Shown: one piece after another, positions 1 to 64,000 of the stretch
Layout: each line of letters opens with the position of its first letter
Position numbering within the stretch: the stretch's first letter is position 1
Assembly (NCBI RefSeq): GCF_000355805.1
Contig: NZ_CM001837.1
Location: forward strand, 2,655,868-2,719,867
Length of the DNA stretch: 64,000 nt
From: Dokdonia sp. PRO95
GTDB taxonomy: Bacteria; Bacteroidota; Bacteroidia; Flavobacteriales; Flavobacteriaceae
Reading direction: 5' to 3'
Translations under genes and position numbers: made by a program
The notes under the pieces: generated by a model
The model's database searches: none
What the model saw: the letters and a program-made list of their open reading frames with translations, nothing else
What the model was told of the DNA's origin: nothing

Positions 1-2
1 TT

Positions 3-1808
3 ATGTGCTCTTTTTTCTCTATAAGTGCACAGGAGCTTCCATACCTATCAGATATTGCTGTACCCGACTCTATAACTGTAAAAAGTTATCCTGTCTTGAG
101 AGCTGATTTTTTTGCTCTTTTTAAAGATGATATGACATCAGTTGATTCATTGGAGCTAGAATTAAAAGGGAAGGAGCTTATAAAACGAGCAGCACGAAGT
201 AAGAATAAATCTGATGTTGTTAAAATTTATCTTGTTTTAGCTGAATTAAGAAATAATGATTTTGATTTATTTGATTATATATTAAATTTTACTGAAGAAA
301 ATAATTTGCTCGTTTTGTATGAAACAGCTCTGTTGAGTAAGGCAATATCATATTATTATAATGATCAAATCGATATGTCTTTGCAGTTAGCAGAAGAGGC
401 GTATAAATATTCTGAAGAATCCGGAAATTTATCTAACAAATGGACTTTGAAGAATTTTATTGGGGTATTACAGATAAATTATGGAAATGTAAGTCGCGGT
501 ATTTCAAATTTAAAGGAAGTAGAGTCTATTTTCACAACTGGAAAAGTTAAGAATATTCACATCTACAATAGTGATTCTCAGAATAAGAATATTCTTGCTT
601 CCGTTAGATATTCTATTGCATCTTCTTACTTTGATATAGATAGTCTAGATGCTGCAAGCGATTACATAGAAAAAGTGAAGATTTATGCTGATACTGATAA
701 TGATAAAGAGTATCAGAACACTTACTTAGGGCTTAAAGGGGCTATTTTAATCAAACAAAAAAAATACCTAGAAGGGTTAGATGTAACCAATCAATATATT
801 TCTAATGACTATGAAAAGGGAGATGATGAGTTGTCACATTCTTATGCTATGAAAGGTATTGCATATGAAGGTTTGAATTTAGACGAAAAGGCAACTACTT
901 CTTTCCTTAACGCTGATAGCCTTTTTGTAGCTGCAGGATCTGATTATCACTATGATGAGCTCAAGCATACGTTTAAATATTTGCTTAATCATTATAAGAT
1001 AGAAGGAAACACCAACAAGCAAATAGAATATCTAAATAAACTGATTGTCTATGAGGAAACGGTAGGTAGTCTTAAAGAATCTGTGACTAACGGGGTTGCG
1101 TCTATGTATACTATCCCAGAGCTTACAGCTGAGAAGGAGCTTCTAATAAATAAACTAGAAAAGGAAAAGACAATAAGTAATGCAGGTATTATTCTATTTA
1201 TAATCTTGAGTTGCATAGGAGTTATCGTAGCGATTTTTCAATACAGAAAAAGACTTATTTATAAAAAGAGATTTGATAATCTTAGAGTAACGCTTGAGGA
1301 GCGCATTAAAAACGAGGAGTCATCTCCTATAAATGATTCAAGTGCGACTGAGAAAATTATTAAAAACCTTGTACCAATATTAAAGTCTACACAAGCAGAT
1401 AAAATTAAAGCTGGTCTCAAAAATTTTGAGGACACATTACTGTTCACAGAGGAAAACATCACACTTAAGAGTCTAGCTCTCCAAGTAGGTACTAATTCAT
1501 CATATCTGTCTAAGTATATTAATGATGAGAAATCAGAGAACTTCTCTGTTTATATCAATGACTTGCGCATTAATCATGTGCTTAAACTGCTCTATAGTTC
1601 TCAGAAAATAAGAACGTACACAGTGAGTGCGCTAGCCAAAGAGGTTGGTTTTTCTAATCCAAAATCATTTTCAAACCACTTTAAACGTATCACTGGGCTT
1701 TCGGTGACCTACTTTATTAAAAATTTGGAGGAAATTAAAGAGAGTCCTTCAAAAGAAAAGGATGATAATGTGATAGATTTTTTAGAGCGAATTAATAAAA
1801 CAGGCTAA
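3..1808 (+). CDS. TPR-transmembrane-AraC hybrid transcriptional regulator (5' partial)
   Basis: The visible 601 residues begin with the end of a probable signal peptide (FFSISAQE), so the true start lies before the window. Residues about 30-380 are helical and TPR-like. One membrane segment follows near 394-413 (AGIILFIILSCIGVIVAIF), then a basic stretch and, from about 490, two helix-turn-helix units of the AraC type (LKSLALQVGTNSSYLSKYI and VSALAKEVGFSNPKSFSNHF). This architecture is common in Flavobacteriia, where the periplasmic TPR part is thought to sense a signal and the cytoplasmic part to bind DNA. The target genes cannot be read from the sequence. The family call is secure. Confidence 0.88.
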   Translation: MCSFFSISAQELPYLSDIAVPDSITVKSYPVLRADFFALFKDDMTSVDSLELELKGKELIKRAARSKNKSDVVKIYLVLAELRNNDFDLFDYILNFTEENNLLVLYETALLSKAISYYYNDQIDMSLQLAEEAYKYSEESGNLSNKWTLKNFIGVLQINYGNVSRGISNLKEVESIFTTGKVKNIHIYNSDSQNKNILASVRYSIASSYFDIDSLDAASDYIEKVKIYADTDNDKEYQNTYLGLKGAILIKQKKYLEGLDVTNQYISNDYEKGDDELSHSYAMKGIAYEGLNLDEKATTSFLNADSLFVAAGSDYHYDELKHTFKYLLNHYKIEGNTNKQIEYLNKLIVYEETVGSLKESVTNGVASMYTIPELTAEKELLINKLEKEKTISNAGIILFIILSCIGVIVAIFQYRKRLIYKKRFDNLRVTLEERIKNEESSPINDSSATEKIIKNLVPILKSTQADKIKAGLKNFEDTLLFTEENITLKSLALQVGTNSSYLSKYINDEKSENFSVYINDLRINHVLKLLYSSQKIRTYTVSALAKEVGFSNPKSFSNHFKRITGLSVTYFIKNLEEIKESPSKEKDDNVIDFLERINKTG

Positions 1809-1834
1809 GTAGCTTTTGTCTCCATACATAATCA

Positions 1835-1872
1835 TAAAAAAACCACAGCTTATATTGCTGTGGTTTTTTTGT
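1835..1872. terminator. Bidirectional terminator between the AraC-type regulator and porX
   Basis: A 9-bp perfect stem (AACCACAGC, 1841-1849, with GCTGTGGTT, 1857-1865) has a 7-nt loop, an A-run on its left and a T-run on its right. It can therefore end transcription of both converging genes. Confidence 0.9.
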
Positions 1873-1878
1873 TTGTGT

Positions 1879-1900
1879 TTACGCTTTCGCGAAAGCGTAA
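1879..1900. repeat. Dispersed TTTCGCGAAA palindrome, copy 1 (perfect 22 bp)
   Basis: TTA + CGCTTTCGCGAAAGCG + TAA is a perfect 22-bp palindrome. It lies between a terminator and the stop codon of porX. Having no T-tract, it is not a terminator itself. Confidence 0.95.
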
Positions 1901-1905
1901 CATCT

Positions 1906-3453
1906 CTATTTAGGTTCAAGCACCACAAAAGGAATCACCATCTCCTCAAGGCTTACGCCTCCATGTTGATAGGTGTTTCTGTAATAACTTACGTAATGGT
2001 TAAAATTATTAGGGTAAGCAAAAAATAAATCTCCTTTTGCAAAAATGAATGAACTACTCATATTAATAGTAGGTAAGTGTATCGTGCGAGGATCTTCGGC
2101 AGCGAGTACGTCCTTATCTTCATATGTAAGACTTCTTCCGGTTTTGTATCGCAGGTTGAGGCTTGTATTTTTGTCCCCTATAACTTTTGATGGATTTTTG
2201 ACATTAATGGTACCGTGATCTGTAGTAAGAATTAGTTTCATGCCTAACTCTTGCACCTGCTGTATCATCGTGAGGAGTGGTGAATTTTTAAACCAGCTCT
2301 CTGTGAGTGATCTATAAGCCTTGTCATTGCTAGCAAGCTCTTTAATTACCTCCATTTCCGTCTTAGAGTGCGATAGCATATCTACAAAGTTGTAAACGAC
2401 TACCGTGAGATCATTGTCTTTTTGCGATTTAAAATTATCAGCTAGTTTTTTTCCATTTTTTAAATTGGTGATTTTGTGATATTCCCAGTTTAGGTCAAGA
2501 CGTAGCCTTTTAAGTTGTGCCTCTAGAAAATCTGCTTCATGCATGTTTTTTCCTCCCTCATCTGTGTCATCAAGCCATAAGTCTGGATGCTTTTTTTTCA
2601 TTTCTTCTGGCATAAGTCCAGAAAATATAGCATTACGCGCATACTGAGTTGCTGTAGGCAAAATACTATAATAAGGTTCTTCTTCTATTTTTTTATAATG
2701 AGCATTAAGGTGTGGCTCAAAAGCCTTCCATTGGTCATAACGCATGTTATCTATAACAATGAATAGGGTAGGAGTGTCTTTTGTAAGGTGTGGTTGTACT
2801 TTGTCTTTAAATAAGGTATGAGACATTGTAGGCCCTTCGTAGCCATTGAACCAATCTGGGTAATTTTTGTCTATAAATTTACAGAACTGATTATTTGCTT
2901 CAGATTTTTGAGATTCTAAAATCTCAAACATTCCCGTATCTTCTATTCCCTCAAGTTCCATCTCCCAGTAAATAAGCTTTTGGTAAAGCTCAGACCACTC
3001 TTCAAAACTATTTACCATAGATAAATCCATAGCAATCTTGCGAAATTCTTGCTGATACGAAGAGGTAGTTTTCTGACTTATTAATCTACTATGATCAAGA
3101 TTTTTCTTTAAACTTAATAATATCTGGTTAGGATTTACGGGTTTGATAAGGTAGTCTACTATTTTAGAGCCTATTGCCTCTTCCATAATATACTCTTCCT
3201 CACTTTTTGTAATCATAACCACGGGTACATTCTCACGTTTATTCTTGATTTCGCTTAAAGTTTCTAGACCGGATAAGCCTGGCATATTTTCATCAAGAAA
3301 AATGATGTCAAAGTTTTGCTCATCTATCATTTCTACGGCTTCGGCGCCATTATCACAAGTTGTTACGCTATAATTCTTTTTCTCAAGAAATAAAATATGT
3401 GGTTTGAGTAAGTCAATTTCGTCATCTACCCAAAGTATTTGTATGTTGCTCAT
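1906..3453 (-). CDS. porX: PorX: response regulator with PglZ domain, T9SS regulator
   Basis: The 515-residue protein starts with a CheY-like receiver domain: acidic cluster D10-D11-E12, phosphoacceptor D54 (IIFLDENMPGLSG) and K104 (DYLIKPVNP). About 190 residues onward it carries a PglZ/alkaline-phosphatase-like domain (LFIVIDNMRYDQWKAF, LTTDHGT). This two-part layout is the PorX family. In Porphyromonas and Flavobacterium, PorX works with the histidine kinase PorY and the sigma factor SigP to control the type IX secretion and gliding apparatus; the PglZ part is a zinc-dependent phosphodiesterase. No partner kinase is in the window. The gene is divergent from the HD-domain gene. Confidence 0.93.
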   Translation of the reverse strand: MSNIQILWVDDEIDLLKPHILFLEKKNYSVTTCDNGAEAVEMIDEQNFDIIFLDENMPGLSGLETLSEIKNKRENVPVVMITKSEEEYIMEEAIGSKIVDYLIKPVNPNQILLSLKKNLDHSRLISQKTTSSYQQEFRKIAMDLSMVNSFEEWSELYQKLIYWEMELEGIEDTGMFEILESQKSEANNQFCKFIDKNYPDWFNGYEGPTMSHTLFKDKVQPHLTKDTPTLFIVIDNMRYDQWKAFEPHLNAHYKKIEEEPYYSILPTATQYARNAIFSGLMPEEMKKKHPDLWLDDTDEGGKNMHEADFLEAQLKRLRLDLNWEYHKITNLKNGKKLADNFKSQKDNDLTVVVYNFVDMLSHSKTEMEVIKELASNDKAYRSLTESWFKNSPLLTMIQQVQELGMKLILTTDHGTINVKNPSKVIGDKNTSLNLRYKTGRSLTYEDKDVLAAEDPRTIHLPTINMSSSFIFAKGDLFFAYPNNFNHYVSYYRNTYQHGGVSLEEMVIPFVVLEPK

Positions 3454-3509
3454 ATAATTAGTTAAGTATGTTAGTCTTCAAGAGGCCCCTAGTTTGCAAG
3501 GCGAAACCT

Positions 3510-3517
3510 TATATTTG
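3510..3517 (+). promoter_or_regulatory. Bacteroidota -7 element (TATATTTG) before the HD-domain gene
   Basis: A perfect TAnnTTTG match lies 55 nt before the preferred start at 3572. The nearest upstream TTG (3494-3496) is only 13 nt away, closer than usual, so the -33 part is doubtful. Confidence 0.5.
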
Positions 3518-3523
3518 TACGTA

Positions 3524-3545
3524 TTACGCTTTCGCGAAAGCGTAA
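3524..3545. repeat. Dispersed TTTCGCGAAA palindrome, copy 2 (perfect 22 bp)
   Basis: This is identical to copy 1 (TTA/TAA outer arms). It lies in the probable 5' UTR of the HD-domain gene. Translated in the upstream-extended frame it would read RFRES, which is not part of the protein family. Confidence 0.95.
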
Positions 3546-3571
3546 ATTATAGAAATCAAAAATTTTTAATA

Positions 3572-4795
3572 TTGAAGTCTCCCAAAGTTACAATTATTAA
3601 CGACCCTATTTATGGGTTTATTACTATACCTAATGGTGTAGTCTTTGATTTGATACAACACAAATACTTTCAGAGACTTCGACGTATTACACAGATGGGG
3701 TTATCATATCTTGTCTATCCTGGAGCACATCATACTCGTTTTCAACATGCGATAGGGTGTCTTGGTGTAATGCAAAAAGCCATAAAAGTCCTTGAAGACA
3801 AAGGCGTTGAGATATCAGCCGAAGAAAAAGAAGGCGTATTTATCGCAATCTTACTTCACGATATAGGTCATGGTCCTTTTTCTCATGCAATGGAACACAG
3901 CATTGTAGAAGGTGTGAGTCATGAGCATATTTCTACCTTATTTATGGAGGCGCTCAACAAGGAGTTTAACGGAAGTTTAACGCTAGCAATAGAAATTTTT
4001 AAGGGGTCTTATCACCGCTCATTTTTAAATCAGTTGGTTTCTGGTCAGTTAGATATGGATCGCACTGATTACTTAAAGCGTGATAGCTTCTATACTGGAA
4101 TGGCTGAAGGCAATATAAACACTGAGCGTATAGTTGCAATGCTTAATGTGAAGGATAACAAGCTTGTAGTAGAAGAAAAAGGCGTGTATACCGTAGAGAA
4201 GTTTCTTGTAGCTAGAAGGCTCATGTACTGGCAGGTATACCTACATAAAACAGGGATTGTAGCAGAGCAGTTGATAACAAGGGTGCTTAAGCGCGCAAAA
4301 GAACTCTCCCATAATGGCACCGTGCTATCTTCAAGTAACGCTTTGCAGTATTTTTTACAACATAGAATAGACAGCGATACTATTAAAAATAGTCTTGATA
4401 CGTTTGCCCAGCTAGATGATTATGACATTGTATCTGCTATGAAAGAATGGTGCTCCCATGATGATTTTGTGCTTTCTGAGTTGTCTAAGGCAATTATAAA
4501 TAGAGATCTTTTGAATGTAAAAATTAAAAAGAAACCTTTTGCAGCATCTAAGCTTGAGCAACATAAGTCGTCGTTAATGCAAAAGTTTGAGATAACAGAA
4601 CATGAGGCATCTTACTTTGTATTTACAGGTACGATATCAAACCAAGCTTATAATTATGAGAAGGGGGGAATTAATATTCTACTTAATAATGGTAAGATTG
4701 TAGATGTAGTGAAAGCTAGTGATCAATTGAGTTTAAAGTCACTTACTAAAGAAGTAGTTAAAAACTATCTCTGTTACCCAAAACCTAAACGTTAA
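3572..4795 (+). CDS. HD-domain phosphohydrolase (dGTPase-like)
   Basis: This is a cytoplasmic metal-dependent phosphohydrolase of the HD superfamily, related to deoxynucleotide triphosphohydrolases. With the TTG at 3572 as residue 1 it has 407 residues. The metal-binding signature is H59 (TRFQHAIG), H96-D97 (LLHDIGHGPFSH) and a later Asp in QLDMDRTDYLKRD. The frame stays open back to 3494, but that extension crosses a -7 promoter element and a dispersed palindrome, while relatives begin close to NDPIYGFITIP. TTG 3572 is therefore preferred. It ends 21 nt before lpxD. The physiological substrate is unknown. Confidence 0.85.
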   Translation: MKSPKVTIINDPIYGFITIPNGVVFDLIQHKYFQRLRRITQMGLSYLVYPGAHHTRFQHAIGCLGVMQKAIKVLEDKGVEISAEEKEGVFIAILLHDIGHGPFSHAMEHSIVEGVSHEHISTLFMEALNKEFNGSLTLAIEIFKGSYHRSFLNQLVSGQLDMDRTDYLKRDSFYTGMAEGNINTERIVAMLNVKDNKLVVEEKGVYTVEKFLVARRLMYWQVYLHKTGIVAEQLITRVLKRAKELSHNGTVLSSSNALQYFLQHRIDSDTIKNSLDTFAQLDDYDIVSAMKEWCSHDDFVLSELSKAIINRDLLNVKIKKKPFAASKLEQHKSSLMQKFEITEHEASYFVFTGTISNQAYNYEKGGINILLNNGKIVDVVKASDQLSLKSLTKEVVKNYLCYPKPKR

Positions 4796-4802
4796 TTTTT
4801 CC

Positions 4803-4810
4803 TATTTTTG
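4803..4810 (+). promoter_or_regulatory. -7 element TATTTTTG immediately before lpxD
   Basis: A perfect TAnnTTTG element ends 6 nt before the ATG at 4817. If it is used, transcription starts at or within a few bases of the start codon and the message is leaderless or nearly so. Confidence 0.45.
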
Positions 4811-4816
4811 TCATCC

Positions 4817-5842
4817 ATGAAATTTACCGCAAACCAAATCGCAGGAATACTAGAAGGAACTATAGAAGGTAATCCTGATGTAGAAGTATCAAAGCTCGCA
4901 AAAATAGAAGAAGGAATCCCAGGATCTCTTACGTTTCTTGCGAATCCTAAGTATACATCATTTATATATACTACCGAGGCAAGTATTGCCATTGTAGGAA
5001 ATGATTTTGAAGCAGAACAACCTGTTAAGCCCACGCTTATACGAGTAGAAGATGCATACAAGTCATTTTCAAAACTACTAGAATATTATAATCAAGTAAA
5101 GCTTAATAAATCGGGAATAGAGCAGCCTTGTTTTATTTCTGAAACAGCCACTTATGGTGACGCACTTTATCTAGGTGCTTTTTCATACCTAGGAGAGAAC
5201 GTAACTATAGGGAATAACGTAAAAATTTACCCTAACGTTTATATAGGAGATAATGTAACTATAGGAGACAATTGTGTGCTTTTTGCAGGATCAAAGGTGT
5301 ATTCTGACAGTGTTATAGGTAACACGGTCTACATACACAGTGGTGCAATTGTAGGTGCAGATGGTTTTGGCTTTACGCCCAATGAAAAGGGAGAGTATAG
5401 TAAAGTGCCTCAAACAGGTAATGTGATTATAGAGGATCACGTAGATATAGGGGCAGGAACTACTATAGATCGCGCAACATTAGGATCTACGGTAATTAGA
5501 ACAGGTGTTAAACTTGATAACCAGATTCAAATTGCACATAATGTAGAGATAGGTTCTCATACAGCTATTGCAGCACAAACAGGTGTTGCCGGTTCTACAA
5601 AAATAGGTAAGCATTGCCTTATAGGTGGTCAAGTAGGTATCTCTGGACACCTAACTATAGGAGATAATGTACGCATACAGGCACAATCTGGAATAGGAAG
5701 AAATATAAAAGATAACGAAGTGCTACAGGGATCTCCATCATTTAATTATTCTGATTGGAATCGTTCATACGTTCACTTCAAGAATTTACCAAAAATCGTA
5801 CAAACGGTAAACGAATTAAAAAAACAACAAAATAATGAGTAA
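4817..5842 (+). CDS. lpxD: UDP-3-O-(3-hydroxyacyl)glucosamine N-acyltransferase LpxD
   Basis: LpxD adds the amide-linked hydroxyacyl chain in the third committed step of lipid A synthesis, using acyl-ACP in the cytoplasm. The 341-residue protein has an N-terminal uridine-binding domain (to about 100) and then a left-handed beta-helix of hexapeptide repeats (IGDNVTIGDN type). Both histidines tied to catalysis are present: H241 (QIAHNVEIG) and H278 (ISGHLTIG). An upstream TTG at 4808 is in frame but overlaps the -7 element, and relatives start at MKFTA, so ATG 4817 is chosen. Its end overlaps lpxC-fabZ by 8 nt, which indicates an lpxD-lpxC/fabZ-lpxA operon. Confidence 0.95.
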   Translation: MKFTANQIAGILEGTIEGNPDVEVSKLAKIEEGIPGSLTFLANPKYTSFIYTTEASIAIVGNDFEAEQPVKPTLIRVEDAYKSFSKLLEYYNQVKLNKSGIEQPCFISETATYGDALYLGAFSYLGENVTIGNNVKIYPNVYIGDNVTIGDNCVLFAGSKVYSDSVIGNTVYIHSGAIVGADGFGFTPNEKGEYSKVPQTGNVIIEDHVDIGAGTTIDRATLGSTVIRTGVKLDNQIQIAHNVEIGSHTAIAAQTGVAGSTKIGKHCLIGGQVGISGHLTIGDNVRIQAQSGIGRNIKDNEVLQGSPSFNYSDWNRSYVHFKNLPKIVQTVNELKKQQNNE

Positions 5843-7241
5843 CGCTAAAGCACAACAACGTACGATAGCTAAAGAAATAAGCTTACAAGGTGTGGGTCTG
5901 CATACAGGTGCAGATGTACTTATGACCTTTAAGCCAGCTCCAGAAAATCACGGCTATAAATTTAAACGCCTTGATCTTGAAGGAGAGCCAGTACTTAATG
6001 CAGATGCTTCTCTTGTAACTAATACACAACGAGGAACAAACCTTGAAAGAAACGGCGTTTCTATTCAGACCACAGAGCACGTACTTGCTGCTTGTGTAGG
6101 TCTTGAGATAGATAACCTTCTTATAGAACTTAACGCTTCTGAGCCTCCTATTATGGATGGTTCTTCTAAGTTTTTTGTAGAAGCACTTGAAGAAGCTGGT
6201 ATTTTAGAGCAAGAAGCTGTACGTGATGAATATATCGTTAAGGAAATTATTACATATCTAGACGAAGAGTCTGGAAGTGAAATTATTTTAATGCCTGCAG
6301 ATGAGTATCAAGTGACTACTATGGTGGACTTTGGTACTAAAGTGTTAGGTACTCAAAATGCAAGCATACAGCACATTTCAGAATTTAAGGAGGAAATTTC
6401 AGATAGTAGAACCTTTAGCTTTCTTCATGAAATAGAGATGTTACTTGAGCACGGCCTTATTAAAGGTGGAGATCTCAATAATGCGATTGTATATGTAGAT
6501 AAGGAATTATCTCCTAGTACAATGGAAAAGTTGAAAGTAGCTTTTAACAAAGATGATATTGCGGTTAAACCTAATGGTATTTTAGATAACCTCACTTTAC
6601 ACCATGCTAATGAAGCGGCACGTCATAAATTACTTGACGTGATAGGTGATCTAGCACTTGCAGGAACGAGAATACGTGGTAAAATCATTGCAAATAAGCC
6701 TGGACACTTTGTAAACACCCAGTTTGCAAAGAAGCTTCAGAAAATTATTAAGAATGAACGTCGTAACTATTTTCCAGATGTAGATTTACACGCTACACCT
6801 GTAAAAGATGTAAATCAAATCATGGAGATGCTTCCACATAGGCCTCCATTCTTGCTCGTAGATAAAATTTTAGAGCTTACTAAAGAGCATGTGATAGGAG
6901 TGAAGAATGTCACAATGAATGAACCATTCTTTGTGGGTCACTTCCCTGGATCTCCAGTGATGCCTGGCGTACTTCAAATAGAAGCGATGGCTCAAACGGG
7001 AGGTATTTTAGTATTGAGTACCGTTCCAGATCCAGAAAACTACCTCACTTATTTGCTCAAAATAGATAAGGTAAGATATAAACATCAGGTGGTACCTGGT
7101 GATACCCTTATTTTCAAATTAGACCTAATGTCACCTATACGTAGAGGAATCTGCCAGATGCAAGCTCGCGCTTATGCAAATGGTAAACTTGTCTCAGAAG
7201 CCGAAATAATGGCACAAATAGTAAAAGTAAAAAATCTCTAG
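5835..7241 (+). CDS. lpxC/fabZ: Bifunctional UDP-3-O-acyl-GlcNAc deacetylase / 3-hydroxyacyl-ACP dehydratase (LpxC-FabZ fusion)
   Basis: Residues 1 to about 310 are LpxC, the zinc deacetylase that commits the cell to lipid A. Its zinc ligand H82 lies in TTEHVLAACVGL, and the second zinc motif HKLLDVIGDLALAG is intact. Residues from about 325 are FabZ, with the catalytic His in MLPHRPPFLLVDK and the signature GHFPGSPVMPGVLQIEAMAQ. Fusion of the two is typical of Bacteroidota and couples the deacetylase to production of unsaturated acyl chains from the same hydroxyacyl-ACP pool. It is translationally coupled to lpxD and lies 1 nt before lpxA. Confidence 0.96.
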   Translation: MSNAKAQQRTIAKEISLQGVGLHTGADVLMTFKPAPENHGYKFKRLDLEGEPVLNADASLVTNTQRGTNLERNGVSIQTTEHVLAACVGLEIDNLLIELNASEPPIMDGSSKFFVEALEEAGILEQEAVRDEYIVKEIITYLDEESGSEIILMPADEYQVTTMVDFGTKVLGTQNASIQHISEFKEEISDSRTFSFLHEIEMLLEHGLIKGGDLNNAIVYVDKELSPSTMEKLKVAFNKDDIAVKPNGILDNLTLHHANEAARHKLLDVIGDLALAGTRIRGKIIANKPGHFVNTQFAKKLQKIIKNERRNYFPDVDLHATPVKDVNQIMEMLPHRPPFLLVDKILELTKEHVIGVKNVTMNEPFFVGHFPGSPVMPGVLQIEAMAQTGGILVLSTVPDPENYLTYLLKIDKVRYKHQVVPGDTLIFKLDLMSPIRRGICQMQARAYANGKLVSEAEIMAQIVKVKNL

Positions 7242-7242
7242 T

Positions 7243-8025
7243 ATGAATCAGCCATTAGCATATGTGCACCCAGGTGCAAAAATTGCAAAGAATGTAGTTA
7301 TAGAACCATTCACAACGATACATAATAACGTTGTAATAGGTGAGGGTAGCTGGATAGGGTCTAACGTGACCATTATGGAAGGCGCGCGCATAGGGAAGAA
7401 CGTAAGTATCTTTCCTGGAGCAGTAATCTCTGCAGTGCCACAAGATAAAAAGTTTAATGACGAAGATACTGTTACCATTATAGGTGATAACACTACAATA
7501 CGTGAGTGTGTGACTATTAATCGTGGTACCTCAGACCGTATGAAAACTCAAGTAGGAAACAATTGTTGGATTATGGCATATTGCCACATTGCACATGATT
7601 GTATCGTGGGTGATAATTGTATTTTTTCTAATAACAGTACACTCGCTGGTCACATTACCGTAGGTGATCACGTAGTGCTAGCTGGGATGGCTGCAATACA
7701 GCAGTTTTGTACGATAGGGAGCCATGCTTTTGTAACTGGTGGGTCTTTAGTGCGTAAGGATGTACCTCCTTTTGTAAAGGCAGGTCGTGAGCCGTTAAGT
7801 TATGTAGGTATTAACTCTATAGGACTACGTCGTCGCGGATTTACCACAGAGAAAATTCGTGAAATACAAGATATTTTCCGCATCTTGTATCAAAAGAATT
7901 ACAATAACTCACAAGCGGTAGCTATTATAGAAGCAGAGATGGAAGCCACTCAGGAGCGAGATGAAATATTGCAATTTATACGCAACTCTCAACGTGGTAT
8001 CATGAAAGGATACTTTAACTCATAA
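7243..8025 (+). CDS. lpxA: Acyl-ACP--UDP-N-acetylglucosamine O-acyltransferase LpxA
   Basis: LpxA catalyses the first, reversible step of lipid A synthesis. The 260-residue protein is mostly hexapeptide repeats forming a left-handed beta-helix, with the catalytic His in CHIAHDCIVGDN. A helical C-terminus follows (GLRRRGFTTEKIREIQDIF), as in E. coli LpxA. It starts 1 nt after the lpxC-fabZ stop and closes the lipid A operon. The next genes follow a 179-bp gap holding two palindrome variants. Confidence 0.96.
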   Translation: MNQPLAYVHPGAKIAKNVVIEPFTTIHNNVVIGEGSWIGSNVTIMEGARIGKNVSIFPGAVISAVPQDKKFNDEDTVTIIGDNTTIRECVTINRGTSDRMKTQVGNNCWIMAYCHIAHDCIVGDNCIFSNNSTLAGHITVGDHVVLAGMAAIQQFCTIGSHAFVTGGSLVRKDVPPFVKAGREPLSYVGINSIGLRRRGFTTEKIREIQDIFRILYQKNYNNSQAVAIIEAEMEATQERDEILQFIRNSQRGIMKGYFNS

Positions 8026-8033
8026 GTTTTCTT

Positions 8034-8055
8034 TTACGCTTTCGCGAAAATTTGA
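8034..8055. repeat. Dispersed palindrome, copy 3 (one arm replaced by AATTTGA)
   Basis: The left arm is canonical (ACGCTTTCGCGAAA) but the right arm reads AATTTGA in place of GCGTAA. The same altered arm occurs at 48702-48722. Together with copy 4 it forms a long inverted repeat before efp. Confidence 0.85.
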
Positions 8056-8070
8056 CAACACGACAATCAT

Positions 8071-8094
8071 GCTTTGACCAAACATAGGTCAAGC
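8071..8094. promoter_or_regulatory. Inverted repeat TTGACC-N7-GGTCAA upstream of efp
   Basis: GCTTTGACC and GGTCAAGC face each other across AAACATA, with one unpaired T. It could be an operator or a short stem-loop. There is no T-tract, so it is not a typical terminator for lpxA. Confidence 0.35.
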
Positions 8095-8130
8095 TGAGAA
8101 ATTCATAAAACGGAGAGATTGATAATCTTT

Positions 8131-8150
8131 TCATATTTTCGCGAAAGCGA
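8131..8150. repeat. Dispersed palindrome, copy 4 (inverted partner of copy 3)
   Basis: The core TTTCGCGAAA is at 8137-8146. Bases 8131-8149 are the reverse complement of 8037-8055 with one mismatch in 19, so copies 3 and 4 are the two ends of one inverted repeat about 75 bp apart. Confidence 0.85.
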
Positions 8151-8204
8151 GATTAACTTTTAAATAAATAAGAATTCTGTATTTGCAGATACTTAACACT
8201 ACAT

Positions 8205-8771
8205 ATGGCAACAACATCAGACATACGCAACGGACTTTGTATTAATTACAATCACGATATTTATAAAATCATCGAATTCTTACATGTGAAGCCAGGTAAG
8301 GGACCTGCTTTTGTAAGAACAAAAATGAAAAGTGTAACCTCAGGTAAAGTTCTTGATAATACATTTTCGGCTGGTCATAAGATTGATGAAGTACGTGTAG
8401 AAACACATAAATTCCAGTTTTTATATAATGATGCAGAGGGATATCACTTCATGAATACAGAAGATTATACGCAAATTGCTTTGCAAGAGACTGCGCTAGA
8501 TCGTTCTAACTTATTGAAAGAAGGAGAAGTTGTTACTGTGTTAATTAATACAGAAGATAATGCACCACTTTCTGTAGATATGCCAGCATCTGTAATTCTT
8601 GAAGTAACACACACAGAACCTGGTGTGAAAGGAAATACGGCTACTAATGCGACAAAGCCAGCAACTGTTGAGACAGGAGCAGAAGTAAACGTTCCTTTGT
8701 TTATAAATGAAGGTGACAAGATAAAAATAGAAACCGACAAAGGGACCTATAAAGAACGCGTTAAGGAATAG
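8205..8771 (+). CDS. efp: Translation elongation factor P
   Basis: EF-P rescues ribosomes stalled at polyproline stretches. The 188-residue protein has the usual three beta-barrel domains. The loop that reaches the peptidyl-transferase centre is KPGKGPAF, with the tip lysine at K32. Domain III ends with the conserved DKIKIETDKGTYKERV. A near-consensus -7 element (TGTATTTG, 8178-8185) lies 20 nt before the start, so the gene is probably transcribed apart from the lipid A operon. A terminator follows. Confidence 0.96.
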   Translation: MATTSDIRNGLCINYNHDIYKIIEFLHVKPGKGPAFVRTKMKSVTSGKVLDNTFSAGHKIDEVRVETHKFQFLYNDAEGYHFMNTEDYTQIALQETALDRSNLLKEGEVVTVLINTEDNAPLSVDMPASVILEVTHTEPGVKGNTATNATKPATVETGAEVNVPLFINEGDKIKIETDKGTYKERVKE

Positions 8772-8798
8772 ATAATTTACCTACCAACTTATTATATA

Positions 8799-8828
8799 AA
8801 TCCCGTCAAATGACGGGATTTTCTTTTA
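8799..8828 (+). terminator. Terminator after efp
   Basis: AATCCCGTCA and TGACGGGATT (8799-8820) pair tightly and are followed by TTTTCTTTT. The in-frame ATG at 8810 of the next gene lies in this stem and is therefore an unlikely start. Confidence 0.85.
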
Positions 8829-8839
8829 TATTCGTAATC

Positions 8840-9775
8840 GTGAAATTTAAAAAACAACATACACTTCAAGAAATAGCAAATCTTCTTAACGTTACTTTTG
8901 TGGGTGATCCTTTGTTTCCAGTATTGGGCATGAATGAGATCCATGTAGTAACTCCAGGAGATATTGTTTTTGTAGATCATCCTAAGTATTATGATAAGGC
9001 ACTGCAAAGTGCTGCGACTATTGTTCTTATAAACAAGGAGGTAGCTTGTCCAGAAGGCAAAGCACTCCTTATATCAGACGATCCTTTTAGGGATTTTAAT
9101 AAGCTTACTGATCACTTTAAGCCTTTTAAAACTGCAGCAGCTGCCATTGCAGATACAGCAACTATAGGTGAAGGAACCGTCATACAGCCCAATGTTTTTG
9201 TAGGTAACCATGTAGTTATAGGTGATAATTGTACTATACATCCTAATGTATGTCTGTATGACAATACTATCATAGGAGATAACGTTACCATACATGCTGG
9301 AAGCATACTAGGTGCAGATGCTTTTTATTACAAGAAGCGTCCAGAAGGTTTTGACAAACTTAAATCTGGTGGTCGTGTTGTAATAGAAGATCATGTAGAT
9401 ATAGGAGCTGGGACAACTATAGACAAAGGCGTTACTGGTGATACTACTGTAAAGAAAGGGACGAAAATTGATAATCAAGTTCATGTAGGGCATGATACCG
9501 TTATAGGAGAACGTGTGTTGATTGCTGCTCAAACTACCATAGCTGGTTGTGTAGTCATAGAAGACGAAGTAACTTTATGGGGACAAGTGGGAGTTACCAG
9601 TGGTATATCCATAGGAAAGAAGGCAATCATCTCTGCTCAGAGTGGAGTAAGTAAATCTCTTGAAGGAGAAAAAAGTTATTTTGGGTCTCCAGCTGGAGAC
9701 TTCAGAACAAAATATAAAGAGCTTGCAGCGTTGAGACAAGTGCAAGAATTATTAGAAAAACTAAAGCAACAATAA
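8840..9775 (+). CDS. Second LpxD-like hexapeptide acyltransferase
   Basis: This 311-residue paralogue of LpxD (GTG start at 8840; the upstream ATG 8810 is inside the efp terminator) has the same N-terminal domain and beta-helix. The first catalytic His is kept, H218 in NQVHVGHDTVIG. The position of the second LpxD histidine (ISGHLTIG) reads VTSGISIG here, so that His is Gly. The family fold is clear, but activity on lipid A precursors is uncertain; it may acylate another sugar nucleotide or act with a different acyl-ACP. It overlaps the NTF2-like gene by 1 nt. Confidence 0.85.
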   Translation: MKFKKQHTLQEIANLLNVTFVGDPLFPVLGMNEIHVVTPGDIVFVDHPKYYDKALQSAATIVLINKEVACPEGKALLISDDPFRDFNKLTDHFKPFKTAAAAIADTATIGEGTVIQPNVFVGNHVVIGDNCTIHPNVCLYDNTIIGDNVTIHAGSILGADAFYYKKRPEGFDKLKSGGRVVIEDHVDIGAGTTIDKGVTGDTTVKKGTKIDNQVHVGHDTVIGERVLIAAQTTIAGCVVIEDEVTLWGQVGVTSGISIGKKAIISAQSGVSKSLEGEKSYFGSPAGDFRTKYKELAALRQVQELLEKLKQQ

Positions 9776-10176
9776 TGGCTAAGAGTAATAAGAAAATCGT
9801 AAAAGAGTTTTATAGCTCAGACTTTTTTAATGACACATCTGCTTTTGATGAGTATATTCATCCTGATATGCAGCTTTTTTGGAATGCAAAGACTGGCTAC
9901 AATCACATGGAAATAGCAGGTTTAAAGGAAATGGCAGCAGAGGCTGGTAAATCTTTTGACGCAGTACGTCCAGAGATTACACACCTTCTTTCTAAAGAAG
10001 ATCAGGTAGTGATAAGGTTTACTTATTTTGTGACTACCATCGAGCAACCAGATACAGAGCAGCCTATGGCACATTTCATGGCTATATGGGAAATGAAGGA
10101 TGGTTTGATGTACAGAGGGTATCAAATGAGCCAACCAGCAGAGGAAGCAAAAGAGAGCATGAAATCTTGGAAGTAA
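9775..10176 (+). CDS. NTF2-like / SnoaL-fold protein
   Basis: The 133-residue protein has the alpha+beta cone pattern of the NTF2-like superfamily: an N-terminal helix (KKIVKEFYSSDFF), then strands with HPDMQLFWNAKTG, VIRFTYFVTTIE and MAHFMAIWEMKDG. Members are small-molecule-binding proteins or isomerase-like enzymes. The ATG overlaps the stop of the LpxD paralogue (TAATG), so the two are co-translated and may share a pathway. No specific reaction can be assigned. Confidence 0.7.
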   Translation: MAKSNKKIVKEFYSSDFFNDTSAFDEYIHPDMQLFWNAKTGYNHMEIAGLKEMAAEAGKSFDAVRPEITHLLSKEDQVVIRFTYFVTTIEQPDTEQPMAHFMAIWEMKDGLMYRGYQMSQPAEEAKESMKSWK

Positions 10177-10215
10177 ATTTCATTGTTTTTACTTCATAAT
10201 ACTTAACCAAACTGT

Positions 10216-10223
10216 TATTTTTG
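10216..10223 (+). promoter_or_regulatory. -7 element TATTTTTG before sucD
   Basis: A perfect TAnnTTTG element followed by GCA lies 25 nt before the sucD ATG. No well-spaced TTG is visible. Confidence 0.6.
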
Positions 10224-10248
10224 CAGTGCAAAATTTTAAAACAAACCG

Positions 10249-11124
10249 ATGAGCGTTTTAGTTAATAAAGATTCGAAAATAATTGTTCAAGGATTCACAG
10301 GTAGCGAGGGAACTTTCCACGCGGGCCAGATGATTGATTATGGAACAAATGTAGTAGGTGGTGTAACTCCAGGAAAAGGAGGGCAAACACATCTTGATAA
10401 GCCTGTTTTTAATACCGTTCAAGAAGCAGTAGAAAAAGTAGGAGCAGATACTACTATTATTTTTGTACCGCCAGCATTTGCTGCAGATGCAATTATGGAA
10501 GCTGCAGATGCAGGTATCAAAGTGATTATTACAATTACAGAAGGTATTCCTGTTGCAGATATGATTAAAGCTTCAGATTATATTTCTACAAAAGAATGTC
10601 GCCTTATAGGGCCTAACTGTCCAGGAGTTATTACTCCAGGTGAGGCAAAAGTAGGTATCATGCCAGGTTTTGTATTTAAGGAAGGTAAAGTAGGTATTGT
10701 TTCAAAATCTGGAACACTTACTTATGAAGCTGCAGACCAAGTTGTAAAACAAGGTCTTGGTATTACAACAGCTATCGGTATAGGTGGTGATCCAATTATT
10801 GGGACAACTACAAAAGAAGCTGTAGAGTTACTTATAAATGACCCAGCAACAGAAGCTGTCGTAATGATAGGTGAGATAGGAGGTCAACTAGAAGGTGATG
10901 CTGCAAAGTGGTATAAAGAAAGCGGTAGCAAGAAGCCAGTAATAGGTTTTATCGCAGGTGAGACTGCACCAGCTGGACGTACTATGGGGCATGCAGGAGC
11001 AATTGTAGGTGGATCTGACGATACAGCACAAGCTAAAAAAGCAATTATGAGAGAATGTGGTATTCACGTTGTGGATAGCCCAGCAGAAATAGGTAAAAAA
11101 GTTGCCGAAGTTTTAGGTAAATAA
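10249..11124 (+). CDS. sucD: Succinate--CoA ligase, alpha subunit
   Basis: This is the alpha subunit of succinyl-CoA synthetase of the TCA cycle, which makes a nucleoside triphosphate from succinyl-CoA. The 291-residue protein has the CoA-binding Rossmann domain ([20 protein letters not shown]), the [12 protein letters not shown] segment and the phospho-His loop GHAGAIVGG. The beta subunit (sucC) is not adjacent, which is usual for this group. It has its own -7 element and a strong terminator, so it is monocistronic. Confidence 0.97.
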
Positions 11125-11141
11125 TTTTACGATACATTATA

Positions 11142-11172
11142 AAAAAACCTCCTTTTTTAGGGAGGTTTTTTT
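11142..11172 (+). terminator. Terminator after sucD
   Basis: AAAAACCTCC (11143-11152) pairs with GGAGGTTTTT (11161-11170), followed by TT. Confidence 0.92.
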
Positions 11173-11196
11173 GTTTCTAGTCGGTGTCGTAATTCT

Positions 11197-11204
11197 TATA
11201 TTTG
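11197..11204 (+). promoter_or_regulatory. -7 element TATATTTG upstream of fabG
   Basis: A perfect TAnnTTTG with a TTG at 11171-11173 (spacer 23 nt). It lies 134 nt before fabG, so a long 5' UTR carrying palindrome copy 5 is implied if it serves this gene. Confidence 0.45.
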
Positions 11205-11225
11205 AGTAAGGAAAATTAGGGTTCT

Positions 11226-11245
11226 ATGCTTTCGCGAAAGCGTAA
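11226..11245. repeat. Dispersed palindrome, copy 5
   Basis: ATGCTTTCGCGAAAGCGTAA: one mismatch in the outer arm. It lies in the sucD-fabG gap. Confidence 0.92.
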
Positions 11246-11337
11246 AGATTCAGCCTAACATTTAGACTAATTAGATCAATAAAAACAACCTGAGACAGTA
11301 ATCTTAAAATTTATCTGTCCATTCATAGCATTTATAT

Positions 11338-12084
11338 ATGAAAATATTAGAAGGAAAAACCGCTATCATCACTGGTGCTAGCCGTGGAATAGGAAAAGGA
11401 ATAGCAGAAGTATTTGCACAACATGGAGCAAATGTTGCTTTTACATACAGTTCGTCATCTGCAGCGGCAGATGAACTAGAGAAAAGTCTAGAAAATACAG
11501 GTGTAAAAATTAAAGGATATAAAAGTAACGCAGCAGATTTTGAGCAGGCTCAGGAGCTTGTGAAGAATGTACTTGAAGATTTTGGAACTATTGATATTCT
11601 TGTAAATAATGCAGGTATTACTAAGGATAATCTTCTTATGCGTATGTCTGAAGAGGATTTTGATAACGTTATAGAGGTGAACCTTAAGTCTATTTTTAAT
11701 ATGACTAAAGCGGTACAGCGCACGATGCTTAAAGCTCGTAAAGGAAGTATCATTAACATGAGTTCTGTAGTAGGCCTAAAAGGAAATGCCGGTCAAGCAA
11801 ATTATGCTGCCTCAAAGGCTGGAATGATAGGTTTCTCTAAGTCTATGGCGCTTGAGCTAGGTTCTCGTAACATACGTACAAACGTGATTGCTCCTGGATT
11901 TATTGAGACGGAGATGACAGGAAAACTAGATGAAGCTACTGTAGATGGATGGAGACAGTCTATACCATTAAAACGTGGTGGAAGTCCAGAAGATATAGCA
12001 AACGCTTGCGTATTTCTTGCTAGTGATATGAGTGCATACATTACAGGTCAAGTTATCAATGTAGATGGAGGTATGCTTACGTAA
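11338..12084 (+). CDS. fabG: 3-oxoacyl-[acyl-carrier-protein] reductase
   Basis: FabG is the NADPH-dependent ketoreductase of fatty acid elongation. The 248-residue short-chain dehydrogenase has the nucleotide loop TGASRGIGKGIA, the NNAG motif, and the catalytic Ser-Tyr-Lys set (S142/S143, Y156, K160 in NYAASK). Its C-terminus, GQVINVDGGMLT, is typical of FabG rather than of other SDR enzymes. It is followed after 62 nt by a VWA-type membrane protein. Confidence 0.93.
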   Translation: MKILEGKTAIITGASRGIGKGIAEVFAQHGANVAFTYSSSSAAADELEKSLENTGVKIKGYKSNAADFEQAQELVKNVLEDFGTIDILVNNAGITKDNLLMRMSEEDFDNVIEVNLKSIFNMTKAVQRTMLKARKGSIINMSSVVGLKGNAGQANYAASKAGMIGFSKSMALELGSRNIRTNVIAPGFIETEMTGKLDEATVDGWRQSIPLKRGGSPEDIANACVFLASDMSAYITGQVINVDGGMLT

Positions 12085-12146
12085 TTTACCAGCTAACTAA
12101 GCACTACTAATCATCAAGTATTTTGAGATAAGAATTACCACAACAT

Positions 12147-14180
12147 TTGCAAAAAGAAACATTATTACTAATTATTGGAGCTGCTATTCTCGCCTTGGGA
12201 ATAGCGGTCTTCCAGTACTTTTATAAGGCAAAATATAAGACCGGTCGGAATAAGGTTTATGGACTTATTAGGTTTTTATCTGTTTTTGGATTGCTTCTTC
12301 TTTTAATAAACCCAACCTATAAGCAGGTTACGTATGTTACTGTAAAGCCATCACTTGCGGTGGCCTTAGATAATACTTCAAGTATTAGACATTTGGGATA
12401 TGATGATGAAAGTGAAGATTTAGTATCACGCTTTCGCGAAAGCGAATCTTTAAACAACACTTTTGACGTACAGTTTTATAGTTTTGGTCAAGAATTTAAA
12501 CGTTTAGATACTTTAGATTTTAAAGAAAAGCAGACTAGTATTTCTAACGTTCTCCATAGTCTTGAGGACATTTACGGAACAGAAATAGCACCAGTAATCC
12601 TACTCACCGATGGAAATCAAACCTATGGTGAAGCTTATCAATACACTTCAAAAAACCTTAATCAGCAGATATATCCCGTAGTTTTAGGAGATACAGTTAC
12701 CTATGATGATCTCAAACTGGGGCAGGTAAACGTAAATAGATATGCGTATATCAATAACAAGTTTCCGGTAGAGATTTTTGCCTCTTACAACGGTAACAAT
12801 ACTGTAAACTCGCAATTAACGGTAAGCTCTGGAGGTAAAGTACTGCATTCTGAGCGAGTTGCTTTTAGTCCACAAAGGAAATCACAGGTTTTTAATTTAT
12901 TACTACCCGCAACCAGCGTAGGAGTGAGGCAATATAGTGTGCAGCTAACCGCTACTGCATCAGAAAAAAACACAAAAAACAATAGTAAGAATTTTGCAAT
13001 TGAAGTTATTGATCAAAAGACAAATGTTCTTATTGTGAGTAACATTGTGCATCCAGATGTGGGTATGCTCAAAAAAAGTATAGAGAGTAACAGATTGCGC
13101 ACGGTTACTTTTTCAAATGCAGTAGAAAGCATAAATAAGCTCAATGATTACGAGTTAGTAATATTGTACCAGCCAGATGCTAGTTTTAAAAACGTGTACG
13201 AGCAACTTGAAGGATTATCAAAAAATAGTATTACAATCGGTGGAGCAAATACAGAGTGGAATGCTGTAAATACCTTCCAGAATACCATTAATCAAGAGGT
13301 TACTGGACAGCAGGAAGAAGTCCAAGGAGCGCTCAATGTGAATTTTTCTGCTTTTGTGATAGAAGATATAGGATTCTCAGACTTTCCGCCGTTAAAGACA
13401 AGCTTTGGAGATGTTAACTTTAAGACAGAAGTAGATGTCGCACTGACCCAAACTATAGGATCTTTAAATACAGAAAATCCACTTATAGCAACTACTGATA
13501 CAAATGGACATCGTGAAGTTTTTATTTTAGGTGAAGGATTATGGAGGTGGCGAGCACAAAGTTTTATAGATAATAGCAGCTTTGAAAAATTTGATAATCT
13601 TATTGATAACCTTGTACAGTATGCCGCGTCTAATAAGAAAAAAAGTCGCCTTAATATAGACTATGATTCTTTCTATTATGGTAACGGTGATGTTACTTTA
13701 TACGCTCAATATTTTGATAAAAACTACACTTTTGATTCACGAGCGCGTCTATCAATACGTGTAATTCATGCGGATACTAAAAAAGTGACAGACATCCCTT
13801 TGTTACTTAAAAAGAACACGTACCAAGTAGCTATGAACAATCTCGAGCCTGGTAACTATAAGTTTACTGTATCTGTTATAGATCAAGGCCTAGCTCGTTC
13901 CGGAAGTTTTACGATTATTCCTTTTGATATAGAGCAACAATTTTTAAATGCAAATGTAACAGACCTACGTGCTTTAGCGTCTAATACAGAAGCAGCTCTT
14001 TATACGAGTGCAATGGGAGATCAGCTTATAGACAATCTCGTGCGAGATACTCGATACAAACCGGTACAGAAAAGCACAGAAAAAATTGTACCTTTAATTG
14101 ACTGGAAATGGTTGTTATTTATGATAGCTTCACTACTTTCTATTGAGTGGTTTATGCGCAAGTATAACGGACTTACTTAA
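12147..14180 (+). CDS. VWA-domain-like membrane protein
   Basis: This 677-residue protein begins (TTG 12147) directly with a membrane segment (ETLLLIIGAAILALGIAVF). A second follows at about 40-55 (FLSVFGLLLLLIN) and a third at the C-terminus (WLLFMIASLLSIEWFM). Between them lies a large extracytoplasmic region that starts with a VWA-like fold: a MIDAS-type D-N-T-S-S (VALDNTSSIRH) and LLTDGNQTYG. It resembles the BatA/BatB-type or glutamine-amidotransferase-like membrane proteins of Bacteroidota; its function is unknown. Palindrome copy 6 lies in the VWA region and encodes SRFRESES. Confidence 0.72.
   Translation: MQKETLLLIIGAAILALGIAVFQYFYKAKYKTGRNKVYGLIRFLSVFGLLLLLINPTYKQVTYVTVKPSLAVALDNTSSIRHLGYDDESEDLVSRFRESESLNNTFDVQFYSFGQEFKRLDTLDFKEKQTSISNVLHSLEDIYGTEIAPVILLTDGNQTYGEAYQYTSKNLNQQIYPVVLGDTVTYDDLKLGQVNVNRYAYINNKFPVEIFASYNGNNTVNSQLTVSSGGKVLHSERVAFSPQRKSQVFNLLLPATSVGVRQYSVQLTATASEKNTKNNSKNFAIEVIDQKTNVLIVSNIVHPDVGMLKKSIESNRLRTVTFSNAVESINKLNDYELVILYQPDASFKNVYEQLEGLSKNSITIGGANTEWNAVNTFQNTINQEVTGQQEEVQGALNVNFSAFVIEDIGFSDFPPLKTSFGDVNFKTEVDVALTQTIGSLNTENPLIATTDTNGHREVFILGEGLWRWRAQSFIDNSSFEKFDNLIDNLVQYAASNKKKSRLNIDYDSFYYGNGDVTLYAQYFDKNYTFDSRARLSIRVIHADTKKVTDIPLLLKKNTYQVAMNNLEPGNYKFTVSVIDQGLARSGSFTIIPFDIEQQFLNANVTDLRALASNTEAALYTSAMGDQLIDNLVRDTRYKPVQKSTEKIVPLIDWKWLLFMIASLLSIEWFMRKYNGLT
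12428..12445. repeat. Dispersed palindrome, copy 6 (inside the VWA gene)
   Basis: ACGCTTTCGCGAAAGCGA, read as RFRES in the VWA-like protein. Confidence 0.92.
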
Positions 14181-14200
14181 ACAAAAATTCAAAAAAAAAT

Positions 14201-15016
14201 ATGGAAAAATTACCAAAGATTGGAGTGCCTATAGTGATAGGTATTATTATTTTATTAGTACTAATAACAAAATCTGCTGTAACTATAGATTCTGGAGAGG
14301 CAGGGGTGTTATTTAAAACATTTGGCAATGGTGTGGTAACAGATGAGCCTCCTATGAGTGAAGGTTTTCATCTAGTAGCGCCTTGGAATAAGGTATACGT
14401 CTATGAGGTAAGACAGCAAGAACTCTTTGAAAAAATGAAAGTGCTTTCTTCAAACGGATTAGAGATTCAAATTGATGCCTCTGCCTGGTATGAACCAGTA
14501 TATGATCAATTAGGAAACTTACATCAATCTCTAGGACAAGATTATTTGCAAAGAGTAATACAGCCTGCTATTAGATCTGCTGCCCGTAGTGTGGTAGGTA
14601 GATATACTCCAGAGCAATTATACTCGAGTAAAAGAGATGCTATTCAAGACGAAATTTTTGCAGAAACTAAGACTATATTGTCAAAGCAGTATGTACAACT
14701 TAATGAGGTATTAGTAAGAGACGTAACGTTACCTATCACTATAAAAGAAGCTATTGAGCGTAAACTAAGACAAGAACAAGAATCTCTTGAGTATGAGTTT
14801 AGACTTGTAACAGCTTCAAAAGAAGCAGAGAAAGTACGTATTGAAGCGCAAGGTAAAGCAGATGCAAATAAGATTTTAAGTGCATCTTTAACAGATAAAA
14901 TTCTTCAAGATAAAGGGATTGATGCTACTATCGAGTTATCTAAATCACCTAACTCTAAAGTGGTGGTTGTAGGATCTGGTGATTCTGGACTACCTTTAAT
15001 TTTAGGAAATAATTAG
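14201..15016 (+). CDS. Prohibitin-family (SPFH/band 7) membrane protein
   Basis: The 271-residue protein has an N-terminal membrane anchor (VPIVIGIIILLVLITKSAV), the SPFH domain (residues about 30-200, with SGEAGVLFKTFGN and DVTLPITIKEAIERKL) and an alanine/glutamate-rich helix that would form a coiled coil (SKEAEKVRIEAQGKADANKIL). Prohibitin-like proteins form ring scaffolds on the membrane and often modulate proteases of the FtsH type. It follows the VWA gene by 20 nt and is probably co-transcribed with it. Confidence 0.88.
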   Translation: MEKLPKIGVPIVIGIIILLVLITKSAVTIDSGEAGVLFKTFGNGVVTDEPPMSEGFHLVAPWNKVYVYEVRQQELFEKMKVLSSNGLEIQIDASAWYEPVYDQLGNLHQSLGQDYLQRVIQPAIRSAARSVVGRYTPEQLYSSKRDAIQDEIFAETKTILSKQYVQLNEVLVRDVTLPITIKEAIERKLRQEQESLEYEFRLVTASKEAEKVRIEAQGKADANKILSASLTDKILQDKGIDATIELSKSPNSKVVVVGSGDSGLPLILGNN

Positions 15017-15050
15017 AATACAACATAAAACTATAAGAAAGAGTTAAGAA

Positions 15051-15070
15051 TACGCTTTCGCGAAAGCTTA
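15051..15070. repeat. Dispersed palindrome, copy 7
   Basis: TACGCTTTCGCGAAAGCTTA, with one decayed position in the right arm. It lies directly before the hairpin at 15075. Confidence 0.92.
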
Positions 15071-15074
15071 TATC

Positions 15075-15119
15075 TTTACAATCCACGCGAATTCACGTGT
15101 GGATTGTAAAGATTTTTTT
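15075..15119 (+). terminator. Strong hairpin with T-tract ending exactly at the next start codon
   Basis: TTTACAATCCAC (15075-15086) and GTGGATTGTAAA (15099-15110) form a perfect 12-bp stem, followed by GATTTTTTT up to 15119. It is a good terminator for the prohibitin-like gene. It abuts the ATG at 15120, so a promoter for that gene must lie upstream of the hairpin or inside it. Confidence 0.8.
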
Positions 15120-15569
15120 ATGTATAGATATCAGAAAATACTTTTCTTGTTTGGATTCATACTTGCTATAAGCTGTGGTCAAAACGTAGAAAGTCAAAAT
15201 AGCAAAAAAGGTTATGCGCCTGAAGCAGTAAAGAAAACGTTTCAAGCAAAATATCCAGGAGAGAATGATCCAGACTGGCACGTTGATTCAAATGGGAATT
15301 ATGAATCTAGGTTTAGAATTGATGGAGTACGTCACAGAGCAGACTTTAGTCCTAACGGTTTATGGATTGAGACAGAGGTAAGTATCGAGAAGGACGATTT
15401 ACCTAAAGTTGTTCAAATAGCGATAGATGATAATTACTCAGACGAAGAAATAACAGAAATAGAACGCGTTCAAAGCGCCGAAAAAGGATTGTTTTACGAT
15501 GTAGAGTTTAAGAGGAAAGGAAAGAATATGGATATTGAGTTTAATGAGTCAGGAGTTAAGATTAATTAA
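15120..15569 (+). CDS. PepSY-like lipoprotein
   Basis: The 149-residue protein begins with a lipoprotein signal (MYRYQKILFLFGFILAISC, lipobox Cys at 19). The mature part resembles the PepSY-like / beta-lactamase-inhibitor-like family common in Bacteroidota: KKTFQAKYPGENDPDW, then strands around YESRFRIDGVRHRADFSPNG and a second half-repeat ending DVEFKRKGKNMDIEFNESG. The role is unknown. An upstream ATG at 15099 is in frame but lies in the terminator stem and would spoil the signal peptide, so 15120 is preferred. Confidence 0.75.
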   Translation: MYRYQKILFLFGFILAISCGQNVESQNSKKGYAPEAVKKTFQAKYPGENDPDWHVDSNGNYESRFRIDGVRHRADFSPNGLWIETEVSIEKDDLPKVVQIAIDDNYSDEEITEIERVQSAEKGLFYDVEFKRKGKNMDIEFNESGVKIN

Positions 15570-15593
15570 GACTAGACATCAATAGTAGTCATA

Positions 15594-15620
15594 AAAAAAC
15601 CACCTAATAGGTGGTTTTTT
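15594..15620. terminator. Bidirectional terminator
   Basis: AAAAAACCACCT and AGGTGGTTTTTT flank a short AAT loop. It serves the PepSY-like gene and the converging HhH gene, whose stop codon (15604-15606) lies inside the stem. Confidence 0.92.
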
Positions 15621-16227
15621 TATATTTCATCTTTTTTTTTGAGTCGTTTGCATCGTCGGCCAACTGTTCCTTTAATCTGATGGCTTTGGCTACCCAGCGA
15701 TCATTTTTAATTCTATCTGGGAAGAACTTAATGAGTTTAGTGATAATTTCAATATCTTCTTTAGTTAAGCGGCTTATTTGATCAAATGTATAAATCCCTA
15801 ATTCATTTAATTTGGCTTCTGTATAAGGTCCAATACCTATTATTTTTTGAAGTTCATTTTTATCAGATGCTTGAGCCGTGCCTATTCTTTCAAAATTAAT
15901 AAGGTCCGTGTAGTCTTTCTCTACTAGTTTCTCAGAAATTACTTCCTGAGAAAAGGCTCGACTTCTCACTTTTATGTGATCAAACTCTTCATCCATTCTG
16001 TCTTTTCTAAAAACACCATCAGCTTTACGATCTAACTCATCCTGTAAGCTATTAACAGTTTCTTTTAGAGTATTTATGCGCTCATTTTGAGCCTCGAGAC
16101 TCTTTTTAAGAACAATTTTGCTATATAAATGAGAACCTATATACCCAATTAGAAAAGCAACAAGGGTCATCACAAACGTTTCTAAGTATGCAACAGGTAT
16201 TGATATAGCGTCTTGTGATACTGTCAT
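15604..16227 (-). CDS. Membrane-anchored protein with helix-hairpin-helix domain
   Basis: The 207-residue protein has one membrane segment near the N-terminus (VMTLVAFLIGYIGSHLYS), then a coiled coil (residues about 40-70, SLEAQNERINTLKETVNSL). At 125-165 it has a helix-hairpin-helix fold, LQKIIGIGPYTEAKLNELGI, similar to the DUF4332 / L21-type HhH found in Bacteroidota. HhH units usually bind DNA without sequence preference, but the target here is unknown. It begins 1 nt after the OmpA-domain gene stops and is co-transcribed with it. Confidence 0.68.
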   Translation of the reverse strand: MTVSQDAISIPVAYLETFVMTLVAFLIGYIGSHLYSKIVLKKSLEAQNERINTLKETVNSLQDELDRKADGVFRKDRMDEEFDHIKVRSRAFSQEVISEKLVEKDYTDLINFERIGTAQASDKNELQKIIGIGPYTEAKLNELGIYTFDQISRLTKEDIEIITKLIKFFPDRIKNDRWVAKAIRLKEQLADDANDSKKKMKYKKTTY

Positions 16228-16228
16228 G

Positions 16229-16939
16229 TTAATCTACTATAATTTCTATTCTGTTATTTTCTTGTCTGCCAGATAAGGTTTTGTTAGTTGCAATTGGTTC
16301 TTCCTCACCTCGAGAAGTTGCTGTTATTTTGCGCCTTGGTATACCTCTTCTTGCTGTAAGGTACCATTTTACTTGTCTGGACATTTTGAGCCCTTGATTA
16401 AAATTGTCGACACTACTTCCCACATTATCAGTATGGCCTAGTATGGTAACTTTTTTATCTGGATTTTCTTTTAGAATCTTTTTAAGTTCTGTCGCATATA
16501 CTACTAATTCCTTATCAAGTATAAGATCTGTATTATTATAACGAGGGTAAAAGACATTGCTAGAAAAAGAAGATCCCATAAATGAGTTAAGCTCTTTTTC
16601 TAACTCTAGTATAGGTTCGTCGCTAGTGATGTCTATCGTGTCACTAATTGCGATAGATTTTTGAATTTCTTCTGCAAGCAGGGAAGAGGTTTCGTGTTCA
16701 ATTCCATATAGATCTAAACTGTCTCGAGCAAAACTGTTAGTAGGTGAGTCTGATTTTGTGGCAATAACAACGGGTGGTTCTTGATCTTTTGTTTTAGGGG
16801 TGTTTTTTTCTAAATTATCTTTCTCGTTAACAATTTGTTGTACAGAACTGTCACTCGTAGCCTCTCTAGTACTTACAAAGTAAATACAACCAGAAGTCCA
16901 AATTAAAAAAACGAAGAATGCCCCAAAAAATCCCTTCAT
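16229..16939 (-). CDS. OmpA-C-terminal-domain protein
   Basis: The C-terminal 110 residues are an OmpA-like peptidoglycan-binding domain (DLILDKELVVYATELKKIL, ILGHTDNVGSSVDNFNQGL, ITATSRGEEEPIA, NNRIEI). An N-terminal membrane segment (FFGAFFVFLIWTSGCIYFV) and a long Ser/Thr/Glu-rich linker precede it. The frame is open to an ATG at 16987, but a perfect minus-strand -7 element (16985-16992) overlaps that codon, so the ATG at 16939 (MKGFFGAFF, 236 residues) is preferred. It probably ties the cell envelope to peptidoglycan. First gene of a two-gene unit with the HhH protein. Confidence 0.8.
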   Translation of the reverse strand: MKGFFGAFFVFLIWTSGCIYFVSTREATSDSSVQQIVNEKDNLEKNTPKTKDQEPPVVIATKSDSPTNSFARDSLDLYGIEHETSSLLAEEIQKSIAISDTIDITSDEPILELEKELNSFMGSSFSSNVFYPRYNNTDLILDKELVVYATELKKILKENPDKKVTILGHTDNVGSSVDNFNQGLKMSRQVKWYLTARRGIPRRKITATSRGEEEPIATNKTLSGRQENNRIEIIVD

Positions 16940-16984
16940 TGATAATGTTAAGCAAGCGCTATTGTCTTTAATAAACGCTAACTT

Positions 16985-16992
16985 CAAAGTTA
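16985..16992 (-). promoter_or_regulatory. -7 element TAACTTTG for the OmpA-domain gene
   Basis: The minus strand reads TAACTTTG, 45 nt before the start at 16939. It is divergent from the his promoter about 70 bp away. Confidence 0.6.
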
Positions 16993-17038
16993 CAGAAAAG
17001 TTGTCGATGTTAAGAAATAATTAAATCAGGTTATCCAC

Positions 17039-17068
17039 TTGTTTTTAACAAAAGACTTCTTAAATTTG
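17039..17068 (+). promoter_or_regulatory. his operon promoter
   Basis: TTG at 17039-17041, a 19-nt spacer and TAAATTTG at 17061-17068 match the Bacteroidota consensus exactly. The predicted transcription start is near 17074, only a few bases before the leader-peptide ATG at 17077. Confidence 0.8.
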
Positions 17069-17076
17069 CTACAGAA

Positions 17077-17133
17077 ATGAAATTGAACAAAACACATCAT
17101 CACCACACTACAGCAATCGCTCAAGCGAGGTAG
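17077..17133 (+). CDS. hisL: his operon leader peptide (18 aa, four consecutive His)
   Basis: ATG AAA TTG AAC AAA ACA is followed by CAT CAT CAC CAC and then ACT ACA GCA ATC GCT CAA GCG AGG TAG, giving MKLNKTHHHHTTAIAQAR. It lies between a strong promoter and an intrinsic terminator, 90 nt before hisG. Such a peptide is the sensor of a ribosome-mediated attenuator: low His-tRNA stalls the ribosome on the His run. It is too short for ordinary gene calling. The His run and its position make the call strong. Confidence 0.92.
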   Translation: MKLNKTHHHHTTAIAQAR

Positions 17134-17197
17134 TTTGGTATGTAAATAAATCATATAAAACCCGTTTGAGATACTCAAACGGGTTTTTTCTTTTTTG
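17119..17197 (+). promoter_or_regulatory. his attenuator (antiterminator and intrinsic terminator)
   Basis: The terminator is CCCGTTTGAG (17161-17170) paired with CTCAAACGGG (17174-17183), extended by A/T pairs and followed by TTTTTTCTTTTTT. Bases 17120-17127 (CTCAAGCG) can pair instead with 17163-17170 (CGTTTGAG) through 8 pairs including one G-U, which would block the terminator. Bases 17120-17127 are the last codons of the leader peptide. A ribosome stalled on the His codons leaves them free, so transcription continues. A ribosome at the stop codon covers them, so transcription ends. Confidence 0.88.
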
Positions 17198-17223
17198 GGT
17201 ACTTTAAACACAAACCAACAAAA

Positions 17224-18084
17224 ATGAGTCAAAAAATTAGAATTGCTATTCAAAAGTCTGGACGTCTTAATGAGGAATCACTACAACTATTAAAAAATTG
17301 TGGTGTTTCTATTGATAACGGTAAAGATCAACTCAAAGCAACTGCTAGAAATTTTCCGCTAGAAGTTTTATACTTACGTAATGGTGATATCCCACAATAC
17401 CTAAGAGACGGAGTGGTAGATATCGCAATACTTGGAGAAAATACTCTTATAGAAAAAGGAAAGGATCTTCCTATTATAGAGAGACTAGGTTTTTCAAAAT
17501 GCAAGGTGTCACTAGCAATCCCAAAAGGACAAGAATACAACTCTGTAAAAGATCTTGAAGGTAAGCGCATTGCAACTTCATACCCTAATACAGTAAGAGA
17601 ATATCTAGCCGAAAAAGGTGTAAACGCAGAGCTACACATCATTAATGGTTCGGTAGAAATTGCTCCAAATATTGGACTTGCAGATGCTATCTGTGATATA
17701 GTTTCTAGTGGTAGTACATTATTTAAAAATAATCTTAAAGAAGTAGAGCAAATGCTCACTTCTGAGGCTGTTCTTACTGCATCACCTACTATTTCTGATG
17801 AGCGTAAGGAGCTATTAGAAACACTTAAATTCCGTATACAATCTGTACTTGCAGGACAACGTAGTAAGTATGTACTTATGAATGTGCCAGACGCAAAGCT
17901 TGATGATGTTATCGCAATGCTTCCAGGTATGAGAAGTCCTACGGTTTTACCACTAGCACAAGAAGGCTGGAGTAGTGTACACTCAGTGATAAATAAAGAT
18001 AGCTTTTGGGATGTGATAGATAATCTCAAAAAAGCAGGTGCAGAAGGAATACTTGTATGCCCAATCGAAAAAATGGTGCTATAA
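17224..18084 (+). CDS. hisG: ATP phosphoribosyltransferase, long form
   Basis: HisG joins ATP and PRPP in the first step of histidine synthesis. At 286 residues it is the long form with a C-terminal ACT-like regulatory domain (from about 215, LMNVPDAKLDDVIAMLPGM), so it needs no HisZ partner and is presumably inhibited by histidine. The N-terminus RIAIQKSGRLNEESLQLL and the PRPP loop region CDIVSSGSTLFKNNL are intact. It is the first structural gene after the attenuator. Confidence 0.97.
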   Translation: MSQKIRIAIQKSGRLNEESLQLLKNCGVSIDNGKDQLKATARNFPLEVLYLRNGDIPQYLRDGVVDIAILGENTLIEKGKDLPIIERLGFSKCKVSLAIPKGQEYNSVKDLEGKRIATSYPNTVREYLAEKGVNAELHIINGSVEIAPNIGLADAICDIVSSGSTLFKNNLKEVEQMLTSEAVLTASPTISDERKELLETLKFRIQSVLAGQRSKYVLMNVPDAKLDDVIAMLPGMRSPTVLPLAQEGWSSVHSVINKDSFWDVIDNLKKAGAEGILVCPIEKMVL

Positions 18085-18096
18085 TTTTACGTTGCT

Positions 18097-19380
18097 ATGA
18101 ATAAGATTTATAATCCAGAAAGAAGTGAGTGGGCAGAAATTTTAAAAAGACCTACTCAAACTGTAGATGATATAGAAGCCACCGTTACCGATATTTTTAA
18201 GGAAGTAAAGGAAAAAGGAGATACTGCGGTAGCAAAGTACACAAGCATCTTTGATAATGTGACTCTTGAAAGCACTGCAGTGACTGATACAGAAATAGAG
18301 GAAGCGCAAGAGCTTATATCTACCGAGTTAAAGGAAGCCATACAACTTGCAAAAGGTAATATTGAACGTTTTCACACAGCTCAAAAAACAGAGAGAGTAG
18401 CTATTACTACTACAGAAGGTGTAGATTGCTGGCAAGAAAAAAGGCCTATTCAAAAAGTGGGTCTTTATATACCGGGAGGTACAGCGCCATTATTTTCTAC
18501 TATCTTAATGCTTGCAACGCCAGCAAATATCGCTGGTTGTAAAGAGATAGTATTATGTACACCACCAGATAAAGAAGGAAAGGTAAACCCTGCCATTCTT
18601 TATACAGCAAAGCTGAGCGGAGTTACAAAAATATTTAAAGTAGGAGGTATTCAGGCTATTGCTGCGATGACCTTTGGTACAGAGAGCGTTCCTCAAGTTT
18701 ATAAAATATTTGGACCAGGTAATCAGTTTGTGACTGTTGCAAAGCAGCTTGCTACAAAGCACGGTGTAGCTATAGATATGCCAGCAGGCCCATCAGAATT
18801 ACTTGTTGTGGCAGATGATGCTGCTCAGGCAAGTTTTGTAGCTTCAGACTTATTAAGTCAGGCAGAGCACGGTGTTGATAGTCAGGTGATCTTGGTTTCT
18901 ACATCAAAGGATTTGATAGACGAGGTAGAAAAAGAAGTAGAAGAGCAGATGAGTACGCTTTCGCGAAAGCGTATTGCTGAAAAAGCTATTGATAATAGCA
19001 AGCTCATTTATGTAAAAGATGATGAGACGGCACTCGCGCTGATAGATGAATACGGTCCAGAACACTTTATAGTTTGCACCTCAAATGATGACTACTATGT
19101 AGATAATATAGGGAATGCGGGGTCTGTTTTTATAGGCAACTATACGCCAGAAAGCGCTGGAGATTATGCATCTGGTACAAACCACACCTTACCTACAAAC
19201 GGTTATGCTAAGCAGTACAGCGGTGTAAATCTAGATAGTTTTATGAAGTCTATGACATTTCAAAAAATATCTGAAACTGGAATAAAAAATATAGGTCGTG
19301 CTATAGAACTTATGGCAGAGGCAGAGGGTCTTGATGCTCATAAAAATGCGGTAACTCTTAGACTTAACGCAATAAAATAA
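18097..19380 (+). CDS. hisD: Histidinol dehydrogenase
   Basis: HisD oxidises histidinol to histidine in two NAD-dependent steps with zinc. The 427-residue protein has KVGLYIPGGTAPLFSTILM, FGPGNQFVTVAKQLA, and the catalytic Glu-His pair in YGPEHFIVC. Zinc-site residues in LLSQAEHG and near the C-terminus are present. Palindrome copy 8 encodes TLSRKR at about 290. Relatives have a similar-length LxRKxIAEKAI segment there, so the copy appears to replace rather than add sequence. Confidence 0.97.
   Translation: MNKIYNPERSEWAEILKRPTQTVDDIEATVTDIFKEVKEKGDTAVAKYTSIFDNVTLESTAVTDTEIEEAQELISTELKEAIQLAKGNIERFHTAQKTERVAITTTEGVDCWQEKRPIQKVGLYIPGGTAPLFSTILMLATPANIAGCKEIVLCTPPDKEGKVNPAILYTAKLSGVTKIFKVGGIQAIAAMTFGTESVPQVYKIFGPGNQFVTVAKQLATKHGVAIDMPAGPSELLVVADDAAQASFVASDLLSQAEHGVDSQVILVSTSKDLIDEVEKEVEEQMSTLSRKRIAEKAIDNSKLIYVKDDETALALIDEYGPEHFIVCTSNDDYYVDNIGNAGSVFIGNYTPESAGDYASGTNHTLPTNGYAKQYSGVNLDSFMKSMTFQKISETGIKNIGRAIELMAEAEGLDAHKNAVTLRLNAIK
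18954..18973. repeat. Dispersed palindrome, copy 8 (inside hisD)
   Basis: TACGCTTTCGCGAAAGCGTA, a perfect 20-bp copy read as TLSRKR in HisD. Confidence 0.95.
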
Positions 19381-19412
19381 AGCAGTAAAGATTATTAAGT
19401 ACGTATAGCACA

Positions 19413-20459
19413 ATGAACAAATTTGACATAAATAAGCTCGTAAGAGCAAATGTTGCAAGAATGAAACCGTACTCTTCTGCGCGAGATGAGTTTACAGATT
19501 TTGATAAAGAAATGGTTTTTCTAGATGCAAATGAAAATCCGTTTGATAATGGTGTAAACCGTTATCCAGACCCGCAACAGCGTAGTTTAAAGAGTTTGGT
19601 AGCCTCTCAAAAAAAGGTCTCAGAATCTCAGATTTTACTAGGTAACGGAAGCGACGAGGTGCTCGATCTTATTTTTAGAGCATTCTGTAATCCTGGAGTA
19701 GATGGTATTATTACGGTACCACCTACTTACGGTATGTATAATGTACTGGCAGGTACAAATGACGTAGCAAATACAGAGGTACTTCTTACCGAAGATTTCC
19801 AACTGGATACTAAAGGTATTCTGAATGCTGTGAGTGATACTACAAAGCTCATTTTTATATGCTCACCAAATAATCCTACGGGTAATATGATCAAACCTGA
19901 TCTTATTATTGAGGTTTTAGAAAACTTTAATGGGTTAGTAGTTCTTGATGAGGCATATATAGATTTTGCAGCAGCAGAGAGTTGGATATCACAATTAGAA
20001 AATTATCCTAACCTGGTAATCACCCAAACGCTTTCTAAGGCTTACGGTCTTGCTGGTATACGCCTAGGTTTATGCTTTGCAAGTAAAGAAGTTATTGCGA
20101 TTCTTAATAAAATCAAGCCTCCTTATAATGTAAATGCATTAACGCAAGATCGCGCTTATGATAGATTGAGCGATTTACGTATGATTTATAATGAGGTAGA
20201 TATCTTAATTGATAATAGAAAAACACTAGCAGCTGTGCTTAAAGAGGTGGCTTTTGTAGAAAAAGTATATCCGTCTGACGCAAACTTTATTTTAACTAAA
20301 GTAGACGATGCAAACAAGCGTTATAACCAGCTTATAGAAAAAGGAATAGTTGTGCGCAATCGCAGCACACAGGCGCTTTGTGAGAACACACTACGTTTTA
20401 CAGTAGGGACCAAAGAAGAAAATACAACACTAATAAACGCATTAAATACAATACAGTAA
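19413..20459 (+). CDS. hisC: Histidinol-phosphate aminotransferase
   Basis: This PLP-dependent enzyme makes histidinol phosphate from imidazole-acetol phosphate and glutamate. The 348-residue protein has the fold-type I pattern: [46 protein letters not shown] and the PLP lysine in [14 protein letters not shown]. Its stop overlaps the hisB start (TAATG), so the two are translationally coupled. Confidence 0.97.
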
Positions 20460-21595
20460 TGGCAAAAAAAGTACTTTTTATCGACCGCGATGGTACAATG
20501 ATTAAAGAAACGGTAGATGAACAAATCGATGCGTTTGAAAAAATGATTTTTTACCCTAAGTGTTTTACTTGGTTAGGTAAGATTGCTCAAGAGCTCGATT
20601 ATGAGTTAGTGATGATTACAAATCAAGATGGTCTAGGTACAGATTCTTTTCCAGAAGATACATTCTGGCCAGTGCACAACTTCATTATGAAGTCTTTTGA
20701 AAATGAAGGTGTTGTTTTTGATAATGTATTTTTAGATAGAACTTTTCCGCACGAAAATAAAGACACTAGAAAGCCTGGGACCGGTTTACTTACACAATAC
20801 TTTTCTGAGGAGTATGATCTCAAAAACTCTTTTGTAATAGGTGATAGACTTACAGATATGCAACTAGCGACAAATCTGGGAGCTAAAGGAATCTATATCA
20901 ATGATAACACAAACCTCGGTACTGGTGAAATTACCATCTCTGAAGATGAGCTCAATAAAGACATTGCGCTAGAGACAAACGACTGGCAAAAAATATACGA
21001 GTTTTTAAAATTAGAAAGTCGTGTTGCTACGCTTACGCGAAAAACTAATGAGACAGACATAAACATAACCCTTAACCTAGATGGTACGGGTAAATCTAAC
21101 ATAGATACAGGTCTAGCTTTCTTTGACCATATGCTTGACCAGATAGCGCGTCACGGGCAAATGGACCTTGATATTCAAGTAAAAGGAGACCTAGAAGTAG
21201 ATGAGCATCACACTATAGAAGACACGGCAATCGCACTAGGAGAAGTGTTTGCCATTGCTTTAGGTAATAAATTAGGAATAGAGCGTTACGGTTTTTGCTT
21301 GCCTATGGATGACTGTCTTGCACAAGTTGCTATAGATTTTGGCGGTAGAAACTGGCTCGTATGGGAAGCAGATTTTAACCGTGAGATGATAGGTAAAATG
21401 CCTACGGAGATGTTTTACCACTTCTTTAAATCATTTACAGATGGTGCAAAGGCAAACCTAAATATCAAAGCCGAAGGAACAAACGAGCACCACAAGATTG
21501 AAGCTATCTTTAAGGCATTTGCAAAAGCGATTAAAGTAGCTGTAAAGCGTGATGCAGATAAAATGATTCTTCCATCTACAAAAGGAATGTTATAA
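20459..21595 (+). CDS. hisB: Bifunctional histidinol-phosphatase / imidazoleglycerol-phosphate dehydratase
   Basis: Residues 1 to about 165 are a HAD phosphatase ([29 protein letters not shown]). Residues from about 190 are the manganese-dependent dehydratase ([43 protein letters not shown]). The two halves catalyse steps seven and nine of the pathway. A decayed palindrome lies in the linker between them and encodes TLTRKT. The gene overlaps both hisC and hisH by 1 nt. Confidence 0.97.
21028..21043. repeat. Decayed dispersed palindrome (hisB linker)
   Basis: TACGCTTACGCGAAAA: the core differs by one base (CTTACGCG for CTTTCGCG) and the right arm is lost. It lies at the junction of the HisB domains. 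Confidence 0.7.
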
Positions 21596-22176
21596 TGAAA
21601 ATTGTGATCATTAATTATGGCGCTGGAAACATCCAGAGCATAAAATTTGCGATAGAGCGTCTTGGTTATCAAGCCGTTTTAAGTGATAGTGAAGAAGAAA
21701 TACGTAGTGCAGATAAAGTCATTTTTCCTGGAGTAGGAGAGGCGAGTAGCGCTATGAGTAAATTACGAGAGACTGGTCTTGATAAAGTGATTCCTACACT
21801 CACACAGCCTGTGCTGGGTATCTGTCTGGGTATGCAATTAATGTGTACAGGTTCAGAAGAAGGAGATACTATAGGACTTGATATTTTTAATGTAGATGTA
21901 GTACGCTTTCGCGAAAGCGTAAAAGTCCCACAAATACAGTGGAACACCATTAACAATCTATCATCACCACTTTTTAATCAAGTAGCCGAAGATTCTTTTA
22001 TATATATGGTGCACAGTTTTTATGCTCCCGTAGTAGAAGATACAATTGCGACTACCACGTACGGACTTCCTTACAGTAGTGCTCTTGCCAAAAATAATTT
22101 TTATGGAACTCAGTTCCACCCAGAAAAAAGTAGCGCTGTAGGAGAGCAAATACTTAAAAACTTTTTAGAATTATGA
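21595..22176 (+). CDS. hisH: Imidazole glycerol phosphate synthase, glutamine amidotransferase subunit
   Basis: HisH frees ammonia from glutamine and passes it to HisF. The 193-residue class I amidotransferase has the nucleophile Cys in [10 protein letters not shown] and the His-Glu pair in QFHPEKSS. The oxyanion segment is IINYGAGN. Palindrome copy 10 encodes [10 protein letters not shown] in the middle of the protein without an obvious change of length. Its partner hisF is not in this window. Confidence 0.96.
21902..21921. repeat. Dispersed palindrome, copy 10 (inside hisH)
   Basis: TACGCTTTCGCGAAAGCGTA, perfect, read as RFRESV. Confidence 0.95.
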
Positions 22177-22895
22177 GAATAATACCCGCTATAGATATCA
22201 TAGATGGTAATTGTGTGCGTCTCTCAAAGGGAGATTATAACACAAAGAAAATATATAATGAAAATCCGCTGGAGGTTGCAAAGCAGTTTGAGGCACACGG
22301 TATCACGCATTTACACCTTGTAGATTTAGATGGTGCAAAAAGCAAGCACATTGTAAACCATAAAATCCTTGAGCAAATAGCTACAAAGACTGCTTTAAAA
22401 GTAGACTTTGGAGGAGGTCTTAAAACAGATGAAGATTTGCGTATAGCCTTTGAGAGTGGAGCTTCTCAAATAACAGGTGGTAGTATAGCTGTAAAAAATC
22501 CAGATACGTTTAAAAGTTGGTTGTCAAAATTTGGCAGTGATAAAATTATCTTGGGAGCAGATGCTCATCATCGTAAAATTGCTATTTCTGGCTGGCTAGA
22601 GGAGTCTGATGATGATGTGGTGGAGTTTATAAACGCTTATCAAAAAGAAGGTGTCTCTTATGTAATCTGTACAGATATAAGTAAAGATGGTATGCTAGAA
22701 GGGCCTAGTTTTGACTTATATCAAGAAATACTTGCTAGCACACCAGACTTAAAACTTATAGCTTCTGGAGGAATTTCTACCTTTGACGAGTTGCCAAAGC
22801 TTGCAGAGATGGGCTGTGAGGGAACCATTATAGGGAAGGCAATCTATGAGAATAGAATCTCATTAAAGCAACTAGAAGATTTTATACTAAGTTAG
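22173..22895 (+). CDS. hisA: ProFAR isomerase
   Basis: HisA is the (beta-alpha)8-barrel isomerase acting on ProFAR. The 240-residue protein begins [20 protein letters not shown] with the catalytic Asp at 8, and has phosphate loops [11 protein letters not shown] and [27 protein letters not shown] and [13 protein letters not shown] hold the second catalytic Asp. It overlaps hisH by 4 nt. In most Flavobacteriaceae, hisF and hisIE follow; here a DinB-like gene follows and the operon ends. Confidence 0.96.
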
Positions 22896-22906
22896 AACGT
22901 TTAGAT

Positions 22907-23422
22907 ATGATTAATACCTGGCATCAAGATTTTAAGGACAATGCTATTTTTAGACTAGAAGAGAATGTGCGTATGATAAGTATTGCGCTTTCTAAGGTGG
23001 TAGAAGAGGAGCTGTGGACAAAGCAAAACCAGAGTCTCAATACACTTGGTAACCAGTTATTACATATCTGTGGGAATATGACACAATATATCGTTTCTGG
23101 ACTAGGCGGTAATCCAGATGAGCGTAATAGAGAAGAGGAGTTTAGTACTGAAGATGGTTTTACAAAAGATGAGTTGCTACAACGACTTTTACTTACGGTT
23201 CAAACTTCTACTACTATTATTGATGATGCTACACCAGAAAATCTTTTAAAAAAGAGAAACGTACAAGGTTTTGAGCTTTCTGGTACTGGTATCGTATTAC
23301 ACGCAGTTGAGCACTTCTCATATCACACGGGGCAGATCGCTATGCAAGTAAAACTTGTTATAGACCAGCCCCTTGGGTTTTATGAGGGAATGAACTTAAA
23401 CACTCTTAATGAAGAAGATTAA
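22907..23422 (+). CDS. DinB/DUF1572-like four-helix protein
   Basis: The 171-residue helical protein has the histidine pattern of the DinB superfamily: His in LGNQLLHICGNMTQY and two in VLHAVEHFSYHTGQIAMQ, which would hold a metal ion. Such proteins include thiol S-transferases and many uncharacterised members. It lies 11 nt after hisA and is read from the attenuated his promoter. Its stop codon overlaps that of the converging hydrolase gene. A link to histidine synthesis is not known. Confidence 0.78.
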   Translation: MINTWHQDFKDNAIFRLEENVRMISIALSKVVEEELWTKQNQSLNTLGNQLLHICGNMTQYIVSGLGGNPDERNREEEFSTEDGFTKDELLQRLLLTVQTSTTIIDDATPENLLKKRNVQGFELSGTGIVLHAVEHFSYHTGQIAMQVKLVIDQPLGFYEGMNLNTLNEED

Positions 23423-24264
23423 AAATCTTTCTTTAAAAATTTAATAATTTCAGATCTTACTTCCTCTTGATAGAGTGAGTGACCAAAACCTTCGGTCTCA
23501 ATGTAGGTGCTTCCTTTCCAGTTTTTATGAATGTTTTGTGAGGCAGATACAGGAGTGATTTTATCAAACTTATCGTGGATTATTAAAGCAGGTAGGGTAA
23601 GCTCTTTTGCAAAAGCTGCACCAGAAAAACCTTTAAAATCGAAACCAAATAACTCCTTTACGAGCTGTTCAAGAGAATTCATCGTTCTATTGTTGAGTCC
23701 AAGTATAGCTCTATAACCTACCATTATCTCACTAAGCTCTGATGCAGATCCTAGTATTACTGCAGATGTAAATTGTGTAGGTTTATAAGTATACTGATGA
23801 AAAACCGTAGCTAGCCCACCTATAGAGTGCCCTATAATATGGTCCGGTTGGTATCGTTGTACAGCTTCTTCTATCGCTTTTGCATAACGAGGGACATTGA
23901 GGAGCGTCCCTGTAGAGTTACCGTGAGCCGGTGCATCTATGGCATAGATGTCATAGTTTTCTTGCTGTAGTTCTTCCACTAGTTTAAACCAGCGATGCGT
24001 GTTGCTCTCCCAGCCGTGTATGAGAAGTACTTTTTTACCAGTGCCTTCCCAGCGATATGCTTGTAAATCGCACGATCCAGAAGTAAAGCGCTCATAGGTA
24101 GCCTTATTAAGGTAATCTATTTGCTCACCATAAGGTTTTCCTTTGCGCGGAGTACAAAATATATTAAAAGCTTGCTGTGCCGCAGCTTTAGGGTTTGTTA
24201 TACTTAGTGCGTTGATTTTTGCTCCTATTAATTTAGGAATAAATCTTTGTAAAGTCTTTTTCAA
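23419..24264 (-). CDS. Alpha/beta hydrolase
   Basis: An intracellular serine hydrolase fold of about 281 residues. The oxyanion region is VLLIHGWESNTHRW, the nucleophile Ser sits in GHSIGGLATVF, the acid in IIHDKFDKITP and the His in EGFGHSLYQEE. The frame is open to 24315, which would overlap the cupin gene by 46 nt. A TTG at 24264 (LKKTLQRFIPK), 5 nt after the cupin stop, is a better start. Substrate unknown. It is the last gene of a lipoprotein-cupin-hydrolase unit. Confidence 0.82.
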   Translation of the reverse strand: MKKTLQRFIPKLIGAKINALSITNPKAAAQQAFNIFCTPRKGKPYGEQIDYLNKATYERFTSGSCDLQAYRWEGTGKKVLLIHGWESNTHRWFKLVEELQQENYDIYAIDAPAHGNSTGTLLNVPRYAKAIEEAVQRYQPDHIIGHSIGGLATVFHQYTYKPTQFTSAVILGSASELSEIMVGYRAILGLNNRTMNSLEQLVKELFGFDFKGFSGAAFAKELTLPALIIHDKFDKITPVSASQNIHKNWKGSTYIETEGFGHSLYQEEVRSEIIKFLKKDF

Positions 24265-24269
24265 AATTT

Positions 24270-24629
24270 TTATTCTTCTCGGTGAACAGAATCTGGTGAA
24301 AACGCAGGAGTACAAATAGCCATATACTCACACTCTGCATCAAAGGGATTGCTGTATTGCACTCTCGTGTTACGATCGATTTTGATACTTTGCCCTGCGT
24401 GCAGTACAATAGTGTCTCCGTCTATGATAAACTGTTTTTTACCTTTTATGATATACGTGTACTCATCAAACTCTGGAGTTTGAAATGGCTCACTCCACCC
24501 AGGTGGAGCAATCATATGAGCGATGCTTATATCATTATTACCATCTGTCGCTTTTCCCCAGTGCTCCTCTATGGTTTTACCATCTGTAGTAGGCACAATA
24601 AAAGGGCTTTTTTGAATCTTATAACTCAT
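24270..24629 (-). CDS. Cupin-domain protein
   Basis: The 119-residue protein is a single small beta-barrel cupin: motif 1 around GWSEPFQTPEFDEYTYIIKG, motif 2 around ADTIVL-like GDTIVLHAGQSIKIDR. Metal ligands are incomplete compared with classic cupins, so it may bind a ligand rather than catalyse. It sits 1 nt after a lipoprotein gene and 5 nt before the hydrolase, suggesting co-transcription. Confidence 0.8.
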   Translation of the reverse strand: MSYKIQKSPFIVPTTDGKTIEEHWGKATDGNNDISIAHMIAPPGWSEPFQTPEFDEYTYIIKGKKQFIIDGDTIVLHAGQSIKIDRNTRVQYSNPFDAECEYMAICTPAFSPDSVHREE

Positions 24630-24630
24630 A

Positions 24631-25176
24631 TTACCAGCTTATTTGGACATATTTGATAGGAGCGTCATCCGGAATTTGGGAGAGCTCTACTTTAGATTGT
24701 GTGTCAAACATAAGCTCAGATGGAAGGTGCTTTTTATCAATTGTAAAAAAGATGTCATTATCCTCGATAAGCACCACAATAGTAGAGATTAAGTTATCTA
24801 TGCGTTTAATCTTATAACCGTCTTGAATATCCTTAAAGGTACTTTTGGTTGTAACGCCTTCAGTTGTTTTATAGCGCTCATCATATACTCGGATATAGTT
24901 AATGGTCGCATCACTTTCACTTGAGCTTGGACCTAGTTCGAGTAGCTTTTTACCTCCTTTTTCAAATACAGTTACATATCCTTGTGGCGTCCTAAAATCT
25001 GTACTTCCACTGGCATCTACAAGACTGTCATTTACAAAAGTTGTTTTTAGTTCGCTAACCTTCGTTGTTTTCGTAAGAGGTCCAACAGTCTCATTAGAGA
25101 TACTGAAGTTGCCAGAATTGCTACAACTTGCTACAATAAGGCCTAATAGTGATAATGTTATAAAGTGTTTTTTCAT
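24631..25176 (-). CDS. Lipoprotein of unknown function
   Basis: The 181-residue protein starts at the ATG at 25176 (MKKHFITLSLLGLIVASC); a further ATG 15 nt upstream is less likely because it would place MHPYF before the signal peptide. The lipobox Cys is at 18. The mature part is predicted mostly beta (LVDASGSTDFRTPQGYVTVF, YIRVYDERYKTTEGV). I do not recognise the family. It leads a three-gene unit with the cupin and hydrolase genes. Confidence 0.7.
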   Translation of the reverse strand: MKKHFITLSLLGLIVASCSNSGNFSISNETVGPLTKTTKVSELKTTFVNDSLVDASGSTDFRTPQGYVTVFEKGGKKLLELGPSSSESDATINYIRVYDERYKTTEGVTTKSTFKDIQDGYKIKRIDNLISTIVVLIEDNDIFFTIDKKHLPSELMFDTQSKVELSQIPDDAPIKYVQISW

Positions 25177-25218
25177 AAAATATGGATGCACATTAAGTGC
25201 AATAAGTGATATTATTTA

Positions 25219-25248
25219 TTTTAAAACTAACGTTAGATTAGTTTAAAA
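25219..25248. promoter_or_regulatory. AT-rich inverted repeat around CTAACGTTAG
   Basis: The palindrome CTAACGTTAG (25227-25236) is flanked by TTTAAAA/TTTAAAA-like arms with one extra A. It lies 43 nt upstream of the lipoprotein start and just after the HerA-like gene. It may be an operator; a terminator is less likely because no T-tract follows. Confidence 0.3.
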
Positions 25249-25267
25249 CATTTTAAGAATTTGTAAT

Positions 25268-26803
25268 TTATTTGAGCATTTTACCAAGTATACCAAATAC
25301 TCCACGTATTACTGTAGCACTTGTAAGTACCTTGATTAACGCTTTTGCACCAGCGCTTTGTGTACTTTTTGAACTAGATGATCTCGAAGAGCTTTTCGTT
25401 GCTTTTGCTCGCTCTTTTTTTGCTTTTTCCTTTGCTTCAGATTCGTTTGCTTTATCAATCTTTTTCTGTAAAAGTTCGTAAGCACTCTCACGATCTGTGA
25501 GTTCGCTATACTTTTCTACAAGCTCAGATCTGTCGTTGAGACTATTAATTTCTTTTTGAGTAAGCACGTCCATACGGGACATAGGAGCACGTAACATGGT
25601 TGCCGCAAGTGGAGTAGGGCGACCTTTTTCATCAAGAGCAGATATTAATGCTTCACCTATACCTAACGATGTTAATACAGACTTGGTATCGTAATATGGA
25701 GAATCTGGATAGTTTTCGGCAGTAAGTTTTATTGCTTTTCTATCTTTTGCAGTAAAGGCACGTAAAGCATGTTGCACTTTTAGACCTAGCTGACTCAATA
25801 CTCCATCTGGAATATCTGTTGGGTTTTGTGTTACAAAATAAATCCCAACTCCTTTAGAACGTATTAATTTTACAATACTCTCTATCTGGCTATGCAGTGC
25901 TTTTGAGGCTTCTTTAAAAATAAGATGCGCTTCGTCTATAAAAATTACAAGCTCTGGCTTACCGCTATCACCTTGCTCTGGAAAGGTAGAGTAAATCTCT
26001 GCTAGCAAACTTAACATAAATGTAGAAAACAGTTTAGGTCTATCTTGAATATCGGTAAGACGAATCACGTTTATAACGCCACGTCCATCCTCTGTTTTTC
26101 TTGTAAGATCATCTGTGTCAAAAGACTTCTCCCCAAAAAAGATATCTGCTCCTTGTTGTTCTAGTTCTACTATTTTACGCAAGATAGATCCAGAAGAAGC
26201 TGGAGATATTCTCCCATAATTTTCTTCTATTTCTGCTTTTCCTTCTTTAGTTGCGTATTGTAAGATTTTTTTGAAATCTTTTAAATCTAGTAAAGGCAAT
26301 TTATTATCATCACTATATTTAAAAAGAATAGAGATGATACCAGATTGTGCCACCGTAGCATCAAGTATACGAGAGAACAGTACAGGTCCAAACTCACTTA
26401 CCGTAGCTCTCAGGCGCACGCCATTTTGCTCAGATAGCGTGAGTAGTTCTACAGGAAAGTCTTTGGCCTCAAAGGGAACACCAATTTTAGCATGGCGCTC
26501 ATCTATCTTTACGTGACCAGGACTTGCTTTTGCAATACCAGAGAGATCCCCCTTCATATCCATCAAAAGGACAGGGATACCTTTGTCAGATAAGTTTTCG
26601 GCTATTATTTGTAGTGTTTTCGTTTTACCAGTTCCGGTTGCTCCGGCTATAAGCCCGTGGCGGTTTAAAGTTTTGAGAGGCACTTTTACGTGCGCATTTG
26701 TAATAGTCTCGCCCTCTAGCATTGCAGCTCCCATCGTTATAAAGTCTCCCTTAAACGTGTTACCGGCATTTATAAATTCTAAAAATTCTTGTTTTTTATC
26801 CAT
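25268..26803 (-). CDS. HerA-like ATPase (DUF853, YjgR family)
   Basis: The 511-residue P-loop ATPase has Walker A GATGTGKTKT near residue 55, Walker B LVIFIDEAHLIF near 270, and the long middle and C-terminal segments of the DUF853 group (VGIYFVTQNPTDIPDGVLSQ, QHALRAFTAKDRKAIK). The tail is Lys/Ser-rich, then a short hydrophobic end. Proteins of this group are related to HerA/FtsK translocases, but their own role is unknown. It is divergent from the lipidated RidA gene, with a perfect palindrome in between. Confidence 0.9.
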   Translation of the reverse strand: MDKKQEFLEFINAGNTFKGDFITMGAAMLEGETITNAHVKVPLKTLNRHGLIAGATGTGKTKTLQIIAENLSDKGIPVLLMDMKGDLSGIAKASPGHVKIDERHAKIGVPFEAKDFPVELLTLSEQNGVRLRATVSEFGPVLFSRILDATVAQSGIISILFKYSDDNKLPLLDLKDFKKILQYATKEGKAEIEENYGRISPASSGSILRKIVELEQQGADIFFGEKSFDTDDLTRKTEDGRGVINVIRLTDIQDRPKLFSTFMLSLLAEIYSTFPEQGDSGKPELVIFIDEAHLIFKEASKALHSQIESIVKLIRSKGVGIYFVTQNPTDIPDGVLSQLGLKVQHALRAFTAKDRKAIKLTAENYPDSPYYDTKSVLTSLGIGEALISALDEKGRPTPLAATMLRAPMSRMDVLTQKEINSLNDRSELVEKYSELTDRESAYELLQKKIDKANESEAKEKAKKERAKATKSSSRSSSSKSTQSAGAKALIKVLTSATVIRGVFGILGKMLK

Positions 26804-26818
26804 ATTGGTGGGTTGTTA

Positions 26819-26840
26819 GTGCGCTTTCGCGAAAGCGCAC
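26819..26840. repeat. Dispersed palindrome, copy 11 (perfect 22 bp, GTGCGC arms)
   Basis: The arms are GTG/CAC outside the CGCTTTCGCGAAAGCG core. Both outer arms differ from the TTA/TAA form in a compensated way, so the symmetry itself is kept. Confidence 0.95.
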
Positions 26841-26928
26841 TACATCATGTACTCTAAAGCTTAAAAATACATAATCCTTAAAAAAGGTTCTCATCTATAT
26901 GTACATTTATTGTCTAAAAACAATCTAT

Positions 26929-27414
26929 ATGAAAAGCCTTCTCTTAAGCGCCTTGAGTTTATTACTTCTAATATCTTGTCAAGAAAGACAATCTCTTATA
27001 AGACAAGTGCCAGAAACCAAAATTGAAATTAATGAAAAACCGGTCTTTCATAAATCTCATGAAATTACAAAGAAAGACGCACCTTTTTCTGACGTCGTAC
27101 AAGTGGGCAGTATGTATTTTTTATCTGGTCAAATTGGTTTAAATCAAAAAAACCGAACATTAGTACCAGGAGGAATAACAGCCGAAACAACCCAAACTTT
27201 AGAGAACATAAAAGAGGTGTTAGCACAACACGATATGGATATGACTAATGTGGTTAAGGCACTCGTGATACTTGATAATATAGAAGATTTCAAAGCCTTT
27301 AATGAAGTATATACATCTTATTTTCCTCAAAAGCCTGCTAGAACAACCTTTGCTGCCGAAGCTCTTGCGCTAGGGGCAAAAATTGAAATAGAGGTGGTTG
27401 CTGTTAAAAAATAA
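26929..27414 (+). CDS. Exported RidA-family lipoprotein
   Basis: The RidA/YjgF fold covers residues about 50-161 (VQVGSMYFLSGQIGLNQKN, NVVKALVILDNIEDFKAF, KPARTTFAAEALALGAKIE). The arginine used by RidA to hold imine/enamine intermediates is present in PARTTF. Unlike ordinary RidA, it has a lipoprotein signal (MKSLLLSALSLLLLISCQE), so it acts at the membrane outside the cytoplasm. The ATG at 26929 is preferred to one at 26899, which would spoil the signal. The substrate outside the cytoplasm is unknown. Confidence 0.87.
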   Translation: MKSLLLSALSLLLLISCQERQSLIRQVPETKIEINEKPVFHKSHEITKKDAPFSDVVQVGSMYFLSGQIGLNQKNRTLVPGGITAETTQTLENIKEVLAQHDMDMTNVVKALVILDNIEDFKAFNEVYTSYFPQKPARTTFAAEALALGAKIEIEVVAVKK

Positions 27415-27435
27415 TAAGTACCTTTTAGAAAAAAA

Positions 27436-28563
27436 ATGAAGTTATTAGCCAGGTTCTCTTCCATACTCATATGTCTCACATTCTTGAACTGTGATAATGA
27501 CGATTCGTTTTCTTCAAATAATATAGATGAGCGAGTAATACTACCTGAGATTGCAATAATAGGGGATGACCTCACTACTGGAGAAAATTTTAATCTTGTA
27601 GAATGGACCGCATCTTATGAAGATATGACTACTAAAGATCTTCAGGAAACGATTGGGTTTGAGTTTGGCTTCTTGCAAAGTACCATAGGGACAGAATTTG
27701 CATTTGCATTAGATTTTCCAACAACATCCTATGTGTTTTATGATATTGTTACAGGTGGTATGAGAAGTGTAACAGATTTTTTTAACCCTGAGAATGCTAC
27801 AAATAATTTTTATACTGTAAATACTGGTCAAAGTTTGCTCACCTATTATCTCGATGCTACGAGTAGTTGTTGTGACATTTATATACAGAGCTTTAATCAA
27901 ATATCTGGTGCAAGTTCTGAGTCTTATTTGGGTAATGCAGATGTTGCGCCTGTGCAGTTTAATGTTTTTGCTGGTGGTGATAAATCTTTTGCCATAGGAG
28001 TAGATACTTTTACGGGAATACGTAAATTATTTGTAACTAGCGCCATAGATGGAGAGCGCCTAGGTGTTATAGATGTGAGTGAGTATGGTGGATTTATGTA
28101 TAATGATGTGCGAGATGAGATGTACCTCTTTAGTTTTAACGAGGACGTGTTAACTCATGTTGTTCTTGACGTGAGCACCTTTATAACAAGTGAACTTTCT
28201 TCCTTTCCTTTAGGATTAAGCATAAGTGAAGGCTATAATGAAGCCCAGTTCTCTCAAAATGAAATGGTTTTTAAGGAGTTTGACGGGATTACGTCTAGCA
28301 TTTACACTTATGACACCAATACCATAGAAACTTATGACAGTACGGATTTAATAAACAGAATTTTTGAAGAAACAGGTCGAGGGATCAATATTGTAAATAC
28401 GTCAATAGATATTAATACAAGCACCTACGTGGTGATGGGAACCTATACTGAGGACAATAGTACACACGGTATGGTGGTATTGATGAGCTTAGATAAGGAT
28501 GTGTTACTCACGTTAGATACAGGTAATGTGAGACCTCAACAAGTGATTTTCTTAAGAGATTAA
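27436..28563 (+). CDS. Lipoprotein of unknown function (375 aa)
   Basis: It starts with a lipoprotein signal (MKLLARFSSILICLTFLNC). The mature region is mostly beta, with repeated short strands (GERLGVIDVSEYGGFMYND, EDVLTHVVLDVSTFITSEL) that suggest a beta-propeller-like fold. No family is recognised with confidence. It starts 21 nt after the RidA-like gene and is probably co-transcribed. Confidence 0.62.
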   Translation: MKLLARFSSILICLTFLNCDNDDSFSSNNIDERVILPEIAIIGDDLTTGENFNLVEWTASYEDMTTKDLQETIGFEFGFLQSTIGTEFAFALDFPTTSYVFYDIVTGGMRSVTDFFNPENATNNFYTVNTGQSLLTYYLDATSSCCDIYIQSFNQISGASSESYLGNADVAPVQFNVFAGGDKSFAIGVDTFTGIRKLFVTSAIDGERLGVIDVSEYGGFMYNDVRDEMYLFSFNEDVLTHVVLDVSTFITSELSSFPLGLSISEGYNEAQFSQNEMVFKEFDGITSSIYTYDTNTIETYDSTDLINRIFEETGRGINIVNTSIDINTSTYVVMGTYTEDNSTHGMVVLMSLDKDVLLTLDTGNVRPQQVIFLRD

Positions 28564-28565
28564 TA

Positions 28566-28599
28566 AAAAAAACACCACTTCGTGAGAAGTGGTGTTTTT
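28566..28599. terminator. Bidirectional terminator
   Basis: AACACCACTTC and GAAGTGGTGTT (28571-28581, 28586-28596) pair around GTGA, with an A-run before and a T-run after. It serves the lipoprotein and the converging PUR-domain gene. Confidence 0.92.
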
Positions 28600-28624
28600 A
28601 CTGTATAACTACTTTAGTAATTTA

Positions 28625-29026
28625 TTAAATATCATCAAAGCTTACATCTGTAAACTTCTCCGGGCTCATGTGGCTAGGTTTCTCTGAAGAAACAGCTCCT
28701 GAGTCTACAACTTCTGTTGGCTCTGGGCGTGAGTAATCATTCTGGTGACGGTCTGATATTACTTCTTCTCCTTTTTCATCAAGAATGTATGAAGTCATAT
28801 CATTTAAGTTTTCTGTAAAACCAGCAAAATCTTCTTTGTATAAGTAGATTTTATGCTTCTTAAAATGGAAAGAACCATCGTCATTTGTAAACTTCTTGCT
28901 CTCTGTAATGGTAAGGTAATAATCTCCTGCCTTCGTAGATCTTACATCAAAAAAGTAAGTGCGTCTTCCAGCTCTTAAAACTTTTGAGAAAATCTCTTCA
29001 TTGTCACGTCCTTCGTAATCACTCAT
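28625..29026 (-). CDS. PUR-alpha-like nucleic-acid-binding protein (DUF3276)
   Basis: The 133-residue protein has the PUR-domain pattern of Bacteroidota and spirochaetes: EIFSKVLRAGRRTYFFDVRS, then GDYYLTITESKKF and KHKIYLYKEDFAGFTENL. Members bind purine-rich single-stranded DNA or RNA and dimerise. The C-terminal 45 residues are acidic and likely disordered. It lies downstream of the ABC exporter with a 73-nt gap. Confidence 0.85.
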   Translation of the reverse strand: MSDYEGRDNEEIFSKVLRAGRRTYFFDVRSTKAGDYYLTITESKKFTNDDGSFHFKKHKIYLYKEDFAGFTENLNDMTSYILDEKGEEVISDRHQNDYSRPEPTEVVDSGAVSSEKPSHMSPEKFTDVSFDDI

Positions 29027-29099
29027 AATATTCCTTATTGTTTGGATTGTGTTTATCTACTTCAAAAATGATAAAAAATTAGCCATTGCCCAATTATTT

Positions 29100-30857
29100 C
29101 TACATTTCTTTTTCGTCTAGTTGTTTTACGTAAAGTTCTTTATAGTAGCCTTCTCGCTCTATTAGTTGATTATGAGAACCTTGCTGTGTGATTTTCCCAT
29201 CTTCTATGATAAGAATTTGATCGGCATTTTTTGCAGATGATATTCTGTGACTTACGATAATTGTAGTTGTATCGGTCGTTAGTTTCTCAAGATTATTAAG
29301 AATTTCTTCTTCAGTCTCTGTATCTACTGCGCTTAAACAGTCATCTAGAAGTAATATTTTTGGGTTTCCTATAAGAGCTCTGGCAATGGATACACGCTGC
29401 TTTTGGCCTCCAGAAAGTGTGATTCCACGCTCTCCTAAAATAGTGTCATACCCATTTTTAAAATCAATGATGTTGTGGTGTACAGATGCCGCTTTCGCGA
29501 AAGCGTAAACCTGTTCATCACTAGCGTCTGTATCGCCAAACTTGATATTCTCACCTATGGTATCAGAAAACAAGAACGCATCTTGAGGTACATATCCTAT
29601 TTCTGAACGCAAATCATCAAGATTAACGTTTTTCATAGCATAGCCGTCTATTTGAATTACACCGCCTGTGACGTCATATAACCTCCCTATAAGTTCTAGA
29701 ATAGTTGACTTTCCAGAGCCTGTAGGACCTATAATCGCTAGAGTTTTTCCAGGTTTTATTGAGAATGAAACATCTTTTAATGCTGTGATATTAGTGTCAT
29801 CATAGGTGAATGTAACCTCTTTAAACTCGATAGCGCCAGTAATAGGTGTGTGGCTACTTACATTATTCTGAATTTCAGGTGCTATTTCTAAAAATTCATT
29901 AATACGTATTTGTGAAGCTTCGGCTGCTTTAATTATAGAGGTTACCCATCCTACGGTTGCTACTGGCCACGTAAGCATGTTTACATACATGATAAATTCT
30001 ACTAGCGTACCTAAATCTTTTATGGTACCGTCTATATATTGTTGTCCTCCCACAAAGATCACTATGAGATTACTAGCACCTATTAACCCTATCATAAGAG
30101 GGAAAAAGAAAGCTTGTACTTTTACGAGATCTAAGTTTTTCTCTTTGCTATCTTCACTAAGCTGTGCAAAATCTTTAAAAGTATTTGCCTCTAGCGTGTA
30201 AGCTTTAATCACAGAAATCCCGCTAAAGGATTCTTGAGTAAACGTTGTAAGTTTTGAGAGATACTCTTGAACGATAGTACTCCTTACGTGTATCGCGCGA
30301 CTTAGTTTATATATAGCAATAGACAGTATAGGTAAAGGAATAAGAGTGTAAGCGGCTAGGGAAGGAGCCATTCTTACCATATAAGGTATTACAACAGCAA
30401 ATAAAACGAGTGCTTGCAAGAGGTACATGATTGCAGGACCTACATACATACGTACTTTAGTCACATCTTCAGAGATGCGATTCATGAGGTCTCCGGTTCT
30501 GTTCTGCTTGTAAAAGCCTAAGCTTAGTCTCTGGTATTGCTGGTATACATCATTTTTAAGATCGGCTTCTATAAAACGAGAAACTACAATAATAAGCTGT
30601 CTCATTAAGAAGGTAAAAAAACCAGATAGCACGGCTGCTCCTAATAATAGGCCCAATTTAAAGAGCATAGATTTTTTTAGACCAGCGAGATTATTTTCTC
30701 CAGCATTGATGTAAGTCTCTACGTCGTTTACAATGTCACCTACGATATCCACATTAAAAACGGCAAAGACACGAGCCGCGATCACTATAAAGAAACCGGC
30801 TATAAGACGCCATTTATATCGTAAAAAATACTTGTTAAGAGATTTTAATGCACCCAT
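29100..30857 (-). CDS. ABC exporter (fused permease and ATPase)
   Basis: The 585-residue half-transporter has about six membrane helices (residues 20-310) and an ATPase domain (from about 340): Walker A GPTGSGKST, Q-loop IGYVPQDAFLF, signature LSGGQKQRVSIARAL, Walker B ILLLDDCLSAVD and His-switch IVSHRISS. The usual Glu after Walker B is Cys-adjacent DDC here: the residue following the second Asp is Cys instead of Glu, which may slow hydrolysis. It would form a homodimer, exporting a lipid, peptide or drug. Palindrome copy 12 encodes YAFAKAA in the ATPase domain. Confidence 0.9.
   Translation of the reverse strand: MGALKSLNKYFLRYKWRLIAGFFIVIAARVFAVFNVDIVGDIVNDVETYINAGENNLAGLKKSMLFKLGLLLGAAVLSGFFTFLMRQLIIVVSRFIEADLKNDVYQQYQRLSLGFYKQNRTGDLMNRISEDVTKVRMYVGPAIMYLLQALVLFAVVIPYMVRMAPSLAAYTLIPLPILSIAIYKLSRAIHVRSTIVQEYLSKLTTFTQESFSGISVIKAYTLEANTFKDFAQLSEDSKEKNLDLVKVQAFFFPLMIGLIGASNLIVIFVGGQQYIDGTIKDLGTLVEFIMYVNMLTWPVATVGWVTSIIKAAEASQIRINEFLEIAPEIQNNVSSHTPITGAIEFKEVTFTYDDTNITALKDVSFSIKPGKTLAIIGPTGSGKSTILELIGRLYDVTGGVIQIDGYAMKNVNLDDLRSEIGYVPQDAFLFSDTIGENIKFGDTDASDEQVYAFAKAASVHHNIIDFKNGYDTILGERGITLSGGQKQRVSIARALIGNPKILLLDDCLSAVDTETEEEILNNLEKLTTDTTTIIVSHRISSAKNADQILIIEDGKITQQGSHNQLIEREGYYKELYVKQLDEKEM
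29490..29508. repeat. Dispersed palindrome, copy 12 (inside the ABC exporter)
   Basis: CGCTTTCGCGAAAGCGTAA, read on the minus strand as AFAKA. Confidence 0.93.
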
Positions 30858-30970
30858 CGCCGTACTGCAATTTTTTTGAAGCGCTAAGGTCGGTTTTTTT
30901 TAAGACCTATGCGAGCCAAATTTTACTACAACATAATCGATAAAACATGGAGATACTTTTAGAAATACTG

Positions 30971-30978
30971 TATTTTTG
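30971..30978 (+). promoter_or_regulatory. -7 element TATTTTTG before nusB
   Basis: A perfect TAnnTTTG followed by CA, 60 nt before the nusB ATG. Confidence 0.6.
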
Positions 30979-31038
30979 CACCGATTTTAAAAATGATCTT
31001 TTTTCATTTTATAACTATATTAAAAGTTCTTTGTCGCT

Positions 31039-31983
31039 ATGTTAAACAGACGCCATATCCGTGTCAAAGTAATGCAAACCATCTACGCACTAAGTAGTAA
31101 GGAGCATTTTGATCTTCAACAAGAAGATAAATTTACAGTGGAGAGTATGAACCAGATGTATAATCTGTATCTCTTAATGCTAGATTTGATGGTGGAGGTT
31201 CACGCTTTCGCGAAAGCGGAACAAGAAAAATTCTCTAAAAAGATTCTAGCAACCGAAGAAGAAAAAAATCCCAACACAAAGTTTATCCAAAACCAAGTGC
31301 TTGTCAAACTATCTGACAATGCAGAGTTGCGCGATGAAATAAGTAAGCGCAAACTGAAAAACTGGAGAATAAACGATGAGTATGTAACACTTATTTATAA
31401 CGAACTTATAAATAGTGAGTTATATGCCTCTTATATGGAACAAGAAGAGTCTGATTTTAAATTAGATAAAAAGTTCCTTGTTGCTGCCTACACAGAGATC
31501 ATTGCTCCTAATGATAAGCTATATGATTATATAGAGGATGCTCGTCTTACTTGGATAGATGATATACCTATGGTAAACATGGCTGTATTAAAGCGTATAG
31601 GGAAGATGAAACCTGCATCTCCAGAATCTATGTTGCTTCCAGTACTCTTTAAGAATGATGAGGATTTACTATTTGGAACTACCTTACTAGAGAAAACCGT
31701 TGCCAATGAGGAGTTTTTATCTTCTGAAATTTCTGCAAACACACCTAATTGGGATAAAGAACGTATCGCAGATGTAGATATGGTATTGATAAAAATGGCA
31801 CTTTGCGAATTTTTGAAATTCCCTACCATTCCTGTGAAAGTAACTATCAATGAGTACCTTGAGATTGCAAAGGAATACTCAACACCTAAGAGTAGCATTT
31901 TTATAAACGGAATCCTTGACAAGCTCGTAAAACAGTATGAGTCAGAAAAAAGGTTAAAGAAAGAGGGTAGAGGTTTGAAATAA
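31039..31983 (+). CDS. nusB: Transcription antitermination factor NusB, long form
   Basis: NusB binds boxA RNA with S10 during rRNA transcription. At 314 residues it is about twice the E. coli length. The N-terminus (RRHIRVKVMQTIYAL) and the C-terminal NusB core (MVLIKMALCEFLKFPTIPVKVTINEYLEIAKEYS) are split by a long helical insert, which is usual in Bacteroidota. Palindrome copy 13 encodes HAFAKAE in the N-terminal part. It heads a nusB-DUF1573-yajC cluster. Confidence 0.93.
   Translation: MLNRRHIRVKVMQTIYALSSKEHFDLQQEDKFTVESMNQMYNLYLLMLDLMVEVHAFAKAEQEKFSKKILATEEEKNPNTKFIQNQVLVKLSDNAELRDEISKRKLKNWRINDEYVTLIYNELINSELYASYMEQEESDFKLDKKFLVAAYTEIIAPNDKLYDYIEDARLTWIDDIPMVNMAVLKRIGKMKPASPESMLLPVLFKNDEDLLFGTTLLEKTVANEEFLSSEISANTPNWDKERIADVDMVLIKMALCEFLKFPTIPVKVTINEYLEIAKEYSTPKSSIFINGILDKLVKQYESEKRLKKEGRGLK
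31202..31218. repeat. Dispersed palindrome, copy 13 (inside nusB)
   Basis: ACGCTTTCGCGAAAGCG, read as AFAKA. Confidence 0.93.
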
Positions 31984-32029
31984 CTAAATTTTCTTATTTT
32001 TACATATCATTATTTAATAAAAAACAACA

Positions 32030-32488
32030 ATGAAAAAAGGTTTATTAGTATTAGGAGTACTTTCGGCTATGTTATTTACTTCATGTAAGGAAGATGCGGC
32101 TAGCAAAGTAAAAGAAGAAAATGTAGAAGTTGCTGCAGCAAGAGATGCACAGGCTACTGTTTATCCAGTTATAGCTTTTGATGAATCTGAATTTGATTTT
32201 GGAAACATTGAAAAAGGAACAACTGTAGAGCACAAATTTACATTTACAAACACTGGTAAAGCACCATTAGTAATTGTAGATGCAAAGAGCTCTTGTGGTT
32301 GTACTATACCAGAATATTCTAAAAATCCAGTAGCTCCAGGAGAAAAAGGAGAATTACTTGTAAAATATAACGGTAGTGGTGCAAACCAGGTAACTAAAAC
32401 CGTTACAATCAAAGCAAACACTGAGAAAGGTACAGAAACTGTACTTATCAAAGCATTTGTAAACCCTGCTGCAGGAGCAGCTAAATAA
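32030..32488 (+). CDS. DUF1573 lipoprotein
   Basis: The 152-residue protein has a lipoprotein signal (MKKGLLVLGVLSAMLFTSC) and a single DUF1573/ASH-like Ig-type domain (FDFGNIEKGTTVEHKFTFTN, SSCGCTIPEYSKNPVAPGEK). The CGC pair is typical of the family. It is placed between nusB and yajC, as in many Flavobacteriaceae. The function is unknown. Confidence 0.87.
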   Translation: MKKGLLVLGVLSAMLFTSCKEDAASKVKEENVEVAAARDAQATVYPVIAFDESEFDFGNIEKGTTVEHKFTFTNTGKAPLVIVDAKSSCGCTIPEYSKNPVAPGEKGELLVKYNGSGANQVTKTVTIKANTEKGTETVLIKAFVNPAAGAAK

Positions 32489-32493
32489 GCAAT

Positions 32494-32793
32494 ATGGGCG
32501 AAGGAATGCAGGGCATACTAGGCCCACTTTTACTCTTTACGGTATTTATAGTATTTTTTATTGTATTGCCACAGCGTAAAAAAATTAAACAAGAAAAGAA
32601 CTTTGATAAAGATCTTAAGAAAGGAGATCGCGTGATCACTAAAAGTGGTTTACATGGTAAAATTCTTGAGCTTAACGATAACGGTACTTGTGTATTAGAA
32701 ACAATGTCAGGTAAGATGAAATTTGAGAGATCTGCACTATCTATTGAGATGAGTCAGGCCTTAAATAAACCTGCTGGAGAAGTTAAGAAGTAA
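32494..32793 (+). CDS. yajC: Preprotein translocase accessory subunit YajC
   Basis: This 99-residue protein has one N-terminal membrane helix (LLLFTVFIVFFIVLP), the QRKKIKQEK motif after it and a cytoplasmic beta domain (KGDRVITKSGLHGKILEL). YajC associates with SecDF and the Sec channel. It starts 5 nt after the DUF1573 gene and ends at a strong terminator. Confidence 0.93.
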   Translation: MGEGMQGILGPLLLFTVFIVFFIVLPQRKKIKQEKNFDKDLKKGDRVITKSGLHGKILELNDNGTCVLETMSGKMKFERSALSIEMSQALNKPAGEVKK

Positions 32794-32814
32794 TCTTATC
32801 AAAAGAACTTATTA

Positions 32815-32847
32815 TAAAAAAAGCCCTCGCATTTGCGAGGGCTTTTT
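32815..32847 (+). terminator. Terminator after yajC
   Basis: AAGCCCTCGCA and TGCGAGGGCTT form an 11-bp stem with a 2-nt loop, followed by TTTT. Confidence 0.92.
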
Positions 32848-32849
32848 TG

Positions 32850-33103
32850 TTTTTAGAGTCGCGTCCTTAAAAAAGTGAAAAGTTATCCTTAGAATAAGAA
32901 CAACTTTTTGAAAATCAAGATGTATTTGACTCACCTAAAAAGGCAATGTTCTGTACTTTGAGTTTATGAGGAAATGAGATAAGTCATATCATTAAAGTTC
33001 GTGCTTATTAAAAATGCAGTATACAATTAGCAAATGGAGCTTAATTAAGGTTTTAAAACATGATGATATGTGACATTCTTAGATATGCCCTCGCAATTGC
33101 GCA
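32850..33103. other. Gene-free stretch between yajC and sodC
   Basis: No open frame of credible length was seen in about 250 nt. It contains one small palindrome, CGCAATTGCG (33092-33101), inside GCCCTCGCAATTGCGC, which looks like a partial copy of the yajC terminator stem GCCCTCGC-ATTTGCGAG. A small RNA cannot be excluded. Confidence 0.4.
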
Positions 33104-33133
33104 TAAAAAAGCCTCACCATGATGGTGAGGCTC
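33104..33133 (-). terminator. Terminator after sodC
   Basis: GCCTCACC and GGTGAGGC flank ATGAT. The minus strand ends in TTTTTT, so it serves sodC. Confidence 0.88.
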
Positions 33134-33160
33134 TTAATATAACTTTGTGAGTGACCTTTC

Positions 33161-33742
33161 TTATTTAATAATCCCTCCACAAGAGATGCGCTTACCTGCA
33201 GCACCACTAGGTTGCGATGTAAAGTCATCTGTACCTTGGTGTACAATAATTGCTTTACCTACGATATCTTTTTTTGGATCTCCACAACCTATACACCACT
33301 GGTCTGTGCTCATTGTGATGGTTCCATTTCCGCTTTCATCGGCAGGGAAGTTTCCTATATCACCTTTATGATATCCCTCTGTTGCGCCCCACTTACCGTG
33401 TTGCTCGTTTGTAGGATTCCAGTGTCCTCCTGTAGATTTTCCATTTTCGCTAGAGCAATCTGCACTCTCGTGTATGTGTATTGCGTGCATACCCTCGTCA
33501 AGACCACCTATAACGGCTGTAAAATTTACTTGGCCGTCTTCTTCTTTAAACACTACGCTACCTGTAGCTTTGCTGCCACTTTTAGGTTCAAGTTTCATTA
33601 TAACTTTTTGAGCTACGGGTGCAGCAGGAGCTTCTACTTCGACAGCTACTTCTTCTACTTCTTCCACTTTCTTTGCATCTTTCTTACAACTTGCTAGGGT
33701 AGCAGTAGCTAGTATTGCTAGAGTAATATACTTCAATTTCAT
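33161..33742 (-). CDS. sodC: Cu/Zn superoxide dismutase lipoprotein
   Basis: This converts superoxide to oxygen and peroxide outside the cytoplasm. The 193-residue protein has a lipoprotein signal (LAILATATLASC). Copper ligands are in GMHAIHIHESADC and IIVHQGTDD, the bridging His in GGHWNP, zinc ligands in YHKGDIGN, and the active-site Arg in GKRISCGG; the disulfide cysteines are in SADCSS and SCGG. All metal residues are present, so it should be active. Confidence 0.94.
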   Translation of the reverse strand: MKLKYITLAILATATLASCKKDAKKVEEVEEVAVEVEAPAAPVAQKVIMKLEPKSGSKATGSVVFKEEDGQVNFTAVIGGLDEGMHAIHIHESADCSSENGKSTGGHWNPTNEQHGKWGATEGYHKGDIGNFPADESGNGTITMSTDQWCIGCGDPKKDIVGKAIIVHQGTDDFTSQPSGAAGKRISCGGIIK

Positions 33743-33823
33743 AATTTTAGATTTTGTGATTAGTATTTATAACCTCTAAGATACCAAGGCTAGCTTAGAA
33801 ATACTAAACATTTATAAAACCTT

Positions 33824-34570
33824 TTAGATACTTATAGTACTCAGTGCTGGTGTATCGGTAATATTCTGAGGGTTTAGTGCATATTGAAATACACCGCTTT
33901 CACCTACTGCAATAAGCAAGTCACCTTGAATGATTACATCAAATGCCAGTTTATCAATACTATGCACTAGTACAGATTCTGCAGGGTTTGAAACATCAAA
34001 TATTTTAATTTCATCATCACATACGATAAGGTAATCACCATAAAGGCCTAATCCTTTTGGGAATGTGAGCTGGCGAACGTTAACAAGCATAGGATTGAGC
34101 ACATCAGATACGTCATAAACCTCTAGCTGATTTACAAAACCATTGCAACCTAAGTCACTCCATAAGGTTACAAATGCATATTGGTCATTTGCTACCACGG
34201 GATCACAAGAAGTGAAGTGCTGTACAGAAGATAATTGTTCTGGAAACTCTGGATTATTTACACTATAAATAAACATCCCATTACGAGAACCTATATAAAG
34301 ATAATCCCTGTAGCTGAATAGTGTTTCAATATCAAAACCTATGCGTACCGTATTAACCAGTACTGGCTCTGTGGTATTTGCAATATTAAATACATTAAGA
34401 TCTTCATTATCTACCGTATAGAGGTAGTTGCCTTTTATAACAAAGGTTGCAAGTGAGCCGCCTTGACCTACACTATCTGCTGTGCTCAAAGATTCACCAC
34501 TGCTATTTCCGTCAGAACTACATCCTAATGCAACTATCACTAGGGCAATTATGTATATATACTTTTTCAT
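33824..34570 (-). CDS. LVIVD-repeat lipoprotein (beta-propeller)
   Basis: The 248-residue protein has a lipoprotein signal (IIALVIVALGCSS) and repeated blades of the LVIVD type (VIKGNYLYTVDNEDLNVFNI, YGDYLIVCDDEIKIFDVSNP). These surface propellers are common in Bacteroidota; their ligands are unknown. It starts 5 nt after a second, shorter lipoprotein of related sequence. Confidence 0.78.
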   Translation of the reverse strand: MKKYIYIIALVIVALGCSSDGNSSGESLSTADSVGQGGSLATFVIKGNYLYTVDNEDLNVFNIANTTEPVLVNTVRIGFDIETLFSYRDYLYIGSRNGMFIYSVNNPEFPEQLSSVQHFTSCDPVVANDQYAFVTLWSDLGCNGFVNQLEVYDVSDVLNPMLVNVRQLTFPKGLGLYGDYLIVCDDEIKIFDVSNPAESVLVHSIDKLAFDVIIQGDLLIAVGESGVFQYALNPQNITDTPALSTISI

Positions 34571-34575
34571 CTTAT

Positions 34576-35079
34576 TTAATCTTCAAGTTCGTAATCAATG
34601 ATAATTTCTCCATCTGGGATGTCGTGTATAAATCCATCTGGAGATATTTTAGGAGGAAATACCTCTCTAATGCGCTTTGTTACTTGCAAGTTTGCTGTTT
34701 GTTTATCATAAGTAGCCGCAATAAGGTCTACAGCTTGATTGATGTAATACACATTATTTTTAATTGCGAGATCTGTTGCTCCAGGTGCCTTTATATAGGC
34801 AAGAGCAATAGGTGAAGATGGATTTTCATTATCAAAAATGTGAAAACCCTTGTTCTTTTCGTTTACAAATAGTAAACCATTAAGAACATAAATTTTACCT
34901 GAGTTTACAATGGTTCTAGCGTCTTCAAGAGTGACGCTTGCTTCAAACGTAGGGCGATCAAGTGTAATCGCATCATAGTTTGTTAATAGGTCAATGGTAT
35001 CTACATCATCACTGTTTCTGTCTGTTACACAGCTCAGTAGTGAGAAAGATACGAGTAGTAGGATACATACGTGTTTCAT
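34576..35079 (-). CDS. Short LVIVD-like lipoprotein
   Basis: The 167-residue protein has a signal with lipobox LLSC and about two blade-like segments (LNGLLFVNEKNKGFHIFDNE, DLAIKNNVYYINQAVDLIAA), then a C-terminal tail EVFPPKISPDGFIHDIPDGE. That is too few blades for a full propeller, so it may pair with the next gene's product. It leads a two-gene unit. Confidence 0.65.
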   Translation of the reverse strand: MKHVCILLLVSFSLLSCVTDRNSDDVDTIDLLTNYDAITLDRPTFEASVTLEDARTIVNSGKIYVLNGLLFVNEKNKGFHIFDNENPSSPIALAYIKAPGATDLAIKNNVYYINQAVDLIAATYDKQTANLQVTKRIREVFPPKISPDGFIHDIPDGEIIIDYELED

Positions 35080-35165
35080 ATAATATAGTTTTGCATAAGA
35101 TGCAGTAACTATCTATACGTTGCGTGTGCTAAGTAATAGTTTACAATTTAGTAACCTATGTGGTA

Positions 35166-35206
35166 AAAAAGTTCGAAATGAACTTGAGATTCTTTTCGAA
35201 CTTTTG
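35166..35206 (-). terminator. Terminator after the hydrolase-OsmC gene
   Basis: AAAAGTTCGAAA (35167-35178) and TTTCGAACTTTT (35194-35205) are a perfect 12-bp inverted repeat with a 15-nt loop. The minus strand continues in T residues. Confidence 0.82.
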
Positions 35207-35232
35207 GCATAATTAATATTGGTTTACGTGAA

Positions 35233-35252
35233 TACGCTTTCGCGAAAGCGTA
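35233..35252. repeat. Dispersed palindrome, copy 14
   Basis: TACGCTTTCGCGAAAGCGTA, perfect, 3 bp from the stop codon of the hydrolase-OsmC gene. Confidence 0.95.
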
Positions 35253-35255
35253 ATT

Positions 35256-36470
35256 CTAACTAAGCGTTGTTATTACCTGTGTCTCGCTATGAAGGGTTTT
35301 GTGTACTGGGCATTTGTCTGCAATTTGTAAAAGACGATTGAGCTGCTTCTCATCAAGATCTGACGTTATTTTAATCTCACGATGAAAGGTATCAATCTTT
35401 GCCGAAGGGTTATCTTCACAAGCAACACAATCTTGAGCGTGCGTTTTACTGTAACTGGTGTGTACCTCAACGTTTTCTACAAGCCACTTTTTGCGCTTTG
35501 CATACATCTGTATGGTCATTGCGGTACAGGCAGAAAGACTACCTGCGAGTAACTCATACGGGGTAGGACCATAGTCGTTTCCGCCTACGCGTACCGGCTC
35601 ATCTGCCTTCATATGGTGATTACCTAATTTTAGTAAGGTTGTAAAGCCCTCCTCGTCATCTAGGCTTGCCACCACTTGAAAGGTGGTTTTTATGGTTTCT
35701 TGAACAGGTTGCGGTATATATCTCGCGGCCCATCCAGCAATTATTTTACCTACGTAAGCTGCATTTTCTTTATCAATAAGTAAGTGCTCAGATCCATCTA
35801 GGGTTACAAAGCTCTTAGGGTGATGAGCGGCGTGGTATATTTCTTCGGCATTTTTTATAGAAACGGTATCGTCTTGAGGTGAGTGGAGTATAAGTAAGGC
35901 TTCGTGAAGGTTACGAGCAGCTTCTACACAAGAGTTTTCTTCTAGATTATCTATAAACTGCTTTTTAAAAGTAAAGTCACGCCCTGCGAGTTTTACATTA
36001 GCCTGACCTTTATCTTTTATTACTGAAAGCTGAGAGCCTAGTTGCTTTTGTACGTGTACTGGGTTGCTAGGAGCCCCTATAGTTGCGACAGCCTTTATCG
36101 TATCAATCTTACCACCTGCAAAAATTGCTGCAGCACCACCTAGCGAGTGTCCCACAAGTAAAGAGGGCGCTTTGTATTCTTTGGCAAGAAAATCTGCAGC
36201 GCTTATAAGATCATCTACATTACTGGAGAAGTTTGTATCTGCAAAGTCACCATCACTGTCACCTAAACCCGTAAAATCAAAGCGTAACACGCCAAAACCT
36301 TGAGAGGCAAGTGCTCTACTTACATTGCGCACAGCACTAAAATCTTTTGTACAGGTAAAGCAATGTGCAAAAATGGCAAAGTTATGTGGGTCTTGATTTG
36401 CAGGTAGATCTAATCTTCCAGCCAATACTTCTCCGTGTGCATTTGTAAAGTTTATTTTACTCGATCTCAT
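35256..36470 (-). CDS. Alpha/beta hydrolase fused to OsmC-type peroxidase
   Basis: Residues 1 to about 260 are an alpha/beta hydrolase with nucleophile elbow GHSLGGAAAIF, acid in LHSPQDDTVS and His in GSEHLLIDK. Residues from about 265 are an OsmC/Ohr domain, with the reactive Cys pair in SLSACTAMTIQMYA and ADKCPVHKTL. OsmC-type proteins reduce organic hydroperoxides. The fusion is known in other bacteria; it suggests release of an acyl hydroperoxide by the esterase and reduction by OsmC, which is an inference. Confidence 0.9.
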   Translation of the reverse strand: MRSSKINFTNAHGEVLAGRLDLPANQDPHNFAIFAHCFTCTKDFSAVRNVSRALASQGFGVLRFDFTGLGDSDGDFADTNFSSNVDDLISAADFLAKEYKAPSLLVGHSLGGAAAIFAGGKIDTIKAVATIGAPSNPVHVQKQLGSQLSVIKDKGQANVKLAGRDFTFKKQFIDNLEENSCVEAARNLHEALLILHSPQDDTVSIKNAEEIYHAAHHPKSFVTLDGSEHLLIDKENAAYVGKIIAGWAARYIPQPVQETIKTTFQVVASLDDEEGFTTLLKLGNHHMKADEPVRVGGNDYGPTPYELLAGSLSACTAMTIQMYAKRKKWLVENVEVHTSYSKTHAQDCVACEDNPSAKIDTFHREIKITSDLDEKQLNRLLQIADKCPVHKTLHSETQVITTLS

Positions 36471-36622
36471 AATACGTAATATGTTTAATGGTTGTAGCTC
36501 TTCTGTCGAAGGAAAAAGGGCAACCTATCTTTAAAGAATTTAATGTACGATTATTACGTGTAATTAATATACAATAAAGGTTATCCTTCTTGTTTTTTAC
36601 ACAATTATCATATTTTTCTATT

Positions 36623-36642
36623 CCGCTTTCGCGAAAGCTTAA
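36623..36642. repeat. Dispersed palindrome, copy 15
   Basis: CCGCTTTCGCGAAAGCTTAA, with the outer positions decayed. It adjoins the A-run of the following terminator. Confidence 0.9.
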
Positions 36643-36678
36643 AAAAAGAAAACCCCAATCATAAGATTGAGGTTTTTT
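36641..36678 (-). terminator. Terminator after the DUF2490 gene
   Basis: CCCCAATC and GATTGAGG flank ATAA (one G-U pair on the minus strand). T-runs are present on both sides. Confidence 0.82.
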
Positions 36679-36697
36679 AATCGTTATAGGTATGTTA

Positions 36698-37380
36698 TCA
36701 TCCTTTTTTATTTCGCCAGTCTGTTTTTATAAAAACAGCGAGTTGAAACCTGTCATAGGTGTCTACCGCAAAATCATTTTTGAGATATCCAATTTGTGCA
36801 CTTAGGTTCTCGCTAAAGTTGTAGCCTAAAGCGCCGTAGAGTCTATTCTGTCCAAAAAAGTCATTCTGCAGATTTATAAAAATCTCATCATATGCGGTTA
36901 GAAACCATTGTCATTAAGAGGGTAGGTTACTCGTAAAAAGTAACGTGCTCTATGCTCTGTTGTGTTCTCACCAGCAGGTCTATTTATAAAACGTTGCTCT
37001 AGTCGATATCTATGGCTAAAGTTAAACTTGCCAAGACTATTTTTAAGAACAAACTGCTCATACAGACGATTTTCATTTACATTCTCTTCACCTGCAAACT
37101 CAAGAAAGTTTGTGTCTGTGGTGATGTTACCATACCCAAAAGAAGCCATAGCCTTATCTGATATATGGTAGTTAAGAGCCGTACGCAGGAGTAGCTGATT
37201 AAAGTTACTCCCAAACTCATACGTTCTATATTGTGCCTCTGCGTGTATGCTTAGCTTTTCTGATATTCTATTATTTGTAAATATCATTGCCCACGCGCCT
37301 AGATCATCTTCGCCACGGTCTTGGGCTTGTAATGATACAAGAGATGAGAATAATAGTAATAAGGCTAAAAGCTTTTTCAT
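36698..37380 (-). pseudogene. DUF2490 outer-membrane beta-barrel protein, frameshifted
   Basis: The first frame (36898-37380) gives 160 residues with a signal peptide (LLALLLLFSSLVSLQAQ) and beta strands, then stops after YPLNDNGF. A second minus-strand frame continues without a gap: QWFLTAYDEIFINLQNDFFG and on to DWRNKKG, stop at 36698-36700. Together they make about 227 residues, the normal DUF2490 size, and WFLTAYDE is a family hallmark. One missing base near 36911-36915 (within AATGACAATGG) would restore the frame. It may be a true mutation or a sequencing error. Confidence 0.85.
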
Positions 37381-37382
37381 AC

Positions 37383-40300
37383 TTAGTCTAATTTAAACGT
37401 TTTTATCTCTTTAAAGCTACTTACATCCATAGCTTTTAGCGTAGTTTCAAATGGCGCCCACTCCGTGCTAAAGAATGTATTAGTCTTCTCTAGAGCGCTC
37501 TGTAGCTCATTACGTGCGTGTGACATAAGAGTAGTCTCTGTCGTAGTAAGTCCGTTAGGGCGACTACGTACATAACCACTGGCAGCACCTATACGATTCA
37601 TCACTGTGATTTCTGGATTACGTGTGATACCTTGCCTTTTATCTACCTTACCTATGTATAATGCGATTACCTCATCTATGCGCTTATCCATATCTTTTAT
37701 AGAGGCTAGCTCATCTTTATACGCCTTTTTATCATCAAGTTTGTTAATCATTTTCTTGTAATCATTTGCAAGGTTCTTGCTCTCTACAAGTTGTTTTACA
37801 GCATCTGCGGCTACTTGAGTCATCGCTTCAAGATCTTTGGCAGCATTGTAACTATCGTCTATTGCTTTTTGCGGAACATCATACCTTGGGTCGCTCTCTA
37901 CTGTGATAGCGCTCTCGCTTGTTTGATCTCCATATTGCATTACAAGCTTGTAAGTTCCTGGTTTAACAGAAACTCCTCTAGGTTCATTCTTACGTTTTCT
38001 TATGCGTCTAGATGGGCGATCACCACCAGACTCATTCATATACCAAGTAGTTTTATAAATACCTGTACTGTCTGGAGTTTTCCACTTGAGGTGACGTATC
38101 TGTCTAGCACCATCATATATTTTAAGGTGGATAGAATCCCAAGTTACTTTTACCTCATCTGCTTCTTCGGCAGCTTTATCATCGCCTTTTTTCTTTTTAT
38201 CTACTTTTTGTTTAGTTACATAGTAAGCGATTTGCGCACCGCTTTTTCTGTTCTCACCGTTATAAATGGCATCTGCTCCAAAACGACTTCCCGTAGGTTG
38301 CTGGTATGATGCGTCATATGCAGTAGGAGGGGTGAAGAGTTGTAGCTTTCGCGAAAGCGTACTTCTATCACTCGCTATCTTACGCAGTGGTCTTATATCA
38401 TCAAGAACCCAGGCTGCACGCCCAAAGGTTCCAATCACAAGATCCTGCTCTCTAGGGTGAATTACTAAATCTTTTACCGAAGTAGTAGGGAATCCTTTAG
38501 TCCATTTCTGCCAGTTGTTACCTGCATCAATAGACACATAAAGACCGTCATCTGTACCTAAGAACAAAAGATTCTTTTCTTCTGGATCTTCTATAATTGA
38601 TAACGCATAACTCTGCACATCATTCTCATCTACAATGCGCGTCCAGCTTTTACCATAATTTGTGGTTCTGTAGGCATAAGGAGTGTAGTTAAAGCGTCTA
38701 TAGTCGTTTGCAACTAGAAGCGCTTCACCTTTATTCTTATCACTTGCTTTAATTTGTACTATCCAGCTTCCTTTTGGTAAACCTTTTAAGTTATTAGACA
38801 CTTCTGTGTAAGAAGCTCCGCCATTTGTAGTATAATGTACACGGCCATCGTCTGTACCTACCCAAAACATATCTTTTTCAAGCGGAGAAGGTTCTATAAC
38901 AAGAATGGTAGTGTGATTTTCTGCACCAGTGGCATCCATAGTAAGACCGCCAGATTCAGATTGCTTCTGTTTCTCTGGGTCGTTTGTTGTAAGGTCTGGA
39001 GAGATTACTTCCCAAGTGAGTCCCTTATCTGTAGACTTATGTACAAACTGACTACCAAAGTATATAGTACTGTTATCAAAAGGATCAATATTAATAGCAC
39101 TGTTCCAGTTAAAACGAAGTTTTACATCTGCATCTGGGTGCGTAGGCTTTACACCATAGTTATTTCCTGTTTTGTAATCATAACGGCTCACAAACCCCTG
39201 CTGACTCATAGACCACCCGTACTGGCTATCATCGCGATCTGGCACTACGTCAAAACCATCTCCAAAAGAGATTTCTTGCCAGTAATCGTTACGTATACCT
39301 TGAGCTTTCCATACATAGGCAGGTCCTCTCCACGATCCATTATCTTGCATACCTCCATATACATTATAAGGAAACTCATTATCTACATTAATGTGATAAA
39401 ACTGAGCTACAGGTAAGTTACCTATAAAACGCCACGTCTTACCACCGTCTTTTGTGATGTTAAGACCGCCGTCATTACCGTCCATCATAAACTTCCCATT
39501 ATTAGGGTGTATCCACCAGGCGTGGTGATCTGGGTGTACACCGTTATCTACACCGTAAGCGCCCATAAGTTGGTCAAAATTCTTCCCACCATCTTCAGAC
39601 ACGTTTACATAGGTAAATACAGAAAACACACGATTTTCATTTTGTGGATCTACGTGTATATCACTATAGTAAAATGGTCTGTTGCCTATGTCACTCTTGT
39701 CATTAATCTTTTTCCAGTTAAAGCCGCCATCATTAGAGCGGTACAATGCATTCTTCTTTGCTTCTACAAGCGCATAAACCACGTTAGGGCTTCCAGGCGC
39801 AATAGAGAGACCTATGCGACCTAGTTCTCCTTTAGGAAGTCCATCTTGATCTGTAAGCTCTTTCCAAGTGTCACCACCATCGTGCGTCATATACATACCA
39901 GAACCTTCACCACCAGACTTAAAGAACCAAGGGTCACGTTTGTGCTCCCACATTGCTACAATAAGTTTATTAGGATTTGTAGGGTCCATAACCATATCTG
40001 CCACACCAGACTTGATGTTTGTAAATAAAACCTTGTTCCAAGTTTTACCACCATCTGTAGTTTTAAAAACACCACGTTCTGGGTGTTCTCCCCAAGGAGA
40101 ACCTATAGCACCCACATAAACCACATCTGGATTAGTAGGGTCTATAATAACACGGTGTATGTGACGAGTTTTTTCTAATCCCATAGATTGCCACGTCTTA
40201 CCGCCATCTAGTGATTTATAAACACCATAACCACCATTAAGGGAGTTACGTGGGTTTCCTTCACCTGTACCTACCCATATCACAGATGGGTTAGATTGCT

Positions 40301-40577
40301 GTATCGCTACCGCTCCTATAGATGCTGTGAGCTCGTTTTCAAAAACAGGATCCCATTTTATTCCTCCAGAAGTAGATTTCCATAAACCTCCAGAAGCTGT
40401 ACCTACGTACATTACATCTGGATTATCTGTAACCACATCTATAGCAGTCACACGACCAGACATACCGCCTGGGCCTATGTTACGGGGTTGTACATCCTTG
40501 AGCAAGGACATATCAAGTTTTTGAGCAGATACTACTGTGCAGATGCATAGCAGTAGGAGTGAGAAGAGTTGTTTCAT
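37383..40577 (-). CDS. Secreted BNR/sortilin-like repeat protein (1064 aa)
   Basis: A signal peptide (LFSLLLLCICTVVSAQ) precedes about 750 residues of beta-propeller with many Asp-box/BNR motifs (KSTSGGIKWDPVF, KSLDGGKTWQSM, KTTDGGKTWNKV, RSNDGGFNWKKI). The C-terminal 300 residues have a beta sandwich (VKPGTYKLVMQYGDQTSESA) and a helical end. Members are called glycosyl hydrolase, sortilin or VPS10-like without proof of activity. There is no recognisable T9SS C-terminal signal. The DUF2490 gene follows by 2 nt. Confidence 0.85.
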   Translation of the reverse strand: MKQLFSLLLLCICTVVSAQKLDMSLLKDVQPRNIGPGGMSGRVTAIDVVTDNPDVMYVGTASGGLWKSTSGGIKWDPVFENELTASIGAVAIQQSNPSVIWVGTGEGNPRNSLNGGYGVYKSLDGGKTWQSMGLEKTRHIHRVIIDPTNPDVVYVGAIGSPWGEHPERGVFKTTDGGKTWNKVLFTNIKSGVADMVMDPTNPNKLIVAMWEHKRDPWFFKSGGEGSGMYMTHDGGDTWKELTDQDGLPKGELGRIGLSIAPGSPNVVYALVEAKKNALYRSNDGGFNWKKINDKSDIGNRPFYYSDIHVDPQNENRVFSVFTYVNVSEDGGKNFDQLMGAYGVDNGVHPDHHAWWIHPNNGKFMMDGNDGGLNITKDGGKTWRFIGNLPVAQFYHINVDNEFPYNVYGGMQDNGSWRGPAYVWKAQGIRNDYWQEISFGDGFDVVPDRDDSQYGWSMSQQGFVSRYDYKTGNNYGVKPTHPDADVKLRFNWNSAINIDPFDNSTIYFGSQFVHKSTDKGLTWEVISPDLTTNDPEKQKQSESGGLTMDATGAENHTTILVIEPSPLEKDMFWVGTDDGRVHYTTNGGASYTEVSNNLKGLPKGSWIVQIKASDKNKGEALLVANDYRRFNYTPYAYRTTNYGKSWTRIVDENDVQSYALSIIEDPEEKNLLFLGTDDGLYVSIDAGNNWQKWTKGFPTTSVKDLVIHPREQDLVIGTFGRAAWVLDDIRPLRKIASDRSTLSRKLQLFTPPTAYDASYQQPTGSRFGADAIYNGENRKSGAQIAYYVTKQKVDKKKKGDDKAAEEADEVKVTWDSIHLKIYDGARQIRHLKWKTPDSTGIYKTTWYMNESGGDRPSRRIRKRKNEPRGVSVKPGTYKLVMQYGDQTSESAITVESDPRYDVPQKAIDDSYNAAKDLEAMTQVAADAVKQLVESKNLANDYKKMINKLDDKKAYKDELASIKDMDKRIDEVIALYIGKVDKRQGITRNPEITVMNRIGAASGYVRSRPNGLTTTETTLMSHARNELQSALEKTNTFFSTEWAPFETTLKAMDVSSFKEIKTFKLD
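38344..38361. repeat. Dispersed palindrome, copy 16 (inside the BNR protein)
   Basis: AGCTTTCGCGAAAGCGTA, read on the minus strand as TLSRKL. Confidence 0.92.
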
Positions 40578-40601
40578 TATAAAATTTTGGTTGAATTATA
40601 A

Positions 40602-40615
40602 TGACCTTTCGGTCA
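40602..40615. promoter_or_regulatory. Operator-like palindrome TGACC-TTTC-GGTCA
   Basis: A perfect 5-bp inverted repeat with a 4-nt spacer lies 25-38 nt before the BNR-protein start. It is just after a near -7 element on the minus strand (TAACTTTA), the place expected for a repressor site. Confidence 0.35.
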
Positions 40616-40696
40616 AGGGACTAAAGTTAATTAAAAGACAATCTTAATTTCTTAAATAGTTGTTAATGGATGCGCTATGTTTTAAAGGTTTTATTC

Positions 40697-40716
40697 ACGC
40701 TTTCGCGAAAGCGTAA
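40697..40716. repeat. Dispersed palindrome, copy 17
   Basis: ACGCTTTCGCGAAAGCGTAA in the divergent region between the BNR-protein and fasciclin genes. Confidence 0.94.
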
Positions 40717-40776
40717 TTGTATCCCTAATAAGGTCTTATGAAATAATTAACAAGACATTGGTATAACATTAGCTTT

Positions 40777-40803
40777 TTGTTTAAGAATATGAACATATCT
40801 TTG
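40777..40803 (+). promoter_or_regulatory. Promoter of the fasciclin lipoprotein
   Basis: TTG at 40777-40779, a 16-nt spacer and a perfect TATCTTTG at 40796-40803, 24 nt before the ATG. Confidence 0.7.
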
Positions 40804-40826
40804 AACAAATAAAAAAACCAATTGTT

Positions 40827-41420
40827 ATGAAAAAGATTTTATTAATGGCAGCAACAGCAGGATTATTATTTGCTTCTTGCGCCGAAGGAACTAAAGAAAA
40901 AGCAACAGAAACAAATGAGGAAGTTGCACAAGCAGTAGTAGAACTAGAAGAGCCTGTGGTAGAAGAGCCAGGTACAATAGTAGATATCGCTGTGGGTAAT
41001 GAAAATTTTACAACACTAGTAACAGCTGTAAAAGCAGCAGGACTTGTAGAAACTTTGGCTAGTACGGGACCATTTACTGTATTTGCACCTACAAATGATG
41101 CTTTTGCAAAACTACCAGAAAGAACTGTAGGTACTCTAGTAAAGCCAGAAAACAAAGCAATGTTAACAGATATCTTAACCTACCACGTAGTAGCTGGTGA
41201 GTATATGGCTGGAGACGTAGTTGCCGCTATTAAAAAGAACAATGGTTCTTTTAGTACAAACACAGTGATGGGAGAGCAAATTACTTTAATGATGGACGGA
41301 GAAAATGTTGTTATTAAAGATGCAAAAGGTGGGACATCTGTAATTATTATGACAGATGTAGATGCTTCAAACGGAGTGATACACGCTATAGACACCGTAA
41401 TTATGCCTAAAGGGAAGTAA
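40827..41420 (+). CDS. Fasciclin (FAS1) lipoprotein
   Basis: The 197-residue protein has a lipoprotein signal ([14 protein letters not shown]), an acidic linker and one FAS1 domain with both conserved boxes ([18 protein letters not shown] and [18 protein letters not shown]). FAS1 domains mediate adhesion at the cell surface. It is monocistronic, with its own promoter and a strong terminator. Confidence 0.92.
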
Positions 41421-41450
41421 TTACCACTCACTTTTAATAAAGAATTAAGA

Positions 41451-41476
41451 AGCGCCTCTGTCGAGGCGCTTTTTTA
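41451..41476 (+). terminator. Terminator after the fasciclin gene
   Basis: AGCGCCTC and GAGGCGCT pair around TGTC, followed by TTTTTT. Confidence 0.93.
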
Positions 41477-41507
41477 TTGACCTATTAGGTAGTAATTTTA
41501 TACAGCT

Positions 41508-42629
41508 ATGAGAAAACAACAAAATAGGAGCGGTTTTGTATTCAAAACCTATCACGCTCCGCAAAAACCCCTTTTTGATCAGCTGCTTGATATATTTCAA
41601 GAGCTCATCACCCACACCTCTGGTGATTTTGACGAGGCGATGGACTGGCTAAAAGAGCTTGATAAAGAATATAAACTCACAAATGATGAGTATACCTTAG
41701 ACGACTTTGTACAAGAGCTTAAAGACAAAGGCTACATACGAGAAGAAGTTAAGCCAGACGGTAATAACGGCACGGCTATCACAGAAAAGACAGAGCGCGC
41801 CATACGTAAGAGAGCCCTAGATCAAATTTTTGGTAAGCTTAAAAAGAGCTCTCAGGGTAACCATAGGTCAAAACTTAACGGTAGAGGAGATGAGCATACT
41901 GGTGATTATCGCGAGTATCGTTTTGGTGATGGGCTAGAGCGTATCTCTATGACAGAAAGTTTGCGTAATGCCCAAATTAATAATGGTGCAGAAGATTTCC
42001 GCTTACGCGAAAGCGACCTCGTGGTAGAAGAAACCCACTTTAAGGCACAGATGAGTACCGTACTTATGATAGATATATCGCATAGTATGATACTCTATGG
42101 AGAAGATCGTATTACTCCAGCCAAAAAGGTAGCGATGGCACTTGCACAGCTTATCACAACGAGGTATCCAAAAGACTCTTTAGATATAATTGTATATGGG
42201 AACGATGCCTGGCCTATTAAAATTAAGGATTTACCGTATTTACAAGTGGGGCCTTATCACACTAACACAGTAGCAGGTCTTAATCTCGCTATGGATATCT
42301 TGAGACGTAAGCGTAACTCAAATAAACAGATCTTTAATATTACAGATGGTAAGCCATCTTGTATAAAGCTTAAAGACGGGCGCTACTATAAAAACCCAAA
42401 TGGACTAGACGAGTATATTGTAAACAAGTGTTACAGTATGGCTAGACAAGCACGTAAGCTTCATATACCTATCACAACATTTATGATTGCAAATGATCCT
42501 TACCTGCAACAGTTTGTAGATAATTTTACTGAGGCAAACCAAGGAAAAGCGTTCTATACAGGACTGCAAGGTCTAGGGGAGATGATCTTTCAAGATTATG
42601 AAAGCAACAGAAAGAAAAGAATAAAATAA
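41508..42629 (+). CDS. VWA-domain protein paired with a MoxR-type ATPase
   Basis: The 373-residue protein has a helical N-terminal half and, from about 180, a VWA domain with a full MIDAS (D-I-S-H-S in VLMIDISHSMI, then the Thr of YHTNTVAG and the Asp of NITDGKPS). It lacks a signal peptide and is cytoplasmic. The AAA+ gene follows after 57 nt. Such MoxR/VWA pairs work as chaperones that insert metal or remodel complexes; the client is unknown. A decayed palindrome encodes RLRES just before the VWA domain. Confidence 0.86.
   Translation: MRKQQNRSGFVFKTYHAPQKPLFDQLLDIFQELITHTSGDFDEAMDWLKELDKEYKLTNDEYTLDDFVQELKDKGYIREEVKPDGNNGTAITEKTERAIRKRALDQIFGKLKKSSQGNHRSKLNGRGDEHTGDYREYRFGDGLERISMTESLRNAQINNGAEDFRLRESDLVVEETHFKAQMSTVLMIDISHSMILYGEDRITPAKKVAMALAQLITTRYPKDSLDIIVYGNDAWPIKIKDLPYLQVGPYHTNTVAGLNLAMDILRRKRNSNKQIFNITDGKPSCIKLKDGRYYKNPNGLDEYIVNKCYSMARQARKLHIPITTFMIANDPYLQQFVDNFTEANQGKAFYTGLQGLGEMIFQDYESNRKKRIK
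42000..42017. repeat. Decayed dispersed palindrome (inside the VWA gene)
   Basis: CGCTTACGCGAAAGCGAC: one core base is changed (CTTACGCG), as in the copies at 21028 and 63253. Read as RLRES. Confidence 0.75.
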
Positions 42630-42686
42630 TTGTAAAAAAAAAAGAATAGATACCTCATTGTGAGATGAGGTAAAACAAGAATAGCT

Positions 42687-44153
42687 ATGAATCATACAGA
42701 AATAAAAACACTTGGAGCTCTTAAAAAAGCATCGTGGACATCTAGAAGTATAAAAGAAGAGTTGCGCGAGCACCTTATATCAAAATTACAAGCCGGTACA
42801 CCTACATTTACAGGTATACACGGTTATGAGCATACGGTTATACCAGAACTAGAAAGAGCCATATTAAGTAAACATAATATCAATTTATTAGGGCTACGTG
42901 GTCAAGCAAAAACTAGACTTGCACGTCAAATGGTAAATCTCCTTGACGAATGGATGCCTGTAGTAGCAGGATCAGAAATTAATGATGATCCGCTTAATCC
43001 TATCTCGAGGTTTGCTACAGAGCTTATAAAGGAAAAAGGAGATGACACACCTATCGATTGGGTACATAGATCTGAGCGCTTTGCAGAGAAGCTCGCAACA
43101 CCAGATGTAACTGTGGCAGATATAGTAGGTGACGTAGATCCTATAAAGGCAGCAAACCTTAAATTAAGCTATGCAGATGATCGTGTGATACACTACGGAA
43201 TGATTCCTCGTGCAAACAGGTCAATTTTTGTAATCAACGAGTTGCCAGATTTACAAGCACGTATACAAGTGGCTTTGTTTAATATTCTACAAGAAGGTGA
43301 TATTCAAATACGCGGCTTTAAATTGAGACTACCGCTTGATATGCAGTTTGTATTCACTGCAAATCCAGAGGATTATACAAATAGAGGTAGCATAGTTACA
43401 CCGCTTAAAGACCGTATAGGCTCTCAAATACTCACTCACTATCCAGAAACAGTAGCTATCGCGCGTACTATAACAGATCAAGAAGCAAATCTTGACGAGC
43501 GCCAGAAAACTAAAGTACACGTACCTAATCTAGTAAAAGATCTTATAGAAGAGATAGGTTTTGTGGCTAGAGAGAGCGAGTATATAGATGAGAAGAGTGG
43601 TATAAGTGCACGTATGAGTATAACTGCATTTGAAAACTTAATGAGTACAGCAGAGCGTCGTATGCTATTATCTGGAGATACAACTACTACAATACGATAT
43701 TCTGATCTTATGGGTATAATTCCTGCGATTACCGGAAAGGTAGAATTAGTATATGAAGGAGAACAAGAGGGAGCAGATGAGGTTGCAAAAATTCTTATAG
43801 GTGATGCAACGCGTTCACTTTTTGATGATTATTTCCCAAAGATCGAAAAGCTTGTAAAGGATAATCAAGAAGATCCTTATGGTGATGTCTTGGCTTGGTT
43901 CTTTGAGCAAAGTGGTTTTGAACTTGAAGATAATTTGACTGACAAAGAATACAAATTAATGCTAGACAGCATTACTCCTTTAGAAGAACTCGTAAATAAA
44001 TATCAGCCCGAAACAGTAGAGGAGGACCGCTATTTCTTAAAAGAGTTTATCCTTTTTGGACTTGTAGAATATAAGAAACTGAGCAAATATAAACTCACCA
44101 CAGGGATGCGTTTTAATGATCTTTATGGAAATTACATCTCAGGATTAGGATAA
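42687..44153 (+). CDS. MoxR-type AAA+ ATPase
   Basis: The 488-residue protein has Walker A in LLGLRGQAKTRLAR (residues about 70-83), Walker B in SIFVINELPDLQARIQ, sensor 1 in FVFTANPEDYTNRG and the arginine-containing KDRIGSQILTHYP. It is of the magnesium-chelatase/sigma-54-interacting type grouped with MoxR ATPases. The C-terminal part is helical. It is expected to act on the VWA protein encoded just upstream. A terminator ends the pair. Confidence 0.87.
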   Translation: MNHTEIKTLGALKKASWTSRSIKEELREHLISKLQAGTPTFTGIHGYEHTVIPELERAILSKHNINLLGLRGQAKTRLARQMVNLLDEWMPVVAGSEINDDPLNPISRFATELIKEKGDDTPIDWVHRSERFAEKLATPDVTVADIVGDVDPIKAANLKLSYADDRVIHYGMIPRANRSIFVINELPDLQARIQVALFNILQEGDIQIRGFKLRLPLDMQFVFTANPEDYTNRGSIVTPLKDRIGSQILTHYPETVAIARTITDQEANLDERQKTKVHVPNLVKDLIEEIGFVARESEYIDEKSGISARMSITAFENLMSTAERRMLLSGDTTTTIRYSDLMGIIPAITGKVELVYEGEQEGADEVAKILIGDATRSLFDDYFPKIEKLVKDNQEDPYGDVLAWFFEQSGFELEDNLTDKEYKLMLDSITPLEELVNKYQPETVEEDRYFLKEFILFGLVEYKKLSKYKLTTGMRFNDLYGNYISGLG

Positions 44154-44243
44154 TTTTAGAATATAAACTATTGATTTATATAATCATTGTAAGTATTTGA
44201 TTTTAAATACTTAGTGTAGAATTTTTAGATTAGACTAAAATGC

Positions 44244-44272
44244 AAAAAGCTCCCGAATTGGGAGCTTTTTTT
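44244..44272 (+). terminator. Terminator after the MoxR-type gene
   Basis: AAAAAGCTCCC and GGGAGCTTTTT pair around GAATT, with a T-run after. Confidence 0.93.
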
Positions 44273-44302
44273 ATGATTGTAATTCAATGTTGTTATTGAA
44301 TA

Positions 44303-44683
44303 TTATCCTAGATTAGGAATCACAAGATTCTGATCTGGATGTATAACATCTGGGTTTTTAAGGATGTCTTTATTTGCTTCAAAAATCTCTTTGTACTTCA
44401 TTGCATCTCCATAATAATGCTTTGCAATCTTGCCTAGTGTGTCTCCACTCGCAACTGTATGACGTGCATAAACAGATGTGTCTGCAACTTTAATGTCTGC
44501 TACAATGTCACCTGGATTTTCTCCTCCAGCCGCTTTTATAGCATCCCAAAGTTGGTTTTTCTCATATTGATTTGTTGCAGTACCTGTTACGTGAAGTACT
44601 CCATTTTCTTCTTTTACATCTCCGTTCTGGATGTTAAGTTTTTCTCCTAGGTCAAGAACGTTTTGATATTTTGCTTTTACCAT
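44303..44683 (-). CDS. BON-LysM protein (Kbp/YgaU-like)
   Basis: The 126-residue protein joins a BON domain (residues about 10-65, KEENGVLHVTGTATNQYEK) to a LysM domain (YARHTVASGDTLGKIAKHYYG). This is the layout of E. coli Kbp, a soluble potassium-binding protein. No signal peptide is present, as in Kbp. Whether it binds potassium here is not shown by sequence alone. Confidence 0.88.
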   Translation of the reverse strand: MVKAKYQNVLDLGEKLNIQNGDVKEENGVLHVTGTATNQYEKNQLWDAIKAAGGENPGDIVADIKVADTSVYARHTVASGDTLGKIAKHYYGDAMKYKEIFEANKDILKNPDVIHPDQNLVIPNLG

Positions 44684-44744
44684 TATTTAAGTTTATTGTT
44701 ATTACTGATTAAAAGATACAATGTTTTCTACAATTAAATACTTT

Positions 44745-45554
44745 TTAGTCTTCAAAGATAAGTTGTCCCGTAAATAGCACTTCTACCTCGACTAAAGGTG
44801 GTTCCTTTAAAGCAATTACATCACCTGTGGCGTGTATGGTGCCTTTGAGACTGTTTATGGGGTTAAACACCATCGTTGCGGCGCTTGTGTGTCTAAACTG
44901 GATATCATCCACTAGAAAGTCTCTCCCATCAAACTGTGGAAACTCATCACTAAAGTTGATATTCATTTGATCTGCTCTACCAGATATTTTAAAGTTGCTA
45001 GAACCATTTGCAGATATTGTTAATGACGATACATCAAGATTCAGATAGATGTTCCCACTTTTATTAGGATCGTCTATATTGATACCGTTTGGGCTTGTAT
45101 TACTCCATATCGTGAGAGATGGGTAGGTCAGAAGTCCTTCACTTTCTATGTCAAAGGAGGATGCTTGCCTTATAAAATTAATGTTAGGGGACGTTATTGT
45201 AACTAACGTTCGTCCATACTCTCTTAAAATATTGCAACTATTATTATTTTGTAATACGAGTGTTTCCTCGGTCACTTCAAAATATAGGTCTGATACAAGA
45301 TTTTCGCCTGTTTCAATAACTACTTGTTGTTCAGATCCTTGTTTTAGGATCACACGAATGTCATCTTCCATTTGGATTTTTGTGAACACAGGTAATTCAA
45401 TTTCATAAGTGATGATATCACCATCCGTTTGTAAGCAATCATTTGCATTTTCTGTATCACAAGAGAATAGCAGTGCGATATGAAGGAGTAGGATGAGGTT
45501 GCGCTTTCGCGAAAGCGTACTTAAAAAATGTACTATTTGTCTTTGTAAACTCAT
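44745..45554 (-). CDS. Head-GIN-domain lipoprotein
   Basis: A 269-residue protein with the putative auto-transporter adhesin head-GIN fold (beta solenoid; FTKIQMEDDIRVILKQGSEQ, LTISANGSSNFKISGRADQM). A signal with lipobox LLFSC follows a basic N-region, TLSRKRN, which is encoded by palindrome copy 19. The ATG overlaps the stop of the upstream deacylase gene (ATGA), which supports this start although the N-region is long. The product is probably on the outer membrane surface; function unknown. Confidence 0.8.
   Translation of the reverse strand: MSLQRQIVHFLSTLSRKRNLILLLHIALLFSCDTENANDCLQTDGDIITYEIELPVFTKIQMEDDIRVILKQGSEQQVVIETGENLVSDLYFEVTEETLVLQNNNSCNILREYGRTLVTITSPNINFIRQASSFDIESEGLLTYPSLTIWSNTSPNGINIDDPNKSGNIYLNLDVSSLTISANGSSNFKISGRADQMNINFSDEFPQFDGRDFLVDDIQFRHTSAATMVFNPINSLKGTIHATGDVIALKEPPLVEVEVLFTGQLIFED
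45501..45519. repeat. Dispersed palindrome, copy 19 (signal-peptide region)
   Basis: GCGCTTTCGCGAAAGCGTA, read on the minus strand as TLSRKR at the positive end of a signal peptide. Confidence 0.93.
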
Positions 45555-46639
45555 AATCTTATGCCTAATCCAAATTCTATTGCTTCTGCCTTTCCTCCAT
45601 GGGTTTTTACAGACACGCTACCAAAGTATTTTTTGCCAAAGGTGCGTTTAAGTCCTACGCGTTGATAAAATCTTCCCTCAAAATCATATGGATAATAAAG
45701 GTAATATCCCGCATGTGTTATTAATGCTGTATTGTTGAGGTGTAGCTCATGACCAATAAAGACTCCTGCGCGTTTCCAGTCTTGGTCTCGGGTGACCCCA
45801 CGGTTAGGAAAGGCCACAGATAAGAATTCAATTTCATTATCGAGAAACTTCGAAAAGAAAGCCTCTACACCAGCAAGAACAGTGCTTTTTTTGCTCAATC
45901 TCTTATCTGCATACGCAGAGATTATTACAAATGGCTCTCTATCTAAGCCTATAAAATCACTTTCATTGACTCCAGCGCTTATGGCTAGATTATAGTGAAT
46001 AGGCTCTCTGTATGATACTTTTTTTCCTTTAGGAATCAATTCTGGAACAGCTTGATCTTTGTAAATGAATCCTGCATTAAAAGCGAGGGTATTTGTACTG
46101 GTGTTGGGTGCTCGTAAGTTTCCGTTAGAGCCGTGCAAGAAAGTAAGTCCCGTTTGAAAAGAAAGTGCAGGGGTGATAGCTTGTTTGTAATTAAGCATTA
46201 CGAGTGTTGCGCTAAACAAACGAGAGCCATATGCGTTATTCTCTACATTAGTTTTCAAATCAAAAGGATTTGTAGTGTACCCAATTCCTTGGCCTATTCT
46301 AAACATGAGCTTGCGATTCAAGAAATAGAAATTGTAGTGAGCCAGAGCATTATAGGTATCTCCTAGACTTTCGTTTTTTAGGTCTTGATATGCAAATGTG
46401 AATCCCCAGTCTGGATAATTATACAGCCTTTCCCACTCCTTCAGTCCATAAGTCTTTCTATTATAGCTGAGAATGAGTCCTTCTGGATGCCCGGTGATAA
46501 GGGAGGAGACATCTTTATTATGTCTTAATATACTGCCGTAAAAATAGTTAGCTTCTAGTTCGTAAGGTTGTACATCCTGAGCCTTTACTTTTATTATGGT
46601 AAGTAAAGTGATGGTAGCGATAAGTAGTTTGTGCGTCAT
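45551..46639 (-). CDS. PagL-like acyloxyacyl hydrolase (lipid A deacylase family)
   Basis: A signal peptide (LLIATITLLTIIKVKAQ) leads into an outer-membrane beta-barrel of about 345 residues ending in GLGIRL. The segment FLHGSNGNLRAPNTSTNTLA carries the H-x-S-N ... PN pattern in which PagL has its catalytic His and Ser. The family removes the 3-O-acyl chain of lipid A. The ATG at 46639 is preferred over 46663 because the signal peptide begins there. It is coupled to the head-GIN gene. Confidence 0.78.
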   Translation of the reverse strand: MTHKLLIATITLLTIIKVKAQDVQPYELEANYFYGSILRHNKDVSSLITGHPEGLILSYNRKTYGLKEWERLYNYPDWGFTFAYQDLKNESLGDTYNALAHYNFYFLNRKLMFRIGQGIGYTTNPFDLKTNVENNAYGSRLFSATLVMLNYKQAITPALSFQTGLTFLHGSNGNLRAPNTSTNTLAFNAGFIYKDQAVPELIPKGKKVSYREPIHYNLAISAGVNESDFIGLDREPFVIISAYADKRLSKKSTVLAGVEAFFSKFLDNEIEFLSVAFPNRGVTRDQDWKRAGVFIGHELHLNNTALITHAGYYLYYPYDFEGRFYQRVGLKRTFGKKYFGSVSVKTHGGKAEAIEFGLGIRL

Positions 46640-46717
46640 AGCGTGGCTTTGCGAAAATATCAATAAATTATTGAGATATCTTTTATTTTATAGACATCGC
46701 TTATGTCTCAGCGGGAT

Positions 46718-47293
46718 TTAATTTTTTTTACGCTTACTTATCCATGAGCTTACATGTCTGCATCTTGCCTTGAAAGCTGCACTACCAGTGGCATACCCAT
46801 CTTCCATGATGCGTTTTAAATCTCTGTGAACCCAGTCAATTTCTGTTCCTAAATGATATAATGTAGTCATAGAATACGCTTTAATAGCGACTTTCTGATC
46901 AGTTATTAACCAATCAAAAGCAGTGGTAACCATGCGCTCTCTTTGAATTCTGGCTAGGGAGGCTCTCGTTTGTGGGTTCTTCATTTTATAGTAGGAGATA
47001 GCGAGCTCCTCACAGATTTTACTCACAGGTCGCAGTGCAGCATCTTGATAAACAGTATGCATCTTAGTTGTAAATAACTCAAGATGTGGAAGAATGGTTG
47101 TGATGTCTTCTTTGGTTGCAAACTCCGCTATCCATCCTGCTTTGGGAGATCTAGTGTCATCTACCATAAATAGAATTTCTAGAACGAGCTCCATAAGACC
47201 AGGTTCATTTGTGATTAATTGTGCGTAATATGCGCGTTTCTCTCGCGAGTGATTTACATACGCTAGTTCATCATAAAGTTCGGATAAGGTCAT
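46718..47293 (-). CDS. HEAT-like helical protein next to a sirtuin
   Basis: The 191-residue all-helical protein (LVLEILFMVDDTRSPKAGWI, HLELFTTKMHTVYQDAALRP, VAIKAYSMTTLYHLG) resembles HEAT-type repeats. Similar Flavobacteriaceae proteins are sometimes labelled adenylosuccinate lyase from gene order, but no lyase motif is visible here. It starts 3 nt after the sirtuin gene stops and is co-transcribed. The function is unknown. Confidence 0.65.
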   Translation of the reverse strand: MTLSELYDELAYVNHSREKRAYYAQLITNEPGLMELVLEILFMVDDTRSPKAGWIAEFATKEDITTILPHLELFTTKMHTVYQDAALRPVSKICEELAISYYKMKNPQTRASLARIQRERMVTTAFDWLITDQKVAIKAYSMTTLYHLGTEIDWVHRDLKRIMEDGYATGSAAFKARCRHVSSWISKRKKN

Positions 47294-47296
47294 TGG

Positions 47297-47986
47297 TTAA
47301 GTTAGATTCATTAAGGTTTCAACAACCTTCTTTATTCCTGTTGAAGCTATTTCTGGTACGATTGTAAGGCGATCTCTTTGACTTATTGCGGGTTTGGGGT
47401 CTATGAAATAAATTTGAGCATTAGCTTTTGCAAAGTCTATGAGTCCAGCCGCAGGATATACTTGCATAGAAGTTCCTACAATGATTATATAGTCCGCTTT
47501 ACTGACAACTTCTGCTGCTTTGTCTAGAAGAGGTACTTCTTCACCAAACCAAACAATATGGGGTCGCAACTGTGAGCCTTTTTTACACAAATCTCCCTTA
47601 TGCAAATCGGTTGTCCATGATTTTACATTGCTTTTATCCTTGGTGCTACGCACTTTGAGCAGCTCTCCGTGGAGGTGCATCACATTTGTGCTGCCTGCGC
47701 GTTCATGCAGGTCGTCTACATTCTGAGTGATAATTGTCACATTGTAATCTTTCTCTAGTAGTACAAGATCTTTATGCGCATCATTAGGTGTGACTTCAAG
47801 AAGCTGTCTTCTTCTATCGTTATAGAAGCGCAATACTAGTTCTTGATTATTGCGCCATCCTTCTGGGGTAGCGACCTCCATCACATCATGACCTTCCCAG
47901 AGACCATTTGCATCTCTAAAGGTTTTGAGTCCGCTTTCGGCACTTATTCCTGCTCCAGAGAGTACAGCTATTTGTTGTTTAGACAT
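47297..47986 (-). CDS. cobB: NAD-dependent protein deacylase (Sir2 family)
   Basis: The 229-residue protein has the sirtuin signature: GAGISAESGLKTFRDANGLW, TQNVDDLHERAG, catalytic H106 in MHLHGEL and GTSMQVYPAAGL. Y55 and R58 (FYNDRRRQL) match the pair that gives CobB and SIRT5 desuccinylase activity. The small domain lacks the four zinc-binding cysteines; only one Cys (DLCKKG) is present. It should remove acetyl or succinyl groups from lysines. Confidence 0.92.
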   Translation of the reverse strand: MSKQQIAVLSGAGISAESGLKTFRDANGLWEGHDVMEVATPEGWRNNQELVLRFYNDRRRQLLEVTPNDAHKDLVLLEKDYNVTIITQNVDDLHERAGSTNVMHLHGELLKVRSTKDKSNVKSWTTDLHKGDLCKKGSQLRPHIVWFGEEVPLLDKAAEVVSKADYIIIVGTSMQVYPAAGLIDFAKANAQIYFIDPKPAISQRDRLTIVPEIASTGIKKVVETLMNLT

Positions 47987-47992
47987 GCTTGT

Positions 47993-48024
47993 TTGTTTTG
48001 CATTTTAAAAGTACAGTATCTTTG
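47993..48024 (+). promoter_or_regulatory. Promoter of the SpoU methyltransferase gene
   Basis: TTG at 47993-47995 and again at 47998-48000 precede a perfect TATCTTTG (48017-48024), 18 nt before the ATG. The first gives a 21-nt spacer. Confidence 0.72.
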
Positions 48025-48041
48025 GCGTGTAAACAACAATC

Positions 48042-48701
48042 ATGGATCAAGAGCTTCTAGCATATTTACAATCATTTCTTACAGAAAGACGTGTTCAATT
48101 ATTTGATAAGGTGCTCAAAGAGCGCACAAATCATTTTACCGTTGCGGTAGAGGATGTATATCAATTACATAATACTAGTGCTGTAATACGCAGCTGTGAG
48201 TCATTTGGGGTGCAAGAGTTGCATGTGATTGAGGAGGTTAATGTAAAGAGGATAGATCGTGAGATTGCAATGGGGGCTCAAAAGTGGGTAGATGTACAAC
48301 GTCACAGTAGTGCTAAGCAATGTATACATAGCTTAAAAGAGCAAGGTTATAAAATTGTTGCTACATCACCTCATAAAGATGCTCACCGTCTAGAAGATTT
48401 TGATGTTACCCAGAAGTCGGCAATTTTCTTTGGTCGCGAGACAGAGGGGCTTAGTGAGGCTGTACTTGATATGGCAGACGACTTTATTTATATTCCTATG
48501 GTGGGATTTACAGAAAGTCTCAATATCTCTGTCTCTGCAGCAATAACCCTGCAGCATATTATGACAAAACTTAAGCAATCAAACATGGGCTGGCAGTTTA
48601 CAGAACAAGAGCTCTTTGATAAAAAACTAGCGTGGACGCGCAAGATGATTAAGGATGTGGAGGGGATTGAGCAGCGATTTCTTGAGGCAAGAGGGGAGTG
48701 A
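48042..48701 (+). CDS. tRNA/rRNA 2'-O-methyltransferase (TrmH/SpoU family)
   Basis: The 219-residue SPOUT methylase has motif 1 NTSAVIRSCESFGVQELHV, motif 2 AIFFGRETEGLS and motif 3 IPMVGFTESLNISVSAA. The C-terminal extension (WTRKMIKDVEGIEQRFL) is like TrmH, which methylates G18 of tRNA. Exact target is inferred from similarity. It has its own promoter, divergent from the sirtuin gene. Confidence 0.88.
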   Translation: MDQELLAYLQSFLTERRVQLFDKVLKERTNHFTVAVEDVYQLHNTSAVIRSCESFGVQELHVIEEVNVKRIDREIAMGAQKWVDVQRHSSAKQCIHSLKEQGYKIVATSPHKDAHRLEDFDVTQKSAIFFGRETEGLSEAVLDMADDFIYIPMVGFTESLNISVSAAITLQHIMTKLKQSNMGWQFTEQELFDKKLAWTRKMIKDVEGIEQRFLEARGE

Positions 48702-48725
48702 TACGCTTTCGCGAAAATTTGAATT
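48702..48725. repeat. Dispersed palindrome, copy 20 (AATTTGA variant)
   Basis: The left arm is TACGCTTTCGCGAAA and the right arm AATTTGAATTA, the same altered arm as at 8034-8055. Confidence 0.88.
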
Positions 48726-48802
48726 ACAAATACATTAGCTGTCAATAAGTGTAAAGTTGATCTATTTTTATAGAACAACAGAGAAATTTAAAACATCATA
48801 GT

Positions 48803-49438
48803 ATGAAACTTACTGAATCACTAAAAGAGCTAGCAGATAATAGCGTAAAACGTCACCCTGGCGCTGCTCAGGATATAATGAGAAAAGCCATTGAAGATCT
48901 CAAGGCTACAAATATGTTGGAGCATGCGGTAAAGACAGGAGATCAATTTCCAGACTTTGAGTTGCCAAATGCACAAGGTGAAACTGTTAGTCTGAGTGAG
49001 CAATTACAAAAAGGTAAGGTAGTGCTTACTTTTTATAGAGGTGGCTGGTGTCCTTACTGTAATTTAGAACTTAAAGCTTTTCAGGAAGTATTGCCGCAAA
49101 TTAAAGAGAAAGGTGCAACGCTTATTGCAATCACACCAGAAACACCAGATAATTCTTTATCTACTAAGGAGAAAAATCAGCTAGATTTTGAAGTCCTTAC
49201 CAGTGAAAATAACGAATTAGCAAGATCACTCAATTTGGTTTTTAAACTTCCAGAGGCGCTTGCAGAATTATATGGAAAATTTGGTATTGATCTTTTAGAG
49301 AGTCAAGGTAATGATGAAAATGAGCTTCCTATAGCGGCAACATATATTATTGAGCAAAGTGGAAAGATTTCTTATCACTTTCTTGCAGAAGATTATAAGC
49401 TTAGAGCAGACCCAGAATTAGTGTTAGCTGCATTGTAG
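48803..49438 (+). CDS. Peroxiredoxin-like protein (AhpC/TSA family)
   Basis: The 211-residue thioredoxin-fold protein has C83 and C86 in YRGGWCPYCNLELKAFQ. The GGWCPYC motif marks the bacterial peroxiredoxin-like group that has a CxxC in place of the single peroxidatic Cys of typical AhpC. It probably reduces hydroperoxides in the cytoplasm; there is no signal peptide. It is monocistronic. Confidence 0.88.
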   Translation: MKLTESLKELADNSVKRHPGAAQDIMRKAIEDLKATNMLEHAVKTGDQFPDFELPNAQGETVSLSEQLQKGKVVLTFYRGGWCPYCNLELKAFQEVLPQIKEKGATLIAITPETPDNSLSTKEKNQLDFEVLTSENNELARSLNLVFKLPEALAELYGKFGIDLLESQGNDENELPIAATYIIEQSGKISYHFLAEDYKLRADPELVLAAL

Positions 49439-49442
49439 AGTC

Positions 49443-49461
49443 ACGTTTTCGCGAAAGCGTA
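49443..49461. repeat. Dispersed palindrome, copy 21
   Basis: ACGTTTTCGCGAAAGCGTA, with one changed base in the left arm, 5 bp after the peroxiredoxin stop. Confidence 0.92.
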
Positions 49462-49482
49462 GTAAATACACATCGCAGTATA

Positions 49483-49520
49483 AAACAATTAAGCCCGCTA
49501 TAGAGCGGGCTTAATTGTTT
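49483..49520. terminator. Long hairpin between converging genes
   Basis: AAACAATTAAGCCCGCT and AGCGGGCTTAATTGTTT form a perfect 17-bp stem with an ATAG loop. The T-tract is short on either side, but the AT end of the stem can serve both converging genes. Confidence 0.85.
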
Positions 49521-49538
49521 ATTTATATAAAATGATTG

Positions 49539-50348
49539 TTAATCTCTTTTCTGAAGCACTCTGTACTCCTCATAACATTCACTTATTGCATCGAGGATTT
49601 GAAGATCATTTGCGCTCATGATAAAATTATCTGAGTAGCTACAATTTTTAAGTATGGCGTCTATATCAACACGATCTATCTGTAAAAGAGCACTCAGGGT
49701 TTCTCGATCAAATTTACGTTCTAGTAAGTTGCGCACTTTGTCATCTTCCTTCATTTGCCTAAGCTTGCGAAGTTGACCTTTCTTTCTGCTAAAAATATTA
49801 TAAAGAAAATCTGCGGGATTAAAAATAGAACTTAAGACTCGTGATATCGCGCCTGGCTGACTTTTGCCTACCTCATAACCAGAGTTTAATCCAGATATAC
49901 TGTATCGCTGATTGCTATAAATAGGGACTTTCTTTGCGTCAATTTCTAGATATCCAGTAAGCTCTAATTCTTGAACGACAACTTCTTCTAGTGCAATTCC
50001 TATTTCGGTCATTTGGATTTTTACATCCCCATACTTAATCCAGTCACCGCTTACGCGTACTTTGAGAGATTTGTATCCTAGGTAAGAGAAGTATAAGGTG
50101 TCATTAACTTCAGCTTTAATTTCAAACTTACCGTACTTATCTGTAGTTGCTCCTTTAAAATTAGAGAGGTTGAGGATATTTACGTTCTGTAAGGTAATAT
50201 CTGTGCTACTGCTCAATACTTTTCCATCTATATACCCATCCTCTAGTTCTGTTGAAGCTTCGGGTGGTGTAGATGTGTTATCTATTTCTTGAGCATATCC
50301 TACTGCCACGGCAGCGAATAAAAGTAGGTTTAGTATGATCTTCTTCAT
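49539..50348 (-). CDS. CarboxypepD_reg-like-domain protein
   Basis: Start at ATG 50348 (MKKIILNLLLFAAVAVGYAQ, a signal peptide); an ATG 21 nt upstream is less likely. Residues about 40-120 are a CarboxypepD_reg-like beta sandwich (GATTDKYGKFEIKAEVNDTL, YFSYLGYKSLKVRV), the domain that also starts TonB-dependent SusC receptors. The C-terminal 150 residues are polar and helical (RKKGQLRKLRQMKEDDKVRN). No plug or barrel follows, so it is not a receptor. The role is unknown. Confidence 0.8.
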   Translation of the reverse strand: MKKIILNLLLFAAVAVGYAQEIDNTSTPPEASTELEDGYIDGKVLSSSTDITLQNVNILNLSNFKGATTDKYGKFEIKAEVNDTLYFSYLGYKSLKVRVSGDWIKYGDVKIQMTEIGIALEEVVVQELELTGYLEIDAKKVPIYSNQRYSISGLNSGYEVGKSQPGAISRVLSSIFNPADFLYNIFSRKKGQLRKLRQMKEDDKVRNLLERKFDRETLSALLQIDRVDIDAILKNCSYSDNFIMSANDLQILDAISECYEEYRVLQKRD

Positions 50349-50434
50349 ATGGTAAGGCAATTTATACAATCCATAGGGAAAATCATACCAAATCTATTTT
50401 TTTACAATAATTCTAACATATAATAAGCGGTAGA

Positions 50435-52351
50435 CTAGCTTCTACGGCGTCTTTTGCCAGAAAATGGGCTCTTGTTTCCTTCAGACCTGTTGTCTGGAGT
50501 GCGAGTAGATGGTCTACGCTCTGATCTGTCTGATCTGTCTGATCTACTTCTAGAGCGACCTCCTTGATCATCACCATAGCTAGATTTACGGTCATTGCGT
50601 TTTCTGTCTGAAGATCCTCCGCCACTACGACGACGATCACCGCCACCGCTACGACCACTAGATCTAAATCCATCATCACCGCCACGACGACGATCTCTAC
50701 CACCGCTGCGACCTCGGCCACCGCCACCATTACGTCTTCTGTCTCCGCCACCGCTGCGGCCACCGCCACCTTGAGTTTCCTCAACGCTTACACGACGTCC
50801 GTCAAGCTCATAGTTTTCAAAGTGAGCTAGAATACGTGCTTTGTGCTCAGTATCTGTATTAAAAAATGAGAAGGCATCTTTACAGTCTACACGGTAAACA
50901 CCGTCTTGACCTAATCCTAATTCTTCCTTTAAGAAGTCTTTAAGCTTCATCCAGTCAAAATCATCTTTGCTACCTACGTTTATAAAGTAACGAGTAGAGT
51001 CTCCAGATTGCTCTCTAGCTGCTCCAATGGCATTTTGATTAAGATCTTTTGATTTCTTGTAGTAATTAAAGAAACGTGTAAACTCAACAGAAAATACTTT
51101 TTTGATAAGTTCTTCTTTTGTGTTGTCTTTTAATACTTCTTCTATTTCTGGAAGATAAGCATCAATCTCGTCGTTAATCTCTGTAGTGTTGATGCTATTT
51201 GCAAGGTGAAATAATTGTACTTGCGTGATTTCCTTTCCGTCTGGAATGGTTTTTTGTTCAAACTTCTTACCTAAGATTTTCTCAAGTTGTTTGATTTTAC
51301 GCATTTCGCTTTTAGTTACAATAACTAGCGAAGTACCAGTTTTACCAGCACGACCAGTACGACCAGAACGGTGTGTGTATGTTTCTATTTCGTCAGGTAA
51401 TTGGTAATTTACAACGTGTGTAATATCATCTACATCAATACCACGTGCAGCCACGTCTGTAGCTACTAGCATTTGTATCTGGCGATTTCTAAAACTCTTC
51501 ATTACCAGATCACGCTGGTTCTGACTTAAATCTCCGTGCAATGCTCCAGCGTTATATCCATCTTCTATAAGCTGCTCGGCAACTTTTTGGGTATCACGTT
51601 TTGTACGACAAAAGATTACCGCAAAAATATCTGGGTTTGCGTCAGAAAGTCTTTTAAGTGCTTGATAACGATCTCTAGTGTGCACTACAAAGTACTCATG
51701 AGAAACATTTTTTGCACCTTCGTTTTTATGTCCTACCGTTATTTCTAACGGGTTTACCATAAATTCTTTGGCTATACGTGCGACTTCTCTAGGCATGGTT
51801 GCACTAAAAAGCCATGTAAGTTTATCTTCTGGTGTATCTGCAAGGATATTTGTAATATCTTCATAGAACCCCATGTTAAGCATCTCATCTGCTTCATCAA
51901 GTACACAGTAGCTTAATTTTGTAATATCTACCATACGACGACGCATCATGTCTTGCATACGTCCAGGTGTAGCTACTACAATTTGTGCTCCGCGAGAAAT
52001 CTCACGTGCTTGTTCTTGTATGTTTGCTCCTCCATAAACTGCAACAACGCGCACACCTTTCATGTGTTTTGCATACAGTTTCATCTCGTTTGTAATTTGT
52101 AAACAAAGTTCACGAGTAGGAGCTATAATAAGACCTTGTGTAGTCTTACTTGTAGCGTCAATGTTTTGTAATAGTGGAAAACCAAAAGCAGCTGTCTTTC
52201 CTGTTCCTGTTTGAGCAAGAGCAACCATATCGCGATCTTCGGCGAGTAGTTGTGGGATAGCTTCTTCTTGGATTTTTGATGGGGTTTCAAATCCCATATC
52301 GGCAATAGCCTGGAGTAAAGGCGCATTTAGGCCTAGTTCATCAAATGTCAT
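50435..52351 (-). CDS. DEAD-box RNA helicase with RGG-rich tail
   Basis: The 638-residue protein has all helicase motifs: Q-motif GFETPSKIQEEAIPQ, AQTGTGKTAAF, PTRELCLQ, DEADEML, SATMPRE, ATDVAARGIDV and HRSGRTGRAG. A DbpA/CsdA-type RNA-binding domain follows (about 450-545), then a 90-residue Gly/Arg/Ser/Asp tail of RGG type that would bind RNA. It resembles DeaD/CsdA, the cold-shock and ribosome-assembly helicase. The tail's repetitive codons create a false reading frame at 50413-50784. Confidence 0.93.
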   Translation of the reverse strand: MTFDELGLNAPLLQAIADMGFETPSKIQEEAIPQLLAEDRDMVALAQTGTGKTAAFGFPLLQNIDATSKTTQGLIIAPTRELCLQITNEMKLYAKHMKGVRVVAVYGGANIQEQAREISRGAQIVVATPGRMQDMMRRRMVDITKLSYCVLDEADEMLNMGFYEDITNILADTPEDKLTWLFSATMPREVARIAKEFMVNPLEITVGHKNEGAKNVSHEYFVVHTRDRYQALKRLSDANPDIFAVIFCRTKRDTQKVAEQLIEDGYNAGALHGDLSQNQRDLVMKSFRNRQIQMLVATDVAARGIDVDDITHVVNYQLPDEIETYTHRSGRTGRAGKTGTSLVIVTKSEMRKIKQLEKILGKKFEQKTIPDGKEITQVQLFHLANSINTTEINDEIDAYLPEIEEVLKDNTKEELIKKVFSVEFTRFFNYYKKSKDLNQNAIGAAREQSGDSTRYFINVGSKDDFDWMKLKDFLKEELGLGQDGVYRVDCKDAFSFFNTDTEHKARILAHFENYELDGRRVSVEETQGGGGRSGGGDRRRNGGGGRGRSGGRDRRRGGDDGFRSSGRSGGGDRRRSGGGSSDRKRNDRKSSYGDDQGGRSRSRSDRSDRSERRPSTRTPDNRSEGNKSPFSGKRRRRS

Positions 52352-52479
52352 ATGACAATAGTATTTATAAGTGTTAGCGTGTATAGGAAGCGCAACGACT
52401 TATAAACCAATTGCTTCGATCAACACGTGCCAAAATTGTGGCAATACCTCACCCTGAGGTTTTACAAGCTGCAAAAGTA
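52352..52479 (-). promoter_or_regulatory. Long structured 5' UTR and promoter of the DEAD-box helicase
   Basis: The minus strand has a perfect -7 element TACTTTTG at 52472-52479, leaving a leader of about 115 nt before the ATG. Small stems are visible (ACCTCA/TGAGGT, and TGCCA/TGGCA around CAATTT). Long leaders are a feature of cold-induced helicase mRNAs; that this one is regulated is an inference. Confidence 0.5.
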
Positions 52480-52519
52480 CTATATAAATCTATATGATGA
52501 TAGGTAATCAGTAAAAATG

Positions 52520-53098
52520 TTATTTCTGATTATGGAGAAATTCTAGAAACGCTGCAACAGCAAGGCCTCTGTGGCTTATTTTTCCTTTGAGAGATGGTGC
52601 CATTTGAGCAAATGTAGCGTTATAGCCCTCAGGTTTGAAGATAGGGTCGTAGCCAAAACCTCCATCACCGTGACGTTCTTTAGTAATATGACCTCTGCAT
52701 ATTCCTGTAAAAGTTTCTGTTTTGTTTGCTTTCGCGAAAGCGATAACTGTTTTAAACTGTGCTCCACGTTCCTGCTTTGTAGCAAGATTGATCAAGAGCT
52801 TGTTCATGTTATCTGAGTCATTTTTTTGCTCACCAGCATATCTAGCCGAATAAACTCCAGGCGCGCCGTCTAGTGCATCTACTTCAAGACCTGTGTCATC
52901 TGCAAAGCAATCATACCCATAATTTGAAAGGACATAATTTGCTTTAAGCAAGGCATTGCCTTCTATAGTGTCGGCGTCCTCTATAATTTCTTCTGTACAC
53001 CCTATGTCTGTTAAAGAGAGTAAGGTAATATGGTCGGGAACTAAAGCTTGAACTTCGCGAAGCTTATTACTGTTATGAGTGGCAAAAACAAGTTTCAT
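52520..53098 (-). CDS. rdgB: Non-canonical purine NTP pyrophosphatase (RdgB/HAM1)
   Basis: RdgB removes ITP, dITP and XTP from the nucleotide pool. The 192-residue protein has FATHNSNKLREVQAL at the start, the DDTGLEVDALDGAPGVYSAR loop and the C-terminal GDGGFGYDPIFKPEG with KGKISHRGLA. Palindrome copy 22 encodes IAFAKAN in the middle strand region. Its start overlaps the stop of the membrane-protein gene by 1 nt. Confidence 0.96.
   Translation of the reverse strand: MKLVFATHNSNKLREVQALVPDHITLLSLTDIGCTEEIIEDADTIEGNALLKANYVLSNYGYDCFADDTGLEVDALDGAPGVYSARYAGEQKNDSDNMNKLLINLATKQERGAQFKTVIAFAKANKTETFTGICRGHITKERHGDGGFGYDPIFKPEGYNATFAQMAPSLKGKISHRGLAVAAFLEFLHNQK
52727..52744. repeat. Dispersed palindrome, copy 22 (inside rdgB)
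   Basis: TGCTTTCGCGAAAGCGAT, read on the minus strand as IAFAKA. Confidence 0.92.
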
Positions 53099-53718
53099 TA
53101 AGATACAAGGCTAAAGATTGCTGCCCCATATATTGCATATCTTACAAAACGAGCAAGGCCAAACAAAGCCCAATATTTAAACTCAAAACGAATCATACCT
53201 GCAGCAAGACTGGCCACTGCAAAAGGAAGCGGGAGTAAAGCGCCTACGAGAATTAAAAATCCTCCCCATTTACGAGCGTTTTTTAAGTGCTTTTCCATTC
53301 TTACTTCTAGGTAGTTGTGAACAGATGGGATCTTTAAAGCAGCTCTTCCAGTAAAGTAGGACACCGCACCTCCGGCATATGATAATATTGCGATGAGACT
53401 TAAATATAGAATAGGGTTGCTAGTCTTATCACTCCAGGCAATAAATAATTCTGGTGGAATGATACCGAGTATCGATTCTGAAACAAAGAATAAGGTAAGC
53501 ACGAGCACATTAGAGTAATTGTCTATTACATATTGTAGTGCCGTATTAAGGTCGATTACAAAGTAGTGTATAATTATGATAGCGGCTACTACAAATAGAA
53601 TAGGCGGGAGCGCTTTTTTAAGAGCATCTTTTAAAAAAGTGTAAAAACCAGTGTACACATAGTACTGGTGCAGTAATTGCAGCCTGTTTTTCTTTTTTGT
53701 ACCTGATTGTGATCCCAT
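53098..53718 (-). CDS. YqaA/VTT-type membrane protein
   Basis: The 206-residue protein has four or five membrane helices (LPPILFVVAAIIIIHYFVI, VLVLTLFFVSESILGIIP, YLSLIAILSYAGGAVSYF, GFLILVGALLPLPFAVASL). The SESILGIIPPELF and GALLPLPFA segments fit the VTT/DedA superfamily, which includes lipid scramblases and transporters. A perfect -7 element (53743-53750) lies just before ATG 53718 and over the upstream ATG 53754, so 53718 is chosen. It is co-transcribed with rdgB. Confidence 0.82.
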   Translation of the reverse strand: MGSQSGTKKKNRLQLLHQYYVYTGFYTFLKDALKKALPPILFVVAAIIIIHYFVIDLNTALQYVIDNYSNVLVLTLFFVSESILGIIPPELFIAWSDKTSNPILYLSLIAILSYAGGAVSYFTGRAALKIPSVHNYLEVRMEKHLKNARKWGGFLILVGALLPLPFAVASLAAGMIRFEFKYWALFGLARFVRYAIYGAAIFSLVS

Positions 53719-53742
53719 TAAACTGTATTCGTATTTTAACTG

Positions 53743-53750
53743 CAAAAATA
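53743..53750 (-). promoter_or_regulatory. -7 element TATTTTTG for the YqaA-like gene and rdgB
   Basis: A perfect minus-strand TAnnTTTG followed by CA, 24 nt before the start at 53718. Confidence 0.65.
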
Positions 53751-53869
53751 ACATCTAGCAGCAATAATATTGCTACATATGCTCATAAATATAGGTTAAA
53801 CCCGTTTTATAATTAACGTTATTAACTCAGGCTAATTGTGGGGGGTCATTCTAATTCTATAGATTGTTC

Positions 53870-54343
53870 TTATTGATGATGATAGGGCTCTCCTTTTAAA
53901 ATAGTAAAACCTCTATAGATTTGCTCAGTAATAAATAGTCGTACCATCTGGTGAGAAAAAGTCATAGATGACAGCGATACTTTACCTTGAGCTTTTGTAT
54001 ACACCTCTTGAGAAAATCCATAAGGCCCACCTATGACAAAGACGAGTGTCTTGATACCGCTATTCATTTTCTTTTGTAAAAATTTTGAAAAGCCAACGCT
54101 TGAAAAGGTCTTGCCATTTTCATCAAAGAGTATTAGGTGGTCATAAGGTCCTATTTTAGATAAAATAAGGTCGCCCTCCTTGTTTTTTTGTTCTTGCTCA
54201 CTAAGATTCTTGACATTTTTAATATCTGGGAGAATTTCGATAGTGTATTTTACATAAAAATTGAGACGCTTAGTATAGGTGTCTATCAGTGCTTGCAACT
54301 GTTTATTATCGGTCTTGCCTACGCAGAGAAGTTTAATATTCAT
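53870..54343 (-). CDS. rlmH: 23S rRNA (pseudouridine1915-N3)-methyltransferase
   Basis: RlmH methylates pseudouridine 1915 in helix 69 of the large subunit. The 157-residue SPOUT protein has the conserved VFVIGGPYGFSQEVYTKAQ, SLSSMTFSHQMVRLFITEQI and the end YRGFTILKGEPYHHQ. Start is ATG 54343 (MNIKLLCVGKT); an in-frame ATG 15 nt upstream is less likely given the family's N-terminus. Confidence 0.96.
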   Translation of the reverse strand: MNIKLLCVGKTDNKQLQALIDTYTKRLNFYVKYTIEILPDIKNVKNLSEQEQKNKEGDLILSKIGPYDHLILFDENGKTFSSVGFSKFLQKKMNSGIKTLVFVIGGPYGFSQEVYTKAQGKVSLSSMTFSHQMVRLFITEQIYRGFTILKGEPYHHQ

Positions 54344-54424
54344 GTGGTAAAAATACAAAACTAGCTTACAGAACTAAGAAGCTTTACCTTTTGCTTATTT
54401 TTACATAAAAGGAATAAAAGATTT

Positions 54425-55284
54425 ATGATTTCAGAAGCACAATTTCAGATTGAGATAGAGGGTATAATTGCAAATGCTATACGAGAGGATGTAGGCGATG
54501 GGGACCATAGTTCGCTAGCATGTATACCAGCCAGCGCCACTGGAAAAGCAAAACTACTTGTAAAGGATGAAGGTATTCTTGCAGGTTGCGCTTTCGCGAA
54601 AGCGGTATTTGCCTACGTAGACCCATCATTACAAGTTGAGGATGTCTTAACAGATGGAGACGCTGTAAAATATGGAGATATAGCATTTTATGTCACTGGA
54701 TCAAGCCAAAGCATTCTAAAAGCTGAACGATTAGTACTGAATGCTATGCAGCGTATGAGTGCTATAGCAACAAAGACCAAGTTTTTTGTAAACCTCTTGG
54801 AAGGAACAGATACTAAAATTCTAGATACAAGGAAAACTACACCAGGAATAAGAGCACTAGAGAAGTGGGCTGTAAAAATAGGTGGTGGTGAGAATCATCG
54901 TTTTGCGTTGTATGATATGATTATGCTTAAAGATAATCACATCGATTTTGCAGGTGGGGTAACAAAAGCTATTCTTAAAACAGTTGATTATCTAAAGGAA
55001 GAGCAACGAGATCTCAAGATTATAGTAGAAGCTAGAAGTCTAGAAGAGATTAAAGAAATACTTGAAAATCATGAGCATGTATATCGTATTCTAATAGATA
55101 ACTTTAATTATGAAGATACTCGTACTGCAGTTGCATTGATAGGTGATAAATGTCTTACAGAATCCTCTGGTGGTATTAATGAGGAGACGATACGTGATTA
55201 CGCTCTTTGCGGTGTAGATTATATTTCTAGTGGAGCGCTCACGCACTCTGTTTACAACTTAGATCTTAGTCTGAAAGCAGTTTA

Positions 55285-55285
<1 letters not shown>
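54425..55285 (+). CDS. nadC: Nicotinate-nucleotide diphosphorylase
   Basis: NadC makes nicotinate mononucleotide from quinolinate and PRPP in NAD synthesis. The 286-residue protein has REDVGDGDHSSLAC, LDTRKTTPGIRALEKWAVK, GGGENHRFALYDMIMLKDNH and the phosphate loops ESSGGINEETI and DYISSGALTHS. Palindrome copy 23 encodes CAFAKAV near residue 58, where relatives have a similar-length segment. It overlaps the yihY-like gene by 1 nt. Confidence 0.96.
54588..54604. repeat. Dispersed palindrome, copy 23 (inside nadC)
   Basis: GCGCTTTCGCGAAAGCG, read as AFAKA. Confidence 0.93.
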
Positions 55286-56270
<985 letters not shown>

Positions 56271-56272
56271 TT

Positions 56273-56836
56273 ATGAAAAAGTATTTATTAGCTTTAGTAG
56301 CAGTATGTAGTCTTACAGTTAGTCAGGCACAAACAGTAGTAGGAGATGCAACCTTACCTAACTCTGTAACCATGGGCGGTACAGAACTTGCACTTAATGG
56401 TGCTGGCATGAGGGAGAAAGTCGTATTTGATCTTTATGCTGGTGGACTGTACTTAGTGTCAAAAAATAGTGATGCTGCAGCAATTATTAATGCAGATGAG
56501 ACTATGGCCCTTAAATTACACATCGTTTCTGGGATGGTTTCTAGTAAGAAAATGATAGGAGCTGTAGATGACGGCTTTGACGCTTCAATGGACGGAAATA
56601 CTAGTTCGCTAGATGCAAAAATCGAGCAGTTCAAAGGATTTTTTAGTGATAAGATTGTAAAAACAAACGTTTTTGATATCGCTTATATCAAAGGAAAAGG
56701 AACAGTAGTTTACAAAAACGGAAAAGAAGTAGGATCTATTGCAGGTCTTGATTTTAAGAAAGCTCTTTTCGGGATCTGGTTAGGTAACGACCCAGCAGAT
56801 GATGATCTTAAAGAGGCGATGTTAGGTAAAAACTAA
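56273..56836 (+). CDS. Chalcone-isomerase-like secreted protein
   Basis: The 187-residue protein has a signal peptide (LLALVAVCSLTVSQAQ) and the chalcone-isomerase-like fold (LPNSVTMGGTELALNGAGMR, KVVFDLYAGGLYLVSKN, LDFKKALFGIWLGNDPADDD). Bacterial members lack the flavonoid-enzyme active site and are thought to bind fatty acids or other lipids. It is the gene that follows the (AC)16 tract. Confidence 0.88.
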   Translation: MKKYLLALVAVCSLTVSQAQTVVGDATLPNSVTMGGTELALNGAGMREKVVFDLYAGGLYLVSKNSDAAAIINADETMALKLHIVSGMVSSKKMIGAVDDGFDASMDGNTSSLDAKIEQFKGFFSDKIVKTNVFDIAYIKGKGTVVYKNGKEVGSIAGLDFKKALFGIWLGNDPADDDLKEAMLGKN

Positions 56837-56851
56837 TTATCACAATCATAT

Positions 56852-56886
56852 TAAAAATGGCGATCACTTGTGATTCGCCATTTTTT
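56852..56886 (+). terminator. Terminator after the chalcone-isomerase-like gene
   Basis: AAATGGCGA-TCAC and GTGA-T-TCGCCATTT pair with one bulge, followed by TTTT. Confidence 0.85.
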
Positions 56887-56942
56887 ATGCATTATAATCT
56901 CTCTATAAGTCACATTAATTTTAGAACCTTAAAACTTGAATT

Positions 56943-57371
56943 ATGAAAAAACACATAACCCTACTTATCCTGCTATTTTTTGCAGTGAGCACACAAGCGC
57001 AACAGGGAACTATCTTTGGACAATGGAAAACTATAGATGATGAGACCGGTGAGGCGATGTCTATTATAGAAATCTATAAAAAGGATGGAAAAGTGTTTGG
57101 TAAGATTATAGATATATTAAATCCTGCAGACCGCGATAAGACCTGTATTTACTGTAAAGGTGAGGACTACAACAAGCCGCTCATAGGTCTTGATATCATT
57201 AAGAATTTAGAAAAAGATGATGATGAATATGAGGGCGGAACTATCTTTGATCCAGAAAAAGGAAAGGAATACAAGGCCAAACTGTGGATTGACGAGGATG
57301 ATAAAAACATCTTAAACGTACGAGGATATATTGCATTCTTATTTAGAACACAGCAGTGGATAAGAAGCTAG
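56943..57371 (+). CDS. DUF2147 secreted protein
   Basis: The 142-residue protein has a signal peptide (LLILLFFAVSTQAQ) and a beta-rich lipocalin-like DUF2147 domain (GQWKTIDDETGEAMSIIEIY, GKVFGKIIDI, CIYCKGEDYNKPLIGLDI, GGTIFDPEKGKEYKAKLWI). The function is unknown. It is monocistronic. Confidence 0.9.
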   Translation: MKKHITLLILLFFAVSTQAQQGTIFGQWKTIDDETGEAMSIIEIYKKDGKVFGKIIDILNPADRDKTCIYCKGEDYNKPLIGLDIIKNLEKDDDEYEGGTIFDPEKGKEYKAKLWIDEDDKNILNVRGYIAFLFRTQQWIRS

Positions 57372-57388
57372 AAATCTAGCTGTCTAAA

Positions 57389-57422
57389 ATTGAAAGCCGT
57401 TTCTTTGAGAAGCGGCTTTTTT
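57389..57422 (+). terminator. Terminator after the DUF2147 gene
   Basis: AAAGCCGTTTC and GAAGCGGCTTT pair with one G-U, followed by TTTTT. Confidence 0.88.
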
Positions 57423-57423
57423 T

Positions 57424-57443
57424 ATGCTTTCGCGAAAGCGTAT
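57424..57443. repeat. Dispersed palindrome, copy 24
   Basis: ATGCTTTCGCGAAAGCGTAT, directly after the T-tract of the DUF2147 terminator. Confidence 0.93.
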
Positions 57444-57500
57444 GTACAAACATACTATTCTTTTTATCTACGATTAGCTCTTACGTTTGATCTGCTTCTG

Positions 57501-57508
57501 TAACTTTG
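57501..57508 (+). promoter_or_regulatory. -7 element TAACTTTG for priA
   Basis: A perfect TAnnTTTG lies 30 nt before ATG 57539 and overlaps an upstream in-frame ATG (57506), which rules that start out. Confidence 0.65.
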
Positions 57509-57538
57509 TATATTCATACTTTCTTATCACAATTTACT

Positions 57539-59995
57539 ATGTCTTATTTTATTGATGTTATACTTCCTATCCCTGTAGAGAATACGTTTACGTACCTCGT
57601 CTCTGAGGCAGAGTATAACTATATTCAAAAAGGGATGCGGGTTGCTGTGCCATTTGGTAAAAAGAAAGTGTATGCCTCTATTGTAAAAAATAAGCATCAG
57701 GTGGCTCCTACAATTTATGAAGCCAAGGAAATCCAGCAAATTCTAGATGAGGACCCAATAGTCACTGAGGAACAGCTCAAATTCTGGAGTTGGATTGCAG
57801 ATTACTATATGTGTACCGAAGGAGAGGTGATGCGTGCGGCACTCCCTAAGGCTTTTTTGTTAGAAAGTGAGACGGTGATAAGGCTTAAGGAAGATGGACT
57901 TGTTATTGATGAGGCAGCACTTAAGGATGATGAATTTCTTATATATGAAGCATTGCAGCATCGTTCAGAATTAAAGGTTCATGAGGTGATGGATATTCTA
58001 GATAAGAAAAAGATCCTTCCTTCTATACAGCGTTTAATTGATCAAGGGGTGATTGAGATGCAAGAAGAGATTTATGAGCAATACGTACCTAAGCTTGTAA
58101 AATTTATCACTATTGCGCCAGCATATGAAGGCGAGCAGGGGCTTACTACCGTGCTAGAAGAATTATCCCGAGCTCCAAAACAAAGAGAGATGGTGCTCAC
58201 ATTTTTTTCGCTTAAAGCGAAAACAAACAAACCTATCTCATCTCAGGATTTACAAAAAGCATCTGGCGCTACTGCTAGTCAGCTCAAGGCGCTTGTAGAT
58301 AAAGGAATTTTTCAAACCTATCAGAAGCGTCAAGACCGTATAGGATTTGATGGTGAAGTTTTTGAAACCAAGATTCTTAATCAGTATCAGCAGGCGGCTT
58401 ATGAGGAGATAAAAAGTCATTTTGAAGTTAAAGATGTAACGTTATTACATGGCGTTACTGCTTCTGGGAAGACAGAAATCTATGTACAGCTTATTGAGGA
58501 GATGCTAGAGTCTGGTGATCAAATACTTTATCTACTCCCAGAGATAGCATTAACCACGCAGTTGATTGCCAGGTTGCAAACATATTTTGGTGAGCGTGTA
58601 GCTATTTTTCACTCCAAGTACTCCGTAAACGAGCGAGTAGAGGTGTGGAATAATGTATTAAAAAAGCTTGATAAAGCTCAAATTATTATAGGAGCCCGTA
58701 GTGCACTTTTATTACCCTTTAGGGATTTAAAATTTATCGTAGTAGATGAGGAGCATGAGAGTAGTTTTAAGCAATACGATCCTGCACCTAGATATCACGC
58801 TCGTGATGCTGCAATTGTGCTAGGCGCAATGTTTAAAGCAAAAGTATTGCTAGGATCTGCAACACCATCTATAGAAACAGTATATAACGCACAGCAGGCA
58901 AAGTATGGTTACGTGTCTTTAAAACAAAGACATGGAGGTATTTTAATGCCTGAGATTAATCTTGTAGACATTAAGGAGAAAAGCAAGAAGCGTGAGATGA
59001 CGGGTCACTTTTCTGATACGTTAATACGTGCAATTACAGATGCGCTAGCACTTGGAGAGCAGGTAATTCTCTTTCAAAACCGTAGAGGTTTTTCACCTAT
59101 ATTAGAATGTACCACATGTGGTCATGCGCCACAATGTCCTAATTGTGATGTAAGTCTTACCTATCATAAATACAGGTCACAGTTGCGTTGCCATTACTGT
59201 GGTTACAATATTGCCTTACAGCAAAAATGTATGGCTTGTGGTAGCGCAGAGCTTACCACCAAGGGGTTTGGGACAGAGCAGATAGAACTAGAACTTAAAG
59301 AGTTGTATCCAGATAAATCTATTGCAAGAATGGATTCTGACACTACTAGGGGGAAGTATGGATTTGAAAAACTTATCACAGCTTTCGAGCAAGAGCAAAT
59401 TGATATTCTCGTGGGTACACAAATGCTTACTAAAGGCCTTGATTTTAGAAATGTCACTCTTGTGGGGATTATGAATGCAGATAGCATGCTCAATTTTCCT
59501 GATTTTAGAGCGCATGAACGCAGCTATCAACTCATAGCACAAGTGTCGGGTAGGGCAGGGAGAACAGAAAAGCAAGGGAAGGTGCTTGTGCAGACGTATA
59601 ATCCTTACCATCAAATCTTACAGCAGGTCTCTGCAAATAAGTTTGAGGAGATGTACAAAGAGCAATTAGAAGAGCGTCGTAACTTTAAGTATCCACCTTT
59701 TCATAGGTTGATACGTATAACTTTAAAGCACAGGGATTATCAAAAAATAGAAGAGGCTAGTATCTGGCTCGCAAAAGCACTAAGGCAAACGCTGGGCTCG
59801 GATGCTGTTCTAGGGCCTGAGACCCCTTCTGTAGCGCGAATACGTAATCAGTATAGACGTAATGTGCTAATAAAAATAAGTCGTAGGCAGAAACTTTTAG
59901 AGACTAAGAAAGCTATAAGACGCGTGGTTACCAGCTTTAATGCGATAGGGCCTTACAGAAGCGTCCGACTTGTAATTGATGTAGATTGTTATTAA
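57539..59995 (+). CDS. priA: Primosomal protein N' (replication restart helicase PriA)
   Basis: PriA recognises abandoned forks and reloads the replicative helicase. From ATG 57539 it has 818 residues. It has the N-terminal 3'-end-binding region (FIDVILPIPVENTFTYLV), Walker A in LLHGVTASGKTEIYVQL, DEEH box in FIVVDEEHESSF, and the zinc cluster CTTCGHAPQCPNCDVSLTYH with CHYCGYN and CMACG between motifs IV and V. It ends with VRLVIDVDCY and converges on the MepA-like gene 8 nt away. Confidence 0.96.
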   Translation: MSYFIDVILPIPVENTFTYLVSEAEYNYIQKGMRVAVPFGKKKVYASIVKNKHQVAPTIYEAKEIQQILDEDPIVTEEQLKFWSWIADYYMCTEGEVMRAALPKAFLLESETVIRLKEDGLVIDEAALKDDEFLIYEALQHRSELKVHEVMDILDKKKILPSIQRLIDQGVIEMQEEIYEQYVPKLVKFITIAPAYEGEQGLTTVLEELSRAPKQREMVLTFFSLKAKTNKPISSQDLQKASGATASQLKALVDKGIFQTYQKRQDRIGFDGEVFETKILNQYQQAAYEEIKSHFEVKDVTLLHGVTASGKTEIYVQLIEEMLESGDQILYLLPEIALTTQLIARLQTYFGERVAIFHSKYSVNERVEVWNNVLKKLDKAQIIIGARSALLLPFRDLKFIVVDEEHESSFKQYDPAPRYHARDAAIVLGAMFKAKVLLGSATPSIETVYNAQQAKYGYVSLKQRHGGILMPEINLVDIKEKSKKREMTGHFSDTLIRAITDALALGEQVILFQNRRGFSPILECTTCGHAPQCPNCDVSLTYHKYRSQLRCHYCGYNIALQQKCMACGSAELTTKGFGTEQIELELKELYPDKSIARMDSDTTRGKYGFEKLITAFEQEQIDILVGTQMLTKGLDFRNVTLVGIMNADSMLNFPDFRAHERSYQLIAQVSGRAGRTEKQGKVLVQTYNPYHQILQQVSANKFEEMYKEQLEERRNFKYPPFHRLIRITLKHRDYQKIEEASIWLAKALRQTLGSDAVLGPETPSVARIRNQYRRNVLIKISRRQKLLETKKAIRRVVTSFNAIGPYRSVRLVIDVDCY

Positions 59996-60003
59996 CGGCT
60001 TGA

Positions 60004-60834
60004 CTATTTTATTTGAATATGAATATGGTCATCATGCCTAACAGCGCCACAGCCGTGAAATCTTATTTTGTTATTAGAGAGGTTTAATCGGCTTTTGAGG
60101 TGAGGCTCAATAAATACTTTGCTCAGGTTTTTGTTTTTTAGGAATTCAACAACTAGATTTCTGGTGCCATTATTTGAGAATGTAATGTCTTTATTTATAG
60201 TTCCCAAGGTTAGGTATTTAGGGAAATCATATTGCCAATATCCACGTTGTTGGCAGATTAAAGTTTGATTATGCTCTTTTATTGTGGGGTTTTCAAATAC
60301 ACCATATCCACTTATTGACGGTTTTTTATTGGTGAGCTCTCCCTTAGCGTCTAGGTAAACGAGAGAGATATCTATCTTTTTTCCATCGTTATGACTTAAA
60401 TGAGGTAGTAATGGAAATTTATTAAAAAATGGAAAGCTGGCGTCTAGATGAATGAGCTTCATATTTTTATTGTTCTTAGTATAGTTCTTTGAGGTTTTAT
60501 CAAGTAACTCTTGCAGCTCTGGCTTGACGTAGTTTCTATTAGCAAATTTGTAGAAGAAGGAATGTGCTTCTAGAACAGCTGTTTCTTTAATCTTTTCTCG
60601 GCCAAAAATCGGCGCAAGAGTAGGTGTAACAATGAAGGTGGCGATGGAATACAGGAAAATAAATAGGGTAGAGCCTTTTAAAAATGTTTTGTTCTTTGCT
60701 TTTTGAAATACTAATAGCGTGAGTATATAAACTATACCGCCTATTTGGGTAATAACTGTAAGACCTATTATCAATAATAAATGGAAGAGAATTTTCAAAA
60801 ATAAAATGTGTTTTTTGTAGAACGCTATGAACAC
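60004..60834 (-). CDS. Membrane-anchored MepA/LAS-type metallopeptidase-like protein
   Basis: Two membrane helices lie in the N-terminal 75 residues (ILFHLLLIIGLTVITQIGG, GSTLFIFLYSIATFIVTP), with a soluble domain after them. That domain has HLSHNDGKKIDISLVYLD and, at the very end, CGAVRHDDHIHIQIK: an H-x6-D and an H-x-H as in zinc peptidases of the LAS group such as the murein endopeptidase MepA. The longest frame starts at GTG 60870, inside the LytTR terminator; GTG 60834 is a likelier start (GTG 60855 or TTG 60798 are possible). A cell-wall endopeptidase role is inferred. Confidence 0.6.
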   Translation of the reverse strand: MFIAFYKKHILFLKILFHLLLIIGLTVITQIGGIVYILTLLVFQKAKNKTFLKGSTLFIFLYSIATFIVTPTLAPIFGREKIKETAVLEAHSFFYKFANRNYVKPELQELLDKTSKNYTKNNKNMKLIHLDASFPFFNKFPLLPHLSHNDGKKIDISLVYLDAKGELTNKKPSISGYGVFENPTIKEHNQTLICQQRGYWQYDFPKYLTLGTINKDITFSNNGTRNLVVEFLKNKNLSKVFIEPHLKSRLNLSNNKIRFHGCGAVRHDDHIHIQIK

Positions 60835-60852
60835 TTGATAATTATCATAGAT

Positions 60853-60885
60853 CACAAAAAAAAATCCCACTCATAGAGCGGGATT
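60853..60885 (-). terminator. Terminator after the LytTR regulator
   Basis: On the minus strand AATCCCGCTC pairs with GAGTGGGATT (one G-U) around TAT, followed by a run of nine T. Confidence 0.88.
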
Positions 60886-60916
60886 CTTCATTTAAAATAT
60901 AAATTTCGTTCACCAT

Positions 60917-60934
60917 CCGCTTACGCCGAAAGTG
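60917..60934. repeat. Strongly decayed dispersed palindrome (end of the LytTR gene)
   Basis: CCGCTTACGCCGAAAGTG: the core is changed at two places, and the copy supplies the last codons and stop of the LytTR gene. Confidence 0.5.
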
Positions 60935-61622
60935 CATCTATAAGGTCAGATTTTTTATGCCTTGATAAAGGGATTTTTTCTCCATCTATCTCAATATTTC
61001 TACTGTTATATTTATCTACCTTGTCTATATTAATAATATAGGATTTATGGATACGCATAAAGCGTTCTGGCGGTAATTGTGCTACAAATGATTTCATTGT
61101 TGCAAGTACAACAATAGGGTCGTGCACTGTAACCAGCTTTACATAATCTCCAAGAGCTGTGATATATTTAAGCTCATTGAGCATCACTTTCTTTTTCTTA
61201 AGGTTACTCTTTACAAAGATATAATCATCATCTTCTACAGCGCCTTCAGTTTTAAGTTTGTGTAAGCTTATGGCTTTATAAACCGCATTTGTAAAACGAT
61301 CCTTAGTGAGGGGTTTACGTAAGTAATCGATTGCGTTATAGTTGAAAGCCTTGTAAGCGTATTTTGTTTTTCCTGTCACAAATATAATTTGTGGCTTATG
61401 TATAAGATCATCCAGTAAGTCAAATCCAGATAGAATAGGCATCTCTATATCAAGAAAAAGTAAATCTACTTTAGTCTCTATGAGTCCATTTTTCGTTTCT
61501 ATGGCATTGTTATATTCGGCAACTAAGCGTAAGTTGGGATGATCATTGATCATCTTTACGATAGCTAGACGTTGCAAACTTGAATCGTCTACAACTGCGC
61601 AGTCTAATAGTACTCCTTCCAC
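60921..61622 (-). CDS. LytTR-family response regulator
   Basis: Residues 1-120 are a receiver domain (DD at 12-13, phosphoacceptor D58 in LLFLDIEMPILSG, K103 in YLRKP). Residues about 130-233 are a LytTR DNA-binding domain (ELKYITALGDYVKLVTVHDP, RFMRIHKSYIINIDKVDKYN). It controls transcription when phosphorylated by a membrane histidine kinase, not seen here. A minus-strand -7 element TATTTTTG (61665-61672) precedes it. It is divergent from the rpsF operon. Confidence 0.92.
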   Translation of the reverse strand: MEGVLLDCAVVDDSSLQRLAIVKMINDHPNLRLVAEYNNAIETKNGLIETKVDLLFLDIEMPILSGFDLLDDLIHKPQIIFVTGKTKYAYKAFNYNAIDYLRKPLTKDRFTNAVYKAISLHKLKTEGAVEDDDYIFVKSNLKKKKVMLNELKYITALGDYVKLVTVHDPIVVLATMKSFVAQLPPERFMRIHKSYIINIDKVDKYNSRNIEIDGEKIPLSRHKKSDLIDALSA

Positions 61623-61664
61623 AGCAATTAATATTTAGTTAAGGTTAAGAATATCAATATTAGG

Positions 61665-61672
61665 CAAAAATA
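61665..61672 (-). promoter_or_regulatory. -7 element TATTTTTG for the LytTR gene
   Basis: A perfect minus-strand match, 43 nt before the start at 61622. Confidence 0.6.
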
Positions 61673-62013
61673 ACCTATTTACCAACAAAAACATGACTTT
61701 CATCGGTTATTTGTGCGATTGGTCGAATGATTTTTCCTGTATTCTCATAAGAAGAAGTGATTTTAACTATTTAAACGGTAAAAATTTAACTATTGACGAT
61801 TAGTTAGGTGGTAAAGAAGCTAAAATCCGATGTAAGTATTTGATTTGCAGACTACAAAGTTAAATTTTTTAAGATATATTTTGTTGCTGAGAACTATTAT
61901 AATTGTCCTTATTATGTACTAGTTTTATGTCCAAATTTTAGCGAAAGCTATATCTAGAAATTAATTGCTCTATGTAATGTCATTTTTTTTACAATTTATA
62001 AACAATATGCTGT
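61673..62013. other. AT-rich gene-free region between the LytTR and rpsF promoters
   Basis: About 340 nt with no credible open frame. It holds one palindrome relative (61931-61950) and otherwise unstructured AT-rich sequence. No tRNA or riboswitch is visible. Confidence 0.6.
61931..61950. repeat. Decayed dispersed palindrome, AATTT variant
   Basis: CCAAATTTTAGCGAAAGCTA is a decayed form of the reverse complement of the AATTTGA-arm copies at 8034 and 48702. Confidence 0.6.
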
Positions 62014-62043
62014 TTGAATATTAAAAGTAAATCATTACTTTTG
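62014..62043 (+). promoter_or_regulatory. rpsF operon promoter
   Basis: TTG at 62014-62016, a 19-nt spacer and a perfect TACTTTTG at 62036-62043, followed by CA. It lies 28 nt before the rpsF start. Confidence 0.8.
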
Positions 62044-62071
62044 CACTCATTTTTAATTTAACTCATATTAT

Positions 62072-62413
62072 ATGAACCATTACGAAACTGTTTTCATCTT
62101 GAATCCCGTTTTATCTGATGATCAGATAAAGGAAACAGTAAAGAAGTACGAAGGACTTCTTAAAGAAAAGGGTGCTAAGATGATTAGTAAAGAGGATTGG
62201 GGCTTAAAAAAGCTTGCATATCCTATCCAAAACAAGAAAAGTGGTTTTTACCACTTACTTGAATTTACTGTTGATGGACAAGCTATCAATGATTACGAAC
62301 TAGCTTTTCGCCGTGACGAACGTGTGATGCGTTACTTAACGGTAGCACTTGATAAGCACGCGATCTCGTGGGCTGAAAGAAGACGTGAAAAACTAAAAAA
62401 GCAAAAAGCGTAA
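62072..62413 (+). CDS. rpsF: 30S ribosomal protein S6
   Basis: The 113-residue protein has the S6 pattern: YETVFILNPVLSDDQIKETV, WGLKKLAYPIQNKKSGFYHL and the end region FRRDERVMRYLTVALDKHA. S6 binds 16S rRNA with S18, whose gene follows 3 nt later. It is the first gene of the rpsF-rpsR-rplI operon. Confidence 0.98.
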   Translation: MNHYETVFILNPVLSDDQIKETVKKYEGLLKEKGAKMISKEDWGLKKLAYPIQNKKSGFYHLLEFTVDGQAINDYELAFRRDERVMRYLTVALDKHAISWAERRREKLKKQKA

Positions 62414-62416
62414 GTT

Positions 62417-62713
62417 ATGGCATCTTTACAACAACAAGCAAAAGGAAAGAAGGACGGAGATATCAGATATCTTACGCCTCTTAACATTGAAACTAACAAA
62501 GCAAAGAAGTACTGTCGCTTTAAGAAGTCTGGTATCAAGTATGTAGATTACAAAGATGCAGACTGGCTAGCAGGTTTTGTAAACGAGCAAGGTAAATTGT
62601 TACCACGTCGTCTTACAGGAACTTCTTTAAAGTACCAACGTAAAGTGTCTGTAGCTGTAAAAAGAGCTCGTCACCTTGCATTGATGCCTTATGTAACTGA
62701 TTTATACAAATAG
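62417..62713 (+). CDS. rpsR: 30S ribosomal protein S18
   Basis: The 98-residue protein has the S18 core ([52 protein letters not shown]) after a short N-terminal extension usual in Bacteroidota. It forms a heterodimer with S6 on the platform of the small subunit. Confidence 0.98.
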
Positions 62714-62727
62714 AAACTAGATAACAG

Positions 62728-63180
62728 ATGGAACTTATATTAAAGAAGGACGTTGAGAATCTAGGATTTGCAGACGATCTAGTAGAAGTAAAAAACGGAT
62801 ACGGTAGAAACTACCTAATCCCTAACGGTCATGCTGTACTTGCTACGCCTAGCGCAAAGAAAGTACTTGCAGAAAACCTTAAGCAACGCGCTCACAAAGA
62901 ACAAAAATTTGTGGACGATGCACAGAAGCAAGCAGATAAACTTAACGGACTTGAAGTTAAGATTAGTGCAAAAACTGGTGATGGAGACAAACTTTTTGGA
63001 TCTATTAACAACGCAGACGTTGCAGAATACCTAGCAAAAGAAGGTATCTCTATCGATAAGAAATTTATTTCTATCGCTGGAAATACTGTAAAGCGCTTAG
63101 GTAACTATGAAGCAAAAGTACGTTTCCACAAGAATGTGGTAGCTACACTTCCTTTTGACGTAGTAGCAGAGGCTAACTAA
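62728..63180 (+). CDS. rplI: 50S ribosomal protein L9
   Basis: The 150-residue protein has the two-lobe L9 shape: the N-terminal domain MELILKKDVENLGFADDLVE with NGYGRNYLIPNGHAV, a connecting helix and the C-terminal domain (SAKTGDGDKLFGSINNADVA). It stabilises the L1 stalk base and reading frame. It is followed by a strong terminator. Confidence 0.98.
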   Translation: MELILKKDVENLGFADDLVEVKNGYGRNYLIPNGHAVLATPSAKKVLAENLKQRAHKEQKFVDDAQKQADKLNGLEVKISAKTGDGDKLFGSINNADVAEYLAKEGISIDKKFISIAGNTVKRLGNYEAKVRFHKNVVATLPFDVVAEAN

Positions 63181-63196
63181 GTCATTAGATAGTATA

Positions 63197-63235
63197 TAAA
63201 AAGCCGTTCTTACAACCGTAAGGACGGCTTTTTTA
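63197..63235 (+). terminator. Terminator of the rpsF-rpsR-rplI operon
   Basis: AAAGCCGTTCTTAC and GTAAGGACGGCTTT pair (one G-U) around AACC, followed by TTTT. Confidence 0.92.
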
Positions 63236-63252
63236 TGAAATACAATTTTTAA

Positions 63253-63270
63253 TACGCTTACGCGAAAAAG
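63253..63270. repeat. Decayed dispersed palindrome (CTTACGCG type)
   Basis: TACGCTTACGCGAAAAAG, with the same core change and lost right arm as the copy in hisB, 9 bp before the DUF6495 start. Confidence 0.72.
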
Positions 63271-63279
63271 TGATTAACA

Positions 63280-63756
63280 ATGAAATACGCTCGCCTTACA
63301 AAAGAACAACTAGAAGAACTAAAGCCAGAGTTTATAAACTTTCTAGCCACGCAATCTATAACTGGAGAAGAATGGGCAACAATTAAAGAAAAGCAACCTA
63401 AAGTAGCCGAAGAGGAAATTGATGTTTTTTCAGATCTCGTTTGGGAAGGCGTGCTTACTAAAGCACAGTACCTAGAGCACATATCTCCTAACCAGATGCA
63501 TTTATTTTTACTAGGAGAGAATAATATGTCACTTATTGCTGTAAAAATCAATAAGGAAGATATAGACATCACAACTGCTGAGGGCTATGCATGGCTCAAA
63601 GAAAACTTAGGAGATGATGATGTTGTCTTTATGAGTGCAAGCAAAGATTACAGTGCAGATCGTAATGCAGATAAGTTTAAACTTATAAGCGAGGGTGCTG
63701 TGATCACTAGAGGTGATCTTTATAAATGGTTTGCTCGCTTTGTAGAAGTGAAGTAA
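63280..63756 (+). CDS. DUF6495-like protein
   Basis: The 158-residue soluble protein (KYARLTKEQLEELKPEFINF, DVFSDLVWEGVLTKAQYLEH, HLFLLGENNMSLIAVKINKE) belongs to a family found mostly in Flavobacteriia, which I recall as DUF6495. The function is unknown. It follows the ribosomal-protein operon after a terminator, so it has its own transcript or arises by read-through. Confidence 0.7.
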   Translation: MKYARLTKEQLEELKPEFINFLATQSITGEEWATIKEKQPKVAEEEIDVFSDLVWEGVLTKAQYLEHISPNQMHLFLLGENNMSLIAVKINKEDIDITTAEGYAWLKENLGDDDVVFMSASKDYSADRNADKFKLISEGAVITRGDLYKWFARFVEVK

Positions 63757-63787
63757 TTCTCATAACCTAAGGGTTACAAATAACAAT

Positions 63788-63832
63788 GGATTGTAAAGAC
63801 TAGTTATTAAACGTAGTTTTTACAATCCTTTT
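63788..63832. terminator. Hairpin between the DUF6495 gene and the converging helicase
   Basis: GGATTGTAAAGACTA and TAGTTTTTACAATCC pair over 15 bp with one G-U, followed by TTTT. Confidence 0.82.
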
Positions 63833-63850
63833 CTATTTTAAAATGCTTCT

Positions 63851-64000
63851 CTAGGCGTGTTGTATTCTTAATTTTGCCTTTTTTAGTCGCTTGTTATCAA
63901 GTTTTCTTATCATTTCTTCTGCGATACTTTTGTGTACGGCTACAAATGATTGCAAATTTTTAACCTCTATAGTTCCTAGGTGTGCTCTATCTATATTTCC
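63851..64000 (-). CDS. DbpA-type RNA-binding domain, C-terminal end of a DEAD-box helicase (partial)
   Basis: The last 49 residues of a minus-strand gene are visible: ...GNIDRAHLGTIEV, KNLQSFVAVHKSIAEEMI, RKLDNKRLKKAKLRIQHA, then TAG at 63851-63853. The pattern (DxxxLGxIEV, SFVAV, LxxKRLKKxxxRI) matches the C-terminal RNA-binding domain of DbpA-type helicases. It is distinct from the helicase at 50.4 kb. The rest lies beyond the window. Confidence 0.7.
   Translation of the reverse strand, partial: GNIDRAHLGTIEVKNLQSFVAVHKSIAEEMIRKLDNKRLKKAKLRIQHA

What the first reader, a model, noticed from the sequence alone, without database searches (positions are those of the whole stretch)
1879..63270. 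Highly iterated palindrome TTTCGCGAAA spread over the whole window
I count 22 exact cores TTTCGCGAAA, most extended to ACGCTTTCGCGAAAGCGT, plus 5 decayed copies (21028, 42000, 60917, 61931, 63253). In AT-rich DNA a given 10-mer with four G/C is expected well below once in 64 kb. The copies are not adjacent to a transposase, have no T-tract and show no fixed distance to genes. In style they resemble HIP1 of cyanobacteria, uptake sequences, or the TTTC...GAAA sites of ParB/Noc proteins. Symmetry is kept even where both arms change (GTGCGC...GCGCAC at 26819), which suggests selection on the palindrome itself.
Basis: partly seen in the sequence, partly recalled or inferred. Interest (0 to 1): 0.88.

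Follow-up and report, generated by a model that had tools for sequence, protein, structure and literature searches.

The report
Genome-wide palindromic DNA mark in Dokdonia
A small group of marine bacteria, and some phages, carry the same short mirror-image DNA mark about once every three thousand letters, spaced out and apparently kept there by selection, which points to an unknown protein that needs one such mark in every stretch of DNA.

Summary
The window (a Dokdonia chromosome) has 22 exact TTTCGCGAAA (0.09 expected); the genome has 1018 against 10 for the reversed word. The word is expanded in 18 of 18 genomes searched of this genus and in two other genera, and in no other genome among 397 of the family or 395 of the class. 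The palindrome is only the centre of a roughly 52-bp element: on both sides a ~15-nt tract is poor in G on the outward strand, in genes and between them. The arms vary independently, so it is read as DNA, not as a hairpin. Sites are conserved (105 of 118 against 30% of all 10-mers) and exclude each other within 1 kb (5 pairs against 41 expected). Phage contigs carry the whole element. RAYT transposases, an extra ParB, a shared C5 methyltransferase, type IV pili and terminators do not explain it. Best reading: a two-sided, protein-read landing site serving 1-2 kb of neighbouring DNA, perhaps Chi-like; the reader protein is unknown. New variant of the highly iterated motif kind.

The parts
1864..1915 (.). 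element 1: core 1885-1894, arms ttacgc/gcgtaa
3509..3560 (.). element 2: core 3530-3539; at the 5' end of ORF 3494-4795 if its TTG start is right
8019..8070 (.). element 3: core 8040-8049, left arm intact, right arm lost
8116..8167 (.). element 4: core 8137-8146, right arm GCGA, left arm lost; 97 bp from element 3
11209..11260 (.). element 5: core 11230-11239
12411..12462 (.). element 6: core 12432-12441, inside ORF 12147-14180, read FRES
15035..15086 (.). element 7: core 15056-15065
18938..18989 (.). element 8: core 18959-18968, inside hisD, read LSRK; core present at the same place in 5 of 5 other Dokdonia loci
21886..21937 (.). element 9: core 21907-21916, inside a glutamine amidotransferase gene (hisH by its place, inferred), read FRES
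26804..26855 (.). element 10: core 26825-26834 (GTGCGC...GCGCAC arms)
29472..29523 (.). element 11: core 29493-29502, inside ABC transporter gene, read AFAK
31185..31236 (.). element 12: core 31206-31215, inside nusB, read AFAK
35217..35268 (.). element 13: core 35238-35247
36606..36657 (.). element 14: core 36627-36636
38326..38377 (.). element 15: core 38347-38356, inside a Sortilin/BNR-repeat gene, read LSRK
40680..40731 (.). element 16: core 40701-40710
45484..45535 (.). element 17: core 45505-45514, inside DUF2807 gene, read LSRK
48686..48737 (.). element 18: core 48707-48716, right arm lost
49426..49477 (.). element 19: core 49447-49456
52709..52760 (.). element 20: core 52730-52739, inside Ham1-family gene, read AFAK
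54571..54622 (.). element 21: core 54592-54601, inside a quinolinate phosphoribosyltransferase gene, read AFAK
57407..57458 (.). element 22: core 57428-57437
21033..21042 (.). one-substitution variant TTACGCGAAA; intact TTTCGCGAAA at what reads (by flanking letters) as the same place in four of five other Dokdonia loci (L002, L003, L004, L011; not L001)
42003..42012 (.). variant TTACGCGAAA with both GC arms
63258..63267 (.). variant TTACGCGAAA

Best explanation
Shown: a two-fold-symmetric DNA element of about 52 bp (palindromic core GCTTTCGCGAAAGC, softer outer arms GTAA, then ~15 nt on each side that are poor in G on the outward strand) recurs about every 3.2 kb in the own chromosome, is conserved well above background, is mostly kept at least ~1 kb from its neighbours, and is also present on phage DNA. 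Where orthologous places could be compared, most differences are base substitutions. Inferred: a symmetric (probably dimeric) clade-specific protein reads the double-stranded core, and a strand-specific process then acts outward on both sides. The inward-running strands, which would be the 3'-ended strands if DNA were opened or resected at the site, are G/T-rich and C-poor. The favoured mechanism is a bidirectional, Chi-like landing site for DNA processing (loading of a helicase-nuclease or recombinase, or marking DNA as self). One site serves the next 1-2 kb, so a second one nearby adds nothing, and any DNA that must live in this cell, phage included, gains from carrying some. The reader protein and the biochemical step are not identified.
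For: Genome-wide count against control. Arms vary about independently in four sets (339, 98, 57 and 42 sites; sites too near the ends of stretches left out of the profiles), and there is no arm complementarity beyond the core (0.289 against 0.305 shuffled): read as dsDNA half-sites, not as hairpin. Outward G 0.048/0.075/0.093 at +6-9/+10-15/+16-21 against 0.162 at +31-50, not seen at ten other words or at CGCG or TCGCGA elsewhere, and present in coding and intergenic sites and in both gene orientations. Conservation: 105 of 118 aligned sites against 30% of all 10-mers and 184 of 465 sampled CGCG-containing 10-mers. Exclusion under 1 kb: 5 pairs against 40.7, 3 against 28.6, 2 against 28.5. Lineage-specific sites avoid shared ones within 1 kb: 3 against 21. 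Own-only and relative-only sites lie near each other: 11 against 4.1 within 2 kb. Flat density round the chromosome. Full element in phage contigs with terminase, portal, head, primase and baseplate genes.
Against: No reader protein was found and no gene was shown to co-occur with the element. Known Chi sites are short and not palindromic (recalled), far shorter than this element. The flank skew could be a shape or contact preference of a wrapping protein rather than a sign of strand processing. The nearness of own-only to relative-only sites rests on small numbers (23 and 20): strict null P = 0.023 within 2 kb, 0.08 within 1.5 kb, 0.23 within 1 kb; in a second relative 8 against 4.7 within 2 kb, P 0.08. 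The phages' hosts are unknown and the phages may be prophages that inherited sites from a host.
Confidence: 0.37

Rival explanations
1. DNA uptake sequence: an import receptor prefers DNA with the element, and biased uptake plus recombination drives it to high copy. Saturation within one imported fragment gives the spacing.
For: Change by substitution, intergenic preference, high conservation, about 1000 copies and genus dialects (+4 is T in Dokdonia, G/A in g11) fit what is written of DUS/USS (passages of PMC2397512, PMC1939737, PMC7811141). Riemerella columbina, placed with Flavobacteriaceae by its paper, was tested for preference for its own DNA under a heading that says it prefers it (listing and passages).
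Against: No PilB/GspE-type ATPase above cut-off in the own genome, and in only 3 of the 10 carriers tested. Known uptake sequences are not palindromes (PMC1939737), and 23% of one set of H. influenzae USS lie within 100 bp of another (PMC7811141), whereas here close pairs are excluded. Phage contigs carry the element with flanks.
Confidence: 0.25
2. Nucleoid or topology site: an abundant dimeric nucleoid protein, or a type II topoisomerase, binds regularly spaced sites to shape or relax each few kb of chromosome.
For: Even spacing with ~1 kb exclusion, flat density round the chromosome, symmetric ~52-bp extent, a weak ~9-10-base periodicity of T in the flanks whose significance was not tested.
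Against: Little preference for convergent gene ends: 1.9 against 1.3-1.5 sites per kb of intergenic DNA (from the counts). A G-against-C strand asymmetry over 15 consecutive positions is not expected of a plain dsDNA contact. Carriage by phages needs a further reason.
Confidence: 0.2
3. HIP1-like mark: a solitary methyltransferase and a mismatch-repair ratchet create and keep the palindrome.
For: Highly iterated palindrome that changes by substitution, with saturation at about 1 kb, as postulated for HIP1 (PMC4390886 abstract and passages).
Against: C5 methyltransferase genes were not found in 7 of 12 Dokdonia, in G281 (g11) or in G230 (g210). TCGCGA outside the 10-mer is at chance (100 against 91.9) and CGCG as a whole is not enriched (1614 against 1683.5). 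A methyltransferase does not explain 15-nt G-poor flanks. N6/N4 methyltransferases were not tested.
Confidence: 0.1
4. RNA-level or mobile element: bidirectional terminator hairpin, or REP/MITE repeats spread by a transposase.
For: The sequence of the full 18-mer allows a 7-bp stem. Three of 12 and three of 10 losses between two genomes fall in alignment gaps that I did not resolve.
Against: No compensatory change between arms; 160 of 339 sites lie inside genes, and intergenic sites follow the length of each intergenic type; no match to an Rfam family in the window; no Y1_Tnp in 4 of 4 Dokdonia or in g210; 9 of 12 and 7 of 10 losses align without a gap.
Confidence: 0.03

Closest known systems
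HIP1 of cyanobacteria (GCGATCGC)
   Same: very high copy palindrome throughout the chromosome, in genes and between them, changing by substitution
   Different: different word; about 52-bp element with strand-asymmetric flanks; no common C5 methyltransferase; five-fold intergenic preference; carried by phages
Uptake sequences USS/DUS (Pasteurellaceae, Neisseriaceae)
   Same: about 1000-2000 copies, permissive positions, conserved, dialects, extended flanks in USS
   Different: palindromic and two-sided; close pairs excluded; no type IV pilus ATPase above cut-off in the own genome; present on phages
Chi sites of RecBCD/AddAB
   Same: similar copy number (1008 perfect Chi in E. coli, table in PMC1939737); works-like argument only: one site protects or stimulates a stretch, DNA of any origin may gain from it
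   Different: Chi is short and one-directional (recalled); this is a long palindrome; no enzyme shown
ParB parS / Noc NBS (TTTC...GAAA)
   Same: TTTC/GAAA half-sites (recalled)
   Different: centre shorter by 2 bp (against recalled consensus); about 1000 copies; no extra ParB in the own genome; flat density round the chromosome
REP/REPIN elements
   Same: short palindromic repeats, often between genes
   Different: no RAYT in the Dokdonia tested; arms do not covary; nearly half of the copies inside genes

Membership tests
HIP1 / HIP | highly iterated palindrome over the whole genome | tested here: met
   1018 against 10 control
HIP1 / HIP | solitary methyltransferase for the core in all carriers | tested here: inconclusive
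   C5 type not found in 9 of 16 carriers tested; N6/N4 types not searched
HIP1 / HIP | base methylation of the core | not testable with these tools
   needs long reads
USS/DUS uptake sequence | directs DNA uptake | not testable with these tools
   needs competition assay
USS/DUS uptake sequence | type IV pilus / T2SS-type machinery in the carrier | tested here: not met
   own genome only 19.7 bits against cut-off 24.9; 3 of 10 carriers over cut-off
USS/DUS uptake sequence | non-palindromic | tested here: not met
ParB/Noc sites | a Noc-like ParB paralogue in carriers | tested here: not met
   one ParB_N match in the own genome; one in 6 of 7 carriers tested, two in G010
REP/RAYT | RAYT (Y1_Tnp) gene in the genome | tested here: not met
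   0 of 4 Dokdonia, 0 of 1 g210; present in 2 of 2 g11
Intrinsic terminator | hairpin kept by compensatory change, at gene ends | tested here: not met
Chi | stops or alters a RecBCD/AddAB-type enzyme | not testable with these tools
   needs biochemistry
Chi | short, one-directional word | tested here: not met
   palindromic core with ~52-bp extent

The most novel reading that the evidence does not exclude
A new class of DNA mark: a bidirectional, ~52-bp, strand-asymmetric site that an unknown clade-specific protein requires about once per 1-4 kb on every DNA molecule in the cell. It is held at even spacing by loss and replacement, and is copied by phages that infect the clade.
Probability: 0.35. 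Interest if true: 0.88.

Novelty: new variant of a known kind. Interest (0 to 1): 0.74.

Why it matters
Why bacteria keep thousands of copies of one short word (HIP1, uptake sequences) is an old open question. This case gives sharp, testable constraints: two-sided strand asymmetry, a ~1 kb exclusion zone, signs that lost sites are replaced nearby, and copies on phages, in a genus (Dokdonia) with cultured strains. Finding the reader protein would decide between self-marking, repair, chromosome shape and DNA import.

Tried and rejected
RNA hairpin or terminator: rejected by independent arms, no complementarity in the flanks and no clear gene-end preference, and no Rfam match in the window. REP/RAYT: no Y1_Tnp in the four Dokdonia or the one g210 genome tested. 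Extra ParB/Noc: none in the own genome. C5 methyltransferase: sporadic. Type IV pilus uptake: ATPase not found above cut-off in the own genome. Coding coincidence: 22 of the 23 sites printed for 13 Flavobacterium loci recur at two places downstream of hisD; this does not explain Dokdonia. Local hypermutation as the cause of the flank skew: flank divergence is about background in coding sites, but somewhat above it in the 26 intergenic site alignments (identity 0.63-0.73 at +4..+7 and about 0.75 further out, against 0.79), so it is not supported but not excluded. Literature: no report of the motif in Bacteroidetes among the papers listed; the Dokdonia PRO95 genome paper has no 'palindrom' or 'motif' in its text. 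Named phages and plasmids: two and three records, of other hosts, with chance-like E-values. rpoB tree: g210 sits beside Dokdonia; g11 on a long branch; one origin neither shown nor excluded. Names of g11 and g210 could not be obtained.
Full report
WHAT IS THERE. The window holds 22 exact TTTCGCGAAA against 0.09 expected. It is part of a 3,305,093-bp single-contig genome. HisD of the window is 99% identical to that of an uncultured Dokdonia, and the next three best hits are labelled Dokdonia too. The whole genome has 1018 copies; the same word read backwards has 10. In a 1.36-Mb sample of the genome 410 copies were seen against 1.26 expected from a second-order Markov model. One-substitution forms are few (83 against 45 expected for all 15 classes together); only changes of the third T are clearly enriched (TTACGCGAAA 23 against 3.4, TTGCGCGAAA 18 against 2.9, TTCCGCGAAA 7 against 1.4).

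WHO HAS IT. In a search of 59 genomes, all 18 of the genus (own plus 17) carry 481-1195 copies, with little tie to genome size (2.6-5.5 Mb); of the other 41, one (G027, genus g11) has 595 and 40 have 0-12. Of 397 genomes drawn from the family, six exceed 34 copies: two of this genus (1018, 1107), three of genus g11 (595, 700, 648) and one of genus g210 (559). Of 395 genomes drawn from the class, only the own one exceeds 30. The 14-mer GCTTTCGCGAAAGC has 408-905 copies in nine carriers and none read backwards. Named genomes: five labelled Dokdonia have 700-1107, twelve others 0-21; one locus asked for (L005) was not held. By size and count these five are probably genomes already counted. The rpoB tree of 30 genomes puts g210 beside Dokdonia (100/99) and leaves g11 on a long branch; a single origin has weak support (52/41) and is not excluded.

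ANATOMY. Aligning sites of the own genome (339 in 1.14 Mb), of a relative (G436, 98), of g11 (57) and of g210 (42), leaving out of the profiles those too near the end of a stretch, gives the same plan: core TTTCGCGAAA; then G, C, G (0.90, 0.92, 0.80 in the own genome); then T (Dokdonia) or G/A (g11); then A, A; then a tract in which G is rare on the strand that runs outward. In the own genome (408 sites) outward G is 0.048, 0.075 and 0.093 at +6-9, +10-15 and +16-21, back to 0.143 and 0.162 at +22-30 and +31-50. The tract is weaker in the GC-richer g210 and about half as marked at 20 one-substitution copies TT[ACG]CGCGAAA (G 0.12-0.13). CGCG elsewhere (1201 places), TCGCGA elsewhere (100) and ten other words show nothing of the kind (two of the ten words have fewer than ten places). 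The skew is alike in coding and intergenic sites and upstream and downstream of the site within genes, so neither transcription nor codon use makes it. The result is two-fold symmetric: inward-running strands are G/T-rich and C-poor on both sides.

READ AS DNA, NOT AS A HAIRPIN. If a hairpin mattered, a change in one arm should be matched in the other. In the own genome joint deviations occur about as often as expected from independence (+2: 1 against 2.3; +3: 14 against 13.1; +4: 45 against 36.0; +5: 39 against 35.7; +6: 38 against 45.8) and the two changes are hardly more alike than expected (+3: 7 against 6.1; +4: 18 against 16.7; +5: 16 against 14.2; +6: 20 against 18.5). Beyond the core the arms are slightly less complementary than shuffled arms (0.289 against 0.305 over +7..+21). 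At +1 both arms never deviate together (0 against 3.1). This fits a symmetric protein that reads two half-sites.

WHERE IT SITS. With a simple gene caller of my own, 179 of 339 sites lie between genes although 89% of the DNA is coding (about 36 expected); the intergenic sites follow the amount of each intergenic type (30 in +-, 40 in -+, 51 in ++, 56 in --, 2 undetermined), so no promoter or terminator role is seen. Inside genes it is read in all three frames, AFAK 91, LSRK 41, FRES 28, and 99 of 160 sites lie in the 5' half. In the window it lies within hisD, a HisH-like amidotransferase gene, nusB, Ham1 and a quinolinate phosphoribosyltransferase gene among others. Density is flat round the chromosome, 2.5-3.7 per 10 kb in 16 bins of sampled stretches.

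SPACING. Sites exclude each other: pairs closer than 1 kb number 5 against 40.7 in a contiguous 424 kb (null keeps the coding/intergenic split), 3 against 28.6 in the first 350 kb of the own genome and 2 against 28.5 in 350 kb of D. sinensis (G438; uniform null). Beyond about 1.5 kb no depletion is seen. This differs from H. influenzae USS, of which 23% of one set lie within 100 bp of another (PMC7811141, passages).

EVOLUTION. In blocks aligned to G436 (83% identity) 105 of 118 sites are unchanged, against 30% of all 10-mers and 184 of 465 CGCG-containing 10-mers (a one-in-seven sample). Over 67 site alignments to five relatives, identity of the core positions is 0.84-0.94 against 0.79 at 40-60 bases from the centre; the flanks are near background in coding sites and somewhat below it in intergenic ones. 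In a site-by-site comparison with G436, 9 of 12 own sites lost there and 7 of 10 of its sites lost here align without a gap; five of the 9 differ at 5-8 bases and may be replaced or misaligned stretches; three gap cases in each direction were not resolved. Window 21033 (TTACGCGAAA) is intact at what reads as the same place in four of five other Dokdonia loci. Counting anything within 200 bp as the same site, 109 sites are shared, 23 own-only and 20 relative-only; the last two classes come within 1 kb of a shared site 3 times against 21 expected. Own-only and relative-only sites lie within 2 kb of each other 11 times against 4.1 (P 0.003; strict null 10 against 4.8, P 0.023); within 1 kb the excess is not significant (4 against 2.1, P 0.16; strict P 0.23). 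A looser class definition gave stronger numbers (17 against 5.8 within 2 kb). A second relative, G438, with 19 own and 15 projected sites, gave 8 against 4.7 within 2 kb, P 0.08. I read this as upkeep of local density by loss and replacement; it needs more genomes.

PHAGES. In 20 AT-rich loci that I chose because their contigs have more than one hit, 29 distinct sites show the same flanks: outward G 0.069, 0.092, 0.098 at +6-9, +10-15, +16-21 against 0.178 at +22-40. A scan for the palindrome with C-free left and G-free right flanks found 24 stretches in 16 contigs; the pieces held of these contigs have 46 sites (33 distinct) in 265 kb against 1 of the reversed word. That set was selected on +6..+13, so only +16-21 (0.096 against 0.177 at +22-30) is independent evidence. 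Ten frames from six such loci match terminase, portal, major head, DnaB, primase, baseplate and transposase families, or families of unknown function. Hosts are unknown. No named phage or plasmid record of the clade was found.

WHAT IT IS NOT. One ParB_N match in the own genome, as in 18 of 23 non-carriers tested. No Y1_Tnp in four Dokdonia and one g210 genome, though both g11 genomes have some. C5 methyltransferases in only 7 of 16 carriers tested. PilB/GspE-type ATPase above cut-off in 3 of 10 carriers and not in the own genome. I had no genome searches left for N6/N4 methyltransferases or for a gene profile.

INTERPRETATION. The facts ask for (i) a symmetric reader, (ii) something strand-specific on each side, (iii) a local range of about 1-2 kb with saturation and (iv) a benefit to phage DNA too. 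A bidirectional landing site for DNA processing, Chi-like in logic, meets all four; that recombinases prefer G/T-rich strands is recalled, not tested. An uptake sequence meets (iii) and could meet (i), but needs a route other than type IV pili and an account of the phages. A nucleoid or topoisomerase site meets (i) and (iii). A HIP1-like methylation ratchet meets (iii) only in part. The general statement, a selected, protein-read, locally acting DNA mark, is much safer (about 0.85) than any one mechanism.

LITERATURE. Seen: abstract, outline and passages of PMC4390886; passages of PMC7811141, PMC1939737, PMC2397512, PMC7965970, PMC3587595. Searches for the motif or for such an element in Bacteroidetes or Dokdonia listed no paper that by title or abstract reports it; they list at most 20 papers each (one search found 199 that hold one of the words, 20 listed), and the library lacks most subscription journals.

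Noticed in passing
window 8040-8049 and 8137-8146: The only close pair in the window (97 bp) consists of two half-armed sites, each with its good arm pointing away from the other. The pair may act as one.
   Followed up: no
G001-G017: Copy number stays near 500-1200 although genome size runs from 2.6 to 5.5 Mb, as if the sites sit mainly in the shared genome.
   Followed up: no
own genome 2784228-2808526 and 2922997-2937056 (L307, L308, L313): The two longest site-free stretches in a contiguous 424 kb are low in GC (0.345, 0.323). Of ten frames scanned there, one stretch shows TonB receptor, ABC, sensor and thiamin genes, the other polysaccharide export and an aminotransferase.
   Followed up: partly
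viral contigs such as IMGVR 3300036669_000050 and 3300038696_000259: Phage contigs with four or five elements in the pieces held; their hosts are not known.
   Followed up: partly
Flavobacterium loci near hisD (13 loci from L010 to L065): TTTCGCGAAA recurs at two fixed places downstream of hisD (22 of 23 sites printed). In 20 Flavobacterium loci AAAAGTACTTTT (20 of 20) and TCGTTTAAACGA (16 of 20) are other recurring palindromes.
   Followed up: no
own genome 2994546-2996633: Two C5 methyltransferase matches stand side by side in one open frame. Most of the other Dokdonia tested have no match.
   Followed up: no
window 1906-3453: A response regulator fused to a PglZ domain, as in PorX of type IX secretion (name recalled).
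   Followed up: no
own genome, sites inside genes: Sites inside genes lean to the 5' half (99 of 160), with 16 within 60 nt of the called start and 3 within 60 nt of the end; miscalled starts may add to this.
   Followed up: no
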